From Nitrosomonas cryotolerans ATCC 49181 (GTDB taxonomy: Bacteria > Pseudomonadota > Gammaproteobacteria > Burkholderiales > Nitrosomonadaceae): DNA of 64,000 nt. The DNA lies in assembly GCF_900143275.1 (NCBI RefSeq), contig NZ_FSRO01000001.1:186001-250000 (forward strand), in the 5' to 3' direction. Made by a program: the position numbers and the translations under genes. Of the stretch, positions 1-64,000 are shown piece by piece (the first letter of the stretch is position 1; every line of letters starts with the position of its first letter). The notes under the pieces were generated by a model. The model had not been told where the DNA came from, made no database searches, and worked only from the letters and a program-made list of their open reading frames with translations.

Positions 1-1010
1 AAGCGTTCAAAGACGGTTTTGATAAAAAACAGCCTTTAAAACGGATTCCAAAATTCAAGAAAAAAGATTTGAGTGACAGCTTTCGTTATCCACAAGGATT
101 TAAGCTGGAGCAAGAGTCTAGCAAAGTGTTCTTGCCTAAAATCGGTTGGGTGAAATATCGTAATTCACGCCAAGTCATTGGTGACGTTAAAAATATGACG
201 ATTTCCCGTAAAGGCGGTTATTGGTACGTGTCGATTCAGACTGAGTACGAGACCGAGCTAAAGCGTCATAGCTCAACCAGTATGATTGGTGTTGATATGG
301 GCGTTACCCGCTTTGCAACCTTGTCAGACGGCTCATACGTAGAACCTTTAAACAGTTTCAGAAAGTTATCAAAGAAACTGGCTTTTGAACAGCGTAAGCT
401 GTCTAAAAAAGTCCGTTTCTCTGCTAACTTGAAAAAGCAGAAACAAATCATTACCCGACTGCATGAGCGTATTGCCAATGCTCGTTTAGACTTCTTACAC
501 AAAACCTCAACCGAAATCAGCAAAAATCACGCAATGGTCGTAGTTGAGAATTTAAAGATAGGAAACATGTCTAAGAGTGCCAAGGGCAGTGTTGAAAAGC
601 ATGGTAAAAACGTCAAAGCGAAATCGGGTCTAAACAAATCCATTCTTGACCAAGGATGGGGAATGTTCGTTTCGTTCTTGGAGTATAAACAGGCTTGTTC
701 AGGCGGGGATGTATTGAAGGTAAACCCTCAATACACCTCTCAAACCTGCCCTAGATGTCAACATGTTAGTCGTGACAATCGCAAAAGCCAAAGTGCTTTT
801 GAATGTACAGAATGTGGATTTAAAGCCAATGCCGACTTGGTAGGTGCCTTGAATGTACTTGAGCGAGGACATCGCTTGTTAGCCTGTGGAGTTGAAACGT
901 TAGTTTCGTCTAAGAAGCAGGAACCAGTAGGCAGTAGCAATACAAACCTACTCTTAACGGCTTAATAAGTCGCTAGGAATCCCCTTCGTTTAGGAAGGGG
1001 AGGATGTCAA
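1..1010 (+). mobile_element. IS200/IS605-family element, right part (copy 1)
   Basis: The first 1010 bases align without gaps to 60267-61276, with only five mismatches that I can find (positions 67, 396, 430, 455, 753). This defines the right end of the element: shared sequence stops after 'aggatgtcaa' at 1010, and the two copies then diverge. Just inside the end is a hairpin (CCCCTTC 981-987, loop 988-993, GAAGGGG 994-1000), typical of the subterminal hairpins that IS200/IS605 transposases recognise. The left end and any tnpA lie outside the window. No target duplication is expected for this family. Confidence 0.9.
3..965 (+). CDS. tnpB: TnpB, IS605-family RNA-guided nuclease (5'-truncated by window edge)
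   Basis: The reading frame is open from the window edge, so the N-terminal ~90 residues present in the other copy (59999-61231) lie outside. All three RuvC-type acidic positions of TnpB are visible: Asp in GVDMGV, Glu in VVENLKIGN and Asp in KANADLVGAL. The zinc-ribbon cysteines (CPRC and CTEC) are also present. TnpB proteins are RNA-guided DNA nucleases that use an RNA made from the element's right end. The four amino-acid differences from copy 2 are Asp/Gly, Lys/Glu, Leu/Trp and Arg/Gly; the Arg/Gly change lies inside the first zinc-knuckle. An internal TTG at 69 could be mistaken for the start, but the frame continues upstream exactly as in the other copy. Confidence 0.93.
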   Translation, partial: AFKDGFDKKQPLKRIPKFKKKDLSDSFRYPQGFKLEQESSKVFLPKIGWVKYRNSRQVIGDVKNMTISRKGGYWYVSIQTEYETELKRHSSTSMIGVDMGVTRFATLSDGSYVEPLNSFRKLSKKLAFEQRKLSKKVRFSANLKKQKQIITRLHERIANARLDFLHKTSTEISKNHAMVVVENLKIGNMSKSAKGSVEKHGKNVKAKSGLNKSILDQGWGMFVSFLEYKQACSGGDVLKVNPQYTSQTCPRCQHVSRDNRKSQSAFECTECGFKANADLVGALNVLERGHRLLACGVETLVSSKKQEPVGSSNTNLLLTA

Positions 1011-1030
1011 TCTTCTTCTTTTTTATTTTG
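865..1030 (+). ncRNA. putative omega RNA (reRNA) of TnpB copy 1
   Basis: By family knowledge, IS605-type TnpB is guided by an RNA covering the 3' end of tnpB, the right end and about 16-20 flanking bases that act as guide. Here that gives a scaffold ending at 1010 with the hairpin at 981-1000, and a guide at 1011-1030 that is pyrimidine-rich and overlaps the 3' end of yacG in antisense. The 5' boundary is a guess; no promoter or RNA evidence is visible. Confidence 0.35.
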
Positions 1031-1180
1031 TTCCGTTTCCGGAATTCGATAGCCCTCATTGGCCCATTGCCCCAAGTCGTTCATTTTACATCGTTCAGAA
1101 CAAAATGGACGAAAACGACTAGCGGGTTCCCAAACTACATTTTTTCCACATTGTGGGCAGGTAACGATATGCTGTTTCAT
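1007..1180 (-). CDS. yacG: YacG-type zinc-finger protein (DNA gyrase inhibitor family)
   Basis: This 57-residue protein carries the treble-clef zinc pattern of YacG: Cys8-X2-Cys11 and Cys27-X3-Cys31, in TCPQCGKNV and FCSERCKM. The conserved [12 protein letters not shown] segment follows, as in family members. In E. coli YacG binds GyrB and inhibits gyrase. YacG is usually encoded next to coaE and zapD, which here lie about 7 kb upstream on the same strand, so the group has been split. The gene ends inside the IS element: the last Asp codon borrows one base, and the TGA stop (1007-1009) comes entirely from the IS right end. The native C-terminus, usually short and acidic, has probably been replaced. 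No strong ribosome-binding site is visible before the ATG. Confidence 0.88.
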
Positions 1181-1515
1181 AAGAAATTAAGTATTGTATA
1201 ACGTAGAAAATGCATATAGGACTCAATCAGGATGACTGCTCCTGTCTGGCTATGCGACGATCAAATGAATTGGCCATATAGATGCACGCTGGAATAGATC
1301 AGCAATGATAATCATGCTATCACCCTGAATGTAAAAAATAAAGTATAGAAGCTATTATCGGCCTCCTGGCCTGATGGATGGGTTGTACTCGCTCATACAG
1401 CTTTCAATTTATTGTGAACGGGTGGTTATTGCCGGGTGTGTAGTCTTAGTGTTGAGTCTACCAGAATGAATACAGTGGATTGTTTCTGCGCTGCCAGTGT
1501 ATTTCATATTTTTTG
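1181..1515. other. Intergenic gap between yacG and the helicase gene
   Basis: These 335 bases hold no convincing gene. The only structure seen is a weak GGCC/GGCC inverted repeat near 1361-1375. Both flanking genes point leftwards, so any promoter for yacG would lie here. Confidence 0.5.
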
Positions 1516-4500
1516 TCAGCACAGTTCCGATAGCGCTAAAACTTCACCGATAGCAGGCGTGTTATGTTCAATTGCTGACGGTTTCCATATGCGCTTTTCT
1601 ATCAGATTAGGGGCATAATCGATACCGCCGATAGGCTCAATATGCATTGACCTTAGACGTGCCAGCAATTCCTGAAGCACATCGTCTCTATGCCGTGCCC
1701 ATGTCGATGCGAAACAGCGCCAAAATACCCATCCTGCCCGTTCTAGGACGCGTTGGCGATACATGTCGTGCTGCCATTGGTCTGGACCATGATAGGCATC
1801 GCCGTCCAGTTCAATGGCCAGGCGATTATCTTTCCTACCTTCAACCACCATATCGATTCGATAAGCGCCTGCTTTTACCTGCGGAATAACCCGATAGCCA
1901 TGCGCTGTCAGAATAGAAAAGACTTCCCGTTCGAATCCGGATTTACAGCGATCAATGAGTACTTCAGTTTCTTCTTGTGTAGCCATTAAAGGCTGAGTGA
2001 AATGATTCAGCAGGGTAAGGCGTAAATCTGTATTCGATAAATCCGTTATCTTGACGGAACGGATCAGATACATTCGATCTCTTGCGCGACTGGCGGCTAC
2101 GTTAAAACGCTGGTCGTATTGATTTCCAGATAATGCTTTGGGTTTTCTGCTATCCACCACCATGGATAGAAATATAATGTCTCGTTCGCTACCTTGAAAA
2201 GTCCGTGCGTCTCCACATTCGAAATTGCGCTGAAGCAGCTCAGCACTATCACACCGCTGCCGCACAATGGAATCAATATGTTTGGCTTGTTTTATACCCA
2301 GTAGTGAAACAACACCGATCGTGCGGCCAGCGAAAGCATTATTTTTTAATAGCGCTATCATCTCCTCAGCGATAGCCTGGGCTTCATAGTCATTACGGTC
2401 GTGTATGTCTCGAAGCCCATCCGGAATATAGATATCAACCAGTGGTGGATCAATTTTTTCCGTTGCTTTTGGAATGCGTAATGGCTGGATGCCGCCTTTA
2501 TAGAATATCTGATTGGAATAGGCGATGATGGGTGAAACGCAGCGAAAATGCTCGCGCAACATAACTTGCTCAGAAGCAAAGACGCGGGCGGCTAAGTCAT
2601 AGAGAGATTTCTCCAGTGTCATTTCTGTGCCATAAGGTTGATTGGCAAGGAAACGCGCTTTTAGTTTTTGAATTTTCTGGCTGGAAATAAAGCCAGCATC
2701 CGGAGATACCTGCTTGTGATCTCCCACGATGAGTATTTTCTTTCCGCGCAAAATTGCAGGTAGCGACCAGAGATTGGATTGACTGGCTTCATCAACGATA
2801 ACAAGGTCGAATGCTCCGATATCCGGGGGCATGGCTTCTGATATTCGGGCATGACTCATAATCCAGCACGGGATGGCATCGGCGGCATCCTGCATGGCTT
2901 CTTGCGCATCCTGACGATAACGCATTGCATTCGGGCCTGTACCCTGACCGATACGATGGATGGCTGTTGCATAGCCTGCAAGCGCCTGGAGAATCCGGGG
3001 TGTGGCATTCTGTTTGGTCGCAAGCCAGGCTGTTTTAGCAACGATCTCTTTGTAGAAACGGGAAAGGCTTTCCTCAAAATTATGACGTGTCGTGGAAAGC
3101 GTAAGCAATTCCTCGCGCGCTTCAATCTTATCAAGATGGGTGCGTATTCGGGCCCAGTTCCATGCTTTCTGCCAGGTCACAGGAAAAATAATATCTTCAC
3201 CGGATTGTTCGATTGGTTGAGAGCAGATGCGAGCGGCTAATTTTGGGGCACCTTTCTGCTTAATACGGCTGGCGTAATCTTTAATCAGGTTAAATTCAGC
3301 TGCCAGTGAGGTAATATGATGCAGCTCTGCCATGAGTGCTGTATAGTCCGCCACGATTTGATCAACAGGGATATGCGGGTTTCCCAACGGTTTTTCCAAA
3401 AATTGCCTTAACTTGATGGATACGGGCCCTGTTTTATCCACTAATTTTTCTTGAAGCATATTAAGTTGTGTGGCTGCGCAGGAGAGTTTTTCTTTGCTTA
3501 AATGGCGTAACAGCTGAGTCTTAATGTGATTGAGTTCAGCAGAGCTGCCCATAAGCGCCTTATTGGGAGGCGTGGCGAATACCACATTGGCTTTCTTGAG
3601 CAATACCGCCTCTAATTTCGTGACCAGGCGGTGGGTTTTCTTGGCAATAGTGCTTATTATTTCAATTTGTCGCAGGGAGGCCATGTTTGCTTCCATTGGT
3701 GGCAGAAGCAATTCATCTGCTAGTTGGTTCCAGCGACTTACAAAGGATGCGAGCTGTTCATGGAGGTCAATATAGCACTGTACGTGAGACCAATCTGCTG
3801 CGGAGGATGGTGCTAGTCCGGCTACCTTAATGGTCGCAATCTGTTTTCTGGTTTCGTTGGTGCAAAAAGCAAGCAGGCCAAAAGGCTTGCCAGTTTTGGC
3901 TGCGCGATTGATCGCCTCTCGTGTCTTGGTTGTTAGGAAATGAATATCGGGAAAATGAACCGGCCGTTTAAGGAATTTACCCCGCGCTACTATTAACCCG
4001 TCGATATCCTCAAATAAATGCTCAAAAGCGCGGCGTTCAGCGGCGTAGGAGGCCTGACGAAATTTTTCACGTAGCGCCAGTGGCCAGCCAGTCTGAATCG
4101 TTTCCAGTTCTTCAACCAGATTCCTGGCTGTTTCCACCCGATTCACCAGTTCCTGGACGGTGTTCATCACTTTAGTTGTTGTTGCTTTTAATTCAGGAAG
4201 TTCACCGCGTTCGATTTCGGCTTCAATTGTTCTCATGCTGGATAATGCGTCGTGTAGCTCAGCAATTGCGGTTGTGTCTGGAAGAGATTCAATGGCGGGA
4301 TAAGTGGCGTGTACATAAATCAAATCCCGCCCTACTTTTTTTCGTGCATGACGAAGTTCGTCGGCTTCCAGTTCAGACAATGGCGGCGTATTCTCCGATG
4401 AGAGAGTAACGGTGTCATCGAACCAACCATGTCGTTTTGAACCGGAAACGACTAATTCAGCGAGTTCCTGTGGCCGCATGGAGACGCCTTCGATTTCAAC

Positions 4501-6072
4501 TTCAGAAAGTTGTGTAAACGCAATTGTATCGATGCGTTTATCGATAGCAGTGAGTTTCTGGTGTGTGCGATCAATAGTCTTCTTCAGTCTTGCAATTGCT
4601 TGACTTGTTTGTTCCGGGTTGAGCTGGGATATCTGATGCTGAATGATTTCGATCGAAGCCTGAAATTGACGAATACCCGTCCGGTCGCTGGCCATGAGGG
4701 CTACTGTCAAGGGGCGCACTGTCTCGGGAATTTTGGACTGCAATACCTTAAGGGCCGGTTCACCCCGTGAAGTAACCAGGACGCGTCTGCCGGTAGCCAG
4801 ATAATGACAAATGACATTGGCAATGGTGTGTGTCTTGCCGGTGCCAGGGGGACCTTGTACCGTTACGCCTGCTGCATTTTCTAGGCGCTGAATGATGGTA
4901 ATTTGTTCTTCGTTATAAGGCAACGGAAAATACAGTTCTTTAGCCTTTCTATGTATTGACCCACGGCTGGATAAACCCCTGAAGTGAACGGTCTCATATT
5001 TAATTCGTTGATCTGAAGGTGGTGTAACCAGCGCACGTGGCCCGGCTGGAATATGACAGTTTGAAACGAGCTTATCTTTCAGGCGCTTCAAGTCATCTGT
5101 CAGATAATGCGTTTTGCGCTGTCGTGAGAGTAAAACCCAAGCGTCTGTCACGACTAGATTGTTACCGGGAGTCGGTATAGGCTCATCCTTTACCAGTAAT
5201 GTCTGATAGTTGCCATGACTATCCAGATTGGATGCTGCGAGTTTAAGAAGATCAGTATAGCTTGCAGGGTCAAATGGAGTAACCGGACAATCTTTCCGTT
5301 CCTGAAGCTGGGCCTTGAGTATTTTTTCAATATCAGTGGCTCCGGGGACTGAACAGGCGACGAAGGGTTGCATCTCTGTCTGTATATCCGTATCGCGGGG
5401 GCGAATTTCCAGCGCCATACTCTTCTCATCGATAGAAATTTCGACAGCTTGCGTGAGTATCGGATATTCAAAATCAATATAACCTTCTTTAAAGGGAATT
5501 TGCCAGGATGCGACGCCTACGCCCCATACAATCTCTTGAGGATTAACGGCTTCTTCAGATTCAATCTGGTGTTTCAGAGTAAAGAGCTCATCATAGAATG
5601 CGATGCTCCGGCGACGTGGGCGCTCACTTTCTGCCCAGGCGATCCATTGTGATAAGTATTCCTGTACGGTGATTTCAGCTTTCTGTCGCAGTTGCTTTTG
5701 TTTCGTTTCTGGATCAGGAATCAATGCTGTTTGAGAATCAAAATTAGATTCATGCTGGGCAATCCAAGTAGTTAGATGATACTCATCGGGTACAGGCGGT
5801 GCGCTAAATGGATCATTGTTGATCTTGAACAGGCCCTTGAACGAATCAGGAATAGTGGGTGCATTATGCGCTTTAAGGCGTGCCAAATGCAGCCAGATAG
5901 GGTCACCTTCTACATGCAGATCAAGCGCAAGACCGGGCAATCCCAGCAGGTCAGTGTTGCGCCATGTGTCTTCTTTAGTGGCAGAGATACGATAAGCTCT
6001 TGGATCGATTTCTTTCGCTTGTTCTTCGATATATTCCAGCAAATCCTTAAGCAAATCATGCGGTGTAGTCAT
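1516..6072 (-). CDS. SF1 (Upf1-like) helicase with C-terminal Vsr-like nuclease domain; candidate defence protein
   Basis: A 1518-residue protein. The N-terminal ~390 residues are unassigned. Walker A GPPGTGKT lies at 407-414, followed by a ~650-residue helical/coiled-coil-rich insert. The second RecA core then shows VDEASQ (~1090), GDHKQVSP (~1115), FQGSERDI (~1293) and ASRARDRMYL (~1330), the Upf1/Dna2-like SF1 motifs (AAA_11/AAA_12 type). Residues ~1380-1475 resemble a Vsr/DUF559-type PD-(D/E)XK nuclease, with Asp1407 and the Glu1421-Leu-Asp1423 triad, and a conserved C-terminal GWVFWRC-like strand. Single-gene helicase-Vsr proteins of this layout occur among anti-phage systems (for example the Hhe type), so a defence role is likely but inferred. 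The gene stands alone and is the largest gene in the zapD-yacG insert. ATG start with a purine-rich stretch upstream. I see no frameshift. Confidence 0.85.
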   Translation of the reverse strand: MTTPHDLLKDLLEYIEEQAKEIDPRAYRISATKEDTWRNTDLLGLPGLALDLHVEGDPIWLHLARLKAHNAPTIPDSFKGLFKINNDPFSAPPVPDEYHLTTWIAQHESNFDSQTALIPDPETKQKQLRQKAEITVQEYLSQWIAWAESERPRRRSIAFYDELFTLKHQIESEEAVNPQEIVWGVGVASWQIPFKEGYIDFEYPILTQAVEISIDEKSMALEIRPRDTDIQTEMQPFVACSVPGATDIEKILKAQLQERKDCPVTPFDPASYTDLLKLAASNLDSHGNYQTLLVKDEPIPTPGNNLVVTDAWVLLSRQRKTHYLTDDLKRLKDKLVSNCHIPAGPRALVTPPSDQRIKYETVHFRGLSSRGSIHRKAKELYFPLPYNEEQITIIQRLENAAGVTVQGPPGTGKTHTIANVICHYLATGRRVLVTSRGEPALKVLQSKIPETVRPLTVALMASDRTGIRQFQASIEIIQHQISQLNPEQTSQAIARLKKTIDRTHQKLTAIDKRIDTIAFTQLSEVEIEGVSMRPQELAELVVSGSKRHGWFDDTVTLSSENTPPLSELEADELRHARKKVGRDLIYVHATYPAIESLPDTTAIAELHDALSSMRTIEAEIERGELPELKATTTKVMNTVQELVNRVETARNLVEELETIQTGWPLALREKFRQASYAAERRAFEHLFEDIDGLIVARGKFLKRPVHFPDIHFLTTKTREAINRAAKTGKPFGLLAFCTNETRKQIATIKVAGLAPSSAADWSHVQCYIDLHEQLASFVSRWNQLADELLLPPMEANMASLRQIEIISTIAKKTHRLVTKLEAVLLKKANVVFATPPNKALMGSSAELNHIKTQLLRHLSKEKLSCAATQLNMLQEKLVDKTGPVSIKLRQFLEKPLGNPHIPVDQIVADYTALMAELHHITSLAAEFNLIKDYASRIKQKGAPKLAARICSQPIEQSGEDIIFPVTWQKAWNWARIRTHLDKIEAREELLTLSTTRHNFEESLSRFYKEIVAKTAWLATKQNATPRILQALAGYATAIHRIGQGTGPNAMRYRQDAQEAMQDAADAIPCWIMSHARISEAMPPDIGAFDLVIVDEASQSNLWSLPAILRGKKILIVGDHKQVSPDAGFISSQKIQKLKARFLANQPYGTEMTLEKSLYDLAARVFASEQVMLREHFRCVSPIIAYSNQIFYKGGIQPLRIPKATEKIDPPLVDIYIPDGLRDIHDRNDYEAQAIAEEMIALLKNNAFAGRTIGVVSLLGIKQAKHIDSIVRQRCDSAELLQRNFECGDARTFQGSERDIIFLSMVVDSRKPKALSGNQYDQRFNVAASRARDRMYLIRSVKITDLSNTDLRLTLLNHFTQPLMATQEETEVLIDRCKSGFEREVFSILTAHGYRVIPQVKAGAYRIDMVVEGRKDNRLAIELDGDAYHGPDQWQHDMYRQRVLERAGWVFWRCFASTWARHRDDVLQELLARLRSMHIEPIGGIDYAPNLIEKRIWKPSAIEHNTPAIGEVLALSELC

Positions 6073-7058
6073 GTTTCTTTCTTTTAATGGTAAAAACAGG
6101 ATTGATTGATCAGGTTGTAATTGAATTCAGCGGCTTATAGCATTATGCCGCGATACTACTTATTCTCATGGCTACAGGAATTGAATCGCTATTGATTATT
6201 ACACGAGTATTTGAGACCTGATGGTATCAGGTTATCTGATACATCTAATCATGACCGAATGTGATGTCCGTGCAGTATTATCGGCGGGTAAACATCCCAT
6301 TCTGCCAGGCTTTGAATGCTGTTTGCAGGCCAGTTAGTCTGTAGATAATAAAACATGACAAACAAGCATTAACCATTTTCTGATTGGTAAGAGAAAAACG
6401 AAATGGTTTTACTCAGGATGATGCCATTCGGTACGTGTTCACATTATGCGGAATGACATAGGCTTGAATCGTTAGCAGTCTGCATACGATACGCTTTATT
6501 TTCCTTTGGTAATCAGCCCATAAAGAATGGTTTTTTTATTCTGCTTATCCCCAAATTGGGTGGGTGAGCCGGGATGGTATGCGGACGGTTTTCAAGAAAG
6601 CGGAGAGCTTGCCAAATAGGCTATTCATGAGATTGTGCAGAAGGCGAATCTGCATCGCTTTGTTGGAATAATTCATCGTTTCTTCCATTTTTGATAAGAA
6701 TGCTGTCGTGTCATCGTAATCCGAGCGAATCCTTTTTTTTAAATCATGTGACTGATTGATTCCGGAACTTCTGGCGATATCGCGTTCAGGAAAACTGCCT
6801 GTTTCCACTTTCTATTTTACTTTTGCCAGGTTATTAGGATTCATAAAACCCGTTTGGGTTTATTCATTTTTAGATTGCTGTAATAGTACTTTAGTACATG
6901 ACGTTCATTTTTACAGGAATGCTGTGGTTCAGTTAAAATCATCTATAACACATTGTTTTATATTTTATTATAAATATGGCATGGAATTCGCTTGTAAAAA
7001 GATGTATTGATTCATTCAGAAACAATACAGGTCAATTTTTTTATTAGTGAGGAATAAG
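6073..7058. other. Long non-coding gap upstream of the helicase and PEP-CTERM genes
   Basis: Nearly 1 kb between two divergent genes. It contains the sigma-54 promoter match at 6977-6992 and a hairpin GTATCAG/CTGATAC (6224-6242, 5-base loop). An 87-codon open frame (6545-6808, minus) resembles nothing I recognise. The gap may be decayed sequence left by insertion of the accessory genes. Confidence 0.5.
6977..6992 (+). promoter_or_regulatory. sigma-54 (RpoN) promoter match
   Basis: The sequence TGGCATGGAATTCGCT fits the -24/-12 consensus TGGCACG-N4-TTGCW at all but two conserved positions. The essential GG and GC dinucleotides are present with the required 10-base spacing. It lies 67 bases upstream of the PEP-CTERM start. 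PEP-CTERM/exosortase systems are known to be associated with the PrsK/PrsR regulators, PrsR being a sigma-54-dependent activator, which makes the match meaningful. Confidence 0.65.
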
Positions 7059-7910
7059 ATGCTTAAAAAAATATTAATCAATGGGTGGATTGTTTCTACA
7101 ATGCTTGTCGGGATTGCTCAGGCGGGTCCCTTTATTTTGGCGGGAACAGATGCCGATGATCATGGTTCTGTAAATGGAGGAGGCAATCAGGATGGCTGGC
7201 TCTTCATGCAGCGCGCACTGGAGAATTTAGCGGCTTCCCCCTTGCTGACAAATGGAAACCTGAAAGTCGTCAATCTGGGCAGCGATAATGGTAGCCAGGC
7301 ACAGAGGGCAGCGGCTTCGGCTTTTAGTTTGTCGTCTTTGACGGGCGGTGGTTGGAGCTTTGTCAACATTAATGGTGACACCGATATCACAAATTTTTTT
7401 AATGGTACCAGTAGTGATAAGCTAAGTAACACCGGTATTATTATGATGGATTCAGGCAACAATGTTCCTGGTGGCTCTTCTACTGGTGAGAGAAACATTT
7501 TTACAGCAAATGCCACATTAATTGATAACTTTCTTGGTAATGGTGGTGGTTTATTTAGTCAGTCGAATGGTTATGGCTGGGTGACATCATTATTGCCAGC
7601 CTTGGGTGTTATTTCTGGTGGCGGTTCAGGAATTAGTCTGACCGGTGCCGGAACAGCTGCATTCCCTGGGCTGACTAACAGTGATTTGTTAGCGGGTCCG
7701 CGCCATAATCGTTTTGGGAACACCGGAAGTCTGCCCATTCTTGCAGTTGATAATCAGGGTAGTGCGGTTATCATTGGCGCAGCGGGCGGTTCCATAACCA
7801 ATCCAGGTGGACCTGCTTTGGTGCCGGAACCAGCGACCTTGGCGTTGATGGGACTTGGTCTGCTTGGTTTTGTCGGTATTTCACGGCGCAGTAGTCAGAA
7901 AAGCGCTTAA
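7059..7910 (+). CDS. PEP-CTERM sorting-domain protein, exported
   Basis: The protein of 283 residues has a signal peptide (Lys-rich start, hydrophobic stretch, cleavage near AQAG). Its body is Gly/Asn/Ser-rich. The C-terminus has the full tripartite sorting signal: VPEPATLAL, a hydrophobic helix (MGLGLLGFVG) and an Arg cluster (SRRSS). By family knowledge this is recognised by exosortase (EpsH) and the protein is linked to exopolysaccharide/biofilm matrix. No exosortase gene is in the window. I choose ATG 7059 over the in-frame GTG 7047 because GAGGAA lies about 5 bases before the ATG. The body has no domain I can name; it has a low-complexity, beta-rich look. A sigma-54 promoter match lies upstream. 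Confidence 0.9.
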   Translation: MLKKILINGWIVSTMLVGIAQAGPFILAGTDADDHGSVNGGGNQDGWLFMQRALENLAASPLLTNGNLKVVNLGSDNGSQAQRAAASAFSLSSLTGGGWSFVNINGDTDITNFFNGTSSDKLSNTGIIMMDSGNNVPGGSSTGERNIFTANATLIDNFLGNGGGLFSQSNGYGWVTSLLPALGVISGGGSGISLTGAGTAAFPGLTNSDLLAGPRHNRFGNTGSLPILAVDNQGSAVIIGAAGGSITNPGGPALVPEPATLALMGLGLLGFVGISRRSSQKSA

Positions 7911-8341
7911 GGTTCTAGAAATTTCTTATTAAGTTAGCATGGGTATATGCGTCATTTATGACTCATCTTGACCCGAGGCTTTTGCAGAACCACAATAGTT
8001 TGAAAAATTAATTCTTGATAATCAATAGTAGAAAGCTTATAGCGAGGGCTTTTGCAAAAGTCTCGATCCATCTAAGAATAGGGAACGGAGAGCTGTCCGG
8101 TAGGGTGTTTGTAGTCACGATAATGGCTTTCGGATTATGAATCTTATAAAAAAATTAATTTTTTGAAAACAGTTATTTATGGCGATTATCTGACAGTTCT
8201 CTGAGAGATTATCTTGAAATAGAACCGATTTCTGGGTATTCCGTGATAGTTTTGATGAATGAGAGAAACATAAAAAGGTGCTGATTAGAACAAGGATTAT
8301 ATGAAAGTGTGAGCATTGGCATGAAGCGGTTTGGGATTTAA
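7911..8341. other. Intergenic gap between the PEP-CTERM gene and zapD
   Basis: A 431-base gap between convergent genes, holding one copy of the 89-bp repeat family (7975-8064). A 76-codon minus-strand frame (8115-8345) starts at the zapD stop but is not recognisable as a protein. Confidence 0.5.
7975..8064 (-). repeat. 89-bp interspersed repeat, copy R1
   Basis: One of six related copies. Ends are GAGGCTTTTGC and GCAAAAGTCTC, in inverted orientation, around an AT-rich core with the TTGATAATCAATAG-type sequence. The flanking pentamers are GACCC (7970-7974) and GATCC (8065-8069), a 4/5 match that may be a worn target duplication. Confidence 0.8.
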
Positions 8342-9097
8342 TCATAAGTTACAGAAAGTGAGTTCGAATGGCACATCATCCTCGTATACTTTGATTTTTT
8401 GTCCTGATTGTGAGGGGATGAAACGTATGCTCAGCGCATATTTATTGGCGCTGATTTCTGGAACACAAGGATAATCTTCACTTACCTTTAATCTCAGCAT
8501 ATGTGCGATACATCCTGATCCTGTTTGCTGGAAAACACCCTGGCGTGCGATAAACTGAAAAGTTTTGCCGCTGCTTCTCAACAGGTGGAGCACAATATTA
8601 CAGGCATTACGAGCAGGCAATAACAGTGTGAACCAAGCGTTAAAATTATCGCGTCGCAGTGCTGGATCCAAATGCAACCAGTAATGATAAGAAGGCAAAT
8701 CAAATTCACATGCTCCACCGGGCATGCTGATGCGCTGTTTGATGCTCATCAGCCATTCATTTTCACGCAAGTGCTCACCCACTTTTCCTGCTATATTTAA
8801 CATATCTCGGAATGTGATTTGTATATCGTTGAGCACCTTATTAAGCGCTGCTTCAGAAATATCAGGGTTTTTACGTAATATTTCCAGAATTTGTTTTTGC
8901 CGTTCCAGTTCTTGTAATAAATCCGACTTGATATCTGCACGACTGGTTATCTCAAGAACTTCAAATAAGGCAACCAGTGCAGCATGGTGTTCGATCGGGG
9001 TATCTTTGGCAGAAAAGAAATCGATTCTATTAAACAAGTCCTCAAGTCGTAACAAGGTACGAATACGTTCATTGAGAGGGTGTTCATAACAAATCAC
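8342..9097 (-). CDS. zapD: Cell division protein ZapD
   Basis: A 251-residue ZapD (DUF1342) protein, which cross-links FtsZ filaments and stabilises the Z ring in the cytoplasm. The N-terminal YEHPLNERIRTLLRLEDLF motif is the family signature, and its fit supports the GTG start at 9097, which has AGGTTA upstream. An alpha-helical domain follows, then a C-terminal beta-rich domain that binds the FtsZ tail. It sits about 100 bases after coaE on the same strand, the classic coaE-zapD-yacG arrangement, but yacG is now 7 kb away beyond the helicase gene. Confidence 0.93.
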   Translation of the reverse strand: MICYEHPLNERIRTLLRLEDLFNRIDFFSAKDTPIEHHAALVALFEVLEITSRADIKSDLLQELERQKQILEILRKNPDISEAALNKVLNDIQITFRDMLNIAGKVGEHLRENEWLMSIKQRISMPGGACEFDLPSYHYWLHLDPALRRDNFNAWFTLLLPARNACNIVLHLLRSSGKTFQFIARQGVFQQTGSGCIAHMLRLKVSEDYPCVPEISANKYALSIRFIPSQSGQKIKVYEDDVPFELTFCNL

Positions 9098-9199
9098 AAT
9101 AAGTATAACCTGTAAGAGAGTGTGGGATATAGGGTATCGCCTTATGTAACATAAGTCACATTATTTCACAAACAAAAATGAGACCATTCAGGAAAACGG

Positions 9200-9826
9200 C
9201 TAAGATATTGTTTGAATAATGGGGTGTTGCTTGGATAGCATAATGTACTTTTTATGTAAATCAATGACCTGTTTATTTAGATAGGCCATGCCTTGGTTGT
9301 TGGTGATAATGTCATCAGCTTTTTGTAAACGTTCCTGCCGTGAAATTTGGGTTGCCATGATGGCGCAAATTGTCTGCTGAGTTAACTGGCTGCGCGCCAT
9401 GGTACGCGTAATTTGATGTTGTTCATCACAATCGATCACCAAAATGCGCTGAATCATATGATGATAATCTGTTGTTTCAAATAATAAGGGGATCATAATG
9501 ATGATATAGCAGGATCGGGTCAATGCAATACGCCGACTGACTTCTTCGCGGATGAGCGGATGGAGAATGGCTTCAAGTTTTTGCCGAGAAGCAGAATCTG
9601 AAAATATCTGGCTTCGCATCTTTTTTCTATCCAGAGCGCCATCCGCAGTAATAAAATCACCACCGAATCTATTTTTGATGGGAATAATAGCAGGGCCTTG
9701 TGGCTGGGTTAATTCCTGAGCGATTTGATCAGTATCAATCACATCAATGCCCAAAGCTGAAAAATACTGGCCGGCACTGGATTTTCCGCTGCCAATTCCT
9801 CCTGTTAATCCCACTATGAAAACCAT
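9200..9826 (-). CDS. coaE: Dephospho-CoA kinase
   Basis: CoaE phosphorylates the 3'-hydroxyl of dephospho-CoA with ATP, the last step of CoA synthesis. The protein has 208 residues, the normal length. The P-loop GLTGGIGSGKSS is at residues 6-17, followed by the DTDQIAQEL substrate segment, the HPLIREEV motif and MIPLLFET. Only three bases separate it from the pilD stop, so the two are co-transcribed. The gene for the preceding enzyme, coaD, is also in the window, at 23479. Confidence 0.96.
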   Translation of the reverse strand: MVFIVGLTGGIGSGKSSAGQYFSALGIDVIDTDQIAQELTQPQGPAIIPIKNRFGGDFITADGALDRKKMRSQIFSDSASRQKLEAILHPLIREEVSRRIALTRSCYIIIMIPLLFETTDYHHMIQRILVIDCDEQHQITRTMARSQLTQQTICAIMATQISRQERLQKADDIITNNQGMAYLNKQVIDLHKKYIMLSKQHPIIQTIS

Positions 9827-9829
9827 CGA

Positions 9830-10690
9830 CTAGAATAATCCTAAATAGGTATTGTTTAATTCTTCCCCCCAAAACAAAGCAATGAGAGAGCCGCCCGCTA
9901 GATAAGGTCCGAATGGAATCAGTGAATCTTTATCGTGCTTCGCAGTGAGGATTAAGCTAACGCCGACTATTGCACCTACAAACGAGGAGAATAAAATAAC
10001 CAGTGGGAGCATATTCCATCCTAGCCATCCACCGGTAACAGCGAGTAGCTTGAAATCGCCGTGCCCCATTCCTTCCTTACCTGTAGCAAGCTTAAAGCAC
10101 CAATATATGGACCACAAAGAAAGATAACCCACCATAGCGCCGATAACTGCAGAATGAATATCGGTAAAGCCATTATTCAAATTGATGAGTAAACCGATCC
10201 ATAAAAGAGGTAATGTGATGTCATCAGGGAGCAGTTGTGTATCTAAATCAATGAAGGTTAATGCAATCATTGCCCAGACAAAAATTAATGCCGCAATGGT
10301 GATTAAGCTATAACCGAAATACCAAGCAGTGAAGCCGCTCATGATGCTGGTGAGCATTTCTACAATGGGGTAACGCAGAGAAATGGGATGGTGACATCGA
10401 GAGCAGCGTCCTCTTAAAGCCAAGTAGCTAAGAATGGGAATGTTTTCTAGTATTGTAATTTTATGACCGCAATGAAAACAGATAGACCGGGGCGTTGCAA
10501 TATTGAATGTAGGTAATATTTCAGCAGATTCTCCGCGCAATTCCGCACATTGCTGCCGCCAGCCTTGTTCCATCATTTTTGGAAGCCGGTAAATGAGTAC
10601 ATTGAGAAAACTGCCGACCATTAAACCAATAATAATGATGAAAGTGATAAAAAAGCTGGGTGTATTGTGCAGTAAGGATATGAATGACAT
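9830..10690 (-). CDS. pilD: Type IV prepilin peptidase / N-methyltransferase
   Basis: PilD cleaves the leader of prepilins at the inner membrane and methylates the new N-terminus. The 286-residue protein has a first membrane segment, then a cytoplasmic zinc domain with Cys71-X2-Cys74 and Cys96-X2-Cys99. Several membrane helices follow. The two aspartyl-protease sites are Asp148 (FIDLDTQLLPD) and Asp212 in the GxGD motif (GMGHGDFKL). All key residues are intact. It lies between pilC and coaE on the same strand, the usual pilin-assembly order. Confidence 0.96.
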   Translation of the reverse strand: MSFISLLHNTPSFFITFIIIIGLMVGSFLNVLIYRLPKMMEQGWRQQCAELRGESAEILPTFNIATPRSICFHCGHKITILENIPILSYLALRGRCSRCHHPISLRYPIVEMLTSIMSGFTAWYFGYSLITIAALIFVWAMIALTFIDLDTQLLPDDITLPLLWIGLLINLNNGFTDIHSAVIGAMVGYLSLWSIYWCFKLATGKEGMGHGDFKLLAVTGGWLGWNMLPLVILFSSFVGAIVGVSLILTAKHDKDSLIPFGPYLAGGSLIALFWGEELNNTYLGLF

Positions 10691-10734
10691 GGGTATGTTA
10701 ATGTAATAAAAAATATTTTTAAATCCTGATCAGT

Positions 10735-11958
10735 CTAGCCCACAACCATACCCATTTTAAAGATAGGTAAATACATCGCAATGACCATGCCGCCGATCAG
10801 TGTACCCAGCACAACCATAATAATCGGCTCCATTAGGCTGGAGAGCGCATCTACAGCATCGTCAACCTCGGCCTCAAAAAAATCAGCAACTTTACTAAGC
10901 ATCGAGTCCAGCGAGCCGGATTCCTCGCCGATAGAAACCATTTGTATGACCATATTTGGGAAAATATTGGTATTGGCCATGGAGGCCATCAAACTGTTAC
11001 CTGTACTGACTTCTATTTGAATCTTTTTAGTTGCTTCATAATAAACATAATTGCCTGCAGCACCGGCGACAGAGTCTAACGATTCAACCAGAGGAACACC
11101 CGCAGCAAACATAGTGGAAAGGGTGCGTGACCAGCGTGCAATAGTGGCTTTACGAATGACTTCACCGAATATGGGTAATTTCAAAGCCAGTCTATCTATC
11201 ACTTGCTGCATGGGAACCGATCGTTTCCATGCATAAAAAAACCCATAGATACCACCAGTTACACCGCCGAAAATCGCCCACCAGTAGGCAACAAAAAAAT
11301 CTGAAAGCGTCATCACGACCAATGTTGGTGTGGGTAGTTCAGCGCCGAATCCTTCAAATAACTCCTTAAATGCAGGAATTACGAAGATCATGATTACCGC
11401 GGTAATAATAAATGCCACGACAATAATTGAAATAGGATAGAACAAAGCGGATTTAATTTTTCCTTTAATTGCCTGGATTTTTTCTTTGTATGTAGCCAAG
11501 CGATCTAATAAACTGTCGAGAATACCCGCAGCTTCGCCGGCGCCAACCAGATTACAGAATAAGGCGTCAAAATAAAGGGGGTGTTTGCGAAAGGCGTCGG
11601 CTAAATTACTTCCTGTTTCTACCTCATTTTTAATATCCATCAGCAATCGGCTTACGGCACGATTGCTATTTCCTTTACCAACGATATCAAAGGCCTGTAA
11701 TAAGGGTACACCTGATTTCATCATGGTCGCGAGTTGGCGTGTAAATAAGGTAATATCTTTATCCGTAATCGTGCCATTAGAATAAATTTTTTTAATCTTT
11801 GTGACTTTAACTCCCTGGCGGCGTAGTGTGGAAGTAATCACAACAGGCCCTGCTGCACGCATTTCACCTTTTAGTAATTTCCCTGTTTTATCTTTTCCTT
11901 CCCACGAGTAATTAATTTCTTTTAATTTTTTTTCTTCGCGCGTTGTCGCAGCTGCCAT
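10735..11958 (-). CDS. pilC: Type IV pilus inner-membrane platform protein PilC
   Basis: The protein of 407 residues carries two T2SF/GspF domains, each followed by membrane helices, and ends with a hydrophobic region (MVIAMYLPIFKMG). It forms the inner-membrane platform on which the PilB and PilT motors act. The N-terminus (INYSWEGKDKTGKLLKGEM) matches PilC proteins. pilD follows after 44 bases. The extension ATPase gene pilB, often immediately upstream, is not present in the window; an unrelated epimerase gene lies there. The retraction ATPases pilT and pilU are at 25-28 kb. Confidence 0.95.
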   Translation of the reverse strand: MAAATTREEKKLKEINYSWEGKDKTGKLLKGEMRAAGPVVITSTLRRQGVKVTKIKKIYSNGTITDKDITLFTRQLATMMKSGVPLLQAFDIVGKGNSNRAVSRLLMDIKNEVETGSNLADAFRKHPLYFDALFCNLVGAGEAAGILDSLLDRLATYKEKIQAIKGKIKSALFYPISIIVVAFIITAVIMIFVIPAFKELFEGFGAELPTPTLVVMTLSDFFVAYWWAIFGGVTGGIYGFFYAWKRSVPMQQVIDRLALKLPIFGEVIRKATIARWSRTLSTMFAAGVPLVESLDSVAGAAGNYVYYEATKKIQIEVSTGNSLMASMANTNIFPNMVIQMVSIGEESGSLDSMLSKVADFFEAEVDDAVDALSSLMEPIIMVVLGTLIGGMVIAMYLPIFKMGMVVG

Positions 11959-12146
11959 ATTGACCCCTTAATCACCTAAAATGCCTATTTTCTGCCTAGG
12001 TATATAAAAATGATTGATCTAGAACAATGATTTTTGAGACTGTGGGGCTTGTAACGGCACAATTTTATAGGTTGCTTAATGTTAATTTTGAAACATCAAT
12101 ATCGAAATTATCCAGCTGGATTTTATAATTAAATTTGATATGGATC

Positions 12147-13043
12147 TTAACTGGTTATCGAATCTGCTCTGATGCCTTCCTGCACGGTTGGAAAGCGTAG
12201 TGTAATACGCAATTCTTGTTTCATGCGAATATTCTTGAGTCGCCTTGATTCTTTCATGTATGACAGCATCCCAGGGGATATCTGTTGATTAGCTTGATCA
12301 CGAGTAATTCTGGGCGGGCGCGGAAGATCAAATTGATCTGCCACCAGATCGAAGTATTCTCCCATTTTTAAATGCGAATTATCGCACGCGTGATAAATCC
12401 TGCCACCAGGCTTGGCGTAACGTAGTGCAGCGAAAATGATTTGTGCGAGATCATCAGCGTGAATATGATTAGTGTAATTATCATCTGCGTCAACGAGCAC
12501 TGGATGACCTTCATGCAGCCGGGCTAACGGTAAGCGGTTGCTGGCATAAATCCCTGGTACACGTAATATTGAGATATTAATGTGATTGCGTATTCCCCAG
12601 CGACGAATTTGTTTTTCTGCATTCATGCGCCTTAGCGCACGGTTATTACCTGGTTTTGCCGGATGAGTTTCATCGATTAGTGCACCATGGCAATTACCAT
12701 ATACTCCGCTAGTACTGATATAGATAAGCCGTTGTGGTAAAATCTCTCTATGTGTTTTAGATCGCCTTGCCAGGGCGGATAAAAGATGGGTCGTGCGTGT
12801 ATCGCCTATTCCGTGATTAGGTGGCGGAGCTAAATGCAAGACTGATTGGGCAATTCCTGCGAGTCTGTCAAGACTACTGGGGTGGTCAAGATCTCCATAT
12901 ATTGGAGTAATTCCCTGTGCACGTAGTTGATGTGAGTTTTTTAAATTGCGGCACAGACCCAGTATTCGATAATGTGTTTGTAATAGCGGCGCTGCTCGCA
13001 AGGCGATATCACCACAACCAATAATTAAGAGTGTGTTTTTCAT
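12147..13043 (-). CDS. SDR-family NAD(P)-dependent epimerase/reductase (YeeZ-like)
   Basis: The protein of 298 residues starts with a Rossmann segment (LLIIGCGDIALRAAP), less Gly-rich than usual. It carries the SDR catalytic-type motif ISTSGVYGN (Ser and Tyr) and an extended-SDR substrate domain. The C-terminal part (RLKNIRMKQELRITLRFPTVQEGI) resembles YeeZ-type SDRs. The substrate is unknown. It is divergent from the reductase gene at 13094 by only 50 bases, so the two may share a control region, and it lies upstream of pilC on the same strand. Confidence 0.8.
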   Translation of the reverse strand: MKNTLLIIGCGDIALRAAPLLQTHYRILGLCRNLKNSHQLRAQGITPIYGDLDHPSSLDRLAGIAQSVLHLAPPPNHGIGDTRTTHLLSALARRSKTHREILPQRLIYISTSGVYGNCHGALIDETHPAKPGNNRALRRMNAEKQIRRWGIRNHINISILRVPGIYASNRLPLARLHEGHPVLVDADDNYTNHIHADDLAQIIFAALRYAKPGGRIYHACDNSHLKMGEYFDLVADQFDLPRPPRITRDQANQQISPGMLSYMKESRRLKNIRMKQELRITLRFPTVQEGIRADSITS

Positions 13044-13093
13044 AATGAGTTTTTTTCCTGGTTATTTTCTTTTTTTAGTTCGTCTGTAATTCA

Positions 13094-14143
13094 ATGTCGC
13101 ATGAAATTATCATTAATCCGAGTGGGCATGTTTTAACCGTAAAATCCGGCGAAACAATTTTACAAGCTGCTTTACGTGAGGGCTTCTCATTGCCATATGG
13201 TTGCCGTAATGGGTCTTGTGGTATTTGTAAAGGCAAAATCATACAAGGCACGGTAGATTATGGTGAGTATAGTCATGATACGCTGACAGAAGTGGAAAGA
13301 GAGGCGGGCATGGCGCTCTTTTGCTGTGCTGTGCCCTTATCTAAACTGGTCATAGAATGTCATGAGATCAGTGAAATTAAAGATATTGAAATTAAAAGAT
13401 TACCGTGCAGAGTACATAAGCTGGTTCGTGTCGCGCCTGATGTAATGATTATTTTTCTGAAACTGCCTGCGAATCAACGCTTGCAGTTTCTAGCGGGACA
13501 GTATATCGATATTTTGCTGAAGGATGGCGGGCGCCGCAGCTTTTCATTGGCGAATGCGCCACATGATGATGAGTTTCTGCAATTACATGCACGTAATTAT
13601 CCGGGTGGTGTGTTTGCGGAGCACGTGTTTACGCAAATGAAAGAGAAAGATATTTTACGTTTTGAAGGACCATTAGGATCGTTTTTTTTACGTGATGCGC
13701 CAGAGTATGATGATATCCCTATTATATTTATTGCCAGTGGCACGGGGTTTGCGCCGATTAAAAGCATTCTTGAGCATGCTTTCTCTATGGAAAATGGTCG
13801 TGGCTATAAAAAACATATGACGCTTTATTGGGGAGTACGTACCAAAGCTGATTTATATCTAACAGACTTGATATACGATTGGCAACGGCAACACGAGCAC
13901 TTTACCTTTATTCCTGTTTTGTCGGACGCGCTGCCTACCGATAATTGGCAAGGAAGAAAAGGACTGGTCCACCAAGCGGTATTAGAGGATTTTCAGAGCT
14001 TGGCTAAGCAGCAGGTATATGCCTGCGGTTCACCTGTAATGGTAAAAGCTGCTTATAATGATTTTACTAATTTACGTAGCTTGCCAAAAGACAGGTTTTT
14101 TTCCGATGTGTTTACACCTTCAGCAGGGCTTTCCAAACCATAG
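13094..14143 (+). CDS. 2Fe-2S ferredoxin-FAD-NAD(P)H reductase (CDP-6-deoxy-glucoseen reductase-like)
   Basis: Three electron-transfer domains in order within 349 residues. A plant-type ferredoxin domain (1-90) has cluster cysteines Cys37, Cys42, Cys45 and Cys77. An FAD domain carries RSFSLAN. An NAD domain carries the ASGTGFAPIKSI motif and a C-terminal YACGSPVMV. This layout is that of AscD/RfbI and of oxygenase reductases. In betaproteobacteria such genes are often annotated as CDP-6-deoxy-delta-3,4-glucoseen reductase without a deoxysugar pathway nearby; none is seen here either, so the electron acceptor is unknown. It stands alone, divergent from the SDR gene. Confidence 0.85.
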   Translation: MSHEIIINPSGHVLTVKSGETILQAALREGFSLPYGCRNGSCGICKGKIIQGTVDYGEYSHDTLTEVEREAGMALFCCAVPLSKLVIECHEISEIKDIEIKRLPCRVHKLVRVAPDVMIIFLKLPANQRLQFLAGQYIDILLKDGGRRSFSLANAPHDDEFLQLHARNYPGGVFAEHVFTQMKEKDILRFEGPLGSFFLRDAPEYDDIPIIFIASGTGFAPIKSILEHAFSMENGRGYKKHMTLYWGVRTKADLYLTDLIYDWQRQHEHFTFIPVLSDALPTDNWQGRKGLVHQAVLEDFQSLAKQQVYACGSPVMVKAAYNDFTNLRSLPKDRFFSDVFTPSAGLSKP

Positions 14144-14195
14144 AACATAGGTAGGATCCCCGTTTTACTTATAATCTCCCTGCATTGTTAGAATA

Positions 14196-15371
14196 TTAAC
14201 TCAATTGCTCTAAGGTAAATCCGAGTCCTTTGTTATAGTGGCTCATGGCAAGTTCATGCTTACCAAGTTTCTCACTTAATTGAGCCAAGGCAAGATGAGC
14301 TGCGTGACCAGGCTCTACAGATAGACTGGCTTCCAGATAGTTTTGTGCTTTACCCCATAGTTCGCAATGAGCACACAGTTTGCCCAACGTTAATAATAAA
14401 TGGGCATTATTGGGTTGAGACTTGAGCCAAACTTCAGCGCATTCTATCTGCCTGTTCACATGATAGTCGAGGCACTCTGCGTAAAGTGTAATTAATTCAG
14501 AATTCCATTCTACATCAACGTATTGTTCGATGATGTGATGGGCTGTTGCGCAATCTCCCTGTGATATATACGCGCGTGTTGCGGCAACAGCGAGCTTACT
14601 GTTTCTCTTTTCTATGGTAGTTAAGTTTTGCCAATATTTATTTAATAGTTGCGGATCGGATGCTTTAAGCTGAATGTTTTCCAGATGTGCAATGAGTTTC
14701 AGTTGTTCTATTGATGCTTTATTAAAAGGGTGCCGTTTTTCCAAAAGGTAAATTAAATCGAGTACTGCATCCCAATTCTTTGCTTGCTGTTGTGCTTCCA
14801 ATTCAAGTTGCAGTACAGCAGTCTGTTGTAATCCACCTGTAGAATATAAGGTTTGCAGTACATTGAGCGCTTCTTCGTAACGTGTTTCATTGAGCAGCAA
14901 TTCTGTTTGTGTTACGAGTCTTACCGTTCTTTCCTCAGGGGCACCTTTTTCCGCGAGGGATAAAAATTCATCGCGTAATTTAAAAGCGCCCAATTTATGT
15001 GCTGAGCGTGCTGCAATAACAGCATTAATTACCTTCATCGTCGGTGCATCTGCTAGTTTCAATGCAGTAGAAGCACTTCGCTTTGCTTTGATATAATCAC
15101 CTTCGAAGAAAGCCTTAAGCCCGGTTAGCATCATTTCGTCTGCTTTTTTATGGCGATGTCGCTGGTTGAATCCGAAGAGGCCTAATATGAGACGCAGTAG
15201 GAAATAGAAAATAAAAAACGCGACTAATAATGCCATGATAAATATATTGAGTGATAGCTCAACTTGGTAGGGAGAAAGCACTAACAAAACATGGCCGGTA
15301 TTATATTTAGCTGCAAATGTCACTGTCACTGCGGCAGCAAATAAGGCTAATAGCCAGAGTATCAGTCTCAT
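14196..15371 (-). CDS. hemY: HemY-type membrane TPR protein
   Basis: The protein of 391 residues has two N-terminal membrane segments (residues ~1-20 and ~40-65) and a long alpha-helical TPR-like region to the C-terminus (for example HAAHLALAQLSEKLGKHELA). It is the enterobacterial-type HemY, unrelated to protoporphyrinogen oxidase HemY of Bacillus. Its role in heme synthesis is assumed from the conserved hemC-D-X-Y operon. The start overlaps the hemX stop by four bases (ATGA), so translation is coupled. Confidence 0.92.
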   Translation of the reverse strand: MRLILWLLALFAAAVTVTFAAKYNTGHVLLVLSPYQVELSLNIFIMALLVAFFIFYFLLRLILGLFGFNQRHRHKKADEMMLTGLKAFFEGDYIKAKRSASTALKLADAPTMKVINAVIAARSAHKLGAFKLRDEFLSLAEKGAPEERTVRLVTQTELLLNETRYEEALNVLQTLYSTGGLQQTAVLQLELEAQQQAKNWDAVLDLIYLLEKRHPFNKASIEQLKLIAHLENIQLKASDPQLLNKYWQNLTTIEKRNSKLAVAATRAYISQGDCATAHHIIEQYVDVEWNSELITLYAECLDYHVNRQIECAEVWLKSQPNNAHLLLTLGKLCAHCELWGKAQNYLEASLSVEPGHAAHLALAQLSEKLGKHELAMSHYNKGLGFTLEQLS

Positions 15372-16390
15372 ATAGTCTCCTCAGTATGCATGAGTCGATA
15401 AGTGCGTATTGCATCAAGACTGGCTGAGATATTCGGTAGCTTTATTCCGACGGTATCATTCTGCAACTGATTCAATACCTGAAGTATTTTAACTACGTCC
15501 GTTGATTGCTTATCGTAGTATTGAGTGATCCAGTTTTTTGCTGTTTTGAGGTCAGCTTTGAATCCGGTCTCATTACGGGAAAGCAAGGAAAATCTTGCTA
15601 AGATTAATTTTAGCTTAATATTTTCATGTAAAAAATAAACCTGCGATGGTGAAAGCAGTGGTGTCTCTGAATCATGAGCTTTTTGGATATGGATCAATTT
15701 TTTTGCATCCTGTAGCATTTCGTGCATGAGCTTAAGCCATCTATTTTCTTGTGCGTCGGTCTGCTCGGGAGCCAAGTCTATTGTTATTAGCTTATGATCC
15801 ATAGCTAAAGGGAGTGTGCTGATTGTGTCGGTGAGGGTGTTGAGACGAGAATTGATTTCTAAAATATCGATGGGCGTGACTGCTTTGAGGTTTTCTATAT
15901 CTTTTTCAAGAATATTATGAAATGAAATTAAAGCCTCATCATGGATATCTTGTATGCAAACCTGTGCCTTTCTCATTGTATCTAAAGCAGCGTTAACGTT
16001 ACCAGTAAGATTCAAATGTTGTGCTGCGAGGGTGATCAGTTGCTCTACCGTTTCTAATATTTTCTGGTGAGAATCAGGTGGTGGTGTATTGCCGAAGGCA
16101 TCGTTCGTTGCCTGGTATTGCTGTGATTCGATTAGATCGGTTTCAATTTGATTTAAGCGTTTTTCTGCTTCAAGCCTGGTGGCTTGTATCTCAGCCATAA
16201 GGTGCCGGGATTTTTTTCCATAAATATCTATTTCATCTATCTGCGCGGCCAGTTCCTGTTTAATGCTTGTGATGTGGCCGCTAACATAAGGCCATTGTGT
16301 GCTGATAGCGAAGATAAGAAGTGCCGTTATAAACAGCAGCGGTATCATTGAACGCTGTGGTTTGGCCATGTTTTGAATCTCTCTGTCCAT
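15368..16390 (-). CDS. hemX: HemX family membrane protein
   Basis: The protein of 340 residues has one N-terminal membrane helix (about 16-33) after a basic start, then a coiled-coil region (residues ~40-85) and a helical periplasmic domain. HemX proteins are often labelled uroporphyrinogen-III C-methyltransferase, but this one has no SAM-methyltransferase motifs, so that name should be avoided. It follows hemD by 12 bases and overlaps hemY. An alternative start is Met8 at 16369. Confidence 0.9.
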   Translation of the reverse strand: MDREIQNMAKPQRSMIPLLFITALLIFAISTQWPYVSGHITSIKQELAAQIDEIDIYGKKSRHLMAEIQATRLEAEKRLNQIETDLIESQQYQATNDAFGNTPPPDSHQKILETVEQLITLAAQHLNLTGNVNAALDTMRKAQVCIQDIHDEALISFHNILEKDIENLKAVTPIDILEINSRLNTLTDTISTLPLAMDHKLITIDLAPEQTDAQENRWLKLMHEMLQDAKKLIHIQKAHDSETPLLSPSQVYFLHENIKLKLILARFSLLSRNETGFKADLKTAKNWITQYYDKQSTDVVKILQVLNQLQNDTVGIKLPNISASLDAIRTYRLMHTEETI

Positions 16391-16402
16391 ATTTCCGAGA
16401 AA

Positions 16403-17191
16403 TCATATCTGGTTTTTGGATGCTTGAAAATACTCCAGCAGACCTTGTAATAACCCCTTATCCCCAGCACTTGTCGTGATTACAATATCCAGTCCCAGAT
16501 CCCTTGCTACTTGAGCGATTCGTGCGTGAGCTGTAAATAGCGGTGTTCTTTTCAGTAATTGTTGGCCAAACTCACCTATCATGTCAAATAAATTATGCAA
16601 TCCTTCGCTGCTTGTAATGGTAACAGCATTTAATTTACCTTGTGACCAGGTGGTTAATAAGGGACCTGTGTCAATAAAGGGTTTTCTCCGATGATAGCAG
16701 GTTACATATTCCAGTATGGCGCCACGTTTTATCAGCGTCTCTCCGAGTAATTTCCGTCCGTCATCACCCCGGAAGATGACGACTCGCTTATTATTTATTT
16801 GTTGTAATTCTGCTTCATCAAGTAATGCTTCGCTATCAAAACGTTGGGTTGGCATAATCACTTTATGAATGCCATATTCTTTTAAGGTATCGGCACTACT
16901 TTTTCCAACTACGGCAATTTTTAAATTGGGCGGCAGTGCCCGATTCATTAGAATTAAAGGCATCGCCTTGTTGATAGCATTAGGGCTGACAAAAATAGCG
17001 AGATCAAAGGCATCAAGATGATTGATTAATTCTTGTAGCGGACGAATATCTGTGATATCGGTAATTTCTAGAACTGGGAACAGTATCGGATTGCCACCCA
17101 TGGCACGAATGCCATCAGCAAGACAGTCTGCCTGATGTACGGGTCGTGTGACGAGGATATTAGTCCCTGTAAGCAGTTTGATTGCAGACAA
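16403..17191 (-). CDS. hemD: Uroporphyrinogen-III synthase
   Basis: HemD cyclises and inverts ring D of hydroxymethylbilane to give uroporphyrinogen III. The protein has 262 residues, the family length. The N-terminal NILVTRPVHQADCLADGI and the C-terminal ITSSEGLHNLF and FTAHARIAQVARDLG segments are typical of this poorly conserved family. The best start is a TTG at 17191 placed one base after the hemC stop; no ATG or GTG lies before the conserved N-terminal strand. The rare start and close coupling suggest low, hemC-dependent translation. Confidence 0.93.
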   Translation of the reverse strand: MSAIKLLTGTNILVTRPVHQADCLADGIRAMGGNPILFPVLEITDITDIRPLQELINHLDAFDLAIFVSPNAINKAMPLILMNRALPPNLKIAVVGKSSADTLKEYGIHKVIMPTQRFDSEALLDEAELQQINNKRVVIFRGDDGRKLLGETLIKRGAILEYVTCYHRRKPFIDTGPLLTTWSQGKLNAVTITSSEGLHNLFDMIGEFGQQLLKRTPLFTAHARIAQVARDLGLDIVITTSAGDKGLLQGLLEYFQASKNQI

Positions 17192-17192
17192 T

Positions 17193-18149
17193 TTATTCCC
17201 AATGATCTGTAAGTGTTAAAGCAGCTAGGATTTTATCAGCGCCTTGTGCTGTCAACTGTTGTGCTAATTGTTCTCCCATCTGTTCGCCTGTTTCCGGCTT
17301 GCCACTCAGCTCGTCTTTTATCGTGCGTTTGCCGTCTGGAGTAGCCACAAATCCACGCAATCTCAGCACATCATCAGTAATCTCAGCAAATGCACCTAAT
17401 GGTACTTGGCAACTGCCGCCCAAGATACGGCTTATGGTACGCTCAGCCTTGACACATTGGGCTGTTTCGTGATGATGTAATGGTTGCATAAGTGTGACCA
17501 GATCGGGGCGATTCGCAGCGCATTCAATGCCCAAAGCGCCTTGCCCTACGGCGGGCAAACTTTGTTCGGCGCTCAATAAGGAAGTGATGCGATCAGCCAG
17601 TCCAAGCCGCTTTAGTCCAGCGGCAGCCAGAATGATAGCTGCATATTGTCCTTCATCAAGTTTACTGAGTCGAGTTTGTACATTACCGCGCAATGGTTGT
17701 ACTTGTAAATGCGGAAACTGCGCGCGTAGTTGGCTTTCCCGCCGTAGACTGGATGTACCAACGATGCTGTCAGCAGGAAGCATTTCAAGACTGTTGTATT
17801 GATTAGAAACAAAAGCATCGCGCGGGTCTTCGCGTTCGGTTATAGCGGCCAACACAAATCCTTCTGGTATATTCATTGGCATATCTTTCATGGAGTGTAC
17901 CGCAATATCGGCCCGACCATCTGCAAGCGCTTGCTCTAACTCCTTTATAAACAGTCCTTTGCCGCCGATTTTAGATAAAGAGGTGTCTAGTATTTGATCA
18001 CCGCGAGTGGTCATGCCAAGTATGCTGATTTCGGTTTGTGGGTATAATTCGGTTAATCGCTGTTGAATAAATTCAGCTTGCCACATAGCAAGCAAGCTTT
18101 TTCGTGAAGCAATTATAATTTTCTTGGGGAGAATAAATGAGCTGGACAT
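17193..18149 (-). CDS. hemC: Porphobilinogen deaminase (hydroxymethylbilane synthase)
   Basis: HemC condenses four porphobilinogens into hydroxymethylbilane on a covalently bound dipyrromethane cofactor. The cofactor cysteine is in [11 protein letters not shown], and the [18 protein letters not shown] and VGQGALGIE motifs are all present. The frame is open up to 18224, but I place the start at ATG 18149 ([18 protein letters not shown]). That gives 318 residues, normal for the family, and removes a stretch that would run into the ppc 5' region. First gene of the hemC-D-X-Y operon, divergent from ppc. Confidence 0.95.
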
Positions 18150-18272
18150 GAATATTAAAATGAAAGAATTACAAAATTTTTCAACAGCAACCATTCTAGC
18201 ATGGCCGGCGCCGACTTGGGTCATGGCATATGCGATCTGAATTCACTTTTATACAGTAGGTGGTGTTACACA

Positions 18273-21071
18273 ATGAGTATGACTACTTCTAAGAACAATC
18301 ATTCTAACAATCATACAATTGCCGATAAGGATTTACCGTTACGTGAAGACATCCGTTTATTGGGGCGTATGCTGGGAGATACTTTACGTGAGCAGGAGGG
18401 TGAGCCTACATTTGATTTAGTCGAAAATATCCGCCAGACTGCGATTCGTTTTCATCGAGAGCAAGATCCGAAAGCGCGCCATGAACTGGATACGATACTC
18501 AATCAATTAAGTAATAAAGCGACGGTTTCAGTAGTACGTGCATTTAGTTATTTTTCGCAACTTTCGAATATTGCCGAGGATTTACACCATAATCGACGGC
18601 GTCGGGTTCATCTGTGTGCGGGTTCTCCGCCTCAGGCAGGGAGTGTTACATTGGCGCTGGAACGTGTACTGGCGAATGGAAAAGACAGTGCCGTCTTAGC
18701 TGAATTTTTTGCTAAAGCAGTTGTGTCTCCAGTATTGACCGCACATCCGACAGAAGTACAGCGTAGAAGCATACTGGATTGTCAATTAACTATTGAGCGA
18801 TTGTTGAAGGAACGTGCCCGCACGCAATTAACCCCTAACGAGCTCCGTCATAACGAGGAGGGGTTGCGCGCTACGATACAGATTTTGTGGCAGACGCGTA
18901 TGCTGCGTTCAGTACGTTTGTCTGTACGCGACGAAATTGAAAATGGCTTGGCTTATTATAGTTATACCTTTCTAACTGAAATACCTTATATCTATGCCAA
19001 AATAGAAGATTTGCTTGAACGTCACCTAGGTAAGGATGCGCCACGAGTGCCCTCTTTTTTGCGTATTGGTAGCTGGATAGGCGGTGATCGGGACGGCAAT
19101 CCCTTTGTGACTCATCAGGTCATGCTGCATGCCGCAGAGCGCCATTCGGCATTAATCCTGGATTTTTACATAGATGAAGTGAATAAGATTGGCCGCACTA
19201 TGAGTTTGACCGAGCAGCTAGTGCGTGTCAGTGATGAGTTGATGGAGTTGGCGACTGCTTCGAAAGATGTTCCTGTCAGTCGAATTGATGAGCCTTATCG
19301 ACGTGCATTTCGTAGTATTGGCGCTCGTCTTGTCGCAACCAGTCAGCACCTAGGACACGCTGTTGCGCCACACGATCAAGAAGATACTGTAGAACCTTAT
19401 GCTGACAGCGTTGAATTTGTTCATGATCTAGATATTATTATCCACTCACTGAAACAGCACAAATCGGATTGGGTAGCGCGAGGACCGCTGCGTAATTTGC
19501 GGCGCGCGGCTGATGTATTTGGTTTTCATCTGGCTCCGTTGGATATGCGCCAACATAGCAAAGTGCATGAACAGGTAGTGGCTGAGTTATTTGAGTTCGG
19601 TACAGATGGTAAAAACTATCTTGAGTTAGCTGAAGCGGATCGTGCGCAGTGGTTATTAGACGAAATCAGCAGTCCACGTCCTTTGCTTTCACCTTATTTG
19701 GAATATTCTGAGGCAACGCAAGGTGAATTACGTATTTTGCAAATGGCGGCAGAAATTCAACGTCGTTTTGGACATGCAGCCATGCCAAATTATATTATTT
19801 CCATGGCATCCAATGTTGTTAATATATTGGAAGTGGCGTTGCTACTAAAAGAAGTTGGATTGCTCCAAGTCGGGGATACGCCTCATTTAGGTCTTAACAT
19901 TATTCCTTTATTCGAAACCATTATGGATTTACGTGGTTGTGGCACCATAATGGATGAATTGTTTTCGCTACCCTATTATCGCAAATTATTGCATTCACGC
20001 GGCGATGTGCAGGAAGTGATGTTAGGTTATTCCGACAGCAATAAAGATGGTGGTTTTATTACATCTAATTGGGAAATTTATAAGGCAGAGATCGAGCTTA
20101 CAAGAGTCTTTGCTAAACACAAGGTAGAGCTACGTTTGTTTCATGGACGCGGTGGAACAGTGGGGCGTGGTGGCGGTCCAAGTTATCAGGGTATTCTGGC
20201 GCAGCCTTCGGGTAGTGTGAATGGTCAAATACGGGTAACTGAACAAGGCGAGGTAATCGGGAGTAAATATGCTGATCCGGAAATAGGCCGTCGTAACCTG
20301 GAGACGCTAGTTGCGGCAACTATTGAAGCAACTTTACTGGGTCATGATCCTATTAGTCAGCGTGCCGCCGATTATTACCAGGCAATGGAGATACTTGCTG
20401 CTGATTCTTTTGCTTCTTATCGTAATTTGGTATATGAGACCCCTAATTTTGAACAATTTTTTCAGGAATCTACGCCGATTAGAGAATTTGCCGGGTTGCA
20501 TATTGGCAGCCGCCCTACATCACGTCAGAAATCGAGTTCGATTGAAAGCTTGCGCGCGATCCCCTGGGTTTTTAGCTGGAGCTTAAACCGTGCCATGATT
20601 CCAGGTTGGTATGGTTTTGGTCATGCGGTGGAAACGTTTGTTCAGCGTGATGATCAAGCTGGAAAAGGGCTAGAATTATTGCAGGAAATGTATCGTACCT
20701 GGCCATTCATGCAAACATTATTATCGAATATGGATATGGTTCTTGCGAAATCTGATTTAGGTATTGCTTCGCGTTATGCTGAATTGGTTACAGATGTTGA
20801 GTTGCGCGAGCAAATTTTTGGACGCATCCGGGAAGAATGGGATCGCAGTGTGAAATGGTTATTTGCGATAACGGGCCACAGCGAGTTGTTACAAGATAAT
20901 CCTACCTTGGCACGGAGTATTCGTAATCGAACCCCTTATATTGACCCACTGAATCATCTGCAAGTGGAGTTGCTGCGGCGTTATCGTTCTGGTGACGATG
21001 ATGATGAAGTCAAAGGCGCGATACATCTTACTATTAATGGTGTGACAGCAGGATTACGGAATAGCGGGTAA
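18273..21071 (+). CDS. ppc: Phosphoenolpyruvate carboxylase
   Basis: This enzyme carboxylates phosphoenolpyruvate to oxaloacetate, an anaplerotic step important for an autotroph with an incomplete carbon feed into the TCA cycle. Catalytic His158 is in LTAHPTEVQRRS, and GSWIGGDRDGNPFVT and FHGRGGTVGRGGGP bind substrate. The C-terminal NGVTAGLRNSG is the family end. I choose ATG 18273, preceded by AGGTGG, over ATG 18201, whose extra 24 residues look non-native. That gives 932 residues, a normal length. Divergent from hemC with 123 bases between starts. Confidence 0.96.
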   Translation: MSMTTSKNNHSNNHTIADKDLPLREDIRLLGRMLGDTLREQEGEPTFDLVENIRQTAIRFHREQDPKARHELDTILNQLSNKATVSVVRAFSYFSQLSNIAEDLHHNRRRRVHLCAGSPPQAGSVTLALERVLANGKDSAVLAEFFAKAVVSPVLTAHPTEVQRRSILDCQLTIERLLKERARTQLTPNELRHNEEGLRATIQILWQTRMLRSVRLSVRDEIENGLAYYSYTFLTEIPYIYAKIEDLLERHLGKDAPRVPSFLRIGSWIGGDRDGNPFVTHQVMLHAAERHSALILDFYIDEVNKIGRTMSLTEQLVRVSDELMELATASKDVPVSRIDEPYRRAFRSIGARLVATSQHLGHAVAPHDQEDTVEPYADSVEFVHDLDIIIHSLKQHKSDWVARGPLRNLRRAADVFGFHLAPLDMRQHSKVHEQVVAELFEFGTDGKNYLELAEADRAQWLLDEISSPRPLLSPYLEYSEATQGELRILQMAAEIQRRFGHAAMPNYIISMASNVVNILEVALLLKEVGLLQVGDTPHLGLNIIPLFETIMDLRGCGTIMDELFSLPYYRKLLHSRGDVQEVMLGYSDSNKDGGFITSNWEIYKAEIELTRVFAKHKVELRLFHGRGGTVGRGGGPSYQGILAQPSGSVNGQIRVTEQGEVIGSKYADPEIGRRNLETLVAATIEATLLGHDPISQRAADYYQAMEILAADSFASYRNLVYETPNFEQFFQESTPIREFAGLHIGSRPTSRQKSSSIESLRAIPWVFSWSLNRAMIPGWYGFGHAVETFVQRDDQAGKGLELLQEMYRTWPFMQTLLSNMDMVLAKSDLGIASRYAELVTDVELREQIFGRIREEWDRSVKWLFAITGHSELLQDNPTLARSIRNRTPYIDPLNHLQVELLRRYRSGDDDDEVKGAIHLTINGVTAGLRNSG

Positions 21072-21596
21072 TTATCTTGCTAGGTTTGAACAATAATAGC
21101 GTTTAAATGGACTGCTGCTATCTGAATCGGCGAAAGGAATGCTCAGCAAAGGTAATTGGCTACTAAATTCATATTGTGATTGATCTGAGAGATGGAATAA
21201 TGCAGCTACAAGCAGTAATGACTATTTTAGTTGCGATGTTCCGCGTGAAACCAGGAAAAAGTTTTGTACTTTGATTATGGATATATCCGAGCGGTTATTC
21301 ATTATCTATAATGAGGCCTTTGCAAAACTCCAATAGTTTAAAAATTAATTATTTATAATCAATAGGCGAAGACTTCTGGCGAAGACTTCTGCAAAAGTCT
21401 CGCGCTGTTTTAATGTAATGATCCGAGTAACCTCGGTTGATTGCTGATACTGGCGATTCATTTTTCACTGCACTTAGGATATGTATTTGATAGAAAATTT
21501 AATTTCTGTAAACAGGAATAAAATTGATCCAATATTTAACAGATCTAAAATTTTAAATAAGCTGTTTCAGCTTGTTTGCTCGTAGGGGAAATTACC
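21072..21596. other. Long gap between ppc and the M16 protein gene
   Basis: About 525 bases without a gene. It contains repeat copy R2 (21313-21401). In related genomes an active M16 peptidase gene commonly precedes the inactive one. I cannot find a convincing remnant of it here. Confidence 0.5.
21313..21401 (-). repeat. 89-bp interspersed repeat, copy R2
   Basis: Ends are GAGGCCTTTGC and GCAAAAGTCTC, with the core AATAGTTTAAAAATTAATT. Inside, the sequence GGCGAAGACTTCT is tandemly doubled (21365-21390), so the copy is locally rearranged. No target duplication is visible (ATAAT left, GCGCT right). Confidence 0.78.
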
Positions 21597-22901
21597 ATGC
21601 AGATAATACATATTGTATCAATTTTATTTTTTAGTATTTATTCTCAAGTAATATTTGCTTCATTGCCGATTCAGTCTTGGCAGACATCTTCCGGTGCGCG
21701 CGTTTATTTTGTCGAGAATCGTGATTTACCGATGCTTGATGTCAGTATTGAATTTAGCGCTGGTAGTAGTATGGATACACCGGAGAAATCAGGCCGGGCT
21801 AATTTAACCCGGCATTTGCTGAGTCTTGGCGCTGGTGGCTTGTCTGAAGATCAAATTGCAAAAACACTGGCCGATGTCGGGGCGCAATTGGGTAGTCACT
21901 TTGATCGTGATCGTGCGGGTATATCGCTACGCACTTTAAGTAGTGAACATGAAAGTAGGCGGGCCCTGGATATGCTATCTCGAATTATCCAGTTTCCTGA
22001 ATTTCCTGAGGCAGTCGTTGAGCGTGAGCGGATCAGATTGATTGCGAGTTTAAAAGAAGCTACTACTAAACCAGACTACATTGCCGATCGTGAGCTGATG
22101 AAAATGCTTTATGGTAATCACCCCTACGGACTCAGTAGTTTAGGTGAAATTAACACATTAGATAAAATACAACGGAATGATTTGGTTGAATTTTACCGTT
22201 CACACTATACCGCCAAAAATGCGGTAATCGCTATGATTGGTGATGTCAGCCGTATTCAGGCAACGACTATTGCGGAAGCGCTGACAGCGAATTTGCCTAT
22301 AGAGGGGATGCGTGCCGCTTTACCCGCAGTAAAGACTCCTCCTGCGATGGTTAGAAAAATTGCGCATCCAGCCACGCAGAGCCATATTCAGCTTGCTTAT
22401 CCAGGTTTGCGTCGGAGTGATCCTGACTATTTTCCGCTTCTCGTGGGGAATTATATACTGGGTGGTGGCGGATTTGTCTCACGTTTAATGGAGGAAATTC
22501 GCCAAATGCGTGGGCTGGCTTATAGTGTCTATAGCTTCTTCTCCCCATTTAAGGAGCAAGGGCCCTTCGAAATAGGACTACAAACCAAAAAGGAGCAAGC
22601 AGAGGAGGCATTGAAACTGACGCAACATGTTTTGGCAAATTTTGTTGCCAAAGGTCCGACAGAAAAAGAGTTAGTCGCAGCTAAACAAAATCTTATTGGT
22701 GGTTTTCCATTACGGATCGATAGTAATAAGAAAATCCTGAGCTATTTGTCGATGATTGGATTTTACAATCTGCCATTGACTTATCTTGATGATTATGTAG
22801 TGGCTGTTGAGAATGTGACAGCTGAACAAATCAGGAAAGCGTTTCAACAGCGGATTAAACCAGAAGGAATGGTAACGGTTATTGTAGGTGCGATGGAATA
22901 A
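21597..22901 (+). CDS. M16 (pitrilysin) family protein, inactive-subunit type, exported
   Basis: A two-domain M16 protein of 434 residues with a signal peptide (MQIIHIVSILFFSIYSQVIFA). The zinc-binding HXXEH motif of active M16 peptidases is absent; the equivalent segment reads ANLTRHLLSLGAGG. The conserved Arg-Tyr segment typical of the partner subunit is present (RQMRGLAYSVYS). Such proteins normally pair with an active subunit encoded directly upstream, but no such gene is in this window. Start ATG 21597 follows AGGGGAAA; the frame also allows an earlier start at 21576, which would spoil the signal peptide. It is followed by rsmD and coaD on the same strand. Confidence 0.9.
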   Translation: MQIIHIVSILFFSIYSQVIFASLPIQSWQTSSGARVYFVENRDLPMLDVSIEFSAGSSMDTPEKSGRANLTRHLLSLGAGGLSEDQIAKTLADVGAQLGSHFDRDRAGISLRTLSSEHESRRALDMLSRIIQFPEFPEAVVERERIRLIASLKEATTKPDYIADRELMKMLYGNHPYGLSSLGEINTLDKIQRNDLVEFYRSHYTAKNAVIAMIGDVSRIQATTIAEALTANLPIEGMRAALPAVKTPPAMVRKIAHPATQSHIQLAYPGLRRSDPDYFPLLVGNYILGGGGFVSRLMEEIRQMRGLAYSVYSFFSPFKEQGPFEIGLQTKKEQAEEALKLTQHVLANFVAKGPTEKELVAAKQNLIGGFPLRIDSNKKILSYLSMIGFYNLPLTYLDDYVVAVENVTAEQIRKAFQQRIKPEGMVTVIVGAME

Positions 22902-22928
22902 AATCAGAATCTCAAGAGATTTCGTTTT

Positions 22929-24223
<1,295 letters not shown>

Positions 24224-24626
24224 GCGTTTTTAAGCTGTTTGTGATGATGCGTGTATTAAACTCAAGAGGCGACTATAGTGTGTGTAATCAGAGCTATTTT
24301 TTGTAGGCACTCTAATGGTAATTGTATATTAAGCTTAGCTTTCTAATCTCCATGCAATGATGCTGTTTTGCTGGCATTTTGCTTTCGGTCCAGAACGATG
24401 CCATTAATTAATAAAATTGCCTGCTGATATTGTTTGTATCGTAAACGCTCATTAGCGTACGAATCATCTTGAGTTGTATCTAAAGCAGCGCCATTGATCC
24501 TTTTCTGTTCTCCACTCCCTCTTTTTGTTTAATTTGTATTGATGATAGCCGTTAATGAATAAATCATCCCGAATTCCTGTGATTTATAGGGTGATGGATG
24601 ATTTGTGATAGCTTCCTAGACTAATA

Positions 24627-24715
24627 GAGACTTTTGCAAAAGCCCTCGCCAGAAGTTTTATGCTATTGATTATAAAAGATTAATTTTTTAATCATTGGGG
24701 TTTTGCAAAGGTCTC
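24627..24715 (+). repeat. 89-bp interspersed repeat, copy R3
   Basis: The best-preserved copy. Ends are GAGACTTTTGC and GCAAAGGTCTC. It is flanked on both sides by TAATA (24622-24626 and 24716-24720), a perfect 5-bp direct repeat that looks like a target-site duplication. Confidence 0.88.
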
Positions 24716-25079
24716 TAATAATCAAACGTAACAATTCAATTGATGCGGTAGCTACCACATTACGGAACAGCCCTATTATTGAGGATATGGTGATGATCCA
24801 GAGCATGCGAATGCGGCGGTTGATAGGAACAGATATCTAACGGTTAAAAAATGTAATCATGACATCTTGGCGGGTGTGTAGGATGATGATTGAGCTCTAT
24901 GATGGCCTGAATCGGTTATAAATTTGTGAATGCATAATCAGGAAGATAGTGTCTGCCTCGTAGCCTACGGTTAATTACGGAGAGAGCGGTGTAGTCTATC
25001 CGGCTGTGTCGTATCAAATAATTGGTAAAGTTACCTTCTTGTGCGCTGCGTTTTGATTATCCACCGAGCATTTGATTGA

Positions 25080-25103
25080 AGCGCTTGGTTTCAGCCAGGC
25101 GCT
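25080..25103 (+). promoter_or_regulatory. Stem-loop upstream of pilT
   Basis: AGCGCTTGG and CCAGGCGCT pair over nine positions (one G-T wobble) around a 6-base loop. It is not followed by a T-run, so it is not a typical terminator. It lies 62 bases before the pilT start and could act on pilT mRNA. Function unknown. Confidence 0.4.
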
Positions 25104-25165
25104 AGCTGTAATCAATACATGACTTAAGGTACAAAAATATAAGGTGCTTTTACAAGGAATATCGT

Positions 25166-26209
25166 ATGAATATAGTTGAACTCCTCGCTTTTGTAGTGAA
25201 GAACAAGGCTTCAGATTTGCATTTGTCGGCAGGGATGCCTCCTATGATTCGGGTAAATGGCGAGATCCGGCGGATCAATTTACCGGCAATGGAGCATAAG
25301 GCAGTACACAACATGGTGTATGACATTATGAACGATGGCCAGCGCAAATTCTACGAAGAGCATTTGGAATGTGATTTTTCTTTTTCTATTCCTAATCTGG
25401 CACGTTTCCGGGTTAATGTATTTAATACGCAGCGGGGTGCTGCCTCGGTAATGCGGACTATTCCATCCAAGGTGCTGAGTTTGGAAGATATTAAGGCACC
25501 TAAGATTTTTTCCGAAATAGCTAAGCAATCACGTGGTGTCGTACTGGTAACGGGGCCGACTGGATCGGGAAAATCGACTACGCTGGCCGCCATGATTAAT
25601 GATATTAATGAAAATGAATATGCTCATATTTTAACGCTAGAGGACCCAATTGAATTTGTGCATGAGAGTAAAAAATGTCTCATTAATCAACGTGAGGTCG
25701 GACGGGACACATTGAGTTTTTCGAATGCATTACGCTCAGCGTTGCGCGAAGACCCGGATATTATTCTAGTGGGTGAAATGCGAGATCTGGAAACGATACG
25801 TTTAGCGATGACAGCGGCGGAGACAGGCCATTTAGTTTTTGGTACGTTACATACGAGCTCTGCAGCCAAGACAATTGATCGAATTATTGATGTTTTTCCA
25901 GCGGAGGAGAAGGAAATGATCCGGGCGATGTTGTCGGAGTCATTGCGTGCGGTTATTTCACAAGCATTATTAAAAACAAAGGATGGTAAAGGTCGGGTAG
26001 CTGCACATGAAATCATGATTGGTACGCCAGCTATTCGTAATTTGATTCGTGAGGCAAAAGTGGCGCAGATGTATTCCACTATCCAGACGGGTCAGAATGT
26101 GGGAATGCAAACGCTGGACCAGAATCTGAGCAGTTTAATCACTCGAAATATGATTACGGTTGCAGAGGCGCGTAGTAAAGCTATGAATAAAGATAATTTT
26201 AGAGCCTAA
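25166..26209 (+). CDS. pilT: Type IV pilus retraction ATPase PilT
   Basis: PilT is the hexameric motor that retracts type IV pili. The protein of 347 residues has the PAS-like N-terminal domain (KASDLHLSAGMPP), Walker A GPTGSGKST at 130-138, the Asp box, the Walker B region and the His-box segment. The AIRNLIREAKVAQMYS C-terminus is the conserved PilT retraction motif region. Start ATG is preceded by AAGGAATATC. PilU follows, but only after an 838-base gap. Confidence 0.96.
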   Translation: MNIVELLAFVVKNKASDLHLSAGMPPMIRVNGEIRRINLPAMEHKAVHNMVYDIMNDGQRKFYEEHLECDFSFSIPNLARFRVNVFNTQRGAASVMRTIPSKVLSLEDIKAPKIFSEIAKQSRGVVLVTGPTGSGKSTTLAAMINDINENEYAHILTLEDPIEFVHESKKCLINQREVGRDTLSFSNALRSALREDPDIILVGEMRDLETIRLAMTAAETGHLVFGTLHTSSAAKTIDRIIDVFPAEEKEMIRAMLSESLRAVISQALLKTKDGKGRVAAHEIMIGTPAIRNLIREAKVAQMYSTIQTGQNVGMQTLDQNLSSLITRNMITVAEARSKAMNKDNFRA

Positions 26210-27047
26210 TGTATCGACTAGTTTGGAGGTTTGATCGGCTGTGACTGGTTTTACAAGAAAATATTATAGGAGCAATATCTTTCATCAGTTGTCCGACTGT
26301 ATACAATCTGACATCATAAAATACTACATGGAAACAGGCAAAATGAGCTTCTTTCTATAAATGGTGGATGATGACGATGTGAGACAACCTGGAATATAAT
26401 TTCGGAGTAGGCTTGTTGGAGATTTGTCTGGATGATGGTTGTTTTGATCTTTGAAGGACAACAGTGAGCAAGTAGTGCAGCAAGCGAGTGAGGCTGAAAC
26501 CGGTTTGTATCATTTTCTCTTTAATCAGGGATGGGGTGAATTCATCTTCGGATATAAGACAATATGGAACGCAGAATTCTGCTGTGTCGCCTAGAGATCT
26601 AAATTCATCCGTGCTGTTACCCCGTGTTGAAAGACCATCAGAAGAACATTAGAAAGGCAGTTTTACAACAATTTTGAATACAAAAAATCAAATCGCTATA
26701 GTAGTGGGATGATCGGCGCATAAGATCAATGTAATTTCATTAAAATATAAAAAACAACAAGTTGCTTTGAAAAGAGGAATCTATTGAAGATATTCATGTA
26801 AGAAGTCTTTGCAAAAGCTCTCGCCATAAGTTTTCTACTATTGATTATAAAGAGTTAATTTTTCAACTATTGGAGTTTTGCAAAGGTTTTGTAGGGTTTT
26901 TGCATGCCTATCGTAGAGATCACTATTCTTTAGGGTGGCGAGAGATGTCAATACTATTAGGTGGGTCTAGTAGTACATTGGTATTGTCGGGAGAGGGGAG
27001 TTTCCATCATTGGGTTAGGTTTTAATTATGAATTTCAGGAATTGGCT
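26210..27047. other. Long gap between pilT and pilU
   Basis: No recognisable gene in 838 bases; contains repeat copy R4 (26802-26890). In most genomes pilT and pilU are close neighbours. A short open stretch near 26460-26590 has no likeness that I can name. Confidence 0.55.
26802..26890 (+). repeat. 89-bp interspersed repeat, copy R4
   Basis: Same orientation as R3 and R5; the core CTATTGATTATAAAGAGTTAATT and the CAACTATTGGAGTTTTGC side are well kept. The outer bases are worn (GAAGTCTTTGC; GCAAAGGTTTT). No clear target duplication. Confidence 0.82.
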
Positions 27048-28184
27048 ATGAAACAAGAGCAGGCAACAAAGTTTATGTTTGACTTGTTACGTTTGATGCT
27101 CAGTAAAAAAGCATCAGATCTATTTATTACGGCTGGATTTCCGCCTGCGCTTAAGATTGATGGAAAAATGACACCAGTATCACAGCAGGTGTTAACAGCA
27201 GAACATACTTCAGAACTGGCACGTGCCATTATGAATGATAAGCAGGTTGTCGAGTTTGAGAAAACCAAGGAGTGCAATTTTGCAATTAATCCTTCGGATA
27301 TCGGGCGTTTTCGTGTTAATGCCTTTGTGCAACAACAACGGGTCGGTATTGTGTTACGTACCATTACGACCCAGATTCCAGAATTTGATAGTTTGAGTTT
27401 ACCACCGGTATTAAAAGATGTCGTGATGAGTAAGCGTGGTCTGATTATTTTTGTTGGAGGCACGGGTTCAGGTAAATCGACATCGATGGCTGCATTGATA
27501 GGTTATCGAAACAAACATAGCCACGGCCATATCATTACAATTGAAGATCCGGTGGAATTTGTACATGAGCACATTAATTGCGTAATTACTCAACGAGAGG
27601 TGGGTGTTGATACGGAATCTTGGGAGGTAGCTTTGAAAAATACACTTCGCCAGGCCCCGGATGTAATTCTGATTGGAGAAATACGTGATCGTGAAACAAT
27701 GGAACATGCCATTGCTTTTGCTGAAACAGGGCATTTATGTATGGGAACGTTACATGCAAATAGTGCTAACCAGGCATTGGATCGCATTGTTAACTTTTTT
27801 CCAGAAGAACGTCGATCACAGTTGTTGATGGATCTATCGTTGAACATGAAGGCACTGGTTGCTCAGCGTTTAATTCCTGTCAAAGATGGAGAAGGCCGGA
27901 TAGCGGCGATAGAAGTGATGCTTAACTCGCCATTAATCTCGGATTTGATATTTAAAGGTCATGTGCATGAGATCAAACAAATTATGAAAAAATCACGTGA
28001 AGGGGGTATGCAGACTTTTGATATGGCATTATTTGAGCTTTATGAGGCGGGTAAAATCAGTTATGAGGATGCTTTAAGAAATGCAGATTCAATGAATGAA
28101 CTGCGTTTACAAATTAAACTTGAAGGAGCTGAAGCAAAAAATAACGATATGAATTCCGGTATAGAGCATTTAGAGATTACTTGA
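27048..28184 (+). CDS. pilU: PilT-like ATPase PilU
   Basis: PilU is the accessory retraction motor that works with PilT. The protein of 378 residues carries KASDLFITAGFPP near the start, Walker A GGTGSGKST at 137-145, TIEDPVEFVHEH and GEIRDRETMEHAI. The C-terminus is longer than that of PilT, as is usual for PilU. I place the start at ATG 27048, preceded by AGGAA, rather than further upstream, because the extra residues have no counterpart in the family. Confidence 0.94.
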   Translation: MKQEQATKFMFDLLRLMLSKKASDLFITAGFPPALKIDGKMTPVSQQVLTAEHTSELARAIMNDKQVVEFEKTKECNFAINPSDIGRFRVNAFVQQQRVGIVLRTITTQIPEFDSLSLPPVLKDVVMSKRGLIIFVGGTGSGKSTSMAALIGYRNKHSHGHIITIEDPVEFVHEHINCVITQREVGVDTESWEVALKNTLRQAPDVILIGEIRDRETMEHAIAFAETGHLCMGTLHANSANQALDRIVNFFPEERRSQLLMDLSLNMKALVAQRLIPVKDGEGRIAAIEVMLNSPLISDLIFKGHVHEIKQIMKKSREGGMQTFDMALFELYEAGKISYEDALRNADSMNELRLQIKLEGAEAKNNDMNSGIEHLEIT

Positions 28185-28253
28185 GGATGATGCTAAACAA
28201 GCGGCTGGTGTCGTTTGTTTACTTCGGATCAAGAACAAAAAAGATTTCTTACG

Positions 28254-28282
28254 TTGACTGATTTGTTTTGGCAGGTTAAAAT
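28254..28282 (+). promoter_or_regulatory. sigma-70-type promoter of the ATP synthase operon
   Basis: TTGACT (28254-28259) and TAAAAT (28277-28282) are separated by exactly 17 bases. Both hexamers are one or two mismatches from consensus. The position, 62 bases before atpI, suits the operon promoter. Confidence 0.7.
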
Positions 28283-28343
28283 CCGCGTCTTTTGTAAATT
28301 AGATAAAACGACTGCTTACTCTTTAGGTAATAAGGTGTAGTCA

Positions 28344-28736
28344 ATGCCTTGGATAAAAAATAGGCCGCTGCGAATCATTCTCATTTGGCAAATGTTGTTT
28401 GTCATTGTTGTAGCGATTGTATTGGGAGTGTGGGCAGACTTACGTAGTGCGGTGTCCGCTGTATTGGGAGGAATGGTTAGCATTATATCTTCCGCAGCTT
28501 TTGCGTTAATTGTCTCGAATCATCGCGGCTATACTGCAAGCGGAACATTGAGAACGGCTTTGAGGGCTGAAGCGGTCAAAATAATTTTTACGGTTATTTT
28601 GCTTTGGCTGGTATTTAAGTGGTATGAGGATGTTAATGCTCTTGCATTTGTAGGTACATTTGCCATAACTGTAATTGTATACAGTATGGCTTTGTTTATA
28701 TCGGATGATACGAAAGTTACACAGGTTAACAAATAG
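28344..28736 (+). CDS. atpI: ATP synthase assembly protein AtpI
   Basis: A small membrane protein of 130 residues with four hydrophobic segments, an Arg-rich start and a [15 protein letters not shown] motif as in AtpI/UncI. It assists assembly of the c-ring and is not part of the finished enzyme. First gene of the atpIBEFHAGDC operon, 14 bases before atpB. Confidence 0.9.
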
Positions 28737-28750
28737 AAAGTAGACAGTAT

Positions 28751-29892
<1,142 letters not shown>

Positions 29893-29929
29893 ATAATAAT
29901 GGTATTTGGTTTTATATTACAGGCTAGTC

Positions 29930-30403
29930 ATGAATATTAACTTTACTCTTATTTCGCAGGCGATAGCCTTTTCAATCTTTATTTGGTTTACAGTCAAATT
30001 TGTCTGGCCACCATTGCTGCGTGCGATTGAGGAGCGGCAGAAAAATATTGCTGATGGGCTGGCCGCAGGCGAGCGTGGCAGACATGAATTGGAGCTAGCC
30101 AGCCGGCGTTCCTCTGATGTATTAAAAGATGCCAAACAGCATGCGGCAGAAATAATTACTCAAGCAGAAAAACGTGCATCTGAAATAGTTGAGGAAGCAA
30201 AAAATTCAGCCAAAGAAGAAGGAGAGCGTATCCTTGTTGGTGCAAGGGCTGAAATCGAGCATGAGATATTTAGTGCTAAAGAAGAGCTGCGTCAGGATGT
30301 TGCGAATTTAGCTGTTGCGGGCGCGGCTAAAATACTGCGCCGTGAAATAGACGCAAAAGCGCACGCAGATCTGCTCTCCTCAATTGAAAAAGAATTGAAA
30401 TAA
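29930..30403 (+). CDS. atpF: ATP synthase F0 subunit b
   Basis: Peripheral-stalk subunit of 157 residues. One N-terminal membrane helix ([18 protein letters not shown]) precedes a long charged coiled coil that dimerises and binds delta. I place the start at ATG 29930 (MNINFTLIS); an upstream TTG at 29906 would add residues not seen in the family. Its TAA overlaps the atpH ATG by one base (TAATG). Confidence 0.95.
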
Positions 30404-30939
30404 TGGCCGAAGTAATTACTATTGCAAGACCATATGCTGATGCAGTATTCAAATCGGCGATGGCAAGCGGAACATTGTCCATATGGTCGGATATGCTGCG
30501 ATTGTTGGCAGCTATAACTGAAGATAATCGCATTAAACAACTGATTGACAATCCGATAGTTTCTGCCAAACAGCTAAAAGAGTTATTTTTGGATATATGT
30601 GGCGATAGGCTTAATGACAAAGGTCGTAATCTAATATTGCTTTTAATTGAAAATAATCGAGTAGAGATTCTTTCTCACATCAGTATATTATTTGAGCAGT
30701 TGAAAGCGGCGCATGAGGGTGTTCTCGAAGCAAAAATTGTTTCCGCATTTGCTATTAGCGATAACCAGTTGAATCAATTAGTGGCGGGTCTTGAAAGAAA
30801 GTTTAAGCGTAAAATAGAAGTTAAAGTGAGTGTTGATCCAGAATTAATAGGTGGGGTAAAAGTAGAAATCGGCGACGAAATTCTCGATGCCTCAGTTCGC
30901 GGTAAACTAGAAACCATGGCTATTGCCCTTAAAAGCTAG
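30403..30939 (+). CDS. atpH: ATP synthase F1 subunit delta
   Basis: This subunit joins the peripheral stalk to the top of F1. The protein of 178 residues begins ITIARPYADAVFKSA, the typical N-terminal helix, and ends with the GGVKVEIGDEILDASVRGKL segment that marks the delta family. Translationally coupled to atpF and 12 bases before atpA. Confidence 0.96.
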   Translation: MAEVITIARPYADAVFKSAMASGTLSIWSDMLRLLAAITEDNRIKQLIDNPIVSAKQLKELFLDICGDRLNDKGRNLILLLIENNRVEILSHISILFEQLKAAHEGVLEAKIVSAFAISDNQLNQLVAGLERKFKRKIEVKVSVDPELIGGVKVEIGDEILDASVRGKLETMAIALKS

Positions 30940-30951
30940 GAGTTATTTGAA

Positions 30952-32493
30952 ATGCAGTTAAATCCATCCGAAATCAGCGAACTGATTAAAAACAGGATTG
31001 AAGGATTAGCCGTTACATCGGAAGTTCGTACGCAAGGAACCATTGTTTCTGTGACTGACGGAATTGTGCGTATACACGGCTTGTCTGATGTGATGCAAGG
31101 CGAGATGCTGGAGTTTCCTGGGAATACATATGGTCTGGCACTTAACCTTGAGCGTGATTCTGTTGGTGCGGTTATTATGGGATCATATGAGCATATCTCC
31201 GAAGGAGACACCGTAAAGTGCACGGGTCGTATTCTGGAAGTACCTGTAGGCGAGGGACTTCTCGGTCGTGTTGTGAATGCGTTGGGACAGCCAATAGATG
31301 GCAAAGGTCCGGTGACTTCACAGGGTTCTGAGCCAATTGAGAAAATTGCCCCCGGTGTTATTTGGCGTCAATCCGTCGATCAGCCAGTACAAACGGGCTT
31401 GAAATCTGTTGATGCGATGGTGCCTGTCGGTCGAGGGCAGCGCGAATTGATCATTGGTGATCGCCAGACGGGAAAAACAGCGGTAGCCATTGACGCGATT
31501 ATTAATCAGAAAGGCCAGAATATGGTATGTATCTACGTTGCGATAGGGCAGAAAGCCTCGTCTATCGCAAACGTGGTACGTAAACTAGAAGAGCACGGGG
31601 CAATGGAATATACCATTGTTGTTGCTGCTACAGCATCGGAATCTGCGGCAATGCAATTTATTGCGCCCTATTCTGGATGTACTATGGGTGAATATTTCCG
31701 GGATAAAGGAGAAGATGCCCTCATTATTTATGATGATCTGACTAAGCAAGCTTGGGCATATCGACAAATTTCTCTTTTACTGCGTCGCCCGCCCGGTCGT
31801 GAAGCCTACCCGGGTGATGTATTTTATCTGCATTCACGATTGTTAGAACGGGCTGCGCGTGTCAGTGTTGCTTATGTAGAAAAGGCGACTAATGGGGCTG
31901 TAAAAGGTAAAACAGGCTCATTAACGGCTTTGCCCATTATTGAAACACAAGCGGGTGACGTTACTGCTTTTGTGCCAACTAATGTGATTTCCATTACTGA
32001 TGGACAGATATTCCTGGAAACGGATTTGTTTAATGCGGGTATTCGTCCTGCTATTAATGCGGGTGTTTCGGTCTCTCGGGTTGGTGGAGCTGCACAAACA
32101 AAGGTCATTAAGAAATTGGGTGGTGGTATACGATTAGCTTTGGCGCAATATCGTGAACTGGCTGCATTTGCGCAGTTTGCATCTGACCTGGATGAGACAA
32201 CACGTAAACAGCTTGAGCGCGGAAAAATGGCAACGGAGTTAATGAAGCAACCACAATACGCAACTCTTAGTGTATCGGAAATGGCAGTAACACTATTTTC
32301 AGTCAATAAGGGCTATTTTGACGATGTTGAGGTGAGTCGCGCATTAGCGTTTGAATCTGCTTTGAAGAGTTTTATACGTGGGCAATATAGTGCGATTCTG
32401 GATAAAATCGAGAAGAGCAAAGAACTGGATGCTGATACCGAGAAAGAACTCGATGCAGCAATTCAACAATTCAAGAAAAATGGAACGTACTAA
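30952..32493 (+). CDS. atpA: ATP synthase F1 subunit alpha
   Basis: Non-catalytic nucleotide-binding subunit of the alpha3-beta3 hexamer, 513 residues. The P-loop is GDRQTGKT at 169-176, followed by the [34 protein letters not shown] segment (31726-31815). N-terminal beta-barrel and C-terminal helical domains are of normal length. All key residues are intact. Confidence 0.98.
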
Positions 32494-32496
32494 CCA

Positions 32497-33381
32497 ATGG
32501 CTGGCAGCAGGGAAATACGTAACAAAATAAAAAGTGTTAAGAATACGCAGAAGATTACGCGGGCTATGGAAATGGTTGCCGCATCTAAAATGCGTAAAGC
32601 ACAGGATCGAATGAAAAAAGCACGTCCTTATGGCGAGAAGATACGTAATGTTGCTGCGCATATGAGCCGTGCCAATACTGAATATCGACATCCTTTCTTA
32701 ATTGAGCGTAATACGGTGAAGCGCATTGGCATCATTGTCGTGACTTCCGATAAAGGTTTATGTGGCGGACTGAATACTAATATTTTGCGCAGGGCTTTGA
32801 AGGAAATAAAAGCGTGGGAAGCACAGGGTGAGCAGATTGAGGTTTGTTGCGTTGGTAATAAAGGTTTAGGCTTCATGAGCCGGATCAGAGCCAATGTTAT
32901 CTCTCAGGTTGTGAGTTTGGGAGATGCGCCTGATATGGAAAGATTGATTGGAGCAGTAAAGGTTGTTCTGGATAGCTATACTCAGGATCATTTTGATCGT
33001 GTTTATATATTCTATAATCGATTCATAAATACAATGAAGCAAGAGCCGGTTATGGAGCAACTGCTTCCACTTTCAGATGAACGTATCCAAGGTAACAAGG
33101 AAGATAGCAGTAATAGAAGCACAACCTGGGACTATATATATGAGCCTGAGGCCAAACCGGTTATTGACGATATTATGGTGCGATACGTTGAGGCATTAAT
33201 CTACCAGGCGGTGACTGAGAATATGTCATCTGAGCAATCTGCAAGAATGGTAGCTATGAAAGCTGCATCGGATAATGCTGGCAGTGTTATTGACGAATTA
33301 ACGCTGATTTATAATAAGTCTCGACAGGCTGCAATTACTAAAGAATTGTCAGAGATTGTCGGTGGCGCAGCAGCTGTTTAA
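32497..33381 (+). CDS. atpG: ATP synthase F1 subunit gamma
   Basis: Central rotor shaft, 294 residues. N-terminal [20 protein letters not shown] and C-terminal [20 protein letters not shown] helices form the coiled coil. The [10 protein letters not shown] motif is the family signature. Three bases after atpA. Confidence 0.98.
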
Positions 33382-33399
33382 ATATTTATTAGTATTTAG

Positions 33400-34788
<1,389 letters not shown>

Positions 34789-34812
34789 TAACACGAGAGA
34801 AATAGAATATTA

Positions 34813-35235
34813 ATGGGTACTATATTCCATCTTGATATCGTTAGTGCTGAAGAATCCATCTATTCTGGACCAGCGGAGTTTATAGTGGCACCTGCACAAA
34901 TGGGCGAGGTAGGTATCTATCCGCGTCATACTCCCATGCTGACAAGGATAAGATCCGGTATGGTACGTATCAAGGCGCCATTGAAGAGTGAGGAGTTGGT
35001 CTATGTTTCGGGTGGCATGCTGGAAGTTCAGCCTGATGTCGTAACGATACTGGCCGATACTGCTGTGCGCAGTGAGGATCTTGATGAAGCAAAAGCGATC
35101 GAAGCAAAACGTGCGGCTGAGGCGGCAATAAGAGATCGCTTATCTGAATTAGATTATGCGCGAGCCCAGGCAGAGCTGATTGAGTCGACAGCACAATTGG
35201 CAGCAATCAATAAACTAAGAAAGCGTGGTCATTGA
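34813..35235 (+). CDS. atpC: ATP synthase F1 subunit epsilon
   Basis: A beta-sandwich (residues 1-85) plus a C-terminal two-helix part (85-140) that can inhibit ATP hydrolysis. The motif [23 protein letters not shown] is typical. Last gene of the operon, followed by a strong terminator. Confidence 0.97.
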
Positions 35236-35249
35236 ATATATTAATAGCT

Positions 35250-35277
35250 AAAAAAGGCGACATCAGTCGCCTTTTTT
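35250..35277 (+). terminator. Rho-independent terminator of the atp operon
   Basis: A6 GGCGAC-ATCA-GTCGCC T6: a 6-bp GC stem extended by A-T pairs, with a run of six T. It sits 15 bases after the atpC stop. The A-run makes it potentially bidirectional. Confidence 0.93.
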
Positions 35278-35535
35278 GTATCTGCCTTTCATGAAAGAAA
35301 GATTGAATATGTGCTATCTGCTTATTAATCTGATGAAGGTAGAGTATCGTGCTAAGAAATGGCTTTATTTGTCAGGCGGCTAATTTTTTTACAATTTATT
35401 ATAATAAGTTGCAGAATTTAAGCAAGTAACCATCATTGAAGTGCTCAGTGAGGCTATTTGAGACTTTGAGGGTTTGTCTTTTGGTCTGAGACACAATCCG
35501 TTAATTGTTCCCTTAATTAATTGGTGTTTGATATC

Positions 35536-36909
35536 GTGCCAAAACTTAATATTGTAATATTGGCGGCAGGTGGGGGGAAGCGTATGCAATCCTCTTTACC
35601 CAAGGTGCTCCATCATCTAGCGGGTAAACCCTTATTGGCGCATGTGCTGGATGCCGCTCATGCATTATCACCTAGCCAGATATGTATTGTGTATGGTCAT
35701 GGTGGTGAAGCTGTCCCGCTAGCGATTGCTGATGAAAAGTTGCTTTGGGTAAAACAGGAATCTCAATTAGGTACCGGCCATGCTTTGTTACAGGCTTTAC
35801 CGTACCTTGATGAAGAAGGGTCAACCCTGGTGCTTTTTGGTGACGTCCCTTTGGTTAGTGTTGATACACTGAATAAATTGGTACGGGTGTCAGAGGAAAG
35901 GTATTGTGCGTTATTAACAGCCGAGCTGGAAACACCGACGGGTTATGGCAGAATTGTACGTGTTCATGAGACCAATGAAATTTCTGCCATTGTTGAAGAA
36001 AAAGATGCCAGTGAAGCGCAACGAGAAATATGTGAGATCAATACGGGTGTCATGGTTGTACCGAACCGCTTTTTACGGGAATGGTTACCTAAGCTCGAAA
36101 ATAACAATGTGCAAAGAGAATTCTATCTTACCGATATCGTGGCAATGGCGGTTAAGAAAAATATTCGGGTTGCTGCTTCGCGATCGACGCACTTATGGGA
36201 AGTAATGGGTGTGAATAATCAGCAACAATTAGCTGCGCTTGAGCGTATTTATCAAAATGAATACGCTAATAAATTACTTGCTGATGGGGTTACTTTGGCT
36301 GATCCTTCACGTATTGATGTTCGCGGTTTGCTTACCTGCGGCCGTGGTGTCGAGATTGACATCAACTGTATTTTTGAAGGGCATGTACAGTTAGGTGATT
36401 ATGTAAAAATAAAAGCACATAGTATTTTAAAGAATGTAACTATTGAGACCGGAACGATCATTTATCCATTTAGTTTGCTGGAAGAGACAGAAATCGGAGA
36501 AAATTGCCGGGTTGGCCCGTATGCACGGATTCGTCCGGGGACCAGGCTTTCCAGCCAGGTTCATATCGGTAATTTTGTTGAAATTAAAAATAGTCGCATT
36601 GCTGATGGCAGCAAGGCAAATCATTTAAGCTATATTGGTGATGCGGTCATTGGTGAAAAGGTCAATATAGGCGCTGGCACTATAACTTGCAATTATGACG
36701 GTGCTTATAAGCATCAGACGATTATAGAAGATGATGTATTTATTGGTTCTGATACGCAACTGATTGCGCCGGTTAGAATAACGAAAGGTTCCACAGTGGG
36801 TGCAGGTTCTACTATTACTCGAGATACCCCGCAGAATAAGCTTTCTTTATCCAGAACCAAGCAGATTAGTATTCCGGGCTGGAAGCGCCCGATAAAGACC
36901 CAAACGTAA
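35536..36909 (+). CDS. glmU: Bifunctional UDP-N-acetylglucosamine pyrophosphorylase / glucosamine-1-phosphate acetyltransferase
   Basis: GlmU makes UDP-GlcNAc for peptidoglycan and LPS. The N-terminal uridylyltransferase has LAAGGGKRMQSSLPKVLH. The C-terminal left-handed beta-helix acetyltransferase has hexapeptide repeats and the YDGAYKHQTIIEDD segment. I favour GTG 35536 (MPKLNIVILAAG), giving 457 residues, over TTG 35521, because family members start there. No strong ribosome-binding site is seen for either. The 300 bases before it hold only the atp terminator. Often follows the atp operon in betaproteobacteria. Confidence 0.94.
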   Translation: MPKLNIVILAAGGGKRMQSSLPKVLHHLAGKPLLAHVLDAAHALSPSQICIVYGHGGEAVPLAIADEKLLWVKQESQLGTGHALLQALPYLDEEGSTLVLFGDVPLVSVDTLNKLVRVSEERYCALLTAELETPTGYGRIVRVHETNEISAIVEEKDASEAQREICEINTGVMVVPNRFLREWLPKLENNNVQREFYLTDIVAMAVKKNIRVAASRSTHLWEVMGVNNQQQLAALERIYQNEYANKLLADGVTLADPSRIDVRGLLTCGRGVEIDINCIFEGHVQLGDYVKIKAHSILKNVTIETGTIIYPFSLLEETEIGENCRVGPYARIRPGTRLSSQVHIGNFVEIKNSRIADGSKANHLSYIGDAVIGEKVNIGAGTITCNYDGAYKHQTIIEDDVFIGSDTQLIAPVRITKGSTVGAGSTITRDTPQNKLSLSRTKQISIPGWKRPIKTQT

Positions 36910-36969
36910 AGCAATTCAACCTTCCAGTTTAATTCGATCTGACAAGTGTAGTAAGAAGGAAAACTTGAT

Positions 36970-38817
36970 ATGTGTGGAATAGTTGGTGCGGTGGCAAATG
37001 GCAATGTTGTGCCAATCTTATTGGAAGGCTTGTTTCGTCTTGAATATAGGGGCTATGATTCCGCTGGTCTTGTGGTAGCCAGGAATGGATTGCACCGATT
37101 GCGGACTACCGGGCGCGTATCTGAGCTGGATAAACTTGCAAATAAATTGAATACTCAGGGACTTGCGGGTATTGCACATACGCGTTGGGCAACGCATGGC
37201 GCACCTTCTGAACGTAATGCACATCCTCATTTCTCGAAGGCCGTTTCGGAGATAGCTATTGTGCATAATGGCATCATAGAAAATCACGAATTAATGCGTC
37301 AGCGTTTACAGGCGGCAGGATTTGAGTTCGTTTCCGATACGGATAGCGAGGTTATCGCCCACCTTGTTGCTTCTAATTTTCAGCAAACAAGTGATTTATT
37401 TGAAGCTGTTTGTCTGTCTATCGCTGAGTTGCAAGGTGCCTATGCAATAGCCGTTATGGAGGAAGCACGCCCTGATCGTATTATTGTTGCACGTAATGGC
37501 GCCCCTTTGTTGCTAGGGTTAGGTAAAACTGGTAACTATGCTGCTTCTGATGTGTCTGCTTTGCTGCAGGTGACGCGAAATATAGTTTATTTAGAAGAGG
37601 GCGATGTTGCTGAGTTAAATAATGAGGGATATCGCATTGTTAACTGTCTGCATAGCAAGTTGGGTGAAGAAGTAGAGCGTCTTGTTCATGAAAGTGATCT
37701 GGCTAGTGAAGCGATAGAATTAGGGCCTTACGCCCATTTTATGCAGAAAGAAATTTTCGAGCAGCCCGGTGCGGTGGCTAATACACTCGAAATGATATTT
37801 AATATACATTCCATTTCCCCGGAATTGTTTGGTAGTGAAGCCGAAAATATTTTTCGTGATACAAACAGTATTCTGATACTTGCCTGTGGTACCAGTTATC
37901 ATGCTGGATTAGTTGCCCGGTATTGGTTAGAAACAGTTGCTGGGTTACCTTGTAATGTGGAAATTGCCAGTGAGTATCGTTATCGGAATCCCATTGCAGA
38001 TCCTGCTACCTTGGTGGTGGGAATCTCTCAGTCGGGTGAGACTGCGGATACACTGGCTTCACTTAACTATGCTAAATCGCTCGGACATCGCCATAGTTTG
38101 GCTATTTGTAATGTAGCCGAAAGCGCCTTAATACGCCAAGCTGATTTGCGCTTTCTCACACGTGCCGGACCCGAAATTGGTGTGGCTTCAACCAAAGCAT
38201 TCACTACCCAACTGGCATCGTTATTGCTGCTGACGATGACGCTGGCAAAGATGCGGCATAAATTATCCAATGAATATGAAGGTAAGATGATTGCGGCCTT
38301 GCGCCATCTACCTGCTGCATTGCAGCTGGCTTTGCAAGTAGAGCCCCAGGTTAAAGCCTGGGCGGAGAGATTTGCTCAGAAACGCCATGCCTTATTTCTT
38401 GGAAGAGGGGTGCATTATCCTATAGCGATGGAAGGAGCACTCAAGCTTAAGGAAATTTCATATATTCATGCGGAGGCTTATGCTGCAGGTGAGTTAAAAC
38501 ATGGCCCATTAGCCTTAGTGGATAATGAAATGCCGATAGTTGCCATTGCGCCAAATGATGTATTGCTGGGTAAACTAAAGTCAAATTTGCAAGAAGTCCA
38601 GGCACGTGGCGGCGAACTTTATGTTTTCGCTGATGCGGATTCTCAAATACAGGAAAGCGAACATGTTCATGTTATCCGGCTTGCAGAGCATGCCGGATTG
38701 CTGAGTCCCATTCTCCATACTATCCCATTGCAGTTGTTGGCTTACCATGTTGCTTTACAGAAAGGCACCGATGTTGATAAACCACGCAATTTGGCGAAAG
38801 CCGTAACGGTAGAATAA
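36970..38817 (+). CDS. glmS: Glutamine-fructose-6-phosphate aminotransferase (isomerising)
   Basis: GlmS makes glucosamine-6-phosphate from fructose-6-phosphate and glutamine, feeding GlmM and GlmU. The catalytic Cys follows the initiator Met (CGIVGAVA). The glutaminase domain covers residues 1-~220 ([16 protein letters not shown]), and two SIS domains follow ([23 protein letters not shown]). The C-terminal [15 protein letters not shown] is the family end. 60 bases after glmU, likely co-transcribed. Confidence 0.98.
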
Positions 38818-39180
38818 AAATAAAATAGACTTCGGATTTAAAATAAATCGTATGTTTAGATTAGCCCGTCCGAGAGCAAAGTAGGCGTTTGATGCTTTTC
38901 GATACTATGATCAATATTTGATCAACTTCGTTCAATCACCTTGTTCTAAAACGTATAAGACCAAAATCTATCTTGGTAAATAAACCTGGGCGCTCAACAG
39001 GTTTAATGATGAAATGCATTAATATTTGTGATTAGGCTATAGCAAATAGATCGACGATTAAATCTGATCTCAGGTGGAAGTGACAATTCTTAGAGTCATT
39101 GTTGGGAAACCGTGTGCGATGCTTTATCCGTAGGATACGGAGTGATAATATAAAGCTCTTTTATAAAGGAACTCAGGTAA
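38818..39180. other. Gap between glmS and yebC
   Basis: 363 bases of AT-rich sequence with no gene, repeat copy or clear terminator. A ribosome-binding site (AAAGGAACTC) for yebC is at its end. Confidence 0.5.
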
Positions 39181-39906
39181 ATGGCTGGTCATAGTAAATG
39201 GGCTAATATTAAGCATAAGAAAGCGGCGCAGGATGCCAAACGCGGTAAGATTTTTACTCGCTTAATTAAGGAAATAACAGTTGCAGCTAGATTGGGTGGT
39301 GCAGATCCAGACAGTAATCCCCGTTTACGTTTAGCTATGGATAAGGCATATGATCAGAATATGCCAAAAGATAACGTTGAGCGTGCGATCAAACGTGGTA
39401 GCGGCGATCTTGAGGGTGTCAATTACGAAGAAATCCGCTATGAAGGCTACGGGATATCTGGTGCGGCAGTAATGGTTGATTGTATGACCGATAACCGGAC
39501 GCGTACTGTGGCGGATGTACGCCATGCTTTTACCAAATATGGGGGTAATCTAGGTACTGATGGTTCGGTTGGGTTCTTATTTAAACATTGTGGACAATTG
39601 CTTTTTGCGCCTGGGACTCATGAAGATGAACTAATGGAGGCGGCGCTGGAAGCCAGTGCTGAAGATGTTATCGTTAATGAAGATGGCAGTATTGAAGTCA
39701 TTACTGAACCTTATGAATTTATTTCTGTTAAGGAGGCGCTGGAGCAGGCAGGTTTTAAGGCGGAACATGCGGAAGTAACGATGAAACCTGTTGATGAAGT
39801 TGTGTATAGCGGCGAGGATGCGATAAAAATGCAAAAATTACTTGATGCACTGGAAAATCTTGATGATGTGCAAGAGGTTTACACGACGGCTGTTATTCAT
39901 GAGTAG
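39181..39906 (+). CDS. yebC: YebC/TACO1-family translation/transcription factor
   Basis: The protein of 241 residues begins [22 protein letters not shown], the invariant YebC start, and has the [14 protein letters not shown] motif. YebC proteins help ribosomes through proline stretches and/or bind DNA; the exact role in this organism is unknown. In many proteobacteria ruvC-ruvA-ruvB follow directly, but here about 700 non-coding bases come next. Confidence 0.96.
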
Positions 39907-40604
39907 GTAACTATTTAGCAAGTTTTCTCCGTTAATACTGGTCCTGTCTAGGCTTGATAGCTGGAAATTATTGGTGGAAATGATAGTAAGCGTTTTGTTA
40001 GTGGTGTGTTTATAGCCTGAATAAATAGTGGTACAGTGATTTGTACAGCAGTCATGAACAGTTTTATCGTGATTGGCAACACGGTATTCCAGATTAAATA
40101 AGTGATGGCTGATAATGGCAGTGCAAGTGACATTCAATATAAATAATATTGGTGTTATTTCAAGATATCCAAGTATGACTTTTTATAGGGACCTGATTAT
40201 TATTCGAAGTGCCCAGAGATGTTATTTTGAGGTGATTTTATATTGAATTGCTGTAATCGGAAAAATCGGGATACCATAGAGGGAGATTTTTGCAAAAATC
40301 CCCGCCAGAAGTTTTTGACTATTGATTATAAATAGTTAATTTTTCAACTATTGGGGTTTTGCAAAGGTCTCAGAGGATGTAGCAAAACCTTCTTGTCTAA
40401 TTCAATAAGTCTTCCTGAAATGCGCGTTATCCGGATAGATGGCATCTATCGGCTGTTCGGTATATTTCTGCCGGAAAGAGAGCGAAGCGTCATGAAAGAG
40501 GGAAATATTGAAAAAATAGATCAGACTATTTTTGAGATACTACTTCAAAGTTTAAATGGCAGTGTATGGCAGATAAATTAGATTAAACTGAACACATTAA
40601 ACTT
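39907..40604. other. Long gap after yebC, where ruvC is often found
   Basis: About 700 bases without a convincing gene; contains repeat R5 (40283-40371). A short stretch (40026-40097) reads SGTVICTAVMNSFIVIGNTV before a stop, faintly like the SGTIRT...MN part of RuvC, but with stop codons upstream in the same frame. A 76-codon frame at 40351-40581 starts inside the repeat and looks spurious. Confidence 0.45.
40283..40371 (+). repeat. 89-bp interspersed repeat, copy R5
   Basis: Ends are GAGATTTTTGC and GCAAAGGTCTC; core CTATTGATTATAAATAGTTAATTTTTCAACTATTGGGG-type (40321-40356). Flanked by AGAGG on both sides (40278-40282 and 40372-40376), a perfect 5-bp direct repeat. It establishes the exact ends together with R3. 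Confidence 0.88.
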
Positions 40605-41045
40605 ATGCAAACTCAAATGTTACGTATCATCATTGTGATTTTACTCACATTGGTTGTTGCGCTGTATTTTTATACAGATCGACAGAAATATTATTATAGC
40701 TTAACTGCAGAACCGGCTATTGGCCAAATTCTTACCGAAGTTTCCGGTTGGAAAAAACAGGTACTACTACGGCATCTTGCTCCTGAAACATTACAAACAG
40801 TCAGCGATGAACAATTGGAAGCATTACTGGCTCTCTATCGTGGTTTTGGAAATTTTCGTTCAGTGAATGAATTAGAATTTTCGCGGACGGTGAGTGCATT
40901 CTCATTGATTGGAGAGAAGCGAATAAATTATTCTGGAACAGCAAATTTTGATATTGGACTTGTGAATGTCAATATTACTTTGGTTGAGCGATCTGGCTTT
41001 TTCCTGATTTATAATTTCACTTTAACAAGAGCAGCTGACAAGTAA
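40605..41045 (+). CDS. Hypothetical single-pass membrane protein
   Basis: The protein of 146 residues has one N-terminal hydrophobic segment (IIIVILLTLVVALYFY) followed by a polar domain, predicted periplasmic, with a mix of helix and beta strands. It has no motif that I can name. Codon use resembles its neighbours, and the frame is clean over its full length, so I believe it is real. It lies between the repeat-bearing gap and the transhydrogenase genes, with no obvious partner. Confidence 0.65.
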   Translation: MQTQMLRIIIVILLTLVVALYFYTDRQKYYYSLTAEPAIGQILTEVSGWKKQVLLRHLAPETLQTVSDEQLEALLALYRGFGNFRSVNELEFSRTVSAFSLIGEKRINYSGTANFDIGLVNVNITLVERSGFFLIYNFTLTRAADK

Positions 41046-41362
41046 TATTAATCGCAGCGTATCAGAAATGCTGCCTCAGGCTATGGGTGAGACTGAAATT
41101 CCGGTCAATATATATGCTATGAAGCTATATTCGAGCCGCTTTTCAGATCAATGCTTGCTTTCAACAGAATGATGAGCGTAAACGGCACACGTTGCAGATC
41201 CGATAGGGTAAATAGTCGTGAAACTAAAACGAATTTAAGTTTTTCCCAATCGAGGTAATGCATTAGGTTCAAATTGATTTATAATCCATGATTATTCATA
41301 GTAAATTGAGCGCGGCTTTAGTTATTTTCATAAGCTTGTTGGTAAGATAAGGGAGATTATCA
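41046..41362. other. Gap upstream of pntAA
   Basis: 317 bases without a gene. A ribosome-binding site (AAGGGAG) lies at the end, before the pntAA ATG. No clear promoter hexamers were identified. Confidence 0.45.
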
Positions 41363-42490
41363 ATGCATATAGGCATACCCGCAGAGATTCGCGCGGGAGA
41401 AACTCGCGTAGCTACTACGCCAGAGATTGTAAAAAAATTTACGGCTAAAGGCACTCATGTTGTTTTAGTACAGGCAGGTGCAGGTGCAAGTGCCAGCATA
41501 CCGGATTCAGCATATCATGATGCCGGTGCAACTATTGTGACTGATGTGGCGGCCTTGTATAGCCAGTCTGAAATTATACTTAAGGTGCGCGGACCAGAGT
41601 CTGACGAATTAGCAATGATGCGGAGAGATGCCGTGTTGCTGGGACTGTTGTCTCCACATCAGGTAGAAGGTATTGAAGCACTGGCAAAACATGGTTTGAC
41701 TGCTTTTTCCATGGAAAAACTGCCGCGTATTTCTCGAGCTCAGAGTATGGACGTTCTTTCATCTCAGGCCAATATTGCGGGTTATAAAGCAGTGCTAATG
41801 GCCGCAAATATTTATCAACGATTCTTTCCCATGTTAATGACAGCTGCTGGCACCGTAAAAGCGGCTCGAGTTCTGGTGCTGGGCGCGGGGGTAGCCGGTC
41901 TGCAAGCAATCGCAACAGCGAAAAGATTAGGTGCGGTAGTTGAGGCATTTGATGTACGCCCTGCTGCGAAAGAACAAGTGGAAAGCCTTGGTGCCAAATT
42001 TGTTGAAGTACCCTTGAGCGACGAGGAGAAAACGACAGCAGAAACAGCCGGTGGTTATGCCCGTGAAATGTCGGATGATTATAAGCGTCGTCAGGGTGAG
42101 TTGGTGCACCAGCGTGCTATAGCGGCAGATATTATTATTACGACTGCATTGATTCCAGGCCGTCCAGCACCCGTTTTAATTAAACAAGAGACGGTTCAGT
42201 CTATGAAACCCGGCTCGGTTATCGTGGATATGGCGGTTGAAGCAGGGGGTAATTGTCCCTTATCGGAATTAGACAAGATTATAGTGAAACATGGCGTACA
42301 TTTAATTGGTATTGCCAATCTTCCTGGACTTGTGGCGGCTGATTCCAGCACATTATATGCACGGAATCTGATGAATTTTCTGAACCTGATGCTTGATCCG
42401 GAGACCGGCGAATTCAAGGTTAATCGTGAAGATGAAATTATCGCCGGAACACTGGTTTGTATAGATGGAGAAATTGTCAATAAAGTGTAA
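41363..42490 (+). CDS. pntAA: Proton-translocating NAD(P)+ transhydrogenase, subunit alpha part 1
   Basis: The soluble NAD(H)-binding domain I of transhydrogenase, 375 residues, on its own as in the three-subunit form. It has the RAQSMDVLSSQANIAGYKAV motif, the Rossmann GAGVAGLQAIATAK and the DVRPAAKEQVESLG segment. The enzyme uses the proton gradient to make NADPH from NADH, valuable for a chemolithoautotroph. Followed after 87 bases by pntAB. Confidence 0.96.
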   Translation: MHIGIPAEIRAGETRVATTPEIVKKFTAKGTHVVLVQAGAGASASIPDSAYHDAGATIVTDVAALYSQSEIILKVRGPESDELAMMRRDAVLLGLLSPHQVEGIEALAKHGLTAFSMEKLPRISRAQSMDVLSSQANIAGYKAVLMAANIYQRFFPMLMTAAGTVKAARVLVLGAGVAGLQAIATAKRLGAVVEAFDVRPAAKEQVESLGAKFVEVPLSDEEKTTAETAGGYAREMSDDYKRRQGELVHQRAIAADIIITTALIPGRPAPVLIKQETVQSMKPGSVIVDMAVEAGGNCPLSELDKIIVKHGVHLIGIANLPGLVAADSSTLYARNLMNFLNLMLDPETGEFKVNREDEIIAGTLVCIDGEIVNKV

Positions 42491-42577
42491 TTAATGTGCG
42501 GAAGCTGGAATGTGGAATTTAGATAATTAATTTTTACGTTTTGAACGTACAGTTAACGAATATAAGAGGGAGTAGTC

Positions 42578-42886
42578 ATGATTGGTGAAATTGATTCGGT
42601 CATTATCAATCTTACGGTATTTGTGTTGGCAATTTTTGTTGGCTACCACATAGTCTGGAATGTTACCCCAGCCTTGCATACGCCTTTGATGTCAGTGACT
42701 AACGCGATTTCCGGCATTATATTAGTTGGTGCTATGTTAGCGGCCGGACCGATGGAGACTGATTGGGGCGTCTGGCTAGGTGCTATTGCTGTAACGCTGG
42801 CTTCAATTAATGTATTCGGCGGTTTTCTAGTGAGTCAACGGATGCTGGAAATGTTTAAGAAAAAAGATAAAAAAGGAAGCGTGTAA
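42578..42886 (+). CDS. pntAB: NAD(P)+ transhydrogenase, subunit alpha part 2
   Basis: The membrane part of the alpha subunit as a separate 102-residue protein with three or four helices ([34 protein letters not shown]). It forms part of the proton channel. It ends one base before the pntB ATG. Confidence 0.95.
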
Positions 42887-44269
42887 ATGTCAGCAAATAT
42901 GGTTGCACTCGCGTATTTAGTTGCCTCAGTGTTTTTTATACTGGCGCTAAAGGGCTTAAGTTCGCCGGAATCTGCTCGCCGTGGTAACTTGTTTGGTATA
43001 GTCGGGATGACGATTGCTGTCGCCACTACGCTGACTCTTACCGAGAATTGGGCGTTGATATTGGGATGTATTGCAGTGGGTGGCATCATTGGTGCAATTG
43101 TTGCGCAGCGTGTGCAGATGACGGCAATGCCGGAGCTGGTTGCCTTCATGCATTCTCTAGTTGGTCTGGCCGCGGTATTTATTGCCATCGCAGCTGTTAA
43201 TAATCCTGTTTCGTTTGGTTTGCCCGAAATATTACCCATGGGTAGTAAGCTAGAGTTGTTTCTGGGTACATTTATCGGTGCGATGACTTGGTCTGGATCA
43301 GTCATTGCATTTTTGAAATTATCAGGTCGTATGAGTGGTACACCCATTACGTTTAGCGGACAGCATATAGTTAATTTAATGCTGGCACTCGTAATGATCG
43401 GTTTTGGTCTATGGTTTTTCTTTAGCGATACAACTAACTGGACAGCATTCATTGCCATGACTGCTATCGCTTTCATATTGGGATTTTTAATTATTGTCCC
43501 GATTGGTGGCGCAGATATGCCGGTAGTGATCTCAATGCTTAATTCATATTCTGGCTGGGCTGCAGCGGGAATTGGCTTTTCATTGGGCAATCCTATGCTG
43601 ATTATTGCGGGCTCCTTGGTTGGTAGTTCTGGCGCAATCTTATCCTATATTATGTGCAAGGCTATGAACCGCCCGTTTCTCTCAGTTATATTGGGTGGTT
43701 TTGGTAGCGATGGCGGCGTCGCTGCAGTAGCCGGTGACGGAGAGCAAAAGAATTATCGTAGTGGCAGTGCAGATGATGCTGCTTTCTTGATGGGCAATGC
43801 AGATAGCGTCATTATTGTTCCGGGATATGGTCTTGCAGTAGCGAGAGCACAACATGCGGTCAAGGAATTGGCAGAGTCCTTACAAGCAAAAGGTGTCAGT
43901 GTGCGTTTTGCTATTCACCCTGTAGCTGGACGTATGCCTGGACATATGAATGTGTTGCTTGCAGAAGCAGAAATTCCTTATGAGCAGGTATTAGAAATGG
44001 ATGAGATCAATAGTGATTTTTCCAATACCGATGTTGTGTTGGTGCTGGGTGCAAATGACGTGGTAAATCCTGCGGCAAATATTCCTGGCAGTCCCATCTA
44101 TGGCATGCCCATTCTGGATGCTCATAAAGCTCGTACTGTAATGGTTGTTAAACGTAGCATGGCTGTTGGTTATGCTGGTCTTGATAACGATCTGTTTTAT
44201 ATGGATAAAACCATGATGATATTTGGTGATGCGAAGAAAGTAGTTGAGAGTATGGTCAAATCATTATAA
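42887..44269 (+). CDS. pntB: NAD(P)+ transhydrogenase, subunit beta
   Basis: The protein of 460 residues has about nine membrane helices (residues 1-~260) and a C-terminal NADP(H)-binding domain III with the GYGLAVARAQHAV motif, AGRMPGHMNVLLAEA and GANDVVNPAA. All are intact. Last gene of the pnt operon. Confidence 0.97.
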   Translation: MSANMVALAYLVASVFFILALKGLSSPESARRGNLFGIVGMTIAVATTLTLTENWALILGCIAVGGIIGAIVAQRVQMTAMPELVAFMHSLVGLAAVFIAIAAVNNPVSFGLPEILPMGSKLELFLGTFIGAMTWSGSVIAFLKLSGRMSGTPITFSGQHIVNLMLALVMIGFGLWFFFSDTTNWTAFIAMTAIAFILGFLIIVPIGGADMPVVISMLNSYSGWAAAGIGFSLGNPMLIIAGSLVGSSGAILSYIMCKAMNRPFLSVILGGFGSDGGVAAVAGDGEQKNYRSGSADDAAFLMGNADSVIIVPGYGLAVARAQHAVKELAESLQAKGVSVRFAIHPVAGRMPGHMNVLLAEAEIPYEQVLEMDEINSDFSNTDVVLVLGANDVVNPAANIPGSPIYGMPILDAHKARTVMVVKRSMAVGYAGLDNDLFYMDKTMMIFGDAKKVVESMVKSL

Positions 44270-44290
44270 TGGCTAGCTACAGTGCTTTTT

Positions 44291-44326
44291 AAGCGGCTAT
44301 AAGATCCGCTTGCTCTATAATTTTTC
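44291..44326 (+). terminator. Possible terminator after pntB
   Basis: AAGCGG (44291-44296) and CCGCTT (44306-44311) form a 6-bp stem with a 9-base loop; a T-run (TTTTT, 44321-44325) comes some ten bases later. Weak, since the T-run does not directly follow the stem. Confidence 0.4.
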
Positions 44327-44522
44327 GGAATATGCGAGAGGCTCCGGCCGGAAAGCAGGAAATGAGTAGCGCGGACATCGCAAGTATTTTCTGATTTATA
44401 AGATTTTCATTGCGATGTCTGCTGTTGCTCGATATATTGAGCATATATGCTAATTGCTGGACTCCCCATACTTTTCTTGATAATCGGCCATTTTTTCAGG
44501 TCATTCGACTTGAAATATGCTT

Positions 44523-44612
44523 GAGCGCTTTGCAAAACCCCAATAGTTAAAAAAATTAACCTTTTATAATCAATAATTGGAAACTTCTGGCGAGGGCTTG
44601 TGCAAAAGCCTT
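44523..44612 (-). repeat. 89-bp interspersed repeat, copy R6
   Basis: Opposite orientation to R3-R5. Ends are GAGCGCTTTGC and GCAAAAGCCTT, with CCCCAATAGTTAAAAAAATT and AACTTCTGGCGAGGG inside. The ends are worn and no target duplication is visible. Confidence 0.8.
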
Positions 44613-44663
44613 TTTCTGTAAGGAGCGCAAAGAAAGCTTATCCTAATTGGTTTCTTGACTAAC

Positions 44664-46181
44664 TTATTGGAGCTCTTTGAGAGGATGCGGTCTTGAAATG
44701 CCGAATCCTTGAGCAAAATCAACATCGATTTCACGTAGTTTGACGATAATTTCATTTGTCTCAACCAGTTCAGCAATGGTTTGGATCTTTATGATATGCG
44801 CTATACGGTTAATTGCAATAACTTTGGCTAGATCCTCTGGATCCTGGAGTATATTGCAAATTAAACTACCATCAATTTTAAGGAAGTCGATTTTTATTTT
44901 ACGCAATAAGTCCAGGGAAGCCTGATTATGATTAAAACTACATAATGAAACAAGGCACCCTAAATTTCTAATATTTTCTGCGAAACTTAATGCATTAGCT
45001 GGGTTGGCTATGGCATCTAGTTCTTCAATTTCAAAACAAAGTGTTTGCGCGGATATCTTGGTTTTTTGTAACTGATTCCTCATAAACTCGGAAAAACTGG
45101 TATCACTCAAAGTATCTTGGGCAACATTGATACAGAATATTGACTTAGATGTAGTTTGGTATGTAGATAGCCACTGTATCATATAGCTCACAACCCAGCG
45201 ATCGAGCAGCGGCATCATTTTATATTTTTCAACAAAAGGTAAAAATGCGCCTGGTGGTATTAAGTTATTTTCTTCTTCAGCCATTCGAATTAAAATTTCT
45301 TGATGAATAGGTGAAGGTGAATTTGGATCGTTCTGTAAGGGAGTAATCTTTTGACAATAAAGATGAAATTCACCGCCTTCGATGGCCTGAATAATACGAT
45401 CAGCAGAAACGCCTGACTGAGAATCCTCATTCTCTGGGATGCTGGAACGTATTTTATTTTCATCGGGATTTTTCTGCGTTGTCGGTTTTATAGGATCTGA
45501 CGTACCTGTAATTAAGTGATTATTTGATGGAGGCAGTTTTTTTTCTTGAGCACGAGGAATATGCAGTGTATAGAAACCAATTATTTCTCTTTTACTATCG
45601 AAATGGGGAATAAATTGTTCAGTGAAACTATAAGCCAATCCTTTAGAGGATTTGAGTATGCGCTCATTATGTACTATTTTCCCGGACAGGGTCTTCTTGA
45701 TACATTCTTGAATACCCAAATAAAACGCTGCATCGGAAAATTCCTGTAATAACCGGCCCTCGATTTGGTTTTCTTTTAACATGAACCATTTCTTAAATAG
45801 CTGATTATGGTAGCGACAACGCTGGTCGATATTAAAATAAGCTAGCATTACAGGAAAGCTTTCATCCACAAATTGTAAGCGAGTTTTATTTTCAGAGGCG
45901 GTTTTTTCTGCCCAGAGGCGATGCTTTATTTCATTTGTCAGCCTGTCTTTATTGGCTGCAAGTTGGCCTTCATAATTTCTAAGCTTCCTATTTGTGCGCA
46001 TAATCTGATTAGTCATAACCAATATTGATATAATGAGCGCTGTCCACAAGAGAGTAATCATCCATGCCAGCGCTATATCGATTATGGAATAGCTGGCCAT
46101 CATCAATAATGCAATTGCCGCGAAGGCGATGCCTGCCATGATATATGATTTGACTATATAAACTAGAGGGTTTCTACGCAC
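44664..46181 (-). CDS. Membrane protein with PAS-like and degenerate EAL domain
   Basis: The protein of 505 residues has two N-terminal membrane helices (about 13-55), a charged coiled-coil linker, a PAS-like segment (~100-210) and an EAL domain (~262-505). The signature EAL-R reads EILIR. The Asn (INVAQ), the Glu (FEIEE), KIDG and QGFGISRP are kept. The metal-binding DDFGTG motif, however, is replaced by CSFNHNQ (~413), and AEGVE reads AELVE. It is therefore probably not an active c-di-GMP phosphodiesterase, though it may bind c-di-GMP as an effector; this is inference. No GGDEF domain. Stands alone on the minus strand, convergent with pntB. Confidence 0.85.
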   Translation of the reverse strand: MRRNPLVYIVKSYIMAGIAFAAIALLMMASYSIIDIALAWMITLLWTALIISILVMTNQIMRTNRKLRNYEGQLAANKDRLTNEIKHRLWAEKTASENKTRLQFVDESFPVMLAYFNIDQRCRYHNQLFKKWFMLKENQIEGRLLQEFSDAAFYLGIQECIKKTLSGKIVHNERILKSSKGLAYSFTEQFIPHFDSKREIIGFYTLHIPRAQEKKLPPSNNHLITGTSDPIKPTTQKNPDENKIRSSIPENEDSQSGVSADRIIQAIEGGEFHLYCQKITPLQNDPNSPSPIHQEILIRMAEEENNLIPPGAFLPFVEKYKMMPLLDRWVVSYMIQWLSTYQTTSKSIFCINVAQDTLSDTSFSEFMRNQLQKTKISAQTLCFEIEELDAIANPANALSFAENIRNLGCLVSLCSFNHNQASLDLLRKIKIDFLKIDGSLICNILQDPEDLAKVIAINRIAHIIKIQTIAELVETNEIIVKLREIDVDFAQGFGISRPHPLKELQ

Positions 46182-46276
46182 GCTTATTCCTTGCTATCAG
46201 GAGTTCTGATCATAATAAATTGCTGAATCAGGGAGTTATGCTATCTATATTAACGACTGCGCTATATAGATTAAGA

Positions 46277-47314
46277 CTAAGTAATGTTATAAGTCATCAG
46301 TGATTTTATAGGTCGCCAGAATTTCCATAAACTGGCGCGTGTTACAGTAAAATTCAAAGTTGAGTTTTCATTCATAGAGGTAATTGTTAATTGATCAATT
46401 GTTCCTTTTTGCAGTGCCTGGTGTAAAGGTGTGAACCAGTTTCGTTCCAGTTCTTTTAGATTTTCACGCCAGCTATAGGCATTTCTATAATTAGCTTTTT
46501 CTAACAAGCTATTTAATACGACCAGATGGTTCCCTGGCGTTGCGAGCTGTTGCCAGGTTGAAGCGTTGGGTGGCAGTTCTGCATGTTGTGTGTGGCTTGC
46601 TTGCGCTAAAGCGCGGGGGAAAGCATCATGACTCCATATTTGATTATAATTAGATGTCACCTTTTTTGGCATGGTTCCACCACCCCAAAACCAGATACTA
46701 TTAATGGCTAGTTCACCGCGTACTGTACGTGCCTGATTAAGTGGATGTTCATGTAGCAGCATCTGTATCTCGTTAAAGGTTCTATGCCATCTCATGCTGT
46801 CTTGTCCAAATGGCAGAGAGTTATTAATATTTCGGCACGTCATTTGACTGAGAGAATGTGTGTGTATTGCCGGTATATCGGTTGTGTGCACATACCAACG
46901 ATCAGGACATAGTGGAAGAAAGGTTAAGTTATCTTTATTAAAATTATCATTAAGCACTTCAGCAAACTGGTTAGCTTCTTCTTGCGTGATTTGAAAAATT
47001 TGACTATCAGCCAGCATAATATGATTCTGCTCGATACGTAGGTGTACTGGATCGGCACGTATCCAATAATCTTTACTATTTTTGATTTTATCCGGACTGT
47101 CAATTTGTAGCATAATGGGTGCCACGGGCCAGTCTTGTTGCTTTGTAATACCGAAAGTGTGACAAAGCCATGCATCGATTTCTCTTGGCTGATCCTTAAT
47201 GCGCTCACTTTTTGCTAATATTATTTCTAATGTGGGTAATGATAAATCGTGATAAATATCACGTTGTGATAGATCAGGCCAAAGAAGGGCAGGAATAAGA
47301 AGATGTAAATTCAT
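46277..47314 (-). CDS. RpfE/COG4255-like protein (phosphoglycerate-mutase-related, uncertain)
   Basis: The protein of 345 residues begins with the hydrophobic MNLHLLIPALLWPD and has conserved elements such as PLCPDRWY, LPFGQDSMRWHRTFNEIQMLLHEHP and NSIWFWGGG. It resembles the betaproteobacterial proteins annotated as RpfE or phosphoglycerate mutase-like (COG4255). None of the metal ligands of the independent mutase can be confirmed, so an enzymatic role is unproven. In other genomes it often lies before recJ, which is not seen here. Confidence 0.6.
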   Translation of the reverse strand: MNLHLLIPALLWPDLSQRDIYHDLSLPTLEIILAKSERIKDQPREIDAWLCHTFGITKQQDWPVAPIMLQIDSPDKIKNSKDYWIRADPVHLRIEQNHIMLADSQIFQITQEEANQFAEVLNDNFNKDNLTFLPLCPDRWYVHTTDIPAIHTHSLSQMTCRNINNSLPFGQDSMRWHRTFNEIQMLLHEHPLNQARTVRGELAINSIWFWGGGTMPKKVTSNYNQIWSHDAFPRALAQASHTQHAELPPNASTWQQLATPGNHLVVLNSLLEKANYRNAYSWRENLKELERNWFTPLHQALQKGTIDQLTITSMNENSTLNFTVTRASLWKFWRPIKSLMTYNIT

Positions 47315-47701
47315 TGTAAGAAAAGGTGATATTAAATATTTTTTGCGGATTAAATAAAAGATAATGCTTAGATGAGGTTCTATTTAAGATGTTCCGCTTA
47401 TTTGTAAATTGAAGGTTATCTATGAATAATGCGGTTATTTCGATGATAGCTTTGTTAGCTGTTATGGTGCTCCATTTTTCAAATAAATGTCGCTCTGTTT
47501 CGAGTAGAAGTATGATTCCTGGATGATCGGTTGATTTAGTGATCCAACTGAATATGGATGAAAATGAGAAAATGAGGCTTCTTATTGAAATAACTGCTTA
47601 TTTAAACTGCATGGTATAGCATATATTCTTGGCTGCTATATTTATTTTGATATTACAGAGCTTTTTCATTTGACTGGTTGCACTAATAAATTCTTGGAAG
47701 A
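47315..47701. other. Gap between the RpfE-like and aspartic protease genes
   Basis: 387 bases between divergent genes. A 34-codon frame at 47421-47525 (plus) encodes a short hydrophobic peptide (MNNAVISMIALLAVMVL...), which could be a small membrane protein; there is no other support for it. Confidence 0.4.
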
Positions 47702-48190
47702 ATGAATAATTATATCCCATGGGGCCATATTAGTGCTTTAGTGACTTGGATTGCGATCTTTAGTGTGGCTTATGTGTATTTTGAAATTCGGCAAGAACCG
47801 ATGGTTGCAGTGGCTGAGGAGGGACTAATCCCCGGTGAGATTGTGATACCAAGATCGTTGGATGGTCATTACTATATACGAGGCTCCATTAATGGGTATC
47901 CTGTGGATTTTATGGTTGATACAGGAGCCAGTGTCGTTTCTGTTAATGATCATTTTTCGAAAAAGGCTAGTTTACCCAGCGGAACACCCGTAAGCCTTTC
48001 GACGGCTGGGGGTATCGTCACGGGTGAAATAATATCAGGACAAACTGTTGAGGCGGGCGGGATCTCGATAAAGGGCTTGAGCGTTAGCGTCGGTATACAA
48101 AGTGAAATGGCGCTGCTTGGCCAGAATTTCTTACGTAGAGTGGATGTGATTCAGTCTAATGATAAAATGATATTACGGATTAGAACATGA
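47702..48190 (+). CDS. Retropepsin-like aspartic protease, membrane-anchored (TIGR02281 type)
   Basis: The protein of 162 residues has one N-terminal membrane helix (LVTWIAIFSVAYVYF), then a single retroviral-type aspartic protease domain with the catalytic VDTGAS motif and the hydrophobic-hydrophobic-Gly segment ALLGQNFLRRV. Such clan AA proteases act as dimers; substrates in proteobacteria are unknown. The domain is predicted to face the periplasm. Stands alone. Confidence 0.88.
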   Translation: MNNYIPWGHISALVTWIAIFSVAYVYFEIRQEPMVAVAEEGLIPGEIVIPRSLDGHYYIRGSINGYPVDFMVDTGASVVSVNDHFSKKASLPSGTPVSLSTAGGIVTGEIISGQTVEAGGISIKGLSVSVGIQSEMALLGQNFLRRVDVIQSNDKMILRIRT

Positions 48191-48677
48191 TAGCGTGCTG
48201 GTCAATATATTCTTTGTGATTAAAGGAGCAGTGTAGTTAAAAGAAAATAATAGAAGCAAAAAGTGGATTCAGGACATCTTTTTTTTCCCAAAAAACTGAA
48301 AACTGCCATTGTTGATTTTAAGAAATGAATATAATGACGACTGACCCATAATGTTAATTTCAGAATGGACGCTAAACGGGAGATCAATGTATTAACCGAG
48401 CAATCTTCTTGATTTACGGTTTTGAATAAACCTCAGTGGGAATGTGGCAAACAATACCAGTATTTTAATACGGAGTCGGTATTAAGAAAATGCTAGACAT
48501 AATCCGATTGTATGAGCATATAAAATTCAAACTTGTTATTAGATTCAACGGTTACTATGATTGATAACAGACTGTCCTGTGAAGAAAATGAAGTATTGTT
48601 AAATTATGAATCGGTATGAGTGAGGTGTTTTGACTTGCTAGTGTTGTGACACGATCCACCCAATTTTTGGAGATGTA
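48191..48677. other. Gap upstream of icd
   Basis: 487 bases without a gene. A possible -10 (TATAAT, about 48332-48337) has a poor -35. No repeat copy found. Confidence 0.45.
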
Positions 48678-49928
48678 ATGTATCAGAATATAGTAATACC
48701 AGCTGAGGGCGATAAGATTCATGTTAATGATAATTTTTCATTAAACGTACCGGATAATCCAATTATTCCATTTATTGAGGGAGACGGTATTGGTATCGAT
48801 ATTACGCCGGTAATGCGGAAGGTCGTTGATTCGGCGATCGCTAAAGCGTACGGTGGTACACGTAAGATTTCATGGATGGAAATTTATGCGGGTGAGAAAT
48901 CTACACGCCTATATGGTGAGCATGTATGGTTACCGGAAGAAACATTGCAGGCAGCAAGAGAATATGTGGTTTCTATCAAAGGACCATTGACTACACCGGT
49001 AGGCGGTGGAATTCGTTCTATTAATGTGGCGTTACGCCAGCAGCTTGATCTGTATATTTGCTTGCGGCCTGTACATTATTTTAAAGGAGTACCCAGTCCG
49101 GTGAAGAATCCGGAAAAGACCGAGATGGTGATCTTCCGTGAAAACTCTGAAGATATCTATGCTGGAATAGAATGGGAGGCTGAATCGGAATCTGCAAAGA
49201 AAATAATAAATTTCTTAATAAAGGATATGAACGTGGCTAATATCCGCTTTCCACAAACATCCGGGATAGGTATTAAACCCGTGTCTAGAGAAGGTACGGA
49301 GCGATTTATAAGAAAAGCCATTCAGTATGCAATTGATAATAAGCGTCGATCAGTGACTTTGGTTCATAAGGGGAATATTATGAAATTCACTGAAGGCGCA
49401 TTCAAAAACTGGGGCTATGGGTTAGCAAAAAAAGAATTTGGTGCTGAATTACTGGATGGGGGGCCCTGGATGAAGTTACCTGCTGATAAAGGTGGGGTCA
49501 TTATCAAAGATGTCATTGCAGATGCTTTTTTACAGCAGATTCTCTTGCGTCCAGAAGAATATGATGTGGTTGCTACATTGAATTTAAATGGAGACTATAT
49601 ATCTGATGCACTGGCAGCCCAAGTGGGTGGGATCGGTATTGCTCCGGGGGCCAATTTAAGTGATTCAGTTGCCGTATTTGAGGCGACACATGGCACAGCA
49701 CCCAAATATGCGGGTAAAGATCAGGTAAATCCAGGATCAATCATTCTGTCAGCAGAAATGATGTTGCGGCATATGGGCTGGACCGAGGCGGCTAATTTAA
49801 TCATAAAGGCAATGGAGGATACTATTCAGGATAAAATCGTGACTTATGATTTTGCGCGACAGATGATTGGTACTCAGAAAGTATCTTGCTCAGCGTTCGG
49901 AGACGCGTTGATAGAGCATATGGTGTAA
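48678..49928 (+). CDS. icd: NADP-dependent isocitrate dehydrogenase
   Basis: Oxidative decarboxylation of isocitrate to 2-oxoglutarate in the TCA cycle. The protein has 416 residues, the E. coli Icd type. The phosphorylatable active-site Ser lies in [17 protein letters not shown] carries the Lys-Tyr pair that gives NADP specificity, and [12 protein letters not shown] starts the fold. TTTTGGAG precedes the ATG as ribosome-binding site. Monocistronic by appearance. Confidence 0.97.
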
Positions 49929-49962
49929 AGCTGCGTAGAGAGAATTTTTTGATTCGGTGTTA

Positions 49963-49996
49963 AGATCCCTTTCCAAGAAAAACCGGCAAGGGATCT
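49963..49996. terminator. Inverted repeat between icd and the cold-shock gene
   Basis: AGATCCCTT (49963-49971) and AAGGGATCT (49988-49996) are perfect inverted repeats separated by 16 bases. They lie between two convergent genes. There is no clean T-run after the stem, so its role as a two-way terminator is only a guess. Confidence 0.5.
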
Positions 49997-50050
49997 GTAA
50001 ATCTGGCGACCACAAGCTGGGCGCAGCTTAGCTACGCCAGCTAGAACTCG

Positions 50051-50254
50051 TTAAGCAGACTGGATGTTTGAGGCTTGTTTTCCTTTCGGGCCTTGAGTAA
50101 CATCAAAACTTACTTTTTGGCCTTCTTTCAATGTCTTGAATCCAGACATGTTGATTGCGGAGAAGTGTGCAAATAAATCTTCGCTACCATCATCAGGGGT
50201 AATAAATCCGAATCCCTTGGAATCATTGAACCATTTTACTATACCTGTTGCCAT
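50051..50254 (-). CDS. Cold-shock protein CspA family
   Basis: An OB-fold RNA chaperone of 67 residues. RNP1 (KGFGFITPD) and RNP2 (DLFAHFSAI) motifs are present, and the length is standard. Convergent with icd; upstream are 289 non-coding bases before clpS, leaving room for the long structured leader typical of cold-shock genes (positions 50255-50400). Which csp paralogue it is cannot be told from sequence. Confidence 0.96.
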
Positions 50255-50543
50255 TTCTACTTCCTATAAAAAACTGGGCCGGAAACCCTAACACTATTTG
50301 AATTTCAAGACCGCAAACGGCTCTAACCAGTACTGCAGAGAACTTGAAGCCAAACGCCACATATCGTTTTACGCAAATCTGATGTTAAAGTCAAGCGGTT
50401 ACGTTATATTTGTGGCGTAAAAATAAGCTGATATTCCTCAATATACTTGAAAATTTTGTCGTAATCGTCAAATATGTTAATAATGAGAATAAACTCTATA
50501 TTTAGATATAAAACTGACTAATTAATAAGTGGGATAAGTCGTT

Positions 50544-50852
50544 ATGGCAGTCGGTGATTTTGAAAATGTTATACAAGAAAAGGCGAAGAGCAAGTTGAAA
50601 GCGCCCCCATTGTATAAAATTTTATTATTGAATGATGATTTCACTCCTATGGAGTTCGTCGTGCTTGTATTGCAAACATTCTTTTCAATGAATCAGGAGC
50701 AAGCGACACAAATTATGTTAAAAGTCCATACGGAAGGAGTTGGAGTCTGCGGTGTTTATCCGGGTGATATTGCACTCACGAAGGTTAAGCAAGTTGTTGA
50801 GTTCTCAAAAAAGAATCAGCATCCACTGAGATGTGTCATGGAGGAAAATTAA
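50544..50852 (+). CDS. clpS: ATP-dependent Clp protease adaptor ClpS
   Basis: ClpS delivers N-degron proteins to ClpAP. The protein of 102 residues has the [20 protein letters not shown] motif, and the N-degron pocket residues around NDD and MEFVV are intact. The C-terminal HPLRCVMEE is standard. One base separates its stop from the clpA ATG, so the two are coupled. Confidence 0.97.
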
Positions 50853-50853
50853 A

Positions 50854-53112
50854 ATGATTGCCCCGGATTTAGAGGTCAGCTTGCATATGGCATTTGTAGA
50901 GTCAAGACAAAAGCGCCATGAATTTATTACGGTAGAGCACTTGCTGTTAGCGATGCTCGATAATAGCAGTGCAGCGGAGGTGTTAGGTGCTTGTTCAGTC
51001 AACATAGATGATTTACGAACAGCATTACTGGATCATGTTGCGCGTCATACACCGATTGTGAGCGGTGAAGGTGAAGTGGATACGCAACCGACATTGGGTT
51101 TTCAGCGTGTTATCCAGCGCGCCATTTTGCATGTTCAGTCATCAGGTAAAAAGGAAGTGACCGGCGCTAATATATTGGTGGCAATTTTTGGCGAAAAAGA
51201 TTCACATGCCGTTTATTTTTTACAGGAAAAAGGGGTAACTCGGCTGGATGTTGTTAATTATATTTCGCATAACATCAAGAAATTGACGCAACATAATGAT
51301 CCTAAAGTAGGAAATGAAAGCGAAACCGAGCTGGAGCAGGGTATAGGTAGCGTACTCGAGAATTATACCGTGAATCTTAATACTCAGGCGTTAACAAACA
51401 AAATAGATCCGCTCATAGGTCGTGATAAAGAAATTGAACGAGTCGTACAAACGCTATGCCGCCGCCGAAAAAATAATCCATTATTAGTAGGTGAAGCAGG
51501 TGTGGGTAAGACTGCGATTGCAGAAGGACTGGCAAAGCAAATTGTGGCGGGAAATGTACCCGAACTGTTGTTGAATCATCAGGTTTATGCTTTGGATATG
51601 GGTGCATTATTGGCGGGTACAAAATACCGTGGTGATTTCGAACAACGATTAAAAGCAGTATTAAAGCAACTCATCGATAATAAAGACACCATTCTGTTTA
51701 TTGATGAAATTCATACTTTAATTGGTGCCGGTGCAGCTTCTGGTGGCGCTTTAGATGCTTCGAATCTCTTGAAGCCCGTATTGAGTACTGGAGAACTAAA
51801 GTGTATTGGTGCGACTACGTATAACGAATATCGTGGAATTTTTGAGAAGGATCATGCCTTGTCAAGACGTTTTCAGAAAATTGATATTTCTGAGCCGAGT
51901 GTGGATGAAACGGTCGCGATACTACGTGGTCTAAAATCTCGTTACGAATTACATCATAAAGTCAAATATACCGCGGGTGCACTTACAACAGCAGCAGAAC
52001 TGTCAGCGCGTTATATTAATGACAGACATTTGCCTGATAAAGCGATAGATGTGATTGATGAAGCGGGTGCGGCACAACGTATCTTGCCGAAATCAAGACA
52101 ACGTAAAGTGATCGGGAAGCATGAGATTGAAAATATAGTGGCTAAAATAGTGCGTATTCCGCCACAGAGTGTTTCTTCTGGTGACCGCAATAAGCTGCGG
52201 GTGCTAGATCGTGATTTGAAAGCGGTTGTATTTGGACAGGATCAAGCCATTAATGCACTGTCTGCGGCGATCAAGATGGCCAGGAGTGGATTGGGCAATG
52301 CACAGAAACCAGTTGGTTCGTTTCTTTTTTCTGGCCCTACAGGCGTAGGTAAAACCGAAGTAGCGCGGCAATTGGCCTATGCGCTTGGGATTCATCTACA
52401 CCGTTTTGATATGTCCGAGTATATGGAGCGTCATGCTGTATCACGTTTGATTGGTGCTCCACCCGGGTATGTCGGTTTTGATCAGAGCGGTTTGCTGACT
52501 GAATCAATCATAAAACATCCTTACTCAGTGCTGCTGCTGGATGAAATTGAGAAAGCGCATCCAGATATTTTTAATATTCTGCTGCAGGTTATGGATTATG
52601 GCACATTAACGGATAATAATGGACGTAAGGTGGATTTCCGTAACGTTATCATTATTATGACGACTAATGCGGGCGCTGAATCGCTGGCTAAGACTTCGAT
52701 TGGTTTTACCAAGTCAACTCAGGCAGGGGGGGAAATGGCCGATATAAAGCGCTTGTTTACACCCGAATTTCGTAATCGATTAGATGCCATTATTTCATTT
52801 TCTACTTTAGATACGGCGGTTATTTTGCGGGTTACAGATAAATTCCTGATCCAGCTTGAAGCACAACTGCAAGAAAAGAAAGTAGAGGTAACGTTTACTA
52901 ATGAATTGCGGCAATATCTGGCTAAAAACGGTTTTGATCCACTGATGGGCGCGAGGCCGATGGAACGCCTGATACAAGATACTATTCGTAGTGCCTTAGC
53001 TGATGAATTATTGTTTGGGCGACTTGTCAATGGCGGTAAAGTGGTCGTAGATATAAGTGCTCAGGGTGAGGTGAAGCTTCAGTTCGAAGAGGAAGCCGAG
53101 GCTATTTTATAA
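50854..53112 (+). CDS. clpA: ATP-dependent Clp protease ATP-binding subunit ClpA
   Basis: AAA+ unfoldase of 752 residues that feeds ClpP. The N-domain (1-~145) binds ClpS. D1 has Walker A GEAGVGKT at 213-220; D2 has GPTGVGKT at 494-501. The C-terminal [14 protein letters not shown] follows. I place the start at ATG 50854, preceded by GAGGAAAA inside clpS, rather than the overlapping GTG 50833. The clpP gene is not in the window. Confidence 0.96.
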
Positions 53113-53250
53113 TTTTGATTTGCTGTGTTTGTGTTTATTTATATCGAGCAGCAGTTGGATGCCTATGGTATGTGATAGAGGGTCGTTATTCGGAATAGAT
53201 TAGCTTGGCTGTCATGCCCATTTTTTTATGATTACCGGTTTAGGGGGGAA

Positions 53251-54309
53251 ATGAGATATTTGTCTGTTTCTGCTACGATTATACTGTTCGCCTTTTTGTT
53301 GTCTGGGAAAGTTGTATTTGCTCAGGCAGAGTATGAGTGGCGGCTTGCTATGTCCTGGCCTAAGGGAACACCAATGCTGCATAACGCAGCAGCACGTTTT
53401 GCCAATAACGTAGAGAAAATGTCGGGCGGGCGCATGCATATTACAGTCGATGCACCCGGTAGACACAAAGCACCTTTGGGTGTTTTCGACATGGTCCGAT
53501 CTGGTGCATACGAGATGGGACATACTGCTTCTTACTATTATAAAGGCAAAGATCCGGCGACGACCTTTTTTACAACGACACCATTTGGCATGACACCAAC
53601 GGAGATGAATGCATGGTACTACTACGGAGGTGGTCTCGCATTATTGAATAAAGTTTATGCCCGCCATAACATTGTCGCTTTTCCTGCGGGCAACACTCAT
53701 ATACAGATGGGCGGATGGTTTAGAAAAGAAATTAACTCGCTGAAGGATTTAAAGGGGCTGAAGATGCGCATTCCCGGGCACGCTGGCGAGGTGGCGGGAA
53801 AAGCGGGCATGACGCCGGTTAACGTTCCGCCCGGAGAATTATATGCGGCATTGGAGCGGGGTACGATTGATGCCGTAGAATGGATTGGCCCTGCTAATGA
53901 CGAGAAAATGGGGTTTCAAAAGATCGCGCCTTACTATTATGCCGGGTGGCATGAGCCGGGTGCTGAGCTTCATCTATTTATCAATAAACAGAAATTTAAT
54001 GCGTTACCAGAAGATTTGAAAGCGATTATTGCTGTATCAGCAAAGGAAGCTTCATTTGACATGCTGTCAGAATCTTTTTTTCGTAATGCAGTGGCATGGG
54101 AAGAAATGAAGAAGGAGCATAATATTAGTATTCGTACCTTCCCTCAAGATGTCCTCGATGCATTTAAAAAAGCAAATAATGAGTTGCTCGCACACATCGC
54201 AGGTAAGTCGCCCTACGTAAAAGAGGTTATTGAGAGTCAGCAAATATTCCTTGCCAGGATGAAGGATTGGTCCAGAATCACGGATGAGAGTTATTTAAAA
54301 TTGCGTTAG
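53251..54309 (+). CDS. TRAP-type transporter periplasmic substrate-binding protein (orphan)
   Basis: The protein of 352 residues has a signal peptide ending near VVFAQA and a DctP fold: RLAMSWPKGTP at the start, the GLKMRIPGHAGEVAGKAG Arg motif for the ligand carboxylate, and GTIDAVEWIGPANDE. Resembles binding proteins annotated for 2-oxo/aromatic acids, but the ligand cannot be told. The membrane subunits DctQ and DctM are absent on both sides, so it must use a distant permease or act alone. A strong ribosome-binding site (GGGGGGA) precedes the ATG. Confidence 0.9.
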   Translation: MRYLSVSATIILFAFLLSGKVVFAQAEYEWRLAMSWPKGTPMLHNAAARFANNVEKMSGGRMHITVDAPGRHKAPLGVFDMVRSGAYEMGHTASYYYKGKDPATTFFTTTPFGMTPTEMNAWYYYGGGLALLNKVYARHNIVAFPAGNTHIQMGGWFRKEINSLKDLKGLKMRIPGHAGEVAGKAGMTPVNVPPGELYAALERGTIDAVEWIGPANDEKMGFQKIAPYYYAGWHEPGAELHLFINKQKFNALPEDLKAIIAVSAKEASFDMLSESFFRNAVAWEEMKKEHNISIRTFPQDVLDAFKKANNELLAHIAGKSPYVKEVIESQQIFLARMKDWSRITDESYLKLR

Positions 54310-54436
54310 TCGCTGTTTTGCGTAAAAAAATCAGATTACTGCAGTTATCGATTGCTTTGTTGAGTCATGTTTCTGTCGGTAATGGTAAAATACATATTTT
54401 CTCAGTTTCTAATAATTTCAAAGGGTTGATATCACC

Positions 54437-55684
54437 ATGTTTTCCCAGAAACAAACTATCGCGAATACCGATTCAGATTTATGGCAGGCAATGGAAGGGG
54501 AAGTTCGGCGTCAAGAAGAATACATTGAGTTGATTGCTTCGGAGAACTATGCCAGTCCCGCAGTAATGCAGGCGCAGGGATCTGTTCTAACCAATAAGTA
54601 TGCTGAAGGCTATCCGGCCAAACGTTATTATGGCGGGTGTAAATATGTGGATATAGTTGAGCAGCTTGCAATTGATCGCTTAAGAGCGCTGTTTAATGCT
54701 GAGTATGTCAATGTTCAACCGCATTCCGGCTCACAAGCTAATGCTGCGGTCTATCTTTCTGCTTTGAAGCCAGGCGATACGCTGCTGGGTATGTCGCTTG
54801 CGCACGGTGGTCATTTAACGCATGGTTCTAGCGTGAATCTCAGTGGAAAGATTTTTAATTCAATTTCTTACGGACTTGATCTGGAGACTGAGGAGCTGGA
54901 TTATAATGAAGTGGCACGCTTAGCACATGAGCATAAGCCAAAAATGATTGTTGCGGGTGCTTCATCTTATGCACGTATTATAGACTGGAAACGTTTCCGT
55001 AAGATTGCTGATGAGGTGGGTGCTTATTTGTTTGTCGATATGGCCCATTACGCCGGGCTAATAGCAGCCGGCTTTTATCCAAACCCGGTTGGTATTGCTG
55101 ATTTTGTTACTAGCACTACGCATAAGACGCTGCGTGGACCACGGGGCGGCGTTATTATGGCCAAGCCAGAGCATGAGAAAGCATTGAATTCGGCCATTTT
55201 CCCGCAAACCCAGGGTGGACCGTTGATGCATGTCATTGCTGCTAAAGCGGTAGCCTTCAAGGAAGCGGCCAGTAAGGAATTTAAGAGTTATCAGGAACAA
55301 GTGATTGAAAATGCACGTGTGATGGCTAAGGTACTCAAAAACCGTGGTTTGCGGATTGTATCCGGGCAAACAGACTGTCATATGTTTTTAGTCGATCTTC
55401 GCGCCATGAATCTTACGGGTAAACAGGCTGAGGAGTCTTTGGAACTGGCCCATATTACGGTGAATAAAAATGCAATTCCCAATGATCCGCAGAAACCGTT
55501 TGTTACCAGTGGTATTCGTATCGGATCTCCGGCAATGACGACCCGTGGTTTTAGAGAAATAGAAGCGGAGCAGCTGGCGAATCTGATTGCAGATGTGCTT
55601 GAGGCCCCTGCAGATTCTGCTGTATTGTCGCGTGTAGCAGAGGAGGCAAAAGCATTGTGTGCAAAATTTCCGGTCTATGGATAG
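54437..55684 (+). CDS. glyA: Serine hydroxymethyltransferase
   Basis: GlyA interconverts serine and glycine, feeding one-carbon units to folate. The protein of 415 residues binds PLP at Lys in [30 protein letters not shown] and [10 protein letters not shown] are intact. Followed by nrdR and ribD, a common betaproteobacterial order. Confidence 0.98.
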
Positions 55685-55793
55685 TCAAAATTGCCGTAGA
55701 TGATGTCTATGAAAGTTAATATACTGGATCTCATGATAGAAAAGATCGCGTGCAAAGGTTTCAGGATGATCTGGCCTATAGGTTTGGCGAATT

Positions 55794-56261
55794 ATGAAAT
55801 GTCCTTTTTGCAATGCAGATGATACCGGTGTAGTCGATTCCCGTGTTAGTGAAGACGGCGACAGAATACGTCGCCGTCGAAGGTGTTTAACGTGTGACAA
55901 GCGTTTTACTACTTATGAAACAGTTGAGTTACGCTTGCCTCAGGTGGTGAAACATGATGGGAATCGTGCTGAATTTGATCGTGATAAATTACTGACAGGT
56001 TTTATGCGCGCGTTACATAAACGCCCGGTTCCTACTGATTATGTAGATGCGGCAATAGACCGTATTGTACAGAAATTGCTCAGTATGGGAGAGCGTGAGG
56101 TATCTTCGCGTAGTATTGGCGAAAGCGTGATGGAAGAACTCTATAAACTGGATAAAGTGGCTTATATTCGTTTTGCTTCGGTTTATAAGAGCTTTCAGGA
56201 TGTCGATGACTTTCGTGATGCGATTAAAGAAGTTCAGAAACCAAAATCAAAAGATAGATGA
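55794..56261 (+). CDS. nrdR: Transcriptional repressor NrdR
   Basis: NrdR senses ATP/dATP and represses ribonucleotide reductase genes. The protein of 155 residues has an N-terminal zinc ribbon (CPFC and CLTC) and an ATP-cone domain. The linker [17 protein letters not shown] is standard. No nrd genes are nearby. Confidence 0.97.
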
Positions 56262-56359
56262 AGTTGATCGTTACCTGCTTGCAAGGAGCGCTATTGTCTC
56301 GATCACCTTTGCTGGATGCGGCTTAGCTTAAGTAATCAATATCAGGTATAGTTTCCAGT

Positions 56360-57445
56360 ATGTTTTCTTCTATTGATTACATCCACATGTCGCATGCTTT
56401 ACGACTTGCTGAGCAAGGTTTGTATAGTGCGAGTCCTAATCCCCGCGTAGGTTGTATCATTGCATATCAGGATCAGGTTGTTGGTAGCGGTTGGCATGAG
56501 CGTGCCGGACTAAACCATGCAGAAATCAACGCGCTCGATATGGCTGGTGCAGCAGCGAGGGGCGCAACGGTTTATCTCACACTAGAGCCTTGTAGTCATT
56601 ATGGACGTACTCCGCCTTGTACGCATGCCTTGATCCAGGCAGGCGTTGCTAAAATTATCATTGCGATGGAAGATCCAAATCCACTGGTATCTGGAACGGG
56701 ATTTGCGTTATTAAAACAAGCAGGAATTGAGGTGCAGGTTGGCTTGCTGGAAAAAGAAGCATATGCGCTGAATATTGGTTTTATCACTCGCATGACAGAT
56801 CGAAAGCCATGGGTTAGATTAAAGATTGCAGCCAGCCTGGATGGCAAAACCGCATTGAATAATGGGATGAGCCAATGGATAACCGGGCAGGCAGCACGGG
56901 AGGATGGGCATCGGTGGCGTGCTCGTTCTTGCGCTGTGATGACCGGTATCGGAACATTACAGGCGGATGACCCCGCGCTGACGGTGCGGCATATAGAGAC
57001 AGTCAGGCAGCCGAAGAAGGTAGTGGTTGATAGTCACTTGAGCTTATCGTTAGACGCTAATGTGTTGCGTGGCGCGGAGACTTTTATTTTTACAGCATCA
57101 AATAATCGGGAGAAAATCGCCGCGCTGCGTGATCTGGGCGCGCAGGTGGTGGTATTACCAGATACGATTGGCCAGGTTGATCTTGTTGCTATGATGCGTG
57201 TTTTAGCGGATTCCGGCATGAATGAATTATTGGTTGAGGCGGGTTGCCAGCTGAATGGTTCATTGATTAAAGCAAGACTGGTTGATGAGCTGGTTATTTT
57301 TCTTGCACCTCATTTACTCGGTGATCAAGCGCGGGGGATGATCAATCTACCCGAATTAATCAATCTCGAGCAGAAGCATATGCTCGAGATTCAGGATTTA
57401 CGCATGCTAGGGAAAGATATACGAATTATCAGCCGGTTTTCGTAG
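56360..57445 (+). CDS. ribD: Bifunctional riboflavin biosynthesis deaminase/reductase RibD
   Basis: Deaminates and then reduces the pyrimidine intermediate of riboflavin synthesis. The N-terminal deaminase has HAEINAL and the zinc cysteines in LEPCSHYGRTPPC. The C-terminal NADPH-dependent reductase has AASLDGKTAL and LLVEAGCQLNGSLI. The protein has 361 residues, a normal length. No FMN riboswitch is seen upstream. Convergent with regA. Confidence 0.97.
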   Translation: MFSSIDYIHMSHALRLAEQGLYSASPNPRVGCIIAYQDQVVGSGWHERAGLNHAEINALDMAGAAARGATVYLTLEPCSHYGRTPPCTHALIQAGVAKIIIAMEDPNPLVSGTGFALLKQAGIEVQVGLLEKEAYALNIGFITRMTDRKPWVRLKIAASLDGKTALNNGMSQWITGQAAREDGHRWRARSCAVMTGIGTLQADDPALTVRHIETVRQPKKVVVDSHLSLSLDANVLRGAETFIFTASNNREKIAALRDLGAQVVVLPDTIGQVDLVAMMRVLADSGMNELLVEAGCQLNGSLIKARLVDELVIFLAPHLLGDQARGMINLPELINLEQKHMLEIQDLRMLGKDIRIISRFS

Positions 57446-57528
57446 GTGTGATCAAAATTTCTAACCGGGTGGCTGGGCGTTACTGATATTTTTGGAGAAA
57501 CACGTACTCAGGATAGAGTATGCCGGAT

Positions 57529-58089
57529 TTATTCCCTGTGAGGTTTCTTGGAAAGTTTGCGTTGTAATGTGCGACGGTGCATGTTCAGTATTCTTGCGGT
57601 TACCGAAATATTATTATCGTTCTCATTTAAAATACGGTGGATATACTCCCATTCGAGTCGGCCTACTGATAAGGGATGCGCATTAATGGGTGTATCGGTA
57701 TCGCCGGTCGTTCGCTCAAATGCGGCCATAATGTCATCAGCATCGACCGGTTTTGCAAGATAATGGGTTGCTCCGAGTTTGATTGCTTCAACGGCAGTTG
57801 CAATGCTGGCGTAACCGGTCAACATAACAATACGGGTGCCTGGATCTAGCAGGTTTAGTTTCTCGACCAGGACCAATCCAGACTCGTTGGATAATTTAAG
57901 ATCAATGACGGCGTATTCCGGCGTGGAAGATTCGGCGTATTCCAGTGCCTCCTCAATGGTATGTATACAATGTACATTGAACCCTCGTTTTGTCATGGCT
58001 TTTGCAAGCACATCACAGAAAACAGTATCGTCATCGACAATGAGCAGGCTTGGTTGTTCATGGCTTTCTACGGGTAATGATACTGTCAT
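57529..58089 (-). CDS. regA: Response regulator RegA/PrrA/ActR type
   Basis: Redox-responsive transcription factor of 186 residues. The receiver domain has the DDD acidic pocket, the phosphorylated Asp in AVIDLKLS and Lys in LAKPV. A short linker leads to a C-terminal Fis-type helix-turn-helix (SVTARILNMHRRTLQRKL), as in RegA/PrrA. I place the start at ATG 58089, overlapping the regB stop by four bases (ATGA), rather than 58128. In other proteobacteria the pair controls respiration and carbon fixation genes. Confidence 0.93.
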   Translation of the reverse strand: MTVSLPVESHEQPSLLIVDDDTVFCDVLAKAMTKRGFNVHCIHTIEEALEYAESSTPEYAVIDLKLSNESGLVLVEKLNLLDPGTRIVMLTGYASIATAVEAIKLGATHYLAKPVDADDIMAAFERTTGDTDTPINAHPLSVGRLEWEYIHRILNENDNNISVTARILNMHRRTLQRKLSKKPHRE

Positions 58090-59366
58090 GCAGGTTGTCC
58101 TATGAGCGGTAAAGTGACTTGTATACAAGCGCCTCCATTTTCATGGTCGAATAAGTGGACGCTACCGCCAAAACGTTCTATGTTTGCATTGGCTAGGAAT
58201 AAGCCGATTCCAAAACCTTGTCCTGGCGCCTTACTGGTAAAAAAGGCTTCACCTGCGTGTTGCTTGGCTTCAACAGATAAGCCTTCTCCGTCATCAATGA
58301 TTTCCAGATGGAGTGTTTGATGATCCCAATTACTTTTGATATCGACACATTTTGATGATGCATCGGCCGCATTATTTAATAAATTTAAAATAGACTGGCT
58401 GAGTAAATGGTTATTCATGATTTTTGGTGTGGGTTGTATCCCATCAGAATGATAGGTAAATTTGACTGAGGGTTGTATTAATTTCCATTTATCCAATATC
58501 TGGGATAGAAAATGGTCAACTGATTGTCCGCTGCCTTCTTCCGCTCTTGTTTGTCCTGCATCGGCTAATAGTTGCGTTAATGTTTGCTTGCAGTGCCTGA
58601 TTTGATCTCGCAGGATGCGAATATTGTTTTGAAATTCGCTATCTAGCAGGTATTCATGTTGTAGTTCGCCGGTTACAACCGCCATGGTCGAAAGCGGTGT
58701 TCCCAGCTCATGTGCAGCGCCTGCAGCTAAGGTGCCCAATGCAATAATTTGCTCGTTACGTAATGCTTGTTCTCGTACTTTTGCCAGATCTCTATCCCGA
58801 TCGCGTATAGAAATACTCATCTTGACAACAAATCCGGCAATGATTACGGTACTGAGCATAAAAGCCAGCCACATTCCAATTACATGGAGGTTAAATTCTG
58901 TCATGTGTTTGCTATGGTCACTGCTGTGATCATGCGGTAATGGCATATAATTAAATAGTAAGAGTGAATAGCAGCTAATAGTGATGGTTGCCATTACCCA
59001 GGTATAGCGCCATGGAAGGGTGGCGGCAGTGATTGTCAGAGGTAACAGATAGAGTGAGATAAATGGATTGGTTGAGCCGCCGCTGAAATACAATAATGCA
59101 CTGAGTGCAAGCACATCGACTAGCAATTGCGCAAAGAACTCAATATGAGATACCGGCCAATTATGACTTAAGCGTAGCCTTGTGAATAGATTCAGCGTTG
59201 CGAGCACGGCCACCACGATAATCATTTCTGTCCAAGGTAGTACGATTTCAATGATCCAATATGCCATAGCAATTACAGCGCATTGAGAGATGATTGCAAT
59301 ATTTCTCAGTAAAAATAAGCGCTGCAAATTTTTACTCAGGGGGAATTGATTGAGATCGCTAAACAT
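58086..59366 (-). CDS. regB: Redox sensor histidine kinase RegB/PrrB
   Basis: The protein of 426 residues has about six N-terminal membrane helices with the quinone-sensing GGSTNPFIS box (~97-105). An H-box AHELGTPLST (His ~218) and the ATP-binding domain (NLLNNAADAS, DDGEGL, GQGFGIGLFLA) follow. A Cys near residue 258 (IRHCKQTL) matches the position of the redox-active cysteine of RegB. All functional residues are present. Coupled to regA. Confidence 0.93.
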   Translation of the reverse strand: MFSDLNQFPLSKNLQRLFLLRNIAIISQCAVIAMAYWIIEIVLPWTEMIIVVAVLATLNLFTRLRLSHNWPVSHIEFFAQLLVDVLALSALLYFSGGSTNPFISLYLLPLTITAATLPWRYTWVMATITISCYSLLLFNYMPLPHDHSSDHSKHMTEFNLHVIGMWLAFMLSTVIIAGFVVKMSISIRDRDRDLAKVREQALRNEQIIALGTLAAGAAHELGTPLSTMAVVTGELQHEYLLDSEFQNNIRILRDQIRHCKQTLTQLLADAGQTRAEEGSGQSVDHFLSQILDKWKLIQPSVKFTYHSDGIQPTPKIMNNHLLSQSILNLLNNAADASSKCVDIKSNWDHQTLHLEIIDDGEGLSVEAKQHAGEAFFTSKAPGQGFGIGLFLANANIERFGGSVHLFDHENGGACIQVTLPLIGQPA

Positions 59367-59505
59367 GTTGATTGTTCATCTGGATTTTTACGCGTACTTT
59401 AACGTAAATTATGGTTGATAGCCTGTGACAAATTGTCGCATATCTATTTTCGAGTCATATGAGCGGGTGCTATTAGTAAATCACTGTATCTGGAAAAATG
59501 AATAG

Positions 59506-59658
59506 ATGATTATTGCATCAATCCGTGCTGGGCTGGATTCGGTTTCACTGCTATTTTCCGCAATTGTGGTGGGCGTACTTGTTGGATACGCCTCATTGGG
59601 TTTCTTGCTGGCGATAGATTGGTTGCATGAATGGTTTGTTGGTGAGAAAGGTGCTGCA
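59506..59658 (+). pseudogene. ClC-type chloride channel, N-terminal fragment
   Basis: An ATG at 59506 opens a frame of about 51 codons with a membrane segment SLLFSAIVVGVLVGYASLGF and LLAIDWLHEWFVGE, resembling the first helix of bacterial ClC channels. It is then cut by the IS element and runs into a stop at 59668. It is in the same orientation as the CBS fragment at 61277-61573, which supports one split gene. The identification of this part alone is moderate. Confidence 0.6.
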
Positions 59659-59659
59659 C

Positions 59660-59968
59660 TTTATTTTTAATTTCGGGATAATTCTTTTTGCGAATAAGTC
59701 GGCTTGAAACGCCTTTCAAACTATTTACCAAGTTAGAAATAGCAATTTTTGGTGGATAGTTAACTAAAAGGTGAATATGATCATGCTCACCGTTAAATTC
59801 CACCAATTCTGCTTCAAAATCCAAACACACGTTTTTAAATATTTCTTCCAAATCAATTAATACCCTTCCGGAGAAAACATCTCTACGGTATTTTGTTACA
59901 AAGACCAAATGAACATGAAGATTAAAAACGCAATTTCTTCCTGTTCTTACATCGTTATTAACTTTCAT
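59660..59968 (-). pseudogene. tnpA: TnpA (IS200-like Y1 transposase), C-terminus deleted
   Basis: ATG 59968 opens a frame that matches TnpA for 103 residues: FNLHVHLVFVTKYRR at the start and the HUH-type HDHIHLLVNYPPK metal site. NSLKGVSSRLIRKKNYPEIKNK follows. The frame then continues to 59510 only as the antisense of the ClC fragment. The C-terminal helix with the catalytic Tyr (usually in a QYIEQQ-like segment) is absent, so the protein cannot cleave DNA. A frame start further upstream (60055) would overlap tnpB and is not used. Confidence 0.88.
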
Positions 59969-59998
59969 AGACCAATTCCTTTTTGTATAATTATAACC

Positions 59999-61231
59999 AT
60001 GAAGCAGATTATACGCAAAGCCTTTAAATCTCGACTCAATCCAAATTCTGACCAAGTACAGAAGATGGTTGAGTTTGCGGGTGCTAATCGGTTTGTTTGG
60101 AATAAAGCCTTAGCAATGAATCTGTTCAGATTAGAGCAGAAACAGCCATTGCTTTGGTACAACGAGTTGTCATTTTGGCTAAAGCTATGGAAATCCTCAG
60201 AAGATTATGGATTTCTAAAAACCGTTCATTCTCAACCGTTGCAACAAGCCTTAAAAAACTTAGAAAAAGCGTTCAAAGACGGTTTTGATAAAAAACAGCC
60301 TTTAAAACGGATTCCAAAATTCAAGAAAAAAGGTTTGAGTGACAGCTTTCGTTATCCACAAGGATTTAAGCTGGAGCAAGAGTCTAGCAAAGTGTTCTTG
60401 CCTAAAATCGGTTGGGTGAAATATCGTAATTCACGCCAAGTCATTGGTGACGTTAAAAATATGACGATTTCCCGTAAAGGCGGTTATTGGTACGTGTCGA
60501 TTCAGACTGAGTACGAGACCGAGCTAAAGCGTCATAGCTCAACCAGTATGATTGGTGTTGATATGGGCGTTACCCGCTTTGCAACCTTGTCAGACGGCTC
60601 ATACGTAGAACCTTTAAACAGTTTCAGAAAGTTATCAAAGAAACTGGCTTTTGAACAGCGTGAGCTGTCTAAAAAAGTCCGTTTCTCTGCTAACTGGAAA
60701 AAGCAGAAACAAATCATTACTCGACTGCATGAGCGTATTGCCAATGCTCGTTTAGACTTCTTACACAAAACCTCAACCGAAATCAGCAAAAATCACGCAA
60801 TGGTCGTAGTTGAGAATTTAAAGATAGGAAACATGTCTAAGAGTGCCAAGGGCAGTGTTGAAAAGCATGGTAAAAACGTCAAAGCGAAATCGGGTCTAAA
60901 CAAATCCATTCTTGACCAAGGATGGGGAATGTTCGTTTCGTTCTTGGAGTATAAACAGGCTTGTTCAGGCGGGGATGTATTGAAGGTAAACCCTCAATAC
61001 ACCTCTCAAACCTGCCCTGGATGTCAACATGTTAGTCGTGACAATCGCAAAAGCCAAAGTGCTTTTGAATGTACAGAATGTGGATTTAAAGCCAATGCCG
61101 ACTTGGTAGGTGCCTTGAATGTACTTGAGCGAGGACATCGCTTGTTAGCCTGTGGAGTTGAAACGTTAGTTTCGTCTAAGAAGCAGGAACCAGTAGGCAG
61201 TAGCAATACAAACCTACTCTTAACGGCTTAA
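59999..61231 (+). CDS. tnpB: TnpB, IS605-family RNA-guided nuclease (complete)
   Basis: Full-length protein of 410 residues starting MKQIIRKAFKSRLNPN at ATG 59999. The N-terminal helix-turn-helix/wedge region is followed by the RuvC fold with Asp188 (GVDMGV), Glu272 (VVENLKIGN) and Asp368 (KANADLV). Zinc-ribbon cysteines are CPGC and CTEC. All catalytic positions are intact, so the nuclease may still be active although the element is dead. A frame open to 59909 exists upstream, but it would overlap tnpA. Confidence 0.95.
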   Translation: MKQIIRKAFKSRLNPNSDQVQKMVEFAGANRFVWNKALAMNLFRLEQKQPLLWYNELSFWLKLWKSSEDYGFLKTVHSQPLQQALKNLEKAFKDGFDKKQPLKRIPKFKKKGLSDSFRYPQGFKLEQESSKVFLPKIGWVKYRNSRQVIGDVKNMTISRKGGYWYVSIQTEYETELKRHSSTSMIGVDMGVTRFATLSDGSYVEPLNSFRKLSKKLAFEQRELSKKVRFSANWKKQKQIITRLHERIANARLDFLHKTSTEISKNHAMVVVENLKIGNMSKSAKGSVEKHGKNVKAKSGLNKSILDQGWGMFVSFLEYKQACSGGDVLKVNPQYTSQTCPGCQHVSRDNRKSQSAFECTECGFKANADLVGALNVLERGHRLLACGVETLVSSKKQEPVGSSNTNLLLTA

Positions 61232-61296
61232 TAAGTCGCTAGGAATCCCCTTCGTTTAGGAAGGGGAGGATGTCAAGTGGTGGATGATCAAGGCCG
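61131..61296 (+). ncRNA. putative omega RNA (reRNA) of TnpB copy 2
   Basis: By analogy with other TnpB elements, the guide RNA would end with flanking sequence after 61276, i.e. guide at 61277-61296, derived from the CBS part of the ClC gene. Scaffold hairpin at 61247-61266. The 5' boundary is approximate; expression is not demonstrated. Confidence 0.35.
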
Positions 61297-61573
61297 GTTG
61301 CTGGGGGAGATAAATGCCGTAATATTACTCAAAATTACCGATGAGAGATTATTGACACAGCCGGTGACCAGCCTGCTTTCTAAATCATCTGTGATCCTGT
61401 CTACAAACATGAGTGTATTGGACGCATATTCATGTTTGCAGAATTTTGTTGGTATCAGTATTCCGGTTATTGCTAACGAGACATCGCGTCAATTTGTGGG
61501 TGTTCTCTATGAGAACAAACTGACGTCTGCTTATTTGCAGGCAGTTGAGCAATCACGTCAGGAAAGAAGCTAG
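61277..61573 (+). pseudogene. ClC-type chloride channel, C-terminal CBS fragment
   Basis: From the IS end onward an open frame encodes 98 residues. VVDDQGRLLGEINAV is the end of a first CBS domain. A second CBS domain follows (PVTSLLSKSSVILSTNMSVL...IPVIANETSRQFVGVL), and then a charged tail. This matches the cytoplasmic end of CBS-bearing ClC channels. The membrane part between residue ~51 and this fragment is missing. No promoter or proper start; a chance GTG opens the frame. Confidence 0.75.
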
Positions 61574-61761
61574 GTCATGTGGTGAATTCAAGTAACAAGC
61601 AGTCCGCCGTCCGACTCTAAACGGGTCTGAGTGATTACCGAACAAAATGACAATTCGAAAGGATTCTGAATCATGGTAACGAATAGTTTTTTCAGTTAGA
61701 ATCGAGATCCAATTTTTACCTTTTATCGTCGTAATGGACGTTATCTTCTTGGTACCATTTT

Positions 61762-62898
61762 ATGATTCTTGTCCTTATTCCAGATACTCGGCCTGATAGT
61801 CCGGAGTATAAACAATTATTGGCACATCTCGCCAATCTGCCGGGTATTACGACACGCGTGCATATTGAGGTGGGCGCGGAACAATCGCTGACAGAAGTTT
61901 ATCTGATTGGCAATACGAAAGCGTTATCTATTGAAGATATCCGGAGTCTTCCATGTGTTGACCGAGTGGTACGGATTTCTGAAGAATATCGTGTGCTGGG
62001 GCGGCACAGGAACGATGATCGTCCGACGCATTTTGATTATAACGGCGTTCGTTTTGGTCAAGACACACTCAATGTATTTGCCGGATTATGTGCAGTCGAT
62101 ACCATAGAGCATGTCGAGATGATGATGAAAGCATTACGCGACCAAGGCCAGGTTTGTGCGCGTATGGGGGCTTATAAACCGCGCACCAGTCCTTATGCAT
62201 TTCAGGGGCATGGAAAAAACTGTCTTCCTTATGTATTTGAGTTAGCAGGAAAATATGATTTAAAAGTCATTGCGATGGAGATTACGCATGAATCTCATTT
62301 GGAAGAAATTAGTAAAGCACTTTATCAAACAGGTAATCCAACGGGCGTGATGCTGCAGATTGGGACGCGTAATACGCAGAATTTTGAGTTGTTGAAAATT
62401 GTTGGGCGTCAGCAGAATTATCCGGTACTCATCAAACGGGGCTTTGGCATCACTCTGGATGAATCACTGAATGCGGCTGAATATCTGGCTTCCGAAGGGA
62501 ATCGGAAGGTCATATTTGGTCTGCGTGGAATGAAGACGAATATGGCTGACCCACATCGTAATTTCGTAGATTTTGCGCATGTGCCAGTTGTCAAACGTCT
62601 GACACGGATGCCGGTATGCATTGATCCGTCACATTCTGTTGGTGCGCGGACTCATTCACCCGATGGCATATTGGACATCATGCATGTGACGGCTCAAGGC
62701 GTGATTGCCGGTGCCAATATGATACTGGTGGATTTTCATCCCGTACCCAATAAGGCGCTGGTAGACGGTCCGCAGGCATTATTAATTCGAGAATTGCCCC
62801 AATTTCTGGAAGATATCCGCATTGCGCGCGAAGCTTATAACCAACGGGTTGCGTTGGCTGCACGCTATCAGAAAAAAGAGAATGATGACCTGGAGTAA
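61762..62898 (+). CDS. 3-deoxy-7-phosphoheptulonate (DAHP) synthase, type I-beta
   Basis: First step of aromatic amino acid synthesis: phosphoenolpyruvate plus erythrose-4-phosphate. The protein of 378 residues has an N-terminal ferredoxin-like regulatory domain (residues 1-~75), then the barrel with GAYKPRTSPYAFQG, VMLQIGTRNTQNF, VLIKRGF and CIDPSHSVGARTHS. This is the KDO8P-synthase-like (I-beta) type, not the E. coli AroFGH type. The extra N-terminal domain suggests allosteric control by an aromatic amino acid. Confidence 0.94.
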   Translation: MILVLIPDTRPDSPEYKQLLAHLANLPGITTRVHIEVGAEQSLTEVYLIGNTKALSIEDIRSLPCVDRVVRISEEYRVLGRHRNDDRPTHFDYNGVRFGQDTLNVFAGLCAVDTIEHVEMMMKALRDQGQVCARMGAYKPRTSPYAFQGHGKNCLPYVFELAGKYDLKVIAMEITHESHLEEISKALYQTGNPTGVMLQIGTRNTQNFELLKIVGRQQNYPVLIKRGFGITLDESLNAAEYLASEGNRKVIFGLRGMKTNMADPHRNFVDFAHVPVVKRLTRMPVCIDPSHSVGARTHSPDGILDIMHVTAQGVIAGANMILVDFHPVPNKALVDGPQALLIRELPQFLEDIRIAREAYNQRVALAARYQKKENDDLE

Positions 62899-63069
62899 AA
62901 TATCTGCAATGCCAACTTGACTGGATGCGAGCGATTCATTCAAGCTGATATGGCTGTCGTTATATATTCAGAAGAGACGCCTGTGGTTGGCGTATAGTCA
63001 ATGTGATTGCCCTTAGCGTCTAGATATTCACTGATGACTGATGGATGCCCATTTTATGGAGAATAATAA

Positions 63070-64000
63070 ATGATTAAAGTATTGCTCGCGAATCCCAGAG
63101 GTTTTTGTGCAGGAGTCGATCGTGCAATTGAGATTGTCGAGCGCGCGTTGGCAACGCATGGTGCCCCGATTTATGTACGCCATGAAGTGGTACACAATCG
63201 TTTTGTCGTAGAAAATCTGGAAAAAAAAGGTGCCGTGTTTGTCGAGAATCTGGATGAAGTTCCTCAGGACAGTATCCTGATTTTTAGTGCACATGGTGTT
63301 TCTCATGCAGTGAGACAAGAGGCTGCATCGCGCAAGTTGAAAGTGTTTGATGCGACCTGTCCGTTGGTGACCAAGGTGCATGTAGAAGTCGCAAAAATGC
63401 GCAGGGATGGAAAAGAAATCGTTATGATCGGTCATCAGGGCCATCCAGAAGTTGAAGGGACGATGGGGCAGATTGAGAGCAAGGATAAAGGGATGTATCT
63501 GGTGGAAACTGAGCGGGATGTCGATGCGCTGCAAGTAAAGGACGCCGCTAATTTAACTTATGTTACTCAGACCACTTTATCGGTGGATGATGCCACGCGT
63601 GTGATAGAAGCATTGAAAAAGCGTTTTCCGATGATTACAGGTCCTAAAAAAGATGATATTTGTTATGCAACACAAAATCGTCAGGATGCGGTTAAGAAGA
63701 TGATCGGACAATGTGATCTGGTGATTGTAGTGGGCTCTCCTAATAGTTCAAATTCCAATCGCTTATGTGAAGTAGCACGTAACGCTTACGTGGAGGCCTA
63801 TATGGTCGACAGCGCCTCTCAATTACAAGAAGAATGGTTTATAGGAAAGAGTCGTGTGGGTATTACCGCTGGAGCCTCTGCTCCGGAAATATTAGTGCAG
63901 CAAGTGATATCCCGTCTCAAGGAAATAGGAACCGCGCAAACGGGCGAGGAAGTGATGATCAGTGAATTGAGTGGTGTTGTGGAGTCGGTCGTGTTTCCAT
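63070..64000 (+). CDS. ispH: 4-hydroxy-3-methylbut-2-enyl diphosphate reductase (3'-truncated by window edge)
   Basis: IspH/LytB carries out the last step of the MEP isoprenoid pathway with a 4Fe-4S cluster. The first 310 residues are in the window. [16 protein letters not shown] holds the first cluster Cys, [12 protein letters not shown] the second, and [11 protein letters not shown] the third. HEVVHN and the SAHGV motif are present. The stop lies beyond 64000. The ATG is preceded by GGAGAATAATAA. Confidence 0.96.

Follow-up and report, generated by a model that had tools for sequence, protein, structure and literature searches.

An 89-bp MITE family spread through the chromosome of Nitrosomonas cryotolerans and probably mobilised in trans by an IS5-family transposase

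In Neisseria meningitidis, the AT-rich miniature transposable element (MITE) ATR has been assigned by its ends to the insertion sequence (IS) ISNme1, a member of the IS5 family (PMC4596501). The ends printed for ISNme1 in the part of that report concerned with it, GAGACCTTTGCAAAA / TTTTGCAAAGGTCTC, equal over 15 bp the consensus 3′ end of the 89-bp element described here from Nitrosomonas cryotolerans, whose partner IS also belongs to the IS5 family (PMC4596501). ATR, which was compared by its description only, has 19 copies versus an estimated 230-285 here (PMC4596501). As far as the same source describes them, BrickBuilt and MITEPgRS of Porphyromonas gingivalis have ends of the GAGACCTTTGCA type, common to IS5-family elements, as in our family, and BrickBuilt is likewise intergenic. 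However, both contain internal tandem repeats, and BrickBuilt is present in 18-19 copies with a duplication of variable length (PMC4596501). The Correia repeat enclosed elements of Neisseria, as outlined in the source consulted, are similar in being short, with inverted ends and more than 250 copies in N. meningitidis, and in occurring also as internal deletions and as a short remnant of the end, but their ends and core are different (PMC2649163). Archaeal MITEs are described as resembling their partner IS only at the borders, generally over less than 20 nt, which is also the case here, although they occur in archaeal genomes and with several other IS families (PMC3852290). This kind of mobile DNA is already known, with ATR/ISNme1, as described, being the pair to compare (PMC4596501), while the 89-bp family is new. 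No published description of it was found in the literature on Nitrosomonas/Methylotenera MITEs, on IS5-family MITEs or on this end, which was covered mostly at title and abstract level and outside subscription journals. Judged from its sequence, the element is very probably a MITE mobilised in trans by a 355-aa IS5-family transposase encoded on the same chromosome. This accounts for a chromosome-wide repeat in an ammonia oxidiser and names its likely mover.

The window, that is the whole stretch of DNA analysed, comprises 64,000 nucleotides of N. cryotolerans ATCC 49181 (contig NZ_FSRO01000001.1, positions 186,001 to 250,000). An earlier note on this DNA had listed six copies of an 89-bp repeat, and all six were found where it had placed them. 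R3 (24627..24715), R4 (26802..26890) and R5 (40283..40371) lie on the plus strand and R1 (7975..8064), R2 (21313..21401) and R6 (44523..44612) on the minus strand, and all six align as one family. The length of 89 bp holds for R2, R3, R4 and R5, but not for R1 and R6, which are 90 bp each. Every copy has an AT-rich core without genes, flanked on either side by an end of 15-16 bp (GAGACYTTTGCAAAA); the two ends are nearly identical and inverted with respect to each other. The flanks were also as previously claimed: R3 has a perfect 5-bp duplication, TAATA (24622..24626 and 24716..24720), as does R5 with AGAGG (40278..40282 and 40372..40376), and the flanks of R1, GACCC/GATCC, match in 4/5 positions. 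Those of R6 and R2 match in 2/5 and 1/5, respectively, and those of R4, whose outer ends are decayed, in 0/5. R4 sits between two pilT-family genes, and R5 lies downstream of a YebC/PmpR-family gene.

When up to three mismatches were allowed, the end GAGACCTTTGCAAAA was found 14 times in the window against 2.54 expected, a number reached in none of 100 shuffles. The genome search proposed in the earlier note revealed a chromosome-wide family: with at most one mismatch, the same end gave 281 matches (135 forward, 146 reverse), compared to 0 for the reversed control. Copy number on the chromosome is estimated at 285 from density and at 231 from end counts, which puts the family at 0.7-0.9% of the chromosome. 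Most of the copies read (79/85) are 88-90 bp long, too short for a transposase gene. Sampled matches were intergenic in 44 of 46 cases versus about 21% expected at random, and the neighbouring genes of the sampled copies were convergent in 17, tandem in 22 and divergent in 3 cases; copies persist mainly between genes, with few between divergent gene pairs. A search of a plasmid collection with R5 as the only query gave no match at E 1e-5, and among 43 named loci retrieved through the transposase (loci, not whole genomes), the best match of the MITE model had an E value of 0.18. We also considered an outward promoter in the core, where a TATAAT box was seen by eye on the minus strand, and rejected it, as no proper -35 spacing was seen. 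This box is absent from the copies in the related genome G077.

Perfect 5-bp duplications were present at 50 of 85 distinct insertions, in contrast to a mean of 0.695 and a maximum of 4 in 1000 shuffles, and were missing at the other 35. The sample consisted of five window copies, 35 from evenly placed loci (L021-L040), eight from loci near transposases (L001-L020) and 37 from L158-L177, mostly places in the match list; in its evenly placed part, 22 of 40 insertions were perfectly duplicated. Matches covering fewer than 84 of the 89 model positions or lying no more than 20 bases from the end of a locus were excluded from these counts, which removed one of the six window copies, and two cases were merged (the L034 copy is the L001 place, and the L010 insertion is a paralogue of that in L008). 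Duplications of 3 bp (four), 4 bp (one) and 6-9 bp (none) were all inside the shuffled range. Correia elements duplicate the dinucleotide TA. An assignment of the 89-bp MITE to them was rejected, since its duplication is 5 bp long and 2-bp repeats occur at only 3/85 insertions (shuffled mean 5.7). At least three of the four positions of the target preference AY-N5-RT were matched by 46 of the 50 duplicated insertions, from which the motif was itself largely derived, compared to 15.5% of random sites.

The earlier note held that its reading would fail if orthologous sites in relatives never lacked the element; one site without it was found. L008 and L010, two paralogous integrase-type transposase genes, have one insertion in common, whereas the paralogue L011 contains TAATG once and an open frame of 275 aa (Pfam rve, 83.6 bits, cut-off 32.6). 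Because the spacers do not align, it was not possible to establish empty sites orthologous to R3 and R5 in other species. The R3 flank aligns with relatives over about 200 bp only (window 24000-24216), ending short of the insertion, and the gene to the right of R5 is 0.7 kb from yebC here and about 2.2 kb or more in the relatives compared. At R4, the pilT-pilU spacer measures 0.75 kb; it is short and dissimilar in those relatives listed with both genes.

When searching other genomes of the same genus, with at most 51 candidates scored per genome and stricter filters, the MITE model matched in 19 of 84; the match list includes weak matches and both strands of palindromic ones. The match in G069 is a 110-bp pair of ends with a different core. 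G076 harbours eight copies of identical sequence, each in another place, and a perfect 5-bp duplication flanks seven of them, which indicates that the family moved recently. Overall, 16 of 28 copies in relatives had such a duplication (32 rows, reduced to 28 by leaving out four loci that repeat copies under other ids). Core identity, calculated over the 89-bp rows (28 of 32), falls to 42-54% in most relatives read, and the length is still near 89 bp. In four genomes with the MITE (G050, G069, G004 and G088) no transposase match was obtained at E 1e-40; the copy in G050 has a perfect duplication. Together, these genomes clearly document the natural history of one MITE family throughout a genus: an old burst and a recent one, an unoccupied site, copies that have shrunk and what seem to be scars.

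No autonomous parent had been seen in the window, in agreement with which neither the 355-aa nor the 371-aa transposase discussed below had a match there among the matches listed. The search for a transposase gene bounded by the same ends, also suggested in the earlier note, led to a 1272-bp element outside the window in the same genome (L002/L126). Its 355-aa frame matches the IS5-family model NF033581 with 241.7 bits (cut-off 140), as well as PF01609 and PF05598. One end of this IS equals the 3′ end of the MITE in 16/16 positions; at the other, the first 12/12 agree, but only 12/16 overall. We examined 16 distinct IS of this type (18 rows, since L136 and L042 are one place, as are L135 and L041), of which 11 had both ends and both flanks, two were cut at a contig end and three were without an end. 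Perfect 5-bp duplications flank five of the 11 (L126, L128, L132, L137 and L046) and not the other six, and those five insertions agree with AY-N5-RT at three or four of its four positions, a comparison that rests on five. The IS type, whole or partial, was found in 16 of 20 genomes with the MITE versus 21 of 65 others, our own genome included (Fisher p 2.3e-4, uncorrected for relatedness); these 37 genomes were scored by eye at 55% identity or more, fragments included. The DDE transposase of the 1272-bp IS most likely recognises the MITE ends in trans and would move the MITE by inserting it at AY-N5-RT sites across staggered cuts of 5 bp, with duplication of those 5 bp. Beyond the ends, MITE and IS agree in only 6-9 of 29 positions (17-45). 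Since homology stops after about 16 bp, we rejected the idea that the MITE is a simple internal deletion of this IS; descent from it is unsupported, and the MITE could owe its movement to a relative since lost.

We considered it unlikely that the mover is instead the IS with a 371-aa transposase (P0002), which is the commoner one, with ten near-complete copies among the matches listed. This IS is also of the IS5 family (NF033581, 243.1 bits), and each of its seven copies read is flanked by a perfect 5-bp duplication (one site being common to L010 and L011). Moreover, its ends resemble those of the MITE in 9-11 of the first 12 and 11-14 of 16 positions, and the second end of the 355-aa IS fits no better (11-12/16). 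However, the ends of the 371-aa IS start with AAGAC, read TGCACAAC further in, and never equal a MITE end, whereas the 355-aa IS has one end that does so over 16 bp. In addition, the seven insertions of the 371-aa IS agree with AY-N5-RT at no more than one of its four positions. By its ends and target sites, the 371-aa IS is therefore the less likely mover.

That the copies are a family of structured RNAs or a regulatory RNA element carried along with genes is very improbable. Six strands folded gave a long predicted hairpin (-23.6 to -34.3 kcal/mol, z -4.0 to -6.4), but this can be attributed to the terminal inverted repeats. Consensus folding of 48 copies was weak (-2.23 kcal/mol, with 4/15 pairs changed on both sides), and Rfam had no match in the window at gathering score, so that larger structured RNAs, which the earlier note had held against itself, were not found there. 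Target duplications and the empty site indicate insertion and rule out RNA as the primary explanation. REP/BIME-like palindromes spread by a RAYT-type (Y1) transposase would likewise be mostly intergenic, numerous and hairpin-forming, but this is hardly credible given the perfect 5-bp duplications and the ends in common with an IS5-type element, and target duplication is not known for Y1 transposition.

The MITE reading of the earlier note is supported by the 50/85 perfect duplications, the empty L011, the G076 copies and an element of the IS5 family that agrees with the MITE in its ends, duplication length and target preference. The family is short, lacks a transposase gene, and has inverted ends, a constant duplication length, evidence of mobility and a partner IS; the ISNme1-type end and the IS5-family partner transposase place it with the IS5-family (ISNme1-type) MITEs. 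Tentatively, and with considerable doubt, the element may be seen as two ends held at a fixed distance of 89 bp throughout the genus, with a core drifting almost freely and a built-in exit route. Such a spacing could be optimal for the function of the transposase-DNA complex or for the survival of a copy, which would keep the distance constant. The inner part of each end, TTTTGCAAAA, is palindromic and hence an inverted and a direct repeat at once, and loss of the core by the exit route would leave exactly a 20-bp palindrome within the old duplication. Both the near-fixed length and the 20-bp scars are open to direct testing.

Old copies would lose their duplication by mutation or may shrink to 60 bp between internal repeats; the row of 102 bp in the length list is a 60-bp copy read together with an adjoining piece. 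Some copies seem to have been reduced in situ to a 20-bp palindrome, a scar that could arise between the TTTTGCAAA motifs of both ends. This palindrome was found at 16 distinct sites (18 rows), seven of them with a perfect duplication, one in a run of T. In the shuffle control, which used the 18 rows with eight perfect duplications, the mean was 0.55 and the maximum 4.

All six copies of the repeat family claimed in the earlier note (R1 to R6, at 7975-8064, 21313-21401, 24627-24715, 26802-26890, 40283-40371 and 44523-44612) were found in the window as described, three on each strand. The size of 89 bp holds for four of them, while R1 and R6 are both 90 bp. As claimed, the 5-bp flanking repeats of R3 and R5 are perfect and R1 has a 4/5 match; the flanks of R2, R4 and R6 match in 1/5, 0/5 and 2/5 positions, respectively.

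Allowing up to one mismatch, the end GAGACCTTTGCAAAA was counted 281 times in the whole 2.93-Mb genome (the window is 186001-250000 of C1), compared to 0 for the reversed control. A 464-kb sample, for which twenty stretches of 20 kb at even spacing were added to the window, contained 46 matches, part of them incomplete. The chromosome thus holds about 285 copies by density or about 231 from the end count. This number is far higher than the 10-20 copies given as typical of bacterial MITEs in an excerpt of PMC4596501 and similar to that of the Correia elements of N. meningitidis, of which there are over 250 according to an excerpt of PMC2649163. In 48 copies the divergence from the consensus averaged 9.5% (range 3.4-15.7%) and that between copies was 15.5%, so the family seems to have spread here mostly long ago.

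The proposal that the repeats are MITEs was borne out by their flanks. Perfect 5-bp target duplications were observed at 50 of 85 distinct insertions in this genome, whereas shuffled right flanks gave a mean of 0.695 and a maximum of 4 (1000 shuffles). Counts at other repeat lengths, 3 bp (4 insertions), 4 bp (1) and 6-9 bp (0), all lay inside the shuffled range. Perfect duplications also flanked 22/40 insertions of an evenly placed subsample and 16/28 copies in relatives. Moreover, loci L008 and L010 share a single insertion in a duplicated transposase gene, IS3-type by our own reading, with TAATG at both flanks; at L011, the 275-aa reading frame of a paralogue (Pfam rve, rve_3) runs through this site uninterrupted, with a single TAATG. 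In the same-genus genome G076, eight identical copies lie on eight contigs with eight distinct flanks, seven with perfect duplications, and therefore the MITE has moved recently in G076.

The PF01609 matches in the genome belong to several distinct IS. A transposase gene bounded by MITE-type ends was found among them, in a 1272-bp IS at C1:1445155-1446426 with a 355-aa open frame (read at L002 and L126). This IS has GAGACCTTTGCAAAAC and GAGACCTTTGCACGG as its ends and is flanked by a 5-bp duplication of AGAAT (ATTCT in the opposite orientation). Its transposase matches NF033581 (IS5 family), PF01609 and PF05598. By eye, we saw HIDAS, GDKAY and VERTFG, which we take to be the acidic motifs expected in a DDE enzyme. 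Among the matches listed, further ones of this type in the same genome are partial or contain stops. Our set of 18 entries represents 16 distinct IS, since two were entered twice. Ends and flanks are complete in 11, 2 are cut by a contig end and 3 lack one end. Five of the 11 assessable IS have a perfect 5-bp duplication. Over 16 bp, the 3′ end of the MITE is identical to one of the two ends of the 355-aa IS, with 6-9/29 similarity beyond, and the second IS end agrees over 12 bp. The sequences fit a MITE built on IS ends alone, like the archaeal families that share only ends with their IS in an excerpt of PMC3852290. At L018:912-1396, a MITE copy adjoins a fragment of the 355-aa IS.

In 44 duplicated insertions the 5 bp are preceded by A (34) and then C/T (41) and followed by A/G (39) and then T (35), a symmetrical target preference of AY-N5-RT. 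At least three of these four positions fit in 46/50 duplicated insertions, compared to 15.5% of random sites, the motif being mostly defined from the same 50. The five duplicated 355-aa IS insertions likewise fit in 3 or 4 positions. Less probably, the MITE is moved by a commoner IS5-family element with AAGAC ends and a 371-aa transposase, which has at least 10 copies and perfect 5-bp duplications in all seven copies read (L004, L005, L006, L007, L009, L010 and L011; six distinct sites). However, its sites fit AY-N5-RT in just 0 or 1 of 4 positions, unlike those of the MITE. In genome G099, 21 matches to the 355-aa transposase were found; those among the matches listed are about 37-38% identical and probably belong to the 371-aa type.

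The 355-aa IS, the likely partner, was also traced across the genus. A profile search (model R1, E 0.001), with stricter filters and no more than 51 candidates scored in each genome, so that its counts are lower bounds, gave MITE matches in at least 20 of 85 genomes, our own included. The 355-aa type, whole or in part, is present in 16/20 MITE-positive genomes versus 21/65 others (Fisher p 2.3e-4, ignoring kinship between genomes). No MITE was found in 43 named loci gathered by transposase match. In an excerpt of PMC4596501, the MITE ends are given for Neisseria ISNme1, which is proposed as the parent of ATR, another MITE; in an excerpt of the Kingella paper PMC5070880 the same 15-mer is present in a primer only. 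Given ISNme1-type ends and a Correia-like copy number, the family is new, but the kind of element is already known.

The length of the MITE stays near 89 bp. Exact GAGRYYTTTGCAAAA pairs of 45-134 bp were searched independently of the 89-position model. In our genome 72 pairs measured 75-104 bp and four 45-74 bp, every one 60 bp; the class of 105-134 bp was empty. A further 26 pairs of 75-104 bp came from ten other genomes. Exactly 89 bp were measured in 41/47 of our pairs among the matches listed (47 of 72), in 23/26 of those in the ten genomes and in 67/85 of our own copies. In gapless alignment, the core (positions 21-70) of relatives' 89-bp copies is 42-54% identical to our consensus in most genomes and 60-80% in three (G004, G076 and G050), compared to 29-36% for shuffled cores; these copies were found by the 89-position model and are biased towards 89 bp, whereas the end-pair search has no such bias. 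Common descent with few indels could account for part of the constancy, and the length may also be constrained. In one genome, a single pair of the MITE ends spans 110 bp (G069:C189:147-256); its core is different, and it is perhaps another MITE family.

In the 60-bp form, 29 bp are missing between a pair of internal repeats that were read by eye as TTTTC.ACTATTG. The same deletion is present in L026:6988-7047, L029:6565-6624, L159:298, L159:799 and L160:242. One of these five copies, all with read flanks, has a perfect duplication (TTAAT), so the deletion may have occurred in place or the short form may itself be mobile. At L158:285-386 a 60-bp copy is directly followed by what looks like the right half of a second copy. 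Palindromes of 20 bp, consisting of the two ends alone, occur at 10 places in our genome and 6 in five others (L178-L192 and L038:8106-8125). They are apparent scars of collapsed copies, which would arise if the stretch from the TTTTGCAAA motif of one end to that of the other were deleted in place; this fits the perfect 5-bp repeats kept at 7/16 distinct sites, one within a T run. Genome G065 has one such palindrome but no MITE match in the profile search.

With a rough gene caller, 44/46 sampled matches are intergenic, compared to 21% expected. Of the neighbouring gene pairs, 17 are convergent, 22 tandem and 3 divergent; against even odds, 3/20 divergent versus convergent gives p 0.0026. Folding of the six strands predicted a strong hairpin if transcribed. 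By analogy with the Correia elements, for which RNase III cleavage of the hairpin is discussed in an excerpt of PMC2649163, such a transcript may possibly be an RNase III substrate. Directly left of R1 lies a gene for a PEP-CTERM protein (7047-7910; TIGR02595 26 bits, cut-off 16). The window also contains an IS605-type OrfB/TnpB gene (59909-61231; PF01385 103.7 bits, PF07282), of which 300 bp are repeated exactly at 1-300, where a second copy (1-965) seems to run past the left window edge.
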